DNA of 27,343 nucleotides, from IMG/VR virus record IMGVR_UViG_3300034236_000027, positions 1 to 27,343 of that record; one strand, written 5' to 3'. The notes under the pieces are model-generated. The model made no database searches. It had not been told where the DNA came from and saw only the letters and a program-made list of their open reading frames with translations. The position numbers and the translations under genes are program-made. Shown piece after piece: positions 1 through 27,343 of this stretch; position 1 is the first letter of the stretch; every line of letters begins with the position of its first letter. The DNA is from a virus.

Positions 1-31
1 AGAATAATCAGCTTTTGCCAGAAGGTATTCG

Positions 32-481
32 ATGGACAAACAAGAGACCAGGCGAGCCGCGCTGAGAGTGTTATCGCGGCTCATTGACGACGCGCTTTAC
101 CGCGCAGAGGTAGACGAGCGAGACGCGGCTGACCCCGAAGAGGTCAGGGCAATAGAGCTAGAGCTTGAGCGCATGGCCGCCGCCTTCAGGCACACGCAGA
201 GCTACGCGGTGACGTTCTACGACGAGCAGGGCAAGGCCGTCTTGCAAGACAGCTTCACCTATAACGGCAAAGAGAGCAGGCAAGAGTTTCCGATAGCAGC
301 CGTCGGCAATGTTCTCTCCGTCAGCCGTGAAGAGGCGGAGCGGCTGGGCATTAGGACTCATAGCATCGCCGTCGTGAGCGATGCGATAAAGAAGCAAGAC
401 GCTCTTGCTCAGAAGCGCGCTCAGCGTAAGAGCAGGCCGAAGATGAGGACGATTACATCTACAAGGAAGGTGAGAGCATGA
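32..481 (+). CDS. hypothetical protein, 149 aa
   Basis: I do not recognise this protein. The ATG follows a GAAGG ribosome site about seven bases upstream. The N-terminal half (about residues 5-60) is charged and looks helical, with many Arg and Glu residues. The middle (about 55-95) reads like a small beta-rich domain (SYAVTFYDEQGKAVLQ). The last 30 residues are very basic (Lys/Arg rich), which would suit nucleic-acid contact, but that is inference. Its stop overlaps the start of the next gene by ATGA, so the two are probably translationally coupled. It lies in a run of small early-type phage genes. Confidence 0.6.
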   Translation: MDKQETRRAALRVLSRLIDDALYRAEVDERDAADPEEVRAIELELERMAAAFRHTQSYAVTFYDEQGKAVLQDSFTYNGKESRQEFPIAAVGNVLSVSREEAERLGIRTHSIAVVSDAIKKQDALAQKRAQRKSRPKMRTITSTRKVRA

Positions 482-648
482 AGGAGGACGACGAATATGC
501 GGCAAACGAAGGGCGCGAGTTCTTGCCCTTGATTCTTGAAGGAGAAGCTCTTGAGATCGACCTTGAAGAGAAAGACGATTGGGAAATCATTACTTGGCTT
601 GAAGAGTTAGGCTACAGATGGAACGGCGGAAGCTGGATCGCAGCCTAA
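478..648 (+). CDS. small acidic hypothetical protein, 56 aa
   Basis: The ATG overlaps the preceding stop codon (ATGA), and a GGAAGG-type ribosome site lies just upstream inside the preceding gene. The product is strongly acidic (runs such as KEDDEY and DLEEKDDWE) and ends in an aromatic segment (GYRWNGGSWIAA). That ending resembles the short folds seen in many tiny phage proteins, but no family is recognised. Coupling to the upstream gene is the main support for it being real. Acidic small phage proteins are sometimes inhibitors of host DNA-binding enzymes; nothing here proves that role. Confidence 0.55.
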   Translation: MKEDDEYAANEGREFLPLILEGEALEIDLEEKDDWEIITWLEELGYRWNGGSWIAA

Positions 649-662
649 CACGGAGTTACAGC

Positions 663-950
663 ATGTCACTCAAGCAATCAATCGAGCAGTTAGGCGTCGA
701 GATACTGGCGAACGGAGACGAGCAGCGCGTTATGCTCCGCTGCTCGGACCGCCGCGTGCTGTCTCTTGCCCTTGCCATGATCGCAGGGCAGCTATCAATA
801 GCCGCGCCCGAGATCCGCGTATGCACGATAGATCATAGGTACAGGGCTGCTACATACCCCAGGGAGCATTACGAAGCATTGCTTGATCATCTCTGGGAAG
901 GCGAATACCCTGCAAGCATCTCCGTGCTATTGCAGGGTATTCGCAGGTAG
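663..950 (+). CDS. hypothetical protein, 95 aa
   Basis: The frame is open from an ATG at 618, but that start overlaps the preceding gene and lacks a ribosome site. The ATG at 663 has GGAG seven bases upstream, so it is preferred. The product begins MSLKQSIEQLGVEIL and contains an alternating hydrophobic segment (VLSLALAMIAGQLSIA) that may be a buried helix or weak membrane segment. No family is recognised. The last 15 codons are written over a perfect 15-bp inverted repeat (901-944), which is odd for coding DNA. The gene is followed by a long non-coding gap containing a dispersed repeat. Confidence 0.55.
   Translation: MSLKQSIEQLGVEILANGDEQRVMLRCSDRRVLSLALAMIAGQLSIAAPEIRVCTIDHRYRAATYPREHYEALLDHLWEGEYPASISVLLQGIRR
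901..944. repeat. perfect 15-bp inverted repeat at the 3' end of a gene
   Basis: Bases 901-915 and 930-944 are exact reverse complements (GCGAATACCCTGCAA and TTGCAGGGTATTCGC), with a 14-base loop that itself contains GCA/TGC. The stop codon follows at 948-950. No T-tract follows, so it is not a standard intrinsic terminator. As RNA it would be a very stable hairpin at the end of the message. Confidence 0.8.
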
Positions 951-1003
951 CGTCCGATAATCCCGCTGCTTGGCATATTTGATATTTGAAAGAGGGGGTA
1001 AAA

Positions 1004-1203
1004 GTAGCCGTTCTCGTCTGCGGGATCCGGCAGACATTCAGGGCTACGCTCGAGGGTAGACGTTAATAGCTACGCGGGATCTCTGCGCGGCTGAGCTTGC
1101 CCGCGCGGGCCGGCGCAGTTGCTTTTGGCTGCGAGGTGATCGCTCGCAGACGGAAGCGTCTACCAGGACCTCGTAGCTGTGAATGTCTGCGCGGCCAGGT
1201 TAC
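1004..1203 (+). repeat. structured dispersed repeat, copy 1
   Basis: Bases 1043-1203 match the reverse complement of 16826-16986 with about 7 differences in 161 (two in the first 122). The element has internal dyad symmetry. CAGACATTCA (1031-1040) pairs with TGAATGTCTG (1180-1189), GCTACG (1043-1048) with CGTAGC (1172-1177), and GGTAGACG (1055-1062) with CGTCTACC (1157-1164). The centre includes the palindrome GCCCGCGCGGGC (1099-1110). A satellite hairpin (GTCTGC...GCAGAC, 1016-1035) sits at its left. GTCCGATAA (952-960) and TTATCGGAC (1217-1225) form a 9-bp inverted repeat outside it. No gene is visible in 951-1267; this element fills most of that gap. Confidence 0.85.
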
Positions 1204-1267
1204 TGAAGGGATGAGCTTATCGGACCCCTCGGAGACTAAAAAAAATCAAGAATTATGAAAATAATGT

Positions 1268-1296
1268 TTGACAAGTGTATTACATCATTGTATACT
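1268..1296 (+). promoter_or_regulatory. sigma70-type promoter
   Basis: TTGACA (1268-1273) and TATACT (1291-1296) are separated by exactly 17 bases, close to the textbook consensus, in a locally AT-rich patch. The gene starting at 1336 lies about 40 bases downstream. An imperfect dyad (TACA-TCAT-TGTA) lies in the spacer and could be an operator, but this is weak. Confidence 0.75.
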
Positions 1297-1335
1297 CCTG
1301 ACTGTTAGACGAGATTGAAAAAGGAGATTAAAACG

Positions 1336-1701
1336 ATGACAAGCACGAAACTTACAGCGATGGAGATTCAAGAAATGATAGTAGGTAGCTTTGTTGATGC
1401 GGGCGATTACATTAATTTCATCCAGTCTGACGATAACAACGCGCCGGACTGGCAGCGCGTTAATCAAGTCGAGATTGAGGGCGACGTTGAATACGACCAA
1501 GCTATTGCTCGCATTAAGGAGAGCTTCAAGCAAGCTTCGCTGGCGAGAATGGAAGCTGACATCAAGGGCTATGTGTTCGACCAGGACGACACTTGCCTGC
1601 CTCTGTTTCGCTATGCTTCGCAAGAAGAGATAGAGACGATGGCTGAAATGAACTACGATCAAGCCCGCGAAGAAATCGAACAGAACGGGACGCTTTTTTA
1701 A
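1336..1701 (+). CDS. hypothetical acidic protein, 121 aa
   Basis: The frame is open from a TTG at 1315, but the ATG at 1336 has AAGGAG about ten bases upstream and is preferred. It is the first gene after the strong promoter at 1268-1296, so it probably begins an early transcript. The product is acidic and appears largely helical (for example IARIKESFKQASLARMEADI). No enzymatic motif or known family is recognised. Strong promoter plus strong ribosome site suggests high expression early after infection; its role is unknown. Confidence 0.65.
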   Translation: MTSTKLTAMEIQEMIVGSFVDAGDYINFIQSDDNNAPDWQRVNQVEIEGDVEYDQAIARIKESFKQASLARMEADIKGYVFDQDDTCLPLFRYASQEEIETMAEMNYDQAREEIEQNGTLF

Positions 1702-1781
1702 TCGAACCAACGAGGGTCGCAATCGGCCCTCAGTGGAATGACGGCCAGAGCAGCATTACGCGCCTGAGCCAAAAGGAGGAG

Positions 1782-1994
1782 ATGAAGGCGATGACAACTG
1801 AAAGAACAGTGAACAGAAATCGGAACAATGGCGCGCAGGCAAATCTCGTCAAGGCCGTCAAGGAACTCGGGCACCTGGCAAGTCCGCACTATTTGAAGGA
1901 GCTTGGTTACACGGAACAGGAAATCGAAAAGGCTGTCAGAGATGGTCAGCTCGAATGGCGCGGGGATGGCAACTTGAACATCAAAGAAGATTGA
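1782..1994 (+). CDS. small hypothetical protein, 70 aa
   Basis: A strong AAGGAGG lies at 1773-1779. It is two bases from the ATG at 1782 and eleven from the ATG at 1791, so the true start may be the second (67 aa). The C-terminal part (SPHYLKELGYTEQEIEKAV followed by GQLEWRGDGNL) looks like a compact helix-turn-helix or winged-helix-like fold, with short helices followed by a beta hairpin. That is inference from pattern only. The stop abuts the next gene. It probably belongs to the same transcript as the gene at 1336. Confidence 0.6.
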   Translation: MKAMTTERTVNRNRNNGAQANLVKAVKELGHLASPHYLKELGYTEQEIEKAVRDGQLEWRGDGNLNIKED

Positions 1995-2003
1995 GTGGAA
2001 TAC

Positions 2004-2183
2004 ATGAAATCAAAACTTACGCCCGTTGAGCGCCACGCCGAAACAGAGAGGGTCAAGCAGTTTCTCGACCTGTTTGCGGCTGGCAGTTTCCATGTCGGCA
2101 GGCTTCTTACCGTTGACGACATATCTTTGCTAACCGCTGTGGCGCTGCGCCTGCAAAGGGAGCAGGCAGAGGAGGGCGAGTAA
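2004..2183 (+). CDS. small hypothetical protein, 59 aa
   Basis: The frame opens with a GTG at 1995 directly after the preceding stop. The ATG at 2004 has GAGTGGA nearby and is the more likely start. The product is a short helical protein (MKSKLTPVERHAETERVKQF...) with a central hydrophobic stretch (DISLLTAVALRLQRE). No family is recognised. Its stop overlaps the following ATG (TAATG), so it is coupled to the putative DNA-binding protein downstream. Confidence 0.55.
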   Translation: MKSKLTPVERHAETERVKQFLDLFAAGSFHVGRLLTVDDISLLTAVALRLQREQAEEGE

Positions 2184-2383
2184 TGCCAGCCAAGCAGGAA
2201 GATGCGGCGGAATTGAGGCCGACTTCGGTCAGACTGTCGGACCATACGCGAGCGTTGCTCGCCGCGCTCGGCAAGAAGTACGGCTCGCAGGGAGTGGCTG
2301 TTACGCTTGCCCTAGAGTTGCTCGCGCGCGAACCATATCGCAATGACGTAGATAAGCTAAACGGCAATCCCCGGAAGCGATGA
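2183..2383 (+). CDS. putative ribbon-helix-helix DNA-binding protein, 66 aa
   Basis: The ATG overlaps the preceding stop and has GGAGG seven bases upstream. Residues about 12-50 fit the ribbon-helix-helix (CopG/Arc-like) plan. There is a short strand with alternating residues (RPTSVRLS), a first helix (DHTRALLAALGKKYG), a turn, and a second helix (SQGVAVTLALELLARE). Proteins of this family bind DNA as dimers through the strand and often repress their own operon. Size and basic C-terminus agree. The assignment is from pattern, not alignment. A likely target would be the promoter near 1268, but no binding site is demonstrated. Confidence 0.5.
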   Translation: MPAKQEDAAELRPTSVRLSDHTRALLAALGKKYGSQGVAVTLALELLAREPYRNDVDKLNGNPRKR

Positions 2384-2393
2384 GAGGTGTACG

Positions 2394-2645
2394 ATGCTCA
2401 AAAACATTGCTTTGGTCGTGATGATGATATGCGTCGTCGTCATGCTTTTGCATTCGCGGTCCTCTGGCAACTTGCAGGCAGAGAATGAAGGCTTGAGAGA
2501 CAAGGTTGCGCTGCTTGAAGCTAAGGCCCGCGACTGCGACAGCTATCTTGCAAACGCGATGGCTGCGCAAGCTGCTTTCGATTCCGAGAAGCAGAGGCTA
2601 GAGCGCGAGATAGAGAGGCTGAAGAGGGAGAAAGGGGAGAGGTAA
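2394..2645 (+). CDS. membrane-anchored coiled-coil protein, 83 aa
   Basis: The first 20 residues (NIALVVMMICVVVMLLHSR) form one membrane segment. The rest, about residues 28-83, is a charged coiled coil with heptad-like spacing (ENEGLRDKVALLEAKARD and EKQRLEREIERLKREKGER). The ATG has AGAGGTG upstream. This layout matches inner-membrane spanins (Rz-type), but such layouts are common and no lysis gene is adjacent, so the lysis role is only one possibility. It could also be an early membrane protein, for example one acting in exclusion. Confidence 0.6.
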   Translation: MLKNIALVVMMICVVVMLLHSRSSGNLQAENEGLRDKVALLEAKARDCDSYLANAMAAQAAFDSEKQRLEREIERLKREKGER

Positions 2646-2651
2646 GCAGCT

Positions 2652-3017
2652 ATGACTAGAGAGTCGATTGAACGCTCACAAGAGCTACTCGAATCGTTCG
2701 CACGAAGTTATGGGTTGCCGGTATCGGTCGGCTACTTCCCGCCGTCTCACGCGCAGGCTATCAACTACAACGAGCGCACAATTCAATTCACAGATGACAG
2801 CTTTTCCATGTGCGGAATTTATGATCAAGGGAAGATAGTCGCCGTCGTCGAATTCTTGAAGAATTTCTGCACCTGTAATCAGCACGACTGCGACCACAGG
2901 CAGGACGCCATCGGCGCAGCCTTCACCCTGATTCAGGCACATCAGAAGTTCAACGCCGCAGAGTGGGATCGCCGCCGTGTTGAGGCCGCGATTGATTCGG
3001 GGAAAGGGTTGTTATGA
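2652..3017 (+). CDS. hypothetical Cys/His-containing protein, 121 aa
   Basis: A GAGAGG ribosome site precedes the ATG at 2652. The N-terminal part is helical, the middle beta-rich (residues about 20-75), and a cluster of possible metal ligands (CTCNQHDCDH) lies near residues 75-84. This is followed by a helix ending in Lys/Arg-rich sequence. No family is recognised. The Cys/His cluster suggests zinc binding, which is inference. The stop overlaps the next start (ATGA), so the two genes are coupled. Confidence 0.6.
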   Translation: MTRESIERSQELLESFARSYGLPVSVGYFPPSHAQAINYNERTIQFTDDSFSMCGIYDQGKIVAVVEFLKNFCTCNQHDCDHRQDAIGAAFTLIQAHQKFNAAEWDRRRVEAAIDSGKGLL

Positions 3018-3208
3018 AGTATCTAGCTATGATCGGAGCAGCCGCCCGTGACCGCATGGCCGCCTATTATGCCGTGACCGAGGCGACCACCCGCAAATGT
3101 GTGGCCGCCCGCAACTGTATGACCGCCCGCGACCGAGTGACCTGTTCCCACCGTATGACCGCCTGCGACCGTTCTACCGCCTTGTACAGTGTGTCCTGCT
3201 CTACCTGA
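3014..3208 (+). CDS. hexapeptide-repeat small protein, 64 aa
   Basis: The ATG overlaps the preceding stop, and AAAGGG lies five bases upstream. From about residue 13 onward the sequence is a degenerate tandem repeat of six residues (units such as KCVAAR, NCMTAR, DRVTCS, HRMTAC). It is written by an 18-bp DNA repeat across roughly 3050-3202, with one three-residue insertion. The product has five Cys and many Arg residues. The minus strand of the same DNA is also open and reads as GGHTVA-type repeats. Whether the plus-strand protein is functional is uncertain; coupling to its neighbour is the main support. Confidence 0.4.
   Translation: MKYLAMIGAAARDRMAAYYAVTEATTRKCVAARNCMTARDRVTCSHRMTACDRSTALYSVSCST
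3050..3202. repeat. degenerate 18-bp tandem repeat
   Basis: About eight copies of a motif around TGTATGACCGCCCGCGAC recur at 18-bp spacing, with a 9-bp insertion after the second unit. Because 18 is a multiple of three, the repeat keeps frames open on both strands. Confidence 0.7.
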
Positions 3209-3256
3209 ATATGTATGTCCCATAGTGGCGAAACTGTAGCATAGGGAGGGCTTGCG

Positions 3257-3476
3257 ATGAAAGGCTCAGAACTTATCAAGCTGATTCAGGCTGAAATAGA
3301 CGCCTTTGAGCAGCCGACCAACAGGAATTATCCGCACCTTGCCCTCGCTCTACGGTGATGCCTCTGTCGGCGCGATAATGGGATTGGAAAGGAGTAAACC
3401 AGGGCCAAAGCCTAAGCGAGCGAAGAAAAGGGGTGACAGTATACCAGAACAATTGTTTCTGAGTTGGAGGTGTTAA
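3257..3476 (+). pseudogene. frame-broken small phage gene
   Basis: An ATG at 3257 with a very strong ribosome site (GGGAGGG, six bases away) opens a 33-codon frame (MKGSELIKLIQAEIDAFEQ...) ending at 3358. In the +1 frame, from about 3348 to a stop at 3474-3476, reading continues as LYGDASVGAIMGLERSKPG, followed by a basic tail. The two halves read like one protein of roughly 73 residues split by a one-base change near 3345-3350. No slippery sequence is evident, so a mutation or sequencing error is more likely than programmed frameshifting. The function is unknown. Confidence 0.45.
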
Positions 3477-3479
3477 AAA

Positions 3480-3776
3480 ATGAGAGACCAATTGGAAAAA
3501 GCAGATTCACTGCTCAGCCAAACGCAGGACTTAATTCGGAAGTCCATAGCGACGACAGGTCGGTTTGAGCTACTCGAAAACGCAAAGGAAGTTGTGGAAA
3601 TCGAGTGGCACGACCGAACTGAAACGCCACCGTGCGGCTTAATTTGGGCCAGTGATGGTTATGGCCTGTGGACGCTTCGCTCTGATGGAAAGCCGATTCC
3701 AGAAACGGCTACGGCAGTTAAGTTTTGGGCGGTCGCGTTAATCCCGAAACCGCCATTAATTGAAGCGAGAAAGTAA
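3480..3776 (+). CDS. hypothetical protein, 98 aa
   Basis: GGAGG lies nine bases before the ATG. The N-terminal 30 residues look like an amphipathic or coiled helix (DQLEKADSLLSQTQDLIRKS). The remainder is beta-rich with many Trp residues (EWHDRTETPPCGLIWASDGYGLWTL is split here as EWHDRTETPPCG and LIWASDGYGLW). No family is recognised. A 17-base motif (GGGTGACAGTATACCAG) occurs upstream of this gene, and a one-mismatch copy precedes the next one. Confidence 0.6.
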   Translation: MRDQLEKADSLLSQTQDLIRKSIATTGRFELLENAKEVVEIEWHDRTETPPCGLIWASDGYGLWTLRSDGKPIPETATAVKFWAVALIPKPPLIEARK

Positions 3777-3821
3777 AGGTGTGGGTGACAGTATGCCAGT
3801 CATGGAGGAGGCTAGGAAGCG

Positions 3822-4235
3822 ATGAAGACTGAAGAACTCGAAAAAGAATTCGAGCGATTGAAGCTCGAGAATCCGATCCTGCGCGCCGCGCTTATGCTTC
3901 ACAGGCGCGGTGACTGCTCGCTTGAAAATGCGCTCAAGTACGCGGTCGTATATCTCGCCAAAGAGAGCGCGGTATATAAAAACTCGGTGTTTCGGGCTCT
4001 TACGACATCGCGAGTGCCGCTTGATTTTGCTGACGGTCTTTCGCTGAGCGTGGATGCACCGCTCAGCGATGAGAGTGCGTGCTTCTTAGAGTCACTATTG
4101 CCGCGACTCCCCTTATACTGTCCGAAGTGTAAGCATCAGAGTCTCAATGATACCTGGCGGCGTTCCGGGGATGGTTGGCACTGTAGCCATTGTGGTCATC
4201 TGCTTGACGAAGCCGAAGCCGACAGATGTCACTGA
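3822..4235 (+). CDS. hypothetical protein with C-terminal zinc ribbon, 137 aa
   Basis: Start at an ATG with GGAGGAGG and AGGAAG just upstream. The N-terminal region (residues 1-25) is a charged helix (EELEKEFERLKLEN). The middle is helical. The C-terminal 40 residues contain two CxxC knuckles, CPKC and CSHC, about 25 residues apart with HCGH at the end: a classic zinc ribbon. Zinc ribbons in small phage proteins often bind nucleic acid or RNA polymerase, but the partner here is unknown. The ribbon is visible directly; the rest is not assigned. Confidence 0.65.
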   Translation: MKTEELEKEFERLKLENPILRAALMLHRRGDCSLENALKYAVVYLAKESAVYKNSVFRALTTSRVPLDFADGLSLSVDAPLSDESACFLESLLPRLPLYCPKCKHQSLNDTWRRSGDGWHCSHCGHLLDEAEADRCH

Positions 4236-4254
4236 CTAAAGATTTAAGGTTAAG

Positions 4255-4644
4255 ATGAAATTCAAAGACAGCGTATCTATAAACATCGACGGCGACGAGC
4301 TTGAGGACGAATCAACCCTCGACTCATACCGCGACCGCGCACTTATGGAGTCAATCGCTGAGATAGAGCGTCGTCGTCCCGATATGGCACAGCAACGCTC
4401 TGTAATTCACATCGCGGGCGAATACATAGGCGGCCAGCAGCGATGCGTGAGATGCTCGCGCGTGCTGATTGATAACAGGCATATTCAGATCATCGACGGC
4501 ACGCGCGTGGCTATCTTCACGCGCGGTACAGATGTAGCCGAAGTGGCAGGCGGCTTCTGCTTCAGGAGCGGTCACGAATTGCGCGAAAACGAAGTTCCAT
4601 GCTCGGATCAAAGCTCTGAAATTGAAATGATAATCAGGCAATAA
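4255..4644 (+). CDS. hypothetical protein with CxxC motif, 129 aa
   Basis: The ATG is preceded by AAGGTTAAG. The first 40 residues are acidic and probably helical (DGDELEDESTLDSYRDR...). A central CVRC, with further Cys residues at the C-terminal side (GGFC, VPCS), suggests a metal-binding fold spanning about residues 62-120. No family is recognised. It sits 19 bases after the zinc-ribbon gene and probably shares its transcript. A 325-base stretch without a supported gene follows. Confidence 0.6.
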   Translation: MKFKDSVSINIDGDELEDESTLDSYRDRALMESIAEIERRRPDMAQQRSVIHIAGEYIGGQQRCVRCSRVLIDNRHIQIIDGTRVAIFTRGTDVAEVAGGFCFRSGHELRENEVPCSDQSSEIEMIIRQ

Positions 4645-4968
4645 GAACGAAAAAGTTCGCCCGGCGTCAACTTTTTTCTTTAACTGCCATCGCTTTATTG
4701 AACAGTAATTTACAATCGCGACGATTCGCTCGCACAGCACGCCTCGTAAATCCCACCTATTGCGCAGCCATTTTTCTTATGCTATATGCGTTTACTGTCA
4801 GGCCCCAAAGCATCAACCTGATAAAACGGCGACGAGCAAGGGTAACAAAAGCTGAATACGGTTCTCCCCGACAGGGTAGACAGGCAACGCCACTGCCTGT
4901 CGTGAGATTATGGCCCGCATTCAGCATAACTGTCTCTTGACCTACAAGAGATCGCGACGACGACATCT
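4645..4968. other. non-coding stretch with nested inverted repeats
   Basis: No supported gene. A TTG-initiated frame (4698-4940) lacks a ribosome site and has unnatural composition. The stretch contains GCTGAAT (4851-4857) pairing with ATTCAGC (4919-4925). Inside that, GACAGGCA (4879-4886) pairs perfectly with TGCCTGTC (4894-4901) across a seven-base loop. There is no T-tract, so this is not a standard terminator. Confidence 0.45.
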
Positions 4969-5343
4969 TTGAAAGAACAAAAAAAAGCAAACCGCTTTCA
5001 GCGTCGCCAGGCCGCGCGGATAAGCGCGCGCGCAAGGAAGAGCAGACATGCAGGTCCCGAGATGATGAGCGCCCGAGAGGTAGAGATGCGGGCGGCGAAT
5101 CAAGCCCGCGTGAAAGAGAGCAGGGATAGCCGCGAAGTGATTGAGATTCGCAGGCACGGCCCGCGCGTATCGGAAAACTCGCGCATCCTTGAGCGTCAGA
5201 TGATTTTCGCAGGCCCGCACACGGGCGGCGCGGTCTTAGATCAGTTGATCAGGAGCAATGAGCCCTGCTTCTCGTATGAGGCGGAGGGTGAGAACGGGCG
5301 CAGGTACAGGCGTGAGATTTACCGCGCGACCGTGAAGAGATAA
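4969..5343 (+). CDS. basic hypothetical protein, up to 124 aa
   Basis: The frame opens with TTG at 4969 without a clear ribosome site. ATGs at 5061/5064 have an AGG-containing site upstream and may be the real start (about 93 aa). The N-terminal part is extremely Arg/Lys rich (QRRQAARISARARKSR). The C-terminal part is better structured (RILERQMIFAGPHTGGAVLDQ...). No family is recognised. The basic composition suggests nucleic-acid binding, which is inference. It is the last gene before the structured region and the terminase genes. Confidence 0.45.
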   Translation: MKEQKKANRFQRRQAARISARARKSRHAGPEMMSAREVEMRAANQARVKESRDSREVIEIRRHGPRVSENSRILERQMIFAGPHTGGAVLDQLIRSNEPCFSYEAEGENGRRYRREIYRATVKR

Positions 5344-5350
5344 AAAGAAT

Positions 5351-5568
5351 CGCGGGGGAGACGGGCGGCCAGGTCAGTCTCCCCCGCGCACGATTGAACG
5401 ACACTTACATCGGAAACAAATAGACGACCGGGCAAGTCGTTCAACCATGACCCGGTCGCTGGCCTCGCGGGGCGATGAAGTCTTCCGGCTTTGTCGCCCC
5501 GTTTGACGCGCTCAGAGATAGCAATTTGCGCCACACAAGTCAAGCGGCTTTTGTCCTGGGCGCTCAAA
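5351..5568 (+). promoter_or_regulatory. hairpin-rich region before the terminase; candidate packaging site or structured RNA
   Basis: Several stems follow one another. A 12-bp perfect stem (CGCGGGGGAGAC 5351-5362, GTCTCCCCCGCG 5377-5388). TTGAACGAC (5394-5402) with GTCGTTCAA (5436-5444), which interlocks with GACCGGG (5426-5432) and CCCGGTC (5451-5457). CGGGGCGA (5468-5475) with TCGCCCCG (5494-5501). A bulged TTTGA/TCAAA stem joins 5502-5511 and 5560-5568. The first stem could end the upstream transcript, though no T-tract follows. The position just before terS is where pac or cos sites often lie, which is inference. Confidence 0.55.
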
Positions 5569-5590
5569 TAATTTAAGCGTCGTCTAGACT

Positions 5591-5624
5591 AACCCCATGC
5601 ACGATTCATAACCCCATGCACGAT
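5591..5624 (+). repeat. 15-bp direct repeat overlapping the terS start
   Basis: AACCCCATGCACGAT occurs at 5591-5605 and again at 5610-5624, a period of 19 bases. Each copy carries an ATG. The first opens only a four-codon frame; the second is the presumed terS start. No SD motif is present. Confidence 0.75.
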
Positions 5625-6377
5625 AAAAAAAAGCAGCGTGAGATCGCGGACCCCGAAGGGGTGCGATACCGGGTAATGACGCGCGGCGGCAAGGAGTGGC
5701 TTCAGCGGCTCTGCGACGCGAGGGACAACACCTGCGGGCGGCTCGCGATGGCGCATTCGCCGAAGTGCAGGCAGGACGGCGGCGCGACGCCGCGCGGGGC
5801 CGCGTCGGTTCACACGAAGACAGGCGAGCACTCTAAGGATTTCCAGACCCGCTTTCGCAAGCGGGCGGAAGAGTTCTTAGCGAACCGTGACGGCAAAGAG
5901 CTTGCCCGCGCGATTGCTTATGCTACGACGCTCGTAGAGGATGCCGTCGAGCGCGTAGACAGCTTCGAATCAGGCGCGGCGTGGCTTGCAGCGCAAGATG
6001 CGATGAACAGGAATGATCGCTGGTCGGCTAAGAAGATAAACCCCGGCGACGAGGCGGCGCGCGCAGAGCAGCTCGCAGAAGTGGAGCGAGCGTCGGACGA
6101 TTTGAGGCGGGCGATCAAGCAGGGCGTTGCGGAGCATCACTCGAAAGAAGAGCTTAGGAAGCACGTCGAGTTTCAGACGAAGCTCGTCGAGCGCGAGACA
6201 GGCATCGAGGTCAAGACGGGGATGATGGTCGCCTTTCAAGAGCTTATCGCCGCGAGCAATCGCACGTATGACATTTTGATGAAGTATGTCGAGCCTTCCA
6301 AACGAGCAGACCTACTCGACGAACTTTCAGGCATGGTGGCTCCAGCGGCTCAGAGATCGTTTATCGCGGGACATTGA
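5616..6377 (+). CDS. terS: putative terminase small subunit, 253 aa
   Basis: It lies directly before, and overlaps, the large terminase gene by 92 bases. Near residues 52-75 the sequence (GGATPRGAASVHTKTGEHSK) resembles the Gly/Pro/Asn-rich motif common near the start of phage small-terminase-like proteins. After it come mostly helical regions with coiled-coil character (about 75-250). Small terminases bind the packaging site and stimulate the large subunit's ATPase. The ATG at 5616 has no ribosome site and lies inside a direct repeat, so the start is uncertain. Length is somewhat greater than many TerS proteins. The assignment rests on position and motif, not on alignment. Confidence 0.55.
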   Translation: MHDKKKQREIADPEGVRYRVMTRGGKEWLQRLCDARDNTCGRLAMAHSPKCRQDGGATPRGAASVHTKTGEHSKDFQTRFRKRAEEFLANRDGKELARAIAYATTLVEDAVERVDSFESGAAWLAAQDAMNRNDRWSAKKINPGDEAARAEQLAEVERASDDLRRAIKQGVAEHHSKEELRKHVEFQTKLVERETGIEVKTGMMVAFQELIAASNRTYDILMKYVEPSKRADLLDELSGMVAPAAQRSFIAGH

Positions 6378-7845
6378 AGATCAGCAAGCGCAGGTAATAG
6401 ACCGCCCTCTATTCAAGACCTACAGGCCGCACGGCGCGGCTGCTGAGCTTCATCGCAGAACGGATAAAGAGATTCTCATTAGCGGCCCTGCCGGGACCGG
6501 GAAGAGCAGGGCGGACCTTGAGAAGCTCGACGATGTTCTGACTCAATACCCGGGCGCGCGCGGCCTCATCGTTCGTAAGACGCTCACAAGCCTGAAGAGT
6601 TCCGGCCTCGTCACCTTTGACGAAAAGGTCAGGCCGCAGGATAGAGGGGTCACCTTTAAAGGCGAGAGCGCGAAGCGGCCCGCTCAGTACACATACCCGA
6701 ATGAATCCGTCGCCGTCATAGGCGGGCTTGATAAAGCCGACAAGGTACTCTCTAGCGAATACGACATCATCGTCGTCATTCAAGCCGAAGAGTTGACCGT
6801 AGATGACTGGGAAAAGCTGTTGACGCGACTGAGAAACCACGTCGTGCCTTTTCAGCAGCTCATTGCGGACGCGAACCCGGACGCCGAGACCCACTGGCTT
6901 AAACAGCGATGCAACGCGGGCGGCTGCGTCCTGCTCGAAAGCCGCCATGAAGACAACCCCGAGCTTTATGACCGCGAGCGGAAAGAATGGACGCCTCGCG
7001 GCAAAGAGTATATCGAGACCCTCGATAAGCTCACTGGCGTGCGAAAGCTGCGGCTGCGTTACGGGAAATGGGCGGCGGCAGAGGGCGGCGTGTACGAAGA
7101 TGTTTATGATCCTCTGATTCACCTTGTTGACGACGACAAGTTGCGCGATTGGGGCATCATCGAAAATGAAATCGGCGATCCGATCCGCCTCAATTCGAGC
7201 GTCGTCAGGCGCGTGCTCGCAGGCATTGACTGGGGTTTCACAAACCCCGGCGTGCTTCAGGTATGGCCCCAGGACGGCGACGGCAGGATCTATCGCGTCT
7301 TTGAAATCTACCAAACGGGAAAGACTATCGACTGGTGGATCGAAAAGGCGACCGAGGCGCGCGACTATTTCGGCGTCGAGGTCTTTATCTGCGACCCTTC
7401 CGAGCCTGCATATATAGAGCAGTTCAAGCAGGCCGGGCTCAACGCCGTCGGCGGCTTTAACGACATCGCCCCTGGCATACAGGCGGTCAGGCAGCGTTAT
7501 CAACTAGCAGGCGATGGCCGCGCGCGAATCTACCTCAGACGCGATGCGCTGCTTGCTCGCGACCCGAAGCTTGAGGACAAAAAGAAGCCTTGCTGCACTG
7601 AAGAGGAGATCGACGGCTACGTCTGGGACAAGACGAAGCTCGGAGAGAAAGAGGAGCCTGTTAAGGTGAACAATCATGGCAATGACGCCAAGCGATACGT
7701 TGTCGCTCACCTTGACATCGAGGGCGCTGTGCAAGCGGCGGGCGGCGGCTCTGACCCCGAAGGCGAAACCTCACGCGACCGCATACGAGCGCGCGGCGGC
7801 ATGCTCAGAGACAGGTTCGGCGCGGGTATGAAGAGAGGCAGATAG
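6286..7845 (+). CDS. terL: terminase large subunit (ATPase and nuclease), 519 aa
   Basis: The packaging motor protein, which cuts concatemers and pumps DNA into the prohead. Walker A is at residues 67-74 (GPAGTGKS). The Walker B region is about 160-170 (DIIVVIQAEELT). The nuclease domain shows the acidic residues expected of the RNase H-like fold: D315 in AGIDWGF, D370 in CDPSEP, and D467 in HGNDAKRY. It begins inside terS; no other standard start codon exists before the conserved region, so the 92-base overlap is probably real and translation is likely coupled. Compared with related terminases, which commonly have QEA or DEA at Walker B, the motif here seems to read IQAEE, so the catalytic Glu may be displaced. 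Confidence 0.9.
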   Translation: MSSLPNEQTYSTNFQAWWLQRLRDRLSRDIEDQQAQVIDRPLFKTYRPHGAAAELHRRTDKEILISGPAGTGKSRADLEKLDDVLTQYPGARGLIVRKTLTSLKSSGLVTFDEKVRPQDRGVTFKGESAKRPAQYTYPNESVAVIGGLDKADKVLSSEYDIIVVIQAEELTVDDWEKLLTRLRNHVVPFQQLIADANPDAETHWLKQRCNAGGCVLLESRHEDNPELYDRERKEWTPRGKEYIETLDKLTGVRKLRLRYGKWAAAEGGVYEDVYDPLIHLVDDDKLRDWGIIENEIGDPIRLNSSVVRRVLAGIDWGFTNPGVLQVWPQDGDGRIYRVFEIYQTGKTIDWWIEKATEARDYFGVEVFICDPSEPAYIEQFKQAGLNAVGGFNDIAPGIQAVRQRYQLAGDGRARIYLRRDALLARDPKLEDKKKPCCTEEEIDGYVWDKTKLGEKEEPVKVNNHGNDAKRYVVAHLDIEGAVQAAGGGSDPEGETSRDRIRARGGMLRDRFGAGMKRGR

Positions 7846-7846
7846 C

Positions 7847-9385
7847 TTGAACTCAAAGCCAAGACCTAAATTAGCGGAGCGCGTCATTCGCCGGCTCTTC
7901 GGCTCTTACATTGATTCGCAGGTCACAGCTCAAGTAGAGGAGCGTCTGTCCAGGCAGGCAGTCTCGTACGGCTCTGACCCCGATGCGGGCGATGGCTTCC
8001 GCTCTATCGCTACGACACGCCGGGATCTGACGCCTGTAGATCAAGACAAGCTCATTAACATCGCGAGCTACCTCGCGAACGCGAACCCCCTCGCCTCGCG
8101 CATCAGGAAGCTGAACAGGGATTTCGTCATCGGCGACGGCATAACGATAGAGGCTGACGATAAAGAGACGATTCAGCCCATCATAGACCAGTTCTGGAAA
8201 GACCCGCTCAACAATTTCGACGAGTTTCAATTCGACGTAGTCGATTATCTTTCAATCTACGGTGAGCTAATCCTGCCTACTTTCGTAAACCCGTTCAACG
8301 GCAAGACCGTTGTCGGATGGGTTGACCCCGTAGAGGTTGATCGCGTGCTGCCCGATGCGACGAATCGCCGAATCATGCGCCGCGTGCTTATGAAGTACGG
8401 CGCGTCTGCGGGCGCGAGCGACCTCGTCACGGTCGAGAGCAAGCGCCTCGTCTACGACATAGCGAACGTAGTCACGGACCCGAACGATAAGGCATACGGC
8501 TACCGCAAGGGCAACGTCTTACATTTCAAGATCAACTGCGCGCCTGACGCGCGGCGTGGGCGCTCTGATTATGAAAGCCTGATTGATTACCTCGATATAC
8601 TCGACCAGTCGATGTGGAACGACCTTGAGCGCGTACAGATGCTCCTCAAGTTCGTCTGGGATGTAACCGTTGATAAGGCGACGCCGGAAGACGTGGAGAA
8701 ATTCGTCAAGGCCGCCAAACTAGATAAAGAGCCGCCGCCTGGCGCTGTGCGCTATCACAACAAGGCGGTCGAGTTTAAGGCCGTGACGCCTGAGCTTAGG
8801 ACGCAAGAGACCTGCAAGCTTGCAGACTCGACGCGAAAGTTCGTCATCGGCGCGGCGGGATTTTCGGACTTCTTCATCGGCTACACGGAGGGCGCGAACC
8901 GCGCCTCGTCAGATAACCTCGATAAGCCCATCCTGCAATCGCTTCAATCCAGGCAACGGAAGGTCCGCGCGATGTTTCGAGAGCTTATAGACTACGCCAT
9001 AGACCAGCGCGCGCTATCCGCTGCGGGCCGCAGTCTGAAGCTAGGGCTTGAGACGGGCCGCATCTCGCGTAACTTCACAATCTCAATGCCGGAGCTTCAC
9101 GTCAAAGACTTGAGCAAGGTAGGCAACATGATCGCGCAGCTTGGCTCCGCGCTCGACCTTGCGGTTGAGAAAGGATGGCTGAGCAATGAGACAGCGCAGA
9201 CCGTCTTTGTGTCTCTCTTGCCTCAGTTCGGCCTTGAGCAGGTGAAGATAGACGAGGAGCTGAAGAGGATCGAAGCCGAGACGGCAGACAGGGAAGCTGC
9301 GGAGACCGAGAAGGCTAAGGCTAAGGAGAAGTCACTTGCCGATAAGTTAGACGGTGAAGAGAGCGACGACGAAATGGTCGCCTGA
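7847..9385 (+). CDS. portal protein, 512 aa
   Basis: The dodecameric ring at the capsid vertex through which DNA passes. Position directly after terL, the length of 512 aa, and segments such as NANPLASRIRKLNRDFVIGD, FWKDPLNNFDEFQFDVVDYL and the later FDEL-like helices are typical of phage portals. The start is a TTG with GAGAGG about eight bases upstream; no better start is close. Residues 338-353 (GFSDFFIGYTEGANRA) are nearly repeated in the small protein encoded at 10455. The C-terminus (after about 470) is charged and Glu/Lys rich, as in many portals. Only one base separates it from terL. Confidence 0.85.
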   Translation: MNSKPRPKLAERVIRRLFGSYIDSQVTAQVEERLSRQAVSYGSDPDAGDGFRSIATTRRDLTPVDQDKLINIASYLANANPLASRIRKLNRDFVIGDGITIEADDKETIQPIIDQFWKDPLNNFDEFQFDVVDYLSIYGELILPTFVNPFNGKTVVGWVDPVEVDRVLPDATNRRIMRRVLMKYGASAGASDLVTVESKRLVYDIANVVTDPNDKAYGYRKGNVLHFKINCAPDARRGRSDYESLIDYLDILDQSMWNDLERVQMLLKFVWDVTVDKATPEDVEKFVKAAKLDKEPPPGAVRYHNKAVEFKAVTPELRTQETCKLADSTRKFVIGAAGFSDFFIGYTEGANRASSDNLDKPILQSLQSRQRKVRAMFRELIDYAIDQRALSAAGRSLKLGLETGRISRNFTISMPELHVKDLSKVGNMIAQLGSALDLAVEKGWLSNETAQTVFVSLLPQFGLEQVKIDEELKRIEAETADREAAETEKAKAKEKSLADKLDGEESDDEMVA

Positions 9386-9392
9386 GGTAATC

Positions 9393-9566
9393 ATGGATAA
9401 CAGGCAGAGACTGGCAAACGCAATCGCAAACATGAGCGAGCTTGAAGTAGACCAGATCGTCGATGCTGTTCGCTACCGGGCGGGCGGCGATGACCTGTCC
9501 GAATGCTTTTCTGATGCCGTGCGAGCGATGCAGGCACAAGGGCTGCTCTCGGACATTGCGCTCTGA
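9393..9566 (+). CDS. small hypothetical protein, 57 aa
   Basis: The frame opens upstream within the portal gene, but the ATG at 9393 has GAGG five bases before it and lies just after the portal stop. The product is a short acidic helical protein (MDNRQRLANAIANMSELEVD...). No family is recognised. It lies between portal and MuF genes and is presumably co-transcribed with them. Small ORFs at this spot are common in phages and often unassigned. Confidence 0.55.
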   Translation: MDNRQRLANAIANMSELEVDQIVDAVRYRAGGDDLSECFSDAVRAMQAQGLLSDIAL

Positions 9567-9569
9567 TGT

Positions 9570-10454
9570 ATGACCGATGCGGAAATCAAGCGAGCTATCA
9601 CGGCGCGGATCAAAGAGACGATTCGCGCTATAGAGCAGCACGAGCGCGAATACATTGCCCGCGCCGCGAAGCTTCTCGGCGCGCTTCGGCTTGAGATCAT
9701 CGCGCGCATCGCAGAGAACTCCTCTGAGTTCGATGCAAGCGTGCTGAGACAGCTCAAGAACGCAATAGAGGCCAGCCTTCAGCGATTCGAGCATGACGCC
9801 ACGATAGCTATTCAACAGGATTTGCGCAGGGCGTTTGACCTCGGCGCGCAGCTCGTAGAGTCGCCCGTCGCTGTCGTCAATACGTCGTCGTCTCTTGTCG
9901 TGATCGACCGCGCTTCGATCCTCGTCGCCGCAGAGCATTCGGCAGACTTGATCAGAGACCTGACTGCGGAAGTACGAACAGGTGTAAACGCGATACTGCG
10001 GCGCGGGCTGCTCGGCGTCATAAGCAAAGCCGAAGCGATCAAGCTTATCGGCGCGCGGATAGACAAGCCCGGCTCTCTATTCAACAAGCCTTCAGCCCGC
10101 GCGGCTACGATATGGCGCACAGAGACATATCGAATGCAGGCGATCTCTACTCACGCGAGGATGATCGAAAACGAGAGATTGATGCGGGGCGCAGGGTACA
10201 CGCTCAAGCGGCGGTGGCTCTCGGCTCAAGACCTGAGAGTGCGCGGGCGTAAGAAGACAGACGAGTTCTCGCACGCCTTAGCCGACGGGCAGATCAGGGC
10301 GATCAATGAGCCGTTCGACATTCCCATACTGCTCAAGGGCGTGCCTGTAGGCTCAGAGCCTCTTGAATACCCGCGAGACCCGAACGGCTCGCCGGGGAAT
10401 ACGATCAACTGTAGATGCCTCGCGAGTCCTGTGATTGAAAGGACGGCTGCGTAG
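9570..10454 (+). CDS. MuF-like minor head / head morphogenesis protein, 294 aa
   Basis: A minor capsid protein of the phage Mu gpF-like type, which sits near the portal during prohead assembly. The long N-terminal half is helical (residues 1-150). The C-terminal domain, about 180-290, ends in the characteristic pattern PRDPNGSPGNTINCRC followed by a short tail, which I treat as diagnostic of the family. The position after portal agrees. The start is an ATG three bases after the preceding stop. The next gene starts immediately at its stop codon, so the block from portal onward is probably one transcript. Confidence 0.8.
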   Translation: MTDAEIKRAITARIKETIRAIEQHEREYIARAAKLLGALRLEIIARIAENSSEFDASVLRQLKNAIEASLQRFEHDATIAIQQDLRRAFDLGAQLVESPVAVVNTSSSLVVIDRASILVAAEHSADLIRDLTAEVRTGVNAILRRGLLGVISKAEAIKLIGARIDKPGSLFNKPSARAATIWRTETYRMQAISTHARMIENERLMRGAGYTLKRRWLSAQDLRVRGRKKTDEFSHALADGQIRAINEPFDIPILLKGVPVGSEPLEYPRDPNGSPGNTINCRCLASPVIERTAA

Positions 10455-10928
10455 ATGGATTTCTTTCTTTTATGGATCGTCGGTCTACTCGTTACTGCTC
10501 TGGTCGCTTACGCTTTGCGGGGAAGCACTTCAAGCGTTCCGATTATCCCGAATATGTCACCTGTGCCGAGACCGACCGTTAAGCCTGTAGCTACAGATAC
10601 TACAAGGCGCTCGCCAGGTTTCTCTGACTTCTTTCTCGGCTACACGGAGGGCGCAAACCGCGCGTGTGGCTATTGCGGGCGCGAAGGTGGAAACAAAGCA
10701 ACATGTGACGGATGCGGAGCGCCCCTGAGAATGCCGCCGGAGGCATTAAATGGGCAGATGGAATCAAGGCAGAAACAAGCTGCGCGCGATCACGCAGCCG
10801 CTCAGAGACTACTTCTGCGCATACGCAGGCTCGAAGGGAAAGCCAGCCGCCGTGCCGTGCAAGGTACAGGGAGCAAGCGCAGAGCACGCCGCGAGAATGT
10901 TCGACATGGGGCAGGGGCGCAACCCTGA
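10455..10928 (+). CDS. small membrane protein with portal-like peptide and zinc ribbon, 157 aa
   Basis: Residues 1-22 (MDFFLLWIVGLLVTALVAYA) form one membrane segment. A Pro-rich linker follows. Residues 55-70 (GFSDFFLGYTEGANRA) nearly copy residues 338-353 of the portal. A zinc ribbon comes next (CGYCGREGGNKATCDGCGAP, about 71-90). After about residue 98 the frame overlaps the next gene, and its Arg-rich sequence looks like out-of-frame reading, so the true C-terminus may be a by-product of overlap or a past frameshift. The start follows directly on the MuF stop. The function is unknown; the shared peptide suggests it touches the same partner as the portal. Confidence 0.55.
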   Translation: MDFFLLWIVGLLVTALVAYALRGSTSSVPIIPNMSPVPRPTVKPVATDTTRRSPGFSDFFLGYTEGANRACGYCGREGGNKATCDGCGAPLRMPPEALNGQMESRQKQAARDHAAAQRLLLRIRRLEGKASRRAVQGTGSKRRARRENVRHGAGAQP

Positions 10929-11073
10929 ACATACCGTGCTTGTCTGGACGCCTGAGATGATCAAGCGCGGCTCTAAGCCTTTCACCTACAACCTGACTAA
11001 TATAGGCGCAACCCGGCTCTCTCCGATGATGCCCGCACAGAAGATTCGCGGCTTTCACGATGACGTGATGTAG
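10750..11073 (+). CDS. hypothetical protein, 107 aa
   Basis: The ATG at 10750 has a perfect GGAGG six bases upstream, inside the preceding gene, which it overlaps by 179 bases. The product is basic at the start (MGRWNQGRNKLRAITQPLRD). It then has a natural-looking alpha/beta sequence (AEHAARMFDMGQGRNPEHTV, LVWTPEMIKRGSKPFTYNLT). No family is recognised. Natural composition and the strong ribosome site favour it over the overlapping frame. It may encode a small capsid or host-interaction protein; nothing visible decides that. Confidence 0.55.
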   Translation: MGRWNQGRNKLRAITQPLRDYFCAYAGSKGKPAAVPCKVQGASAEHAARMFDMGQGRNPEHTVLVWTPEMIKRGSKPFTYNLTNIGATRLSPMMPAQKIRGFHDDVM

Positions 11074-11108
11074 GTATCCTGGAACTTCCCATTATAAGAT
11101 AACTAACA
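11069..11108. repeat. imperfect ~40-bp direct repeat, copy 1
   Basis: This stretch begins TGTAGGTA and ends GATAACT plus an A-rich tail. It matches 11308-11347 at roughly three quarters of positions with one gap. The two copies flank a small gene, each lying just after a stop codon. It may be a promoter-like or regulatory site, or the trace of a cassette duplication. Confidence 0.4.
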
Positions 11109-11121
11109 AGGGTTGATTCTT

Positions 11122-11295
11122 ATGGATGAAATCAAGGAAACGGTCGAATACCTCAAGCGGCGCATAATAGAAGAGCGGACCAAACCGGGAGTGAATACCG
11201 AGGACCTTCACTCTTTGGTCAAAGACATCTGCTACGATTTACTTAATACTGCGCGCGTGGAGGATCTGGGCGGTTGCCCTCTATGTCAGTCGTAA
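11122..11295 (+). CDS. small hypothetical protein, 57 aa
   Basis: The frame opens with TTG at 11113, but the ATG at 11122 has AAGGG nine bases upstream. The product is a helical acidic protein (MDEIKETVEYLKRRIIEERT...) ending in a CPLC motif (LGGCPLCQS), which may bind metal or form disulfides. No family is recognised. It is bracketed by imperfect direct repeats and followed by a 719-base region without a supported gene. Confidence 0.5.
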   Translation: MDEIKETVEYLKRRIIEERTKPGVNTEDLHSLVKDICYDLLNTARVEDLGGCPLCQS

Positions 11296-11307
11296 TGCTA
11301 CGTTAAA

Positions 11308-11347
11308 TGTAGGTACCTCGAAATTCCTGTCATACGATAACTGATAA
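11308..11347. repeat. imperfect ~40-bp direct repeat, copy 2
   Basis: Second copy of the repeat at 11069-11108. It starts TGTAGGTA and contains TTCC and GATAACT at matching places. It lies at the left end of the non-coding leader before the capsid genes. Confidence 0.4.
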
Positions 11348-11379
11348 ATCGGTATTGCATTAAAGATTTTTTATCTAGC

Positions 11380-11870
11380 GAAGACGATAAAAACTAAGGC
11401 TGACGACGAGGGCGCATCCCTGGCGATTGCGCCTTTCGCGGGCATAATATGCGCAACAAAGGCGCGCTCGTTTCAAGTGGCTTATTCGTCTTGCGCCTAA
11501 CCCGGATAGAGCGAGGTATCCTTCGGGATTGAACGACGACGACGCATGCCGGATGGGGGCTATTATCCCCCGGCCAGCGACCCGGCGACCGGATGCTCCC
11601 TTCGTGGAGTCAATTTTCATTCAATGCCGGGCAACCTAATCTGCCATGCGGCTCCTGATTCATGTCTCGCTCACGATCAGAACTTCACGAAGGGAGGTAC
11701 ACGTCGATGAAGTTTGAATAACGACATTGCCGCAACGCATAACGGGGTTCTCTGTGAAGAACGGGGGGATGGGCAACCATCCCTCATATATTGTTCCTTT
11801 GCTGCTAATAATATTAGCCATCAAAGACAATGGAATATTAAATGGAATATTTTCAGGATAATATCCCACG
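11380..11870 (+). promoter_or_regulatory. long structured leader before the capsid operon
   Basis: No convincing gene is present between 11296 and 12014. Instead there are many short stems. They include GGCGCA/TGCGCC near 11411-11433, a UUCG-capped ATCC/GGAT stem near 11518-11529, and GGGGG/CCCCC around 11555-11571. There is also a CTCC/GGAG stem near 11595-11608 and a perfect GGGATGG/CCATCCC hairpin with a GCAA loop near 11766-11783. A palindromic AT-rich patch (GCTAATAATATTAGC, GGATAATATCC) follows at 11800-11867. The region leads into two terminators, so it may be an attenuator leader or contain a non-coding RNA. Confidence 0.5.
11691..11721 (+). promoter_or_regulatory. strong ribosome site with four-codon ORF (possible leader peptide)
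   Basis: AGGGAGGT (11691-11698) is followed nine bases after GGAGG by ATG AAG TTT GAA TAA (11707-11721), encoding MKFE. It lies upstream of two tandem terminators. A longer overlapping frame (TTG 11714 to 11920) runs into a terminator stem and is unlikely to be a gene. This may be a leader peptide controlling readthrough, or the remnant of a broken gene. Confidence 0.35.
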
Positions 11871-11880
11871 AGTTTGCCAC

Positions 11881-11910
11881 GCCCGCTGACTTCGGTTGGC
11901 GGGCTTTTCC
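11881..11910 (+). terminator. intrinsic terminator 1 of a tandem pair
   Basis: GCCCGCTGAC and GTTGGCGGGC (11881-11904) form a 10-bp stem, including two G-T pairs, closed by a TTCG tetraloop. TTTTCC follows. Sequence after the stem (TATTGGATAGCA) resembles that after terminator 2. Confidence 0.8.
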
Positions 11911-11946
11911 TATTGGATAGCAAATCTGTAGATCCTCCTCCGGTTT

Positions 11947-11982
11947 GCCCGCCGCACCTGCTCTCGCGGCGGGCCTTTTTTT
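11947..11982 (+). terminator. intrinsic terminator 2 of a tandem pair
   Basis: GCCCGCCGC (11947-11955) and GCGGCGGGC (11966-11974) form a perfect 9-bp stem with a 10-base loop, followed by C and seven T residues. The capsid-operon ribosome site begins about 20 bases later, leaving no obvious room for a separate promoter. Confidence 0.85.
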
Positions 11983-12014
11983 ATTGATAGCACTTTTCAA
12001 CAGGAGGGAAGCAA

Positions 12015-12236
12015 ATGGCCGAAGCAAAGAAGAGAACGCTCACAGTACCGGAGCAAGAGTCGAGGGGCGATCAAATCGCTCTGCTTGCAAAGAAGTATAA
12101 GAGCCTCGCGGGGCTGCCTGACAGCCACGTTCACACGCGCTCAAAGGACGGCAAGACCGTGCTGCTACTCGACGGCACGAGGGTAACAGACGAGATCCTG
12201 AAGACAGCCGCGAAGCCTGAAAAGGAAGAGAAGTAA
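12015..12236 (+). CDS. small hypothetical protein, 73 aa
   Basis: A strong AGGAGGG precedes the ATG, directly after the tandem terminators. The product is Lys-rich with a short beta-like middle (DGKTVLLLDGTRVTDEILK). No family is recognised. Being first in the capsid operon, it may be a head-assembly helper, but this is from position only. The same operon continues with the protease/capsid polyprotein 65 bases downstream. Confidence 0.6.
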   Translation: MAEAKKRTLTVPEQESRGDQIALLAKKYKSLAGLPDSHVHTRSKDGKTVLLLDGTRVTDEILKTAAKPEKEEK

Positions 12237-12301
12237 GCCCGAAGCAGTAAGCCCCGATCAATAACACTCACACGGCGAGCGCGTCTCGCGTGGGGATTTC
12301 T

Positions 12302-14845
12302 ATGCTCATAATTCACATCAAACAGGCGGGCATTAACCTGTCCGAGATCATCAAGCTCGTCTGCAATGCCGTGTGTGAGCAGTTCAAGCTCGCAAACGGC
12401 TACGACCATATTTATTACTGGCCCGACGAGATCTTCGACGATGCGGTCATAGTCAAGAGCCGCATTGACGGCAAGCTGTACCGCCTGGGCTACACGATCA
12501 CAGAGAAGACGGTCACCTTCGGGGAGGCCGTCGAGGTAGAAGAGAAATTCGTGCCCGTAGAGGCAGGCGGCCAGGTTGCGACAGAAGGCGATGCGATGCA
12601 GGTCTATCGCGTCGCGGAAGACGCGCAAGAGACCGAGCAGGAAGCGAGCATCGCGTTCACGGTCGGCCAGGCGCAGAAGGTAGACCCGAAGGGAATGCAG
12701 TGGCGATGCCAGGTCATCGGGTTCGGGATGTCTAAGACCCGCGACATCTGGGAGGCACCCATCTTCCGCCAGTCGCTGCCGCAGTGGGAGAACATCCCCT
12801 GCTACATAGATCACCCTTCAGAGTCAGAGATGCGCGACCTGCCCGAGCGGTCCGTCCAGAAGAAGTGCGGCTTCTGGTCTAACTTCGAGGTCACAGCGCA
12901 GGGCGTGAGCGCGACGCTCACGATAGCCCCGTCGTTCGCCTGGCTTGGCGAAAACCTCCTGTGGGCTCAGCAGCACAATCAGCCCGATTTCGCGGGCTTC
13001 TCAATCATAGCGCAGACCCGCGCGAAGCAAGTCACCGCCCCGGACAATCAACCAGCCCGTTTGCACACGCAGATCGTAAGACCGCTCTCCGTTGACGTGG
13101 TCACGCAGGCTGCCGCAGACGGGCATCTACAAGTCGCCCTTGCATCGAATCGCGGGCGAGACAACGAGGACAACATGAACAAAGAGTTACTAAGGTTGCT
13201 GTTTAACAACCCTCAGACCTTTGCCTTCGTGCGTCAGTCTCTCGCCGCAGATGGCGTGCAGGGAGTGACCGCGCAGACGACGGAAGACCAGCTCGTAAAC
13301 ATCGTAGTCGCAGACCAGAAACACGTTGATGCTGTCGGCACGCTCCTGAAGGTCGCGCAAGCGGCGGCGAGCATCTTCGCTCCGCCGGCGCAATCGCCCG
13401 TCGCTCAGGCTCAGCAGGCACCCGCTCCCGGCACGGCACCGGCTGCGGCTCCTACGATTGACGACATGCCCGTAGAGATTCAGCGCACTGTCATATCGCA
13501 AGCGATTAACGATTCGTCTGCGGGCGAAGCGGTCAAGCAGACATGGCGCGCGCGCTTCCTCAATCCGGTTACACCCGTGAAGGCCACAGTCGCGCAGGCG
13601 GCCATTCAGAGCGAGACCGAGCTGCTCGGCGTCTACGCGCAGGCAGGCATCGTGAACAACCCCTCGCGCGCCGAAGTAGGAACCGAGCAGGTAGACCGGT
13701 TCGCAATTGCTCTCGCAAAGTCATTCGATATTTCCTTCGAGGCGTTCAACTCTATTGCTGGCTGCCAGGATCAGGTCGTGCAGCAGAGCAACGGAAGATT
13801 TTTCCAGGCTGCGCAGGATGAATGGAACTCGATACCGAAGATCGTCTCGATCCGCGATTTCTATTCGCAAACGACAGGTGATGTGAACCTGCGTGGCGTT
13901 GCGCGTGGCTCTCGCCTTGCGCGGCAGGCCGTATGGGTAACCGCAGACTTTGCCGAGGCGCTCGCTAACGTCGTCAACAAGCGCCTTCTCATGGTCTACC
14001 GTGAAGAGTCGTACCCCTATGATTTGATATGCAAGATAGTGCCAGCCCGCGACTTCAAGCAGCGTCAGGCAATCCTGATGGGCTATTTCGCGGACCTTCC
14101 GGCGGTCGCCGAAAACGGCCCGTACCTTTCGCCTTCTGCTCTCACGGACACCAAAGAGGCTTATTCAATAAGCAAAAAAGGTCGTCTGGTTGAATTGACC
14201 CTTGAAGACCTCGCGAATGACGATCTTGCAGGTTTTTCGACCGTCGTTGCTCGCCTGGGCCGCACGGCGAAGCGCACGCTTGCGAAGTTCGTCTTCAACG
14301 ACCTCGTAATGTCGAACCCGACGATGGCGACAGATTCGCTCGCCGTCTTTCATACCTCGCACAACAACCTGATCACAGATACGCTCGGCACGACGGGCTT
14401 GAAGAATGGCGTCGGCGCGCTCCTCTCGCAGACCGAGCCTGGCTCAAACGAGAAGATGTCTGTCTCGGTCGATAAGCTTCAGCTCTTCATCTCTCCCACG
14501 TCCTATGTTGACGCGCATGCCGTGACCGACTTCAACAACGCGGGCGGCGGCGAGACGAACGCTACTGCGCAAGCGATCCGCCGCATGCGGATCACTCCGC
14601 ACTCGATCAACGTATTCGAAGACGATAACGACTGGCTGTTGACAGCCTCTAATGCGGATGTGGACATGGTCGAGCTTGCCTTCTTCAACGGCAACGAAGA
14701 GCCGGAATTCTTTGTCCAAGATGATCCGCGCGAGGGCGTGTCGTTTTCGAATGATGTGATCTTGCGGCATAAGATCCGGCACATTTACGGCGGCGTCGTC
14801 GTCGATTATCGCGGGATGGTCAAGAGTGCTGTTGTTGACGAGTAA
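12302..14845 (+). CDS. prohead protease / scaffold / major capsid fusion, 847 aa
   Basis: One long frame with three parts. Residues 1-90 form an N-terminal domain (DDAVIVKSRIDGKLYRLGYT) seen in phage head proteases. Residues about 120-290 are a Mu gpI-like serine protease, with candidate catalytic His171 (CYIDHPSE) and Ser234 (FAGFSIIAQ). Residues about 290-430 are Ala/Gln/Pro-rich, as expected of a scaffold. From about 470 to the end it resembles the Mu-like major head subunit (VPARDFKQRQAILMGYF, LTLEDLANDDLAGFSTVVAR, VFHTSHNNLI). The protease should cut the scaffold during maturation. The frame also opens at GTG 12290, but the ATG at 12302 has GGGGA nearby. An in-frame ATG at 13175 with GAGGA upstream could make scaffold-capsid alone (556 aa). 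Confidence 0.85.
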   Translation: MLIIHIKQAGINLSEIIKLVCNAVCEQFKLANGYDHIYYWPDEIFDDAVIVKSRIDGKLYRLGYTITEKTVTFGEAVEVEEKFVPVEAGGQVATEGDAMQVYRVAEDAQETEQEASIAFTVGQAQKVDPKGMQWRCQVIGFGMSKTRDIWEAPIFRQSLPQWENIPCYIDHPSESEMRDLPERSVQKKCGFWSNFEVTAQGVSATLTIAPSFAWLGENLLWAQQHNQPDFAGFSIIAQTRAKQVTAPDNQPARLHTQIVRPLSVDVVTQAAADGHLQVALASNRGRDNEDNMNKELLRLLFNNPQTFAFVRQSLAADGVQGVTAQTTEDQLVNIVVADQKHVDAVGTLLKVAQAAASIFAPPAQSPVAQAQQAPAPGTAPAAAPTIDDMPVEIQRTVISQAINDSSAGEAVKQTWRARFLNPVTPVKATVAQAAIQSETELLGVYAQAGIVNNPSRAEVGTEQVDRFAIALAKSFDISFEAFNSIAGCQDQVVQQSNGRFFQAAQDEWNSIPKIVSIRDFYSQTTGDVNLRGVARGSRLARQAVWVTADFAEALANVVNKRLLMVYREESYPYDLICKIVPARDFKQRQAILMGYFADLPAVAENGPYLSPSALTDTKEAYSISKKGRLVELTLEDLANDDLAGFSTVVARLGRTAKRTLAKFVFNDLVMSNPTMATDSLAVFHTSHNNLITDTLGTTGLKNGVGALLSQTEPGSNEKMSVSVDKLQLFISPTSYVDAHAVTDFNNAGGGETNATAQAIRRMRITPHSINVFEDDNDWLLTASNADVDMVELAFFNGNEEPEFFVQDDPREGVSFSNDVILRHKIRHIYGGVVVDYRGMVKSAVVDE

Positions 14846-14878
14846 TCAGCCCTGACGATTCACGAATAGCAGACAGAC

Positions 14879-14911
14879 CGAGGGCGGGCCGCGTGCCCGC
14901 CCTCGCCTTTT
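14879..14911 (+). terminator. intrinsic terminator after the major capsid gene
   Basis: CGAGGGCGGGC (14879-14889) and GCCCGCCCTCG (14895-14905) form a perfect 11-bp stem with a five-base loop, followed by CCTTTTC. It lies 34 bases after the capsid stop and 14 bases before the next gene, so it probably lowers downstream expression relative to capsid. Confidence 0.8.
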
Positions 14912-14924
14912 CAGGAGAAAGAAT

Positions 14925-15971
14925 ATGAAATTGAAAAGATTCAATACCGTGATGGTCGGGGCTGTCGTCGCCGCGCTGCTCTGGCTCCCTTTGCTTTCGC
15001 TTGCGCCCGCAAGCGTCTACGCGCAGACTGCTAAGAACGTGCAGGTCGCCTTCGCGTCTGCGGCGCGAACAGCATCGGCGAACTCAAGCCCGTTCAGCGT
15101 TGGTGACGCAGACCATCTCGTCGCGTTCCTTTCTGTCACCGCAGGCACAGGGACGACGCCGACGCTCGACGTGAAAGCCCAGGACTCGCCCGACGGCGGC
15201 ACGACATGGTTTGACCTCACGGGCATGAGCTTCGCGCAGGTGACAGGCTCTACGTCGTCTCAGACGGTCTACGCGACCCGCACCTTCTCGCCAAAGATCA
15301 GGTTCGTGGCTACCATAGGCGGCACGACTCCGAGCTTCACCTTCTCTGTCCACTTCATAAGCTACAAAGGCAACCCTATTGTCGTCGCGACCTCGGACGC
15401 GAACGCATCGAACCTCACATCAGGAACGATACCGCTCGCGCGGATCGTAGACCTGACGAATACCCAGGTCTCTGGCTCGGCGGCTATAGCATACAGCAAG
15501 CTCTCGCTGACCGGCTCTATAGTGAACGCAGACCTGTCAAGCTCTGCGGCGATAGCGAGCGGGAAGCTTGCCGAAGACGTTGCGCGAACAGCTTCAGTCA
15601 CGATCCCGACCGCCCAGGTTCTGACGCTCAACGCCACGCCGCGCACGCTCGTGGCCGCTCCGGGCGCGGGCAAGATCACCCTGATAGATGAGATCACCTG
15701 CAAGCTTGTCTTCAACTCGGTTGCCTACACGGGCTCGAACGCGCTTGAGTTCAGGTACACGAACGGAAGCGGCGCGAAGGTGACAGCAGATATAAGCTCC
15801 TCTTTCCTGAATTCGGCGTCAGGCACAAACTACAGCAGCGTGAAGGGCGTAACGACTGCGCTCACGCCTGTAGCTAACGCCGCCGTCGTCGTCTTCGTGC
15901 CCACCGCTGACCCAGGCGCGGGAAACTCCGATCTGGTCTTCACGATTAAATATCGAATCATCACACCTTAG
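14925..15971 (+). CDS. exported, decoration-like virion protein with signal peptide, 348 aa
   Basis: AGGAG lies seven bases before the ATG. Residues 1-34 form a clear signal peptide: basic start (MKLKRF), hydrophobic core (VGAVVAALLWLPLLSL), then a cleavage-type end VYA before Gln-Thr. The mature part reads like phage surface domains. Residues about 38-150 resemble decoration-type beta domains (TLDVKAQDSPDGGTTWFDLT). Residues about 165-220 carry fibre-like Ser/Ala repeats (GSAAIAYSKLSLTGSIVNAD). Residues about 225-348 are another beta domain (LNATPRTLVAAPGAGK). A head decoration or fibre role is inferred from position after the capsid gene. A signal peptide on a virion protein assembled in the cytoplasm is unexpected. 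Confidence 0.65.
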   Translation: MKLKRFNTVMVGAVVAALLWLPLLSLAPASVYAQTAKNVQVAFASAARTASANSSPFSVGDADHLVAFLSVTAGTGTTPTLDVKAQDSPDGGTTWFDLTGMSFAQVTGSTSSQTVYATRTFSPKIRFVATIGGTTPSFTFSVHFISYKGNPIVVATSDANASNLTSGTIPLARIVDLTNTQVSGSAAIAYSKLSLTGSIVNADLSSSAAIASGKLAEDVARTASVTIPTAQVLTLNATPRTLVAAPGAGKITLIDEITCKLVFNSVAYTGSNALEFRYTNGSGAKVTADISSSFLNSASGTNYSSVKGVTTALTPVANAAVVVFVPTADPGAGNSDLVFTIKYRIITP

Positions 15972-15992
15972 ACCTGACGCGCCGCCTTCCGT

Positions 15993-16063
15993 GCCCGCAG
16001 TCAACGGCCAGGGCATCCCACTGCGGGCAACCGCTTGTATCGGTCGCTCTGGCCGTTGATGCC
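15993..16063 (+). promoter_or_regulatory. overlapping alternative RNA stems
   Basis: GCCCGCAG (15993-16000) pairs with CTGCGGGC (16021-16028), and TCAACGGCCAG (16001-16011) pairs with CTGGCCGTTGA (16049-16059). The arms interleave in the order A1, B1, A2, B2, so the stems are either a pseudoknot or, with no linker between A1 and B1, mutually exclusive. They lie just before the ribosome site of the next gene. Confidence 0.65.
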
Positions 16064-16079
16064 TTAGAGAGCAGAAGCG

Positions 16080-16823
16080 ATGGCAATATCAACTAGAAAA
16101 AAGTCTGACTTCGTCGAATATGTTTCGCACCGACTCATCAGGGACGGCTCACCGGACTCGCCTGGCGTGCTACAGCCGCCGGATTATGACGACGCGGTCG
16201 ATGCTGCCCTTGAGCAGTACTCTAAAGACAACCCGCTTGAATTCGTGAAAGATATTGATGGCGAAGCAGGCGGGCTTCGCGTCGTCGCCGTGAGCGACCT
16301 GCCCGGCTTCGATGAAGACTTCTCAGGTGACCCGCGCATCGAGATCATAGATAACGCGAGCGGCGATGTCATTACCGAGATAGATGTCCGTTATTGGAGG
16401 TATCGCCGGACGCCCGCCGGGCAGACCGTCGAGTTGCTAGAAGACTCTGCGGGCAGCGGTCAATCGCTGCGCTACACCTACAAGATCAAGCGCGTTATTG
16501 ACGAATCCGACCCCGATCTTACGACCGTCCCCGATTCGGACTTCTATGCCTTCTGCAATCTCGCAGCATCGAAGGCAGCGCGGTATCTCGCGAACCATTA
16601 CAAGCACACCCGCGAAGGCAGTTATATGCAGGGTGACGTGGTCTACTTCCGCACTAAGGCGTCAGAGTTTGAGAAGGCAGAGAAAGATCACAAGAATGAG
16701 TACAACAATCACATGGGGATAGGTAAAGACGTTGAGGCGTCAGCCGCCGTCGTCATCGTCAATCAGGATTTGAGCGATTCCCGAGGTATGGATCGCTTCA
16801 CTCACGGGCGGCGGTTTCGTTGA
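16080..16823 (+). CDS. putative head-tail connector / adaptor protein, 247 aa
   Basis: The position after capsid genes, the length, and the pattern fit a phage neck adaptor: an N-terminal helical segment (SDFVEYVSHRLIRDGSPDSP, then DYDDAVDAALEQYSKDNP), a beta-rich middle, and a C-terminal helical bundle (FYAFCNLAASKAARYLANHY, TKASEFEKAEKDHKNEY). Such proteins sit under the portal and form the first ring of the neck. I cannot name the exact family. The ATG follows a GAGAGCAGAAG purine tract. The stop is followed at once by the second copy of the dispersed structured repeat. Confidence 0.5.
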   Translation: MAISTRKKSDFVEYVSHRLIRDGSPDSPGVLQPPDYDDAVDAALEQYSKDNPLEFVKDIDGEAGGLRVVAVSDLPGFDEDFSGDPRIEIIDNASGDVITEIDVRYWRYRRTPAGQTVELLEDSAGSGQSLRYTYKIKRVIDESDPDLTTVPDSDFYAFCNLAASKAARYLANHYKHTREGSYMQGDVVYFRTKASEFEKAEKDHKNEYNNHMGIGKDVEASAAVVIVNQDLSDSRGMDRFTHGRRFR

Positions 16824-16825
16824 GC

Positions 16826-17025
16826 GTTACCTGGGTGCGCAGACATTCACAGCTACGAAGTACTGGTAGACGCTTCCGTCTGCGAGCGATCACCTCGCAG
16901 CCAAAAGCAACTGCGCAGGCCCGCGCGGGCAAGCTCAGCCGCGTAGAGATCCCGCGTAGCTATTAACGTCTACCCTCGAGCGTAGCCGTTCTCGTCTGCC
17001 GGATCCGCAGACCAGAACGTCTACC
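16826..17025 (-). repeat. structured dispersed repeat, copy 2 (inverted)
   Basis: Bases 16826-16986 are the reverse complement of 1043-1203 at about 96% identity. Internal pairing is kept: GCTACG (16852-16857) with CGTAGC (16981-16986), and GGTAGACG (16865-16872) with CGTCTACC (16967-16974). At its right, 16982-17023 forms an extended hairpin (CGTTCT-c-GTCTGC ... GCAGAC-c-AGAACG). The left part of this satellite (GTAGCCGTTCTCGTCTGC) appears in the same, not inverted, orientation beside copy 1. The element fills the gap between two structural genes without disrupting either. Confidence 0.85.
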
Positions 17026-17041
17026 TCGTCGATCAATAAGA

Positions 17042-17548
17042 ATGAGCACAATCGCGATAGATACAATCGTGAACGCCTGCTCGGATGTTCTGAAAGCTAT
17101 TCCGAGCATCGGCGTCAGCGAGTCGGGCGAAAAGCTTGTGTACCCGCGCGTGCGCTATGTCAACGACGGCAGAGACATTGAATTCAAAGTGCTCGTCGGG
17201 GATTACAACTTCTCGCCGCCGCGCGCTCATTTCTGGATGCTGTTCAATACGACAAGCATCCCGATACTCGACGGTTTCAGCAACCTCGTAGGCGTCGAGC
17301 ACACGATCAAATTCTTCGGCCATATGGCCGTCGTAGACAGCGCGGCCCCTGAGCTTGAGAGCGCGTCTCTCTTTCGGGCCGAGATTGACGCTATCCTCGC
17401 CGCCTTCGCAGATTCGATTGACCTCGGCCTGGGCTGCTCGATCACTCATCAACAATTCAGAGTGTTGAATGCAGGCGACGGCCAGGCGGCGGGCGCTCTC
17501 TGTCACATAGCCGAGTGCGCGCTGCCCGTGACCGCTTACAACGTGTAG
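17042..17548 (+). CDS. putative neck / tail-terminator-like protein, 168 aa
   Basis: By position, between connector and gp10-like genes, and by size, this is probably a neck or tail-completion protein. The N-terminal helix (STIAIDTIVNACSDVLKAIP) is followed by beta strands (EFKVLVGDYNF, HTIKFFGHMAVVDSAAPEL) and a C-terminal helix-strand region. That fits the tail-terminator fold loosely, which is inference. The ribosome site (TAAGA) is weak. The gene begins only 17 bases after the satellite hairpin of the dispersed repeat, so its translation or transcription could be affected by that structure. Confidence 0.4.
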   Translation: MSTIAIDTIVNACSDVLKAIPSIGVSESGEKLVYPRVRYVNDGRDIEFKVLVGDYNFSPPRAHFWMLFNTTSIPILDGFSNLVGVEHTIKFFGHMAVVDSAAPELESASLFRAEIDAILAAFADSIDLGLGCSITHQQFRVLNAGDGQAAGALCHIAECALPVTAYNV

Positions 17549-17557
17549 GAGTTCACA

Positions 17558-18151
17558 ATGAGCGTTAAGTGTTTTTACCTTGAGCCTGCAAATAAAGTCC
17601 GCCGCTCCCTACGTCGCTTTGAAAGCGGCTCTAAATGCCCGTTGCCGCAAGGCTACCATGACGCCTCAATTGTGCTAGATGAAGTGCCTATTGAACGCGA
17701 CGAGCGCGGGTATATTAGCAACACAACCGAGTGGCCTCATGACGACACACGGTGGCCTTCCCATTGTGCTTGCGGCTACGAGTTTAAATCGGAAGACCAG
17801 CATCAACTCTTTCTTGAGGAACTCTACAAACGCAGTGATACAGGAGAGCAATGTACCCTTCGCGAGGCCGGGCCTGGAGCGATGTGGGACGCATGGTGGA
17901 TGGCTGAAGCGTACAAAGGCCCGGACGGTCGCTGCCTGGTGGTCAACTGCCCCAACGGTTTTTCGTGGATGATTGATGACCGCGCGAGTAACTGCACGAT
18001 GCCTGCTGATAACACGCATAAATGCTGGATTCGTCATGGCGAGCCGCCAAACATTACGGTTGATAAAAACGGGGTCACCTGTAACGCGGGCGCAGGGTCC
18101 ATTCAAGCAGGCGATTATCACGGATTCTTACGCGATGGTGAATTCACATAA
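17558..18151 (+). CDS. Cys/Trp-rich phage protein of unknown role, 197 aa
   Basis: TAGGAG precedes the ATG. The sequence is rich in Trp, Cys and His (WPSHCACGYEF, GPGAMWDAWWMAEAYKGPDG, CPNGFSWMIDDRASNCT, DYHGFLRDGEF). From memory, proteins of this kind occur beside neck genes in diverse phages with these blocks conserved, but I know of no assigned function. Multiple CxC/Cys and His residues suggest bound metal. It interrupts the usual connector to tail-terminator order and is presumably co-expressed with it. Confidence 0.6.
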   Translation: MSVKCFYLEPANKVRRSLRRFESGSKCPLPQGYHDASIVLDEVPIERDERGYISNTTEWPHDDTRWPSHCACGYEFKSEDQHQLFLEELYKRSDTGEQCTLREAGPGAMWDAWWMAEAYKGPDGRCLVVNCPNGFSWMIDDRASNCTMPADNTHKCWIRHGEPPNITVDKNGVTCNAGAGSIQAGDYHGFLRDGEFT

Positions 18152-18176
18152 GCTCTCTTAATCGCACGACATCTCA

Positions 18177-18671
18177 ATGGCTGAAGTGAAGGTCATTATC
18201 AGCGGCTATAGAGCCGAGGGGCTTGCCGCTCGCCTCAACTCTGCTTTCGCAGAAGAGGGCAGGGCGTTCATGGCGACGGCGACCGAGAAGATTCTAGGGA
18301 CCTGGCAGGCCAGCTCTCCTGTTGATATAGGAGCCTACAGAAACAGTCAGACCGCATCAGTAGAAGTAGGCGGCTCTCAGATAACCGGGGCTGTTGGTAC
18401 GCCGATCAATTACGGCTCAGTGTTAGAGCAGGGCAGGCGCGCAGGAAGCAGACAGCCCCCGACGGCTGCGCTCGAAGGATGGGTCGCAAGGAAGCTAGGC
18501 ATCGCAGACCCGAAGACAGTTCGCTCCGTCGCATTCTTAGTTGCGCGGCGCATAGGCGAGCGCGGGCTTCCTGCGAAGCGACCGCTCGCGAAAGCCCTTG
18601 AAGAAAATCAGGCGTTCATCAAGCAATTATTCGAAGTAGATTTTGCAGCCGCTATAGCGAAGAGGCTTTAA
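18177..18671 (+). CDS. HK97 gp10-like head-tail joining protein, 164 aa
   Basis: Matches the HK97 gp10-like plan: an N-terminal helix (AARLNSAFAEEGRAF), the block SSPVDIGAYRNSQTASVEVG, then GAVGTPINYGSVLEQGRRAG, a Pro-rich turn, and WVARKLGIADPKTVRSVAFL before VARRIGERGLPAKRPLAKAL. Proteins of this family act at the head-tail interface during tail completion. Length is normal. The ribosome site is weak. It lies between the Cys/Trp-rich gene and the tail-tube region, as expected. Confidence 0.75.
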   Translation: MAEVKVIISGYRAEGLAARLNSAFAEEGRAFMATATEKILGTWQASSPVDIGAYRNSQTASVEVGGSQITGAVGTPINYGSVLEQGRRAGSRQPPTAALEGWVARKLGIADPKTVRSVAFLVARRIGERGLPAKRPLAKALEENQAFIKQLFEVDFAAAIAKRL

Positions 18672-18694
18672 TTTCTCACACGCGAGGTAATCCA

Positions 18695-19057
18695 ATGTCA
18701 GATACAAGCACGACCTCTGCGGCAGATGCCGCTCAAGAGACGGCAGGGCGCGAGCCGAACAGCCGCAAGGTGAAGCTCCGCCGCATCACGCACAAGGTTC
18801 CTAAGCTGGATGAAAACAAGCAGCCGGTCTTAGACGATAAGCAAGAGCCCGTGATGGTCGATGAGCCTGTCGTTATGCTGACGCAGGCGAGCGTACCGCG
18901 CCCCGACAAGCCTTACGAGCATATAGAGCTTGACCCTAATCAAAATGAATTCGAGTTCAGCGTAGATGATGCCGCGTACCTGTTACGCGAGCATCCGAGC
19001 GCGCTCGGAACGGTCCCTGATGCACCCACGAAGCTGAAAAGAAACGCAAAGGAGTAA
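18695..19057 (+). CDS. hypothetical protein in the tail region, 120 aa
   Basis: GAGG lies seven bases before the ATG. The N-terminus is Ser/Thr/Ala-rich, the middle basic then acidic (PKLDENKQPVLDDKQEPVMV), and the C-terminus carries a short folded segment (NEFEFSVDDAAYLLREHPSA). No family is recognised. It lies four bases before the tail-tube gene and is probably translated with it. It could be a small tail accessory protein; this is from position only. Confidence 0.55.
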   Translation: MSDTSTTSAADAAQETAGREPNSRKVKLRRITHKVPKLDENKQPVLDDKQEPVMVDEPVVMLTQASVPRPDKPYEHIELDPNQNEFEFSVDDAAYLLREHPSALGTVPDAPTKLKRNAKE

Positions 19058-19060
19058 TCC

Positions 19061-20080
19061 ATGCAACCTGACAGTCAAGTTATAGCCTTCGCGATAGGTA
19101 AGAAAGAAGCGAACTACGGCGTCTCTGAAGGCAGCGGCCTTTACCTCACCTGGATTCCGGCGAATCAGGTCGATTTCCCTGAGCTTGAATTGAAGTATAG
19201 GGACGACTCTTCGGATATAAACGGGATGCACGGGGCGACCGAGCGCGAGATAGAGTCTGCAATGGGGAAGAAGGCGTGGGTCTTTCAAGCAAGCATCGAA
19301 ATGCTTGCCTTCGCCGCCGCCATGCAGCTCGGTCGCACGTCCGTGAGCGGGTCCGCCGATCCCTGGTCGCTGCTCGTCAAATGGCCCGACCTCTGCACGA
19401 TCAATCCGCCTTCGTTCGGCTACTTTCACGGCGCGAACTGCGCGGGGCAGACAGGGACATTCAAAGACCGCAAGGGCGTCGTGATCGCTCAGCAGACTAT
19501 CGAGATACCGGGGCGCGGCCCCATCAAGCATTCGCTTGCGCTCGTAGACGACGGCTCGATCACGCCTGACACATCGTTCTCCGTTCCCTCTTCTCCGACC
19601 TCGGTACAGAAGGTGCTCGGCTCGCATGCCGTGATACAGCTAGGCCCGCCAAGCTCTCTCGTCAACCTCTCTGCGGCGAAGACGATCCGCGACTGCAAGA
19701 TCACGATTAACTCAAACCCGAAACAGATATATGCGCCCGGCTCGAACGTCACGACGGTAGACGAGATGCAATTCGGCGACGTGACCGACGAGGTAGACCT
19801 CACCGTGAAGGGCGACGAGTCCTCGGCCATCTTCGGATACTACACGAGCAAGACGCTTGTGCAGTTCACCTGCCTGATTGACCCGGGCGTTTCGCCGCTT
19901 CGAACATGGCTATACACGAAGACGAACTGCCACGTCGTATCGTGCAAGATGAAGCCCTCGGGGAAAGAGAGCCAGCTTGAAGTGAAGCTCGGCTCTCTTT
20001 CAACCTCTACCGACTTCAACGGCCCGGCGCAGATACTTGCGAAGACGGGCCTGGCTACGTGGCTTGTCTCAGCGCCGTAA
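19061..20080 (+). CDS. major tail tube protein (putative), 339 aa
   Basis: It lies directly before the chaperone pair and tape measure, where the tail tube gene is expected, and is followed by an intrinsic terminator, as for a highly expressed structural gene. AAGGAG precedes the ATG. The sequence is beta-rich with an N-terminal part resembling tube proteins (VIAFAIGKKEANYGVSEGSG) and later strands (EVDLTVKGDESSAIFGYYTS). It is longer than many tube proteins and may carry an extra domain. The assignment is by gene order and general composition. Confidence 0.65.
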   Translation: MQPDSQVIAFAIGKKEANYGVSEGSGLYLTWIPANQVDFPELELKYRDDSSDINGMHGATEREIESAMGKKAWVFQASIEMLAFAAAMQLGRTSVSGSADPWSLLVKWPDLCTINPPSFGYFHGANCAGQTGTFKDRKGVVIAQQTIEIPGRGPIKHSLALVDDGSITPDTSFSVPSSPTSVQKVLGSHAVIQLGPPSSLVNLSAAKTIRDCKITINSNPKQIYAPGSNVTTVDEMQFGDVTDEVDLTVKGDESSAIFGYYTSKTLVQFTCLIDPGVSPLRTWLYTKTNCHVVSCKMKPSGKESQLEVKLGSLSTSTDFNGPAQILAKTGLATWLVSAP

Positions 20081-20097
20081 TTAACGCTCACGCACGG

Positions 20098-20125
20098 GGC
20101 CGGGCTCTGCCCGGCCTCTTTCTAT
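20098..20125 (+). terminator. intrinsic terminator after the tail tube gene
   Basis: GGCCGGGC (20098-20105) and GCCCGGCC (20109-20116) form a perfect 8-bp stem with a three-base loop, followed by TCTTTCTATT. It would limit transcription of the chaperone and tape measure relative to tail tube. Confidence 0.75.
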
Positions 20126-20153
20126 TCACCCTAACAAAAAACGAGGAATGACC

Positions 20154-20555
20154 ATGTCACAAGACGCCCCGATCAATGACCAGACGAACAGAGTCAACCC
20201 GCTCGACGAGCTTTTCGGCTCAGGCGATATACGAGTAAGCCTGCTCAAGCCCAACGGTGAAGAGTCAGGCGTCGTCGGCGTCTTCAAGCCGATAGAGCCG
20301 CAGCACAAGATTCGTTACGATCAGATCGTGCAGAAGGGCTTCGGCGGAAGAAAACCCAAATACGACGACGGCGACAGGTACGCATTCCCGAAGGTGATAA
20401 AAGAGATCGAAGGCTTGACGCCGGAAGACTGCGGCGGCGTTGAGCCTGTTAAGTGGTGTCAGACGACACCGAAAGGCTTCCTCTTGCTCAAAGCGTTGAT
20501 GAATGGGTACTGGAATCAGACCGTCATTACCAGCGACGACGACGCAAAAAAGTAG
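20154..20555 (+). CDS. tail assembly chaperone, short form (lambda gpG-like), 133 aa
   Basis: Gene order (tube, this, frameshifted partner, tape measure) and size match the G protein of lambda-type tails, which binds the tape measure during assembly. The ATG at 20154 is seven bases from GAGG; an ATG at 20148 is too close. The protein ends at a TAG immediately after the slippery A AAA AAG, giving a C-terminus of DDDAKK. Sequence is compact and mixed alpha/beta (GDIRVSLLKPNGEESGVVGV). Most ribosomes should end here; a minority should shift into the longer form. Confidence 0.75.
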   Translation: MSQDAPINDQTNRVNPLDELFGSGDIRVSLLKPNGEESGVVGVFKPIEPQHKIRYDQIVQKGFGGRKPKYDDGDRYAFPKVIKEIEGLTPEDCGGVEPVKWCQTTPKGFLLLKALMNGYWNQTVITSDDDAKK

Positions 20556-20992
20556 AAGCGGCGGCTTACATCATCCTCACGGCGCGCGATGGCAAAGACC
20601 CCTACATCATCGACAATCATCTCTCTATCAAGCGCGGCAATTTCTACGACTGCCCGGAAGAATCAATTTGGGATGATGACGCGGACGGCTTGCGGCTCTT
20701 GCCCGAAGAGGCGCTCAGGGCTATAGAGGTTGCGCCCGGCTGTGACGCGCTTGAATGCCCCGCCTGCTGGCATCAATACGAGATGTGGTCGGACGTAATC
20801 GAAGCGACGGGCGCGGCTGAGTATGGCGATAGAGTATTCTACGCCCTCAACCTGATCGCTTATATCGAGGAATGGGGCGATAGGTCGGGAATCACCCTCG
20901 AAGACTGGAACGATCTTGAAATCGTAAAGCGTAAGATTCGACAGATCGAGGAGCATGCCCGGTATGAGGCGAGCAAGCCGAAGAGTTCTTAA
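20154..20992 (+). CDS. tail assembly chaperone, frameshifted long form (GT-like)
   Basis: A -1 shift at A AAA AAG (20546-20552) joins the short form to a second frame that is open until 20992. The fusion is about 279 residues: 133 from the first frame and 146 from the second (VEAAAYIILTARDGKDPYII onward). The second part contains CPACWHQYEMW, a helical segment, and a basic C-terminus. In lambda the GT protein recruits tube subunits to the tape measure. The second frame has no good start of its own, which supports frameshifting. Its stop overlaps the tape measure start. Confidence 0.8.
20546..20552 (+). other. -1 ribosomal frameshift site A AAA AAG
   Basis: In the zero frame the codons are GCA AAA AAG then TAG at 20553-20555. 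The heptamer A AAA AAG is the same as the well-known dnaX slippery sequence of E. coli. I see only a short AAGC/GCTT stem downstream, so the stimulator is not obvious. Confidence 0.8.
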
Positions 20993-23913
20993 TGTCAGCT
21001 AACCCTAATCAAACCAGGATAGAGGTCGTGATCGACGCCGCTCGCGCGAACGTCGAGGCAAGCAAGCTTGAGCAGAGCATGAAAGGCTACGAGAAGGCCG
21101 CTCAGTCTGCGGGTGCAGGTGTGCAGGGTGGATTGAACAGAGCAGAGCAGGCCGTTCAAAGCAACGCGCAGCGCCTCGGCCAGCTAAAGGGTCAAATCGA
21201 TCAGGTCAACGCTGCGCTAAGAGAAGAGACCTTAATCCTGCAAGGTCAACGTCAGTATCAAGAGCAGGCATTCGGCGCGGGTAGGGTCAAAGAAGCGGAA
21301 CTGTACGCGAACAAGATCAAAGAGACTGAGGGGAAGCTAGGGGAGTTGCTCGTTCAAAAGGCGCAGCTCGGCGAACAGTCGAAAAAGTTGTCTGATTCGC
21401 TCACGAGCACGACGGGCGCGTTCGATAGGTTGACGACTCGCGTCGCGGTCGGGCGTAACCTGTTTGCTGGCGCAGATGCGGCCATAGAAGGCTTAGTACG
21501 GGCGAGCGGCGGAATCGCTTTGCAGTGGAGTCTCTTGATAACCTTAGCTGCCGCGCTGTTGCCTCTCTTGAGCAGTCTCTTTAAGGCAAAGAAAAACATT
21601 GTCGAGATAGATCAAGAGTCCGCAACCGTGAACGCCTTGCTTGCCAGGTCAACAGGCGACGCGACCCGCGTGAATGCGGACTTACTTACCAGCTTCAGCA
21701 ATCTTGCATCTCAGCAGAAGTCCTACACAAAAGACACAACCGAACTCGCCACGAAGATGCAGGCGCTTGAGTCTGAGGGGCGCATCGTCGGCCAGGTCAT
21801 AGATGCGGATGGCAAAATCTTTCGCGTTGGCGCGCAATCAACAGGCGAGCTGCAAGACAGGATAGTCGAACTTAATAAGTCGCTTGCTGACCAGGAGAAG
21901 TCTTTACAGCCCGCGCTCGAATCGCTCAAGTCTCTGCGCACGCTTTACGGCTTGAATACAGATCAACTGCTCGCGATAGCAGAACGCCTCCGCATCTTCA
22001 ATGCTGAGACGGAAGATGGCGCGCGCATTCGCGAGTTTTTCAGAGAGCAGCTAGAGAAAGAGCCTGAAGCGCTGAGAGAGGTTGCGAAAGAGGTAGATAA
22101 GGTAACGAAGAGCACTTTTGATCTTACAAACGCCGCCCGCCTCGCTTCTCTCGCGATCAAAGAGATCAAGCCGCCGCAAATCGACTTCGGCGCTGTGCAG
22201 GGGGTCTCAGGCGCAGAGTCCCGGTTGAATCAAGGCTTGCGCACGCTTGAGGCTGCCGGGGTTGAAGATAGAGCGACGCAGGCCCGCGCGCTCGCTTCCG
22301 AGATAAAAAGTCTGCGTGAAGAGATGATGCGCGAAGTTGCAGCGGGCGCGAGCATGGCCGAGATTACGATGCGCCTGTTGATCCCCACGAAGGAGCTGCT
22401 CGCGGAGAACGAGAAACAGGAGAGAGCATATAAGAAAATTCATGACGCTTACACTAAAGCAGATCAACTGGCGAAGGCTTTAGCTGGCACGACGAGCAAT
22501 CTCAGAAAGGAATTGGAGCAGGCCAATGCGGCGACCGATGCGGTAGAAGGAGGAAGCTTTGAGGCACGTCAGCGCAAGGCGCAGGCCGCATATCAGGATC
22601 GCGTCAGAGACTTGCAGCGCAACAATCAGGCGACAGCAGAGAACCTCGCGCTCGCCGAAGCGATCTACAAAGCTCATTACGAGAAGATCAAACAGGACTC
22701 AACGCGCGCATATTTAGACATCCAGGAAAGGCTTGCCGCAATTCAGGGCGATAGCCTTCAAGATGAATTCGCCAGGCACAGGGCGAATATTCAAAAGATG
22801 CTGGACGAAGACATCAAATTCATGCGCGAGAAGGGGCAGAGCGAGAGTCAGATTCATGCCTATACCATTTTATTCAAACAGGCCCGCGAGGATGAATACA
22901 ATAGGTGGCGAAAGAATGAATACGACAAGACTTTGAAGCAGTTCGTCGCGGCAGAACAGAAGGTCGCGGGCGAAATCTATCACATTCGAAAGAAGCTCCT
23001 CGACGACACGAAGGAAAGCACGCTCTTGTGGTTTAAGCAGCGGCATGATCTTGAGCTTAATTCGATGAAAGAGGCCATGCGGCTCCGCGAGCAGCTAGAG
23101 CGGCGAACGCTCTCAGGCGGCGCAAGCGACAATCAGAATTTCGAGAACAATCTGCATCTTGAGAGAAGCATAGAACAGCTCCGCAAGCTCGGACTTGAAG
23201 CGCGCGATGTGGATGAAATCTTCGGCTCTGCTTCCCTGTCTGTTGACCAGTTCGTAAGGCGCGTGAACATCCTACAGCAGTATGCAAACGGCGACGTTTT
23301 AGGCGGGCTGAAGTCTTCATTCTTAGATTTGATAAGCATTCAGAACGTCGCCATGACGACGGCGGGCGCATTCCCTAACGCGATGCAGGAAGCCTTCACC
23401 CAGGCAATCGTCTACGGCAAGAATTTTATAGAGGTATTCGGTAAGACCCTGCTTGCCGGCATCCTTAGCGCGATAGGGCAGAAGGCTATAGCAGAAGGCA
23501 CGTATCATATTTTGGCCGGGACCGCGAAGCTGTTCAACCCGTTTACTGCGGCAGACGGCGCGCGCGAAATAGCGGCGGGCGTGGCTCTCGTCGCGTTCGG
23601 TTCTGCTCTGGTTGCGAGCGCGTCTGCGATTACGAGCACCCTGAACAAAAAGCAGGCGTCAGGCGGCGCGGGCGCTTCGAGCGGGCAAGGCTCCGGCGGG
23701 TCTGCGACCGATAGCGGAAGGCCAGAGCCTCGCAACGTGCCGATAGCATTTCCGACTACGGGCAGCAACGGGGGGCAGACTGTCATCAAGCTTGACCGGG
23801 CTGGCACGCGCGATTTTCTCGAAGGGCAGGGCGTCTTGACGGCGAAATCAATCGGCTCGCGAGACTTCCCTATACTTGAGAAGGCAGTTAAGAGGATGAA
23901 GAAGGCGAGCTAA
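20992..23913 (+). CDS. tape measure protein, 973 aa
   Basis: The longest gene, directly after the chaperones: sets tail length and is ejected during infection. Long coiled-coil regions dominate, both N-terminal (residues about 20-135) and central (about 400-700). A hydrophobic segment (IALQWSLLITLAAALLPLLS, residues about 175-195) and further hydrophobic stretches near 820-885 could be membrane-active, as usual for tape measures. The C-terminal 80 residues are Gly/Ser-rich then basic. ATG overlaps the preceding stop (TAATG). By the rough rule of 0.15 nm per residue, a 973-residue tape suggests a tail near 145 nm, which assumes little processing. Confidence 0.85.
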   Translation: MSANPNQTRIEVVIDAARANVEASKLEQSMKGYEKAAQSAGAGVQGGLNRAEQAVQSNAQRLGQLKGQIDQVNAALREETLILQGQRQYQEQAFGAGRVKEAELYANKIKETEGKLGELLVQKAQLGEQSKKLSDSLTSTTGAFDRLTTRVAVGRNLFAGADAAIEGLVRASGGIALQWSLLITLAAALLPLLSSLFKAKKNIVEIDQESATVNALLARSTGDATRVNADLLTSFSNLASQQKSYTKDTTELATKMQALESEGRIVGQVIDADGKIFRVGAQSTGELQDRIVELNKSLADQEKSLQPALESLKSLRTLYGLNTDQLLAIAERLRIFNAETEDGARIREFFREQLEKEPEALREVAKEVDKVTKSTFDLTNAARLASLAIKEIKPPQIDFGAVQGVSGAESRLNQGLRTLEAAGVEDRATQARALASEIKSLREEMMREVAAGASMAEITMRLLIPTKELLAENEKQERAYKKIHDAYTKADQLAKALAGTTSNLRKELEQANAATDAVEGGSFEARQRKAQAAYQDRVRDLQRNNQATAENLALAEAIYKAHYEKIKQDSTRAYLDIQERLAAIQGDSLQDEFARHRANIQKMLDEDIKFMREKGQSESQIHAYTILFKQAREDEYNRWRKNEYDKTLKQFVAAEQKVAGEIYHIRKKLLDDTKESTLLWFKQRHDLELNSMKEAMRLREQLERRTLSGGASDNQNFENNLHLERSIEQLRKLGLEARDVDEIFGSASLSVDQFVRRVNILQQYANGDVLGGLKSSFLDLISIQNVAMTTAGAFPNAMQEAFTQAIVYGKNFIEVFGKTLLAGILSAIGQKAIAEGTYHILAGTAKLFNPFTAADGAREIAAGVALVAFGSALVASASAITSTLNKKQASGGAGASSGQGSGGSATDSGRPEPRNVPIAFPTTGSNGGQTVIKLDRAGTRDFLEGQGVLTAKSIGSRDFPILEKAVKRMKKAS

Positions 23914-23954
23914 CGCTTGCGCTCAAGATTTCGCATCAAGTAGACTGCGCGCAA

Positions 23955-24344
23955 ATGAGGCGTGCCGTGTTGATCTTTTGCGCGCTGTGCGTTACCGCCT
24001 GCTCGGGCCGCGCGTCTCTGACGCCTGAACAGGCGATCATCGGCCATTGGATGAATGAAAGGGGAGACGTACATTACTTTTTCACGAAAGATGCTTTTAC
24101 TATAGTCGAAGCAGGTAAAGCGCCGCCGCCTGTTCAATATCGGGTCACGGAGATAAGAGACAAAAGCAATCAGCTAATGATCGACGTAGGCCCGCCGGGG
24201 CAGCCCGCCAGGCGGTTGACCCTGACGTTCTCAGATGACAGGAGGAGCCTTGTCACGACAGACGAGCTTCAAGGCATTCGCTTACCGCCCGCAAGATGGA
24301 GCTACGTTGACGCCGAACAGGCTCCGCAGTACATAGAGGACTAA
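23955..24344 (+). CDS. putative lipoprotein, 129 aa
   Basis: Residues 1-16 form a short signal peptide (RRAVLIFCALCVTAC) ending in a lipobox-like VTAC, so Cys16 is the probable lipidated residue. The mature part is a small beta-rich domain (IIGHWMNERGDVHYFFTKDA, QYRVTEIRDKSNQLMIDVG) reminiscent of small periplasmic lipoproteins. There is no clear ribosome site. Its stop overlaps the convergent minus-strand gene by four bases. Phage-encoded lipoproteins of this size often block superinfection; that is inference, and the family is not recognised. Confidence 0.6.
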   Translation: MRRAVLIFCALCVTACSGRASLTPEQAIIGHWMNERGDVHYFFTKDAFTIVEAGKAPPPVQYRVTEIRDKSNQLMIDVGPPGQPARRLTLTFSDDRRSLVTTDELQGIRLPPARWSYVDAEQAPQYIED

Positions 24345-24877
24345 TAATAGAAATTCACCATCACGTCAGCAGGCATCCCGAACGTGACCCCTGCGCCTTG
24401 CCCGGTTACGAGCGTTAGTTGATGAGTCGCGAAGCTTAGCCTTAGAGACGCGCTCGCCGTGAACGTCGGGCCGTCCGGTCTTACCTCTGCGGCGGCACTG
24501 CCGCAGTCGAGGAACTCAAATGCTCCAGGCGAATGGCAAAAGGCGGTCTCGCTCGAATCCCTGAATTGATACACGCGCGTCTCCTGGGTGAATGAGTCTT
24601 GCGTGAACAAACCCCTCAACAGTATCGGCGGCACAGGCACGAGCCCGTCAGGCGAATTATCGCCGACCAGATGCGTGATGCTTACTTCGACTCTTACGGG
24701 AACGTCCTGGCGCGGTATGGGCAGGGGCAGTGTATCGCCTAAAGCCATCGTCTTCTTGATCTGAAAGAAATGAGAGTTCGGGTCTTTGATCGCTTTTTGA
24801 GCGAGCGCGTCATGTTGAAGCGTCGCCCCTGCGATAAAGCAGAGCGCGCAGAGCGCCGCCGTCAGTGATTTTTTCAT
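24341..24877 (-). CDS. exported protein of unknown function, 178 aa, opposite strand
   Basis: This is the only convincing minus-strand gene in the window. The frame is open from 24913, but the ATG at 24877 has AAAGG about ten bases upstream and starts a clear signal peptide (MKKSLTAALCALCFIAGATL) with a likely cleavage after ALA near residue 26. The mature part is beta-rich (VRVEVSITHLVGDNSPDG, FTASASLRLSFATHQLTLVT) with two Cys residues (FCHSPGAFEFLDCG) that could form a disulfide. No family is recognised. It is convergent with the lipoprotein gene, overlapping by four bases at their stops. Confidence 0.65.
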   Translation of the reverse strand: MKKSLTAALCALCFIAGATLQHDALAQKAIKDPNSHFFQIKKTMALGDTLPLPIPRQDVPVRVEVSITHLVGDNSPDGLVPVPPILLRGLFTQDSFTQETRVYQFRDSSETAFCHSPGAFEFLDCGSAAAEVRPDGPTFTASASLRLSFATHQLTLVTGQGAGVTFGMPADVMVNFYY

Positions 24878-24945
24878 AGATGGTCGCCTTTCTTTCTTGA
24901 GATAGGCCCGCATGAAACCTTAATTACAGGAACTAAGTCAAGCGC

Positions 24946-25317
24946 ATGCCGAACGTCTTTCCATACTTGGGCAGCTATGGAAGCAGGCAGAAGACTTCCT
25001 ATCGCAGCCTTGTTCGTGAGTACGACGACAACACGTATCGCCGGTACTCTAAAAGCACTGCGAAGCATGGCGAGCTAAGCATCCCCTTTGATAGCTACTC
25101 CTTGACGAAGAGAAATGCGGTCCAGGCTTTCTTCGAGGCGAATTGGAACCTTGAGTTTTACATATACGTCTGGCCCGAAGCCTCTGCGGTAGATTCAGGC
25201 GGCTCTTCCACGACGGGCCGCCATCTCGCGCGCTTCGACGCTGACCCTGAACTTGAATGGGAAAATAGATCAAGCTGCGCATACGGCGGCGCGCTCAAGA
25301 TTATACTGCTCAGTTAA
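24946..25317 (+). CDS. distal tail protein (minor tail), 123 aa
   Basis: Located after the tape measure and accessory cassette. The pattern (PNVFPYLGSYGSRQKTSYRS, DNTYRRYSKSTAKHGELSIP, TKRNAVQAFFEANWNLEFYI) resembles the small tail-tip proteins encoded between tape measure and hub genes in many siphophages, which help build the tail tip. Length is typical. The ribosome site is weak (AGGA far upstream). The exact family is not certain. Confidence 0.55.
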   Translation: MPNVFPYLGSYGSRQKTSYRSLVREYDDNTYRRYSKSTAKHGELSIPFDSYSLTKRNAVQAFFEANWNLEFYIYVWPEASAVDSGGSSTTGRHLARFDADPELEWENRSSCAYGGALKIILLS

Positions 25318-25322
25318 ACGCC

Positions 25323-25520
25323 ATGATCAAGATAACGGACATCGCGCCCGTACAGATAATGCAGACGGACGGCTCTATCGCGGCTGAAGAGTTCGCGACG
25401 ATAGCCTTCTATCACGACGGCCAGCAAGAGGCGCAGATAAAGATGCGCTTGTCTGACCTGCCCGAAGGCGTCAGCGCGGAAGACGGGCAGAATGAGCTTG
25501 AGCTTGTAAGGAAATCGTAA
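25323..25520 (+). CDS. small tail-region protein, 65 aa
   Basis: An ATG five bases after the preceding stop opens a compact beta-rich frame (MIKITDIAPVQIMQTDGSIA, ATIAFYHDGQQEAQIKMRLS). No family is recognised. It sits between a tip protein and the long tail gene, in the same reading frame as the latter, separated by one stop and six sense codons. It is probably a small tail-tip component by position. Confidence 0.5.
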   Translation: MIKITDIAPVQIMQTDGSIAAEEFATIAFYHDGQQEAQIKMRLSDLPEGVSAEDGQNELELVRKS

Positions 25521-25538
25521 CCCCTCCTCAGTTGCCCC

Positions 25539-27343
25539 ATGCCGAGAACGGTACCAAGCGGAATAACAGCGCTTCGCGGTGTGTCTGCTACCCGTGCGCC
25601 TCTGTGGCTTATGAAGTGGGAGCTGAGCAGCGGCACGCGGTACTATTCGAGCGGGCAGCAGGTGAGCTACGGCGGAAACACCTACCTGAAGAACCGCGTC
25701 AAATCAATACCTTCATTCCAGGCAGGCTACATAGACCGCAAAGATCGCGACTTCTCGCGGCTTGAGATAGAGCTTGATAACCTTGCCGACGACGGAAGCT
25801 CAAGCTTTCCGTTCACCGTGCTTGACGCCTCGGTCAACTTCGAAGACTCTAAAATCACTATCTACGCATACTCGCCCGACGCCTCGGATGCCGCGCTCAT
25901 GTGGTGGGGCTTCGCGGGCCGCCCACGCTTCAACGGGAAGGATAAGACGGTGACGGTCGGCGCGAGCTTCTTCTGGGACTCCCTCGACCTTCAGATACCC
26001 GCCAAATTGCTGCAACAGGCAGGATTCAACCCGCTGGAAACCTCCTCACAAAATTCGGAAGAGAATCAAGACGAATTTTCCATCCCTATCATCTTCGGAG
26101 CGGGCGATCTGAAGGTCCGCCCGCTCATCTATCGCAAGCTCACAAACGGCTCCACGCTCGGCGTCAATTTCATACTATCAGGCACGCAATCGGGCGCGGC
26201 CTTCTCCTCTTCTGATCTGACCGCTCAGGCGATGAAGCTCTTCGGCAACACGCCTGCCTCGCGCATAATCTTCTTTACGGGCGGCGCAGACAGCGCGATA
26301 GCTCCCACGAACCTGACCGCCTTCCCCGACGGCGCAGCTCACCCGCTTGTGGCCTACGGCTACGCCGAATTCCCCATCACGAATGAGATCAAAGACCGGA
26401 TCGAGGATCTGAGGCCGCGCGACATCAAATGCCGCATCGCGAATGGCCGCCCGCTCGTAGACACCGGCCTGCCTTCCGAGAATATCCCCCTCATCGTCAA
26501 AGACATACTGCGCGACCCGATTTATGGCTGCGGGCTTCCGAACTCGCTCTTCGATGCGACCGTCCTCACGTCAACGGCGAATTACACCGGGACTCGCTAC
26601 CAGGCGCGGTACGAGCTGCACGAGCAGGTCACGATAACGTCGCTCATCCAGCAGATGTTAGGCGACGCGCACTGCTACATCACCTTCGACAACGGCCTGA
26701 TACAGATACGGGCGAAGAGAAACAATGAATCATCCGTCGCCACGTTTGCGACGTGCGACTCCGGTTTCTCTGGCAGGAAGATTGACGGCGACTCGGTTGA
26801 AGCCTGGGAGAAAGATTTCTCCGAGCTTGTCAACCAGGCGACGCTCAAGTTCAGAAAGAAGCGCGAGGCGCGCGACATCGCGACCCTCTACGACCCGAAC
26901 GCGCAGGCCCGCGCGGGCGGCACGGCTAAGAAGGTCGTCGGCATAGAGATAGACGAATGGGACAACGGCGGGCTCTACGATTATCCTCAGGTACAGATCA
27001 ACCTTGCAATCCTGATCCGCGAGGAGCAGAACGGGAACCTGTTCATCTCTTTTGATTCGCCTTTGTGGGACTGCCTCGACGTATCGCCCGGCGACATCAT
27101 CACGGTGCGCTCGCCCGACATACCGAACAACGGCAGCAACTTTTTATTCCGCGTCAAGAAGCAGACCTTTGACACGGAAAATTTCACAGTCGGCTTGACA
27201 TGCCAGGTCTACAAGACGGCAATCTATAATGACGACGCCGTCGCTTTAGGCGTTGACCTGCTTCGCGGCGCAGATGACACGTCCGCGATGGGCCGCCCGC
27301 CTGATGTCGTTCCGGTGAGCCTCGCGGTTCAGGACGTAGGAAC
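25539..27343 (+). CDS. tail tip / baseplate hub-like protein, partial (runs off right edge)
   Basis: The frame is open from the ATG at 25539 to the window end (601 codons) with natural composition throughout; the true protein is longer. The start begins MPRTVPSGITALRGVSATRA. Beta-rich segments resemble siphophage tail-tip hub proteins. Examples are SIPSFQAGYIDRKDRDFSRL, VKDILRDPIYGCGLPNSLF, and a hub-like pattern near residues 490-545 (SPLWDCLDVSPGDIITVRSP, then FLFRVKKQTFD). Hub proteins bind the end of the tape measure and carry the receptor-binding structures. No SD is visible before the start. Confidence 0.7.
   Translation, partial: MPRTVPSGITALRGVSATRAPLWLMKWELSSGTRYYSSGQQVSYGGNTYLKNRVKSIPSFQAGYIDRKDRDFSRLEIELDNLADDGSSSFPFTVLDASVNFEDSKITIYAYSPDASDAALMWWGFAGRPRFNGKDKTVTVGASFFWDSLDLQIPAKLLQQAGFNPLETSSQNSEENQDEFSIPIIFGAGDLKVRPLIYRKLTNGSTLGVNFILSGTQSGAAFSSSDLTAQAMKLFGNTPASRIIFFTGGADSAIAPTNLTAFPDGAAHPLVAYGYAEFPITNEIKDRIEDLRPRDIKCRIANGRPLVDTGLPSENIPLIVKDILRDPIYGCGLPNSLFDATVLTSTANYTGTRYQARYELHEQVTITSLIQQMLGDAHCYITFDNGLIQIRAKRNNESSVATFATCDSGFSGRKIDGDSVEAWEKDFSELVNQATLKFRKKREARDIATLYDPNAQARAGGTAKKVVGIEIDEWDNGGLYDYPQVQINLAILIREEQNGNLFISFDSPLWDCLDVSPGDIITVRSPDIPNNGSNFLFRVKKQTFDTENFTVGLTCQVYKTAIYNDDAVALGVDLLRGADDTSAMGRPPDVVPVSLAVQDVG

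Follow-up and report, generated by a model that had tools for sequence, protein, structure and literature searches.

Bacterial REPs of the GTAG group carry tags that degenerate to GYAG or GYRG and cluster near the 3′ ends of genes; when located inside ORFs they encode mostly 20–30 residues, and for CGTC REPs and others that lack a linked transposase, how they move is an open question (PMC3733652). Rickettsia palindromic elements (RPEs) insert in frame in genes (PMC10969869). In phages, the mycobacteriophage element MPME1 (439 bp) has an inverted repeat on its left side (IR-L), and its insertion brings a 6-bp addition (PMC3029335), while Cluster O (Corndog) phages harbour 34 dispersed 17-bp dyads, about one third of them inside genes, that are thought to be bound by a dimeric protein (PMC4351075). 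Here we describe an element that occupies four sites in one phage genome, of which three are intergenic (copies A, B and C) and one is intragenic (copy D). The kind of element is known from bacteria; here it apparently moves inside a phage.

Copies of the element in the source phage

The window analysed (27,343 nucleotides of a viral record, IMGVR_UViG_3300034236_000027) belongs to a phage with a circular map of 62.9 kb, represented by the IMG/VR contig IMGVR_UViG_3300034005_000004 (G003; 62,962 bases), to which it is identical across its full length. As the ends of G003 overlap by 63 bases and the window spans the junction, the genome has a circular map of 62,899 bp; the overlap itself is located inside copy A.

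The original prediction was of two near-identical 161-bp repeats in inverted orientation, both in gaps between genes. A repeat search recovered the inverted pair (arms 1023–1203 and 16826–17006; 181 nt, 93% complementary), and blastn aligned 1004–1203 with 17024–16826 at 92.5% identity. Seven differences were counted on the alignment over 1043–1203, two of them within the first 122 positions, the palindrome GCCCGCGCGGGC was located centrally in copy A (1099–1110) and both copies were found between called genes, all in agreement with what had been proposed. The 161-bp repeat is therefore present, but its true limits are longer. Copy A is a palindrome-cluster element of 200 bp (1004–1203, plus strand), located between the ORF at 663–950 and the gene at 1336–1701, whereas copy B, in the opposite orientation (16826–17042, minus strand; 217 bp), fills the gap from the gene at 16080–16823 to the gene at 17042–17548. 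Nor is the number of copies limited to the predicted two, as a third intergenic copy is present outside the window together with a fourth, diverged copy that is intragenic.

Copy C (G003 40807–41026) is directly oriented relative to A; it fills the space that separates a Dam-like methyltransferase gene from its divergent neighbour. Its core is ~99% identical to that of A, with 96.5% identity overall. At its far end B is ~18 bp longer than A, and this 18-bp extension (TTCTTATTGATCGACGAG) is common to B and C and absent from A. Apart from the extension, the flanks of A, B and C are unrelated; the copies are found in both orientations, and their orientation relative to their genes differs. The repeat pair is not an assembly artefact: A and B are both present in the window and in G003, and B is also bridged in two further contigs (G001 and G002; 99.99–100% identical), which makes four assemblies in total. 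With respect to the replication origin of the phage, no skew extreme was found at B or C, and the cumulative skew is without a clear switch at A. A cluster of Dam (GATC) sites was considered and rejected, each copy having only 3–4 GATC, which is not outstanding in this genome; the recombination-site consensus of integron attC was likewise not seen in the element.

Dyad anatomy and folding

Each copy consists of a row of about seven 18-bp dyads (GYAG-N10-CTRC) that are 7–13 bp apart and show a 7-4-7 architecture with the half-site GYAGHYR; one dyad deviates (GCGG..CCGC). On the plus strand of copy A these are s1 (GTAGCCGTTCTCGTCTGC; 1004–1021), s2 (GCAGACATTCAGGGCTAC; 1030–1047), s3 (GTAGACGTTAATAGCTAC; 1056–1073), s4 (GCGGCTGAGCTTGCCCGC; 1087–1104), which has the relaxed tag GYRG, s5 (GCAGTTGCTTTTGGCTGC; 1115–1132), s6 (GCAGACGGAAGCGTCTAC; 1146–1163), which together with s5 bounds a hairpin, and s7 (GTAGCTGTGAATGTCTGC; 1173–1190). 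The seven dyads of B (16839–17024, minus strand) have plus-strand starts at 16839, 16866, 16897, 16925, 16956, 16982 and 17007. From s2 to s7 of A, the distances between dyad starts are 26, 31, 28, 31 and 27, nearly the same when read either way, and the units of the element are 43–49 bp long.

Genome-wide, 28 strict dyads were found in the phage, where 200 dinucleotide-preserving shuffles averaged 4.4; triple clusters of dyads numbered 15, with none in any of the shuffles. After masking of A, B and C, a single cluster remained, with the four dyads of copy D (G003 40469–40588); under a relaxed dyad definition the phage held no cluster beyond A, B, C and D. Among the 24 half-sites of C and D, which may have common ancestry and so are not independent, the start GYRG was found in all 24 and GYAG in 22, this being the motif by which sites were picked. 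Position 6 was a pyrimidine in 24 of 24 and position 7 a purine in 23 of 24, and neither position played a part in the picking. Furthermore, arms of the same dyad resembled each other no more than arms paired at random did (P=0.58). The half-site is thus conserved as sequence and not by pairing.

Such conservation, along with the 7-4-7 architecture, the recurring spacing and the Corndog precedent of sites that are in about one third of cases intragenic (PMC4351075), would fit cis-acting sites for a dimeric DNA-binding protein (for regulation, partition, replication or packaging), the arrays being kept alike by function and gene conversion. This explanation, the chief alternative to a mobile element, is possible but doubtful, as the sites are packed in four mosaic clusters and not dispersed, the half-sites are degenerate and not invariant, the spacings do not follow the helical repeat and one of the clusters coincides with a protein insertion; moreover, no ParA/ParB-like partner was found among the phage protein families listed.

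A mobile structured RNA had also been put forward, and whole copies do fold better than shuffles (z −3.9 for A and −3.6 for B, each on the corresponding strand). However, the opposite strand folds too, and in a fold z-scan of the genome the copies were not unique, with ordinary terminators elsewhere scoring alike. No Rfam match was found in the window at the gathering threshold, and permissive thresholds at the loci of C and B returned chance matches only, mostly to eukaryotic families. Covariation, by which the predicted fold was to be judged, is lacking between the dyad arms (the same P value as above), and conservation of the half-site by sequence rather than pairing argues against a plain structured RNA, as does the inconstant orientation of A, B and C to their genes. 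A generic structured RNA is therefore unlikely, and a mobile or repeated one acting as regulatory RNA, ribozyme or terminator is improbable.

As single-stranded DNA, individual units of the element form hairpins to different degrees. The s5–s6 unit of A forms a significant 15-bp hairpin (z −3.1) that has a single mismatch and leaves GCAG/CTAC ends unpaired. Significant hairpins are also formed by the s1–s2 unit of B (plus-strand starts 16982 and 17007), where pairing is near-perfect (z −6.5), and by D2–D3 (z −2.8). The other adjacent dyad pairs gave no significant hairpin, and among the pairs of C tested only s5–s6 was significant. Dyad s2 also differs between the copies: that of B, once reverse-complemented, is identical to the s1 dyad of A, but those of A and C agree with reverse-complemented s7 at 16 of 18 positions. 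Template switching between quasipalindrome arms, a known mutational process (PMC7202029), would account for both s2 patterns.

Sites of copies B and D

The ends of copy B, as defined by homology to A and C, are directly abutted on both sides by TGAGC, a 5-bp direct repeat and candidate target-site duplication. Its left occurrence (16821–16825, plus strand) overlaps the stop codon of gene 21, and its right occurrence (17043–17047, plus strand) is within the start of gene 22 (ATGAGC). The probability of such a repeat by chance is 0.0017 at fixed ends and an estimated ~0.015 when three copies and some slack are allowed for. A and C have no direct repeat of this kind at their ends, and no terminal inverted repeats are present at the outermost ends of the element, where TTCTTATTG and GTTACCTGG (read inward) do not match.

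When the 222-bp unit is removed in silico, TTGA remains, in which a TTG start of gene 22 overlaps the stop of gene 21; with B present, the last base of the element turns the start of gene 22 into ATG. For comparison, in Microcystis phage Mae-JY22 the homologue of gene 21 overlaps the next gene by 4 bp (GTGA), that next gene being a homologue of gene 24 and not of gene 22. The closest terminase relatives of the phage share only ~48% identity and no other phage matched gene 21 at the nucleotide level, and for these reasons no empty site is readable at that level.

Copy D is positioned inside the coding sequence of the Dam-like methyltransferase (G003 40013–40765, minus strand), the start of which was set at MNYPGSKNGMG after alignment. 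Compared with those plasmid, Klebsiella-phage and IMG/VR relatives that cover the region, the protein has ~19–27 extra residues (mostly ~26). These are located between the IDxD-like and GDAI-like motifs and coincide with the dyads of D, in a stretch that the alignment shows to be variable, so that their exact ends are not fixable. Within D, an 8-bp direct repeat, CGCAGCCG, brackets an interval of 102 bp, but it is weak as evidence of insertion because CGCAGCCG is itself also a half-site. The AlphaFold model of the methyltransferase was uninformative (pLDDT 51, and <50 in the insertion region). Judging from these alignments, D is apparently an in-frame insertion of the element within the methyltransferase gene.

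Relatives, possible mode of spread and known systems

The search of phage and bacterial genomes that had been proposed for the two copies found no relatives outside this phage. No copy of the element was found in other IMG/VR, phage or plasmid records; a phage and plasmid similarity search returned chance matches only, covering 13–15% of the query, core patterns searched in viral contigs occurred in this phage only and one exact core pattern had no match in GTDB genomes. BLAST of the element against 396 genomes from the phylum of an Acidobacteriota MAG (G004) and 369 from the class of a second genome (G008) produced matches at chance level, and a dyad-array pattern retrieved, in phages and bacteria, mostly tandem repeats that are not homologous to the element. 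Dyads with this same half-site are common in some bacteria: for example, the Acidobacteriota MAG has 55 occurrences of GYAGACG-N4-CGTCTRC versus two of the control. In addition, a Mu-like viral contig (L068) carries an intergenic tandem of GCAGACCTGTGTGTCTGC. The bacterial and viral dyads are similar in kind to the phage element, a likeness of pattern.

Nor was an enzyme found that could move the element. A six-frame family search of the phage detected no Y1 transposase (RAYT, PF01797) and neither a tyrosine nor a serine recombinase. Pfam and PHROG scans of most other phage proteins (25 of 28 Pfam families listed) gave methyltransferases, a helicase, a replication initiator, regulators and structural genes and no transposase; overall, no transposase, integrase or resolvase was found in the phage. 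That near-identical inverted copies flank the 15.8-kb packaging/capsid module had suggested paired sites for its programmed inversion, which is most improbable given that neither common recombinase family was found, the same orientation of A and B in both assemblies that span them, and copy C, which, direct relative to A, would make the reaction deletional too.

Of the three candidates in the original prediction, support is strongest for the MITE-like element lacking a transposase of its own: the flanks are unrelated, both orientations occur, B has the direct repeat at its ends, D coincides with an apparent in-frame insertion and no transposase or recombinase family was found. We consider it fairly probable that all four sites carry copies of a small non-autonomous mobile element, a cluster of GYAG-tagged palindromes that resembles REP clusters or RPEs. 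This reading draws on the near identity of A, B and C, on the restriction of dyad clusters to A–D, with D coinciding with ~26 extra methyltransferase residues, on TGAGC at the ends of B, the TTGA overlap upon removal and the GTGA overlap in Mae-JY22, and on the published traits of GTAG REPs (PMC3733652) together with the tag-plus-stem-loop form of s5–s6. Counting against it are the direct repeat found at B only, where chance is possible, the missing terminal inverted repeats, the missing transposase and the lack of a homologous copy elsewhere, so that movement between genomes is not seen; s5–s6 as the sole significant hairpin among the C pairs tested and the gene 24 homologue that comes next in Mae-JY22 weigh in the same direction.

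With no mobility enzyme found in the phage, the spread of the element has to be put down either to an enzyme acting in trans or to rare recombination. The element carries no gene, and if transposition was its route the enzyme may have been supplied by the host or by another element; alternatively, copying may have occurred through an illegitimate recombination event. The element would be tolerated where harm is small, in intergenic gaps or in frame in a permissive protein loop. A single strand could fold back on its palindromes, and the arms are probably kept alike by template switching between these palindromes.

More speculatively, a palindrome cluster that has no enzyme of its own yet spreads in phage genomes, and that extends phage proteins by in-frame segments as well, could be a viral counterpart of REPs and RPEs, a proposal that we advance only tentatively. 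If it is true, REP and RPE copying could be studied in a fast and small genetic system; the phage, with its four copies, of which D apparently lies in frame in an enzyme and B has a candidate target-site duplication, would constitute a small system in which to catch copying between related phages. If the insertion reading of D holds, phage proteins can gain peptide segments from palindromic repeats.

Compared with a MITE of a DDE transposon, the palindrome cluster has a 5-bp repeat at B only and is without terminal inverted repeats. Mycobacteriophage MPME1 encodes a small protein. Phage MPMEs (~440 bp) have inverted repeats at their ends, whereas the element described here is of 200–220 bp, with no gene and no terminal inverted repeat; it is like MPME1 and MPME2 in being an ultra-small, here probably mobile, element at different sites in phage genomes (PMC3029335). 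It shares with the Corndog 17-bp dyads the 7-bp inverted half-sites, the short spacer, the many copies and the intragenic location of some of them, yet the Corndog sites are dispersed and have invariant arms, while here degenerate half-sites are packed into arrays, and the arrays themselves recur. The 18-bp palindrome repeats of bacterial genomes such as G004 have the same half-site and dyad length, but they are near-identical and often tandem, and the mosaic phage element was not found there.

Closer in form are the RPEs (~150 bp), which are likewise palindromic, both intergenic and in frame within genes, and devoid of their own enzyme (PMC10969869). The likeness is one of form; host, copy number and kind of genome differ, and only one copy here is intragenic. 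GTAG REPs differ in their high copy number and units of 20–40 bp, compared with four clusters here, in a phage, of 43–49-bp units partly without a strong hairpin, and in the RAYT transposase that this phage genome lacks; because of these three differences the element is not filed as a REP. The REP-type stem-loop beside an unpaired tag is strong in s5–s6, in s1–s2 of B and in D2–D3, the other adjacent pairs not being significant. With GTAG REP clusters the element has in common the GYAG/GYRG tag, the clustering of palindromic units, the position adjoining gene ends and one cluster apparently in frame in an ORF.

Surroundings of copy A

Directly ahead of copy A of the palindrome-cluster element, the final codons of ORF 663-950 hold a perfect 15-bp stem (window 901-944; GCGAATACCCTGCAA/TTGCAGGGTATTCGC). 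Between copy A and gene 1336-1701 lies a consensus-like sigma-70 promoter, TTGACA-N17-TATACT (window ~1267-1296).

Further repeats and hairpins in the phage

A second repeat of the phage, 67 bp long (CATGTCCCATAGTGGCGARACTRTAGCATAGGGAGG...TTGCGATGAAAG), occurs at window 3200-3263 and, inverted and with 85% identity, at 51549-51615 of G003, the 62,962-base contig of the same phage. Both copies are located immediately upstream of start codons, and the repeat is possibly a common translation-start or promoter region. In addition, a 55-bp direct repeat (window 8850-8904 and 10609-10663; 84% identity), encoding FSDFF(I/L)GYTEGANRA, is shared by the portal gene and a later ORF, 10455-10928, as though a segment of the former had been copied.

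Outside the window, the minus strand of G003 (40013-40765) carries a gene for a Dam-like methyltransferase, a relative of IncP plasmid Upf31.0, with ~26 extra residues at the position of a palindrome cluster. At G003 ~44230-44400, three strong hairpins stand side by side, with a fold of −110 kcal/mol for the 211 nt; they occupy the gap at which the rightward genes end and face the leftward ones.

Similar palindromes in other genomes

The Acidobacteriota MAG G004, source of locus L105 (1535-1633), harbours 55 GYAGACG-N4-CGTCTRC palindromes versus 2 in the control, many of them in tandem at 24, 27 or 47 bp. In the Mu-like viral contig L068, the 18-bp palindrome GCAGACCTGTGTGTCTGC is found three times in an intergenic tandem (942-1013), which resembles repeats of several bacterial genomes.
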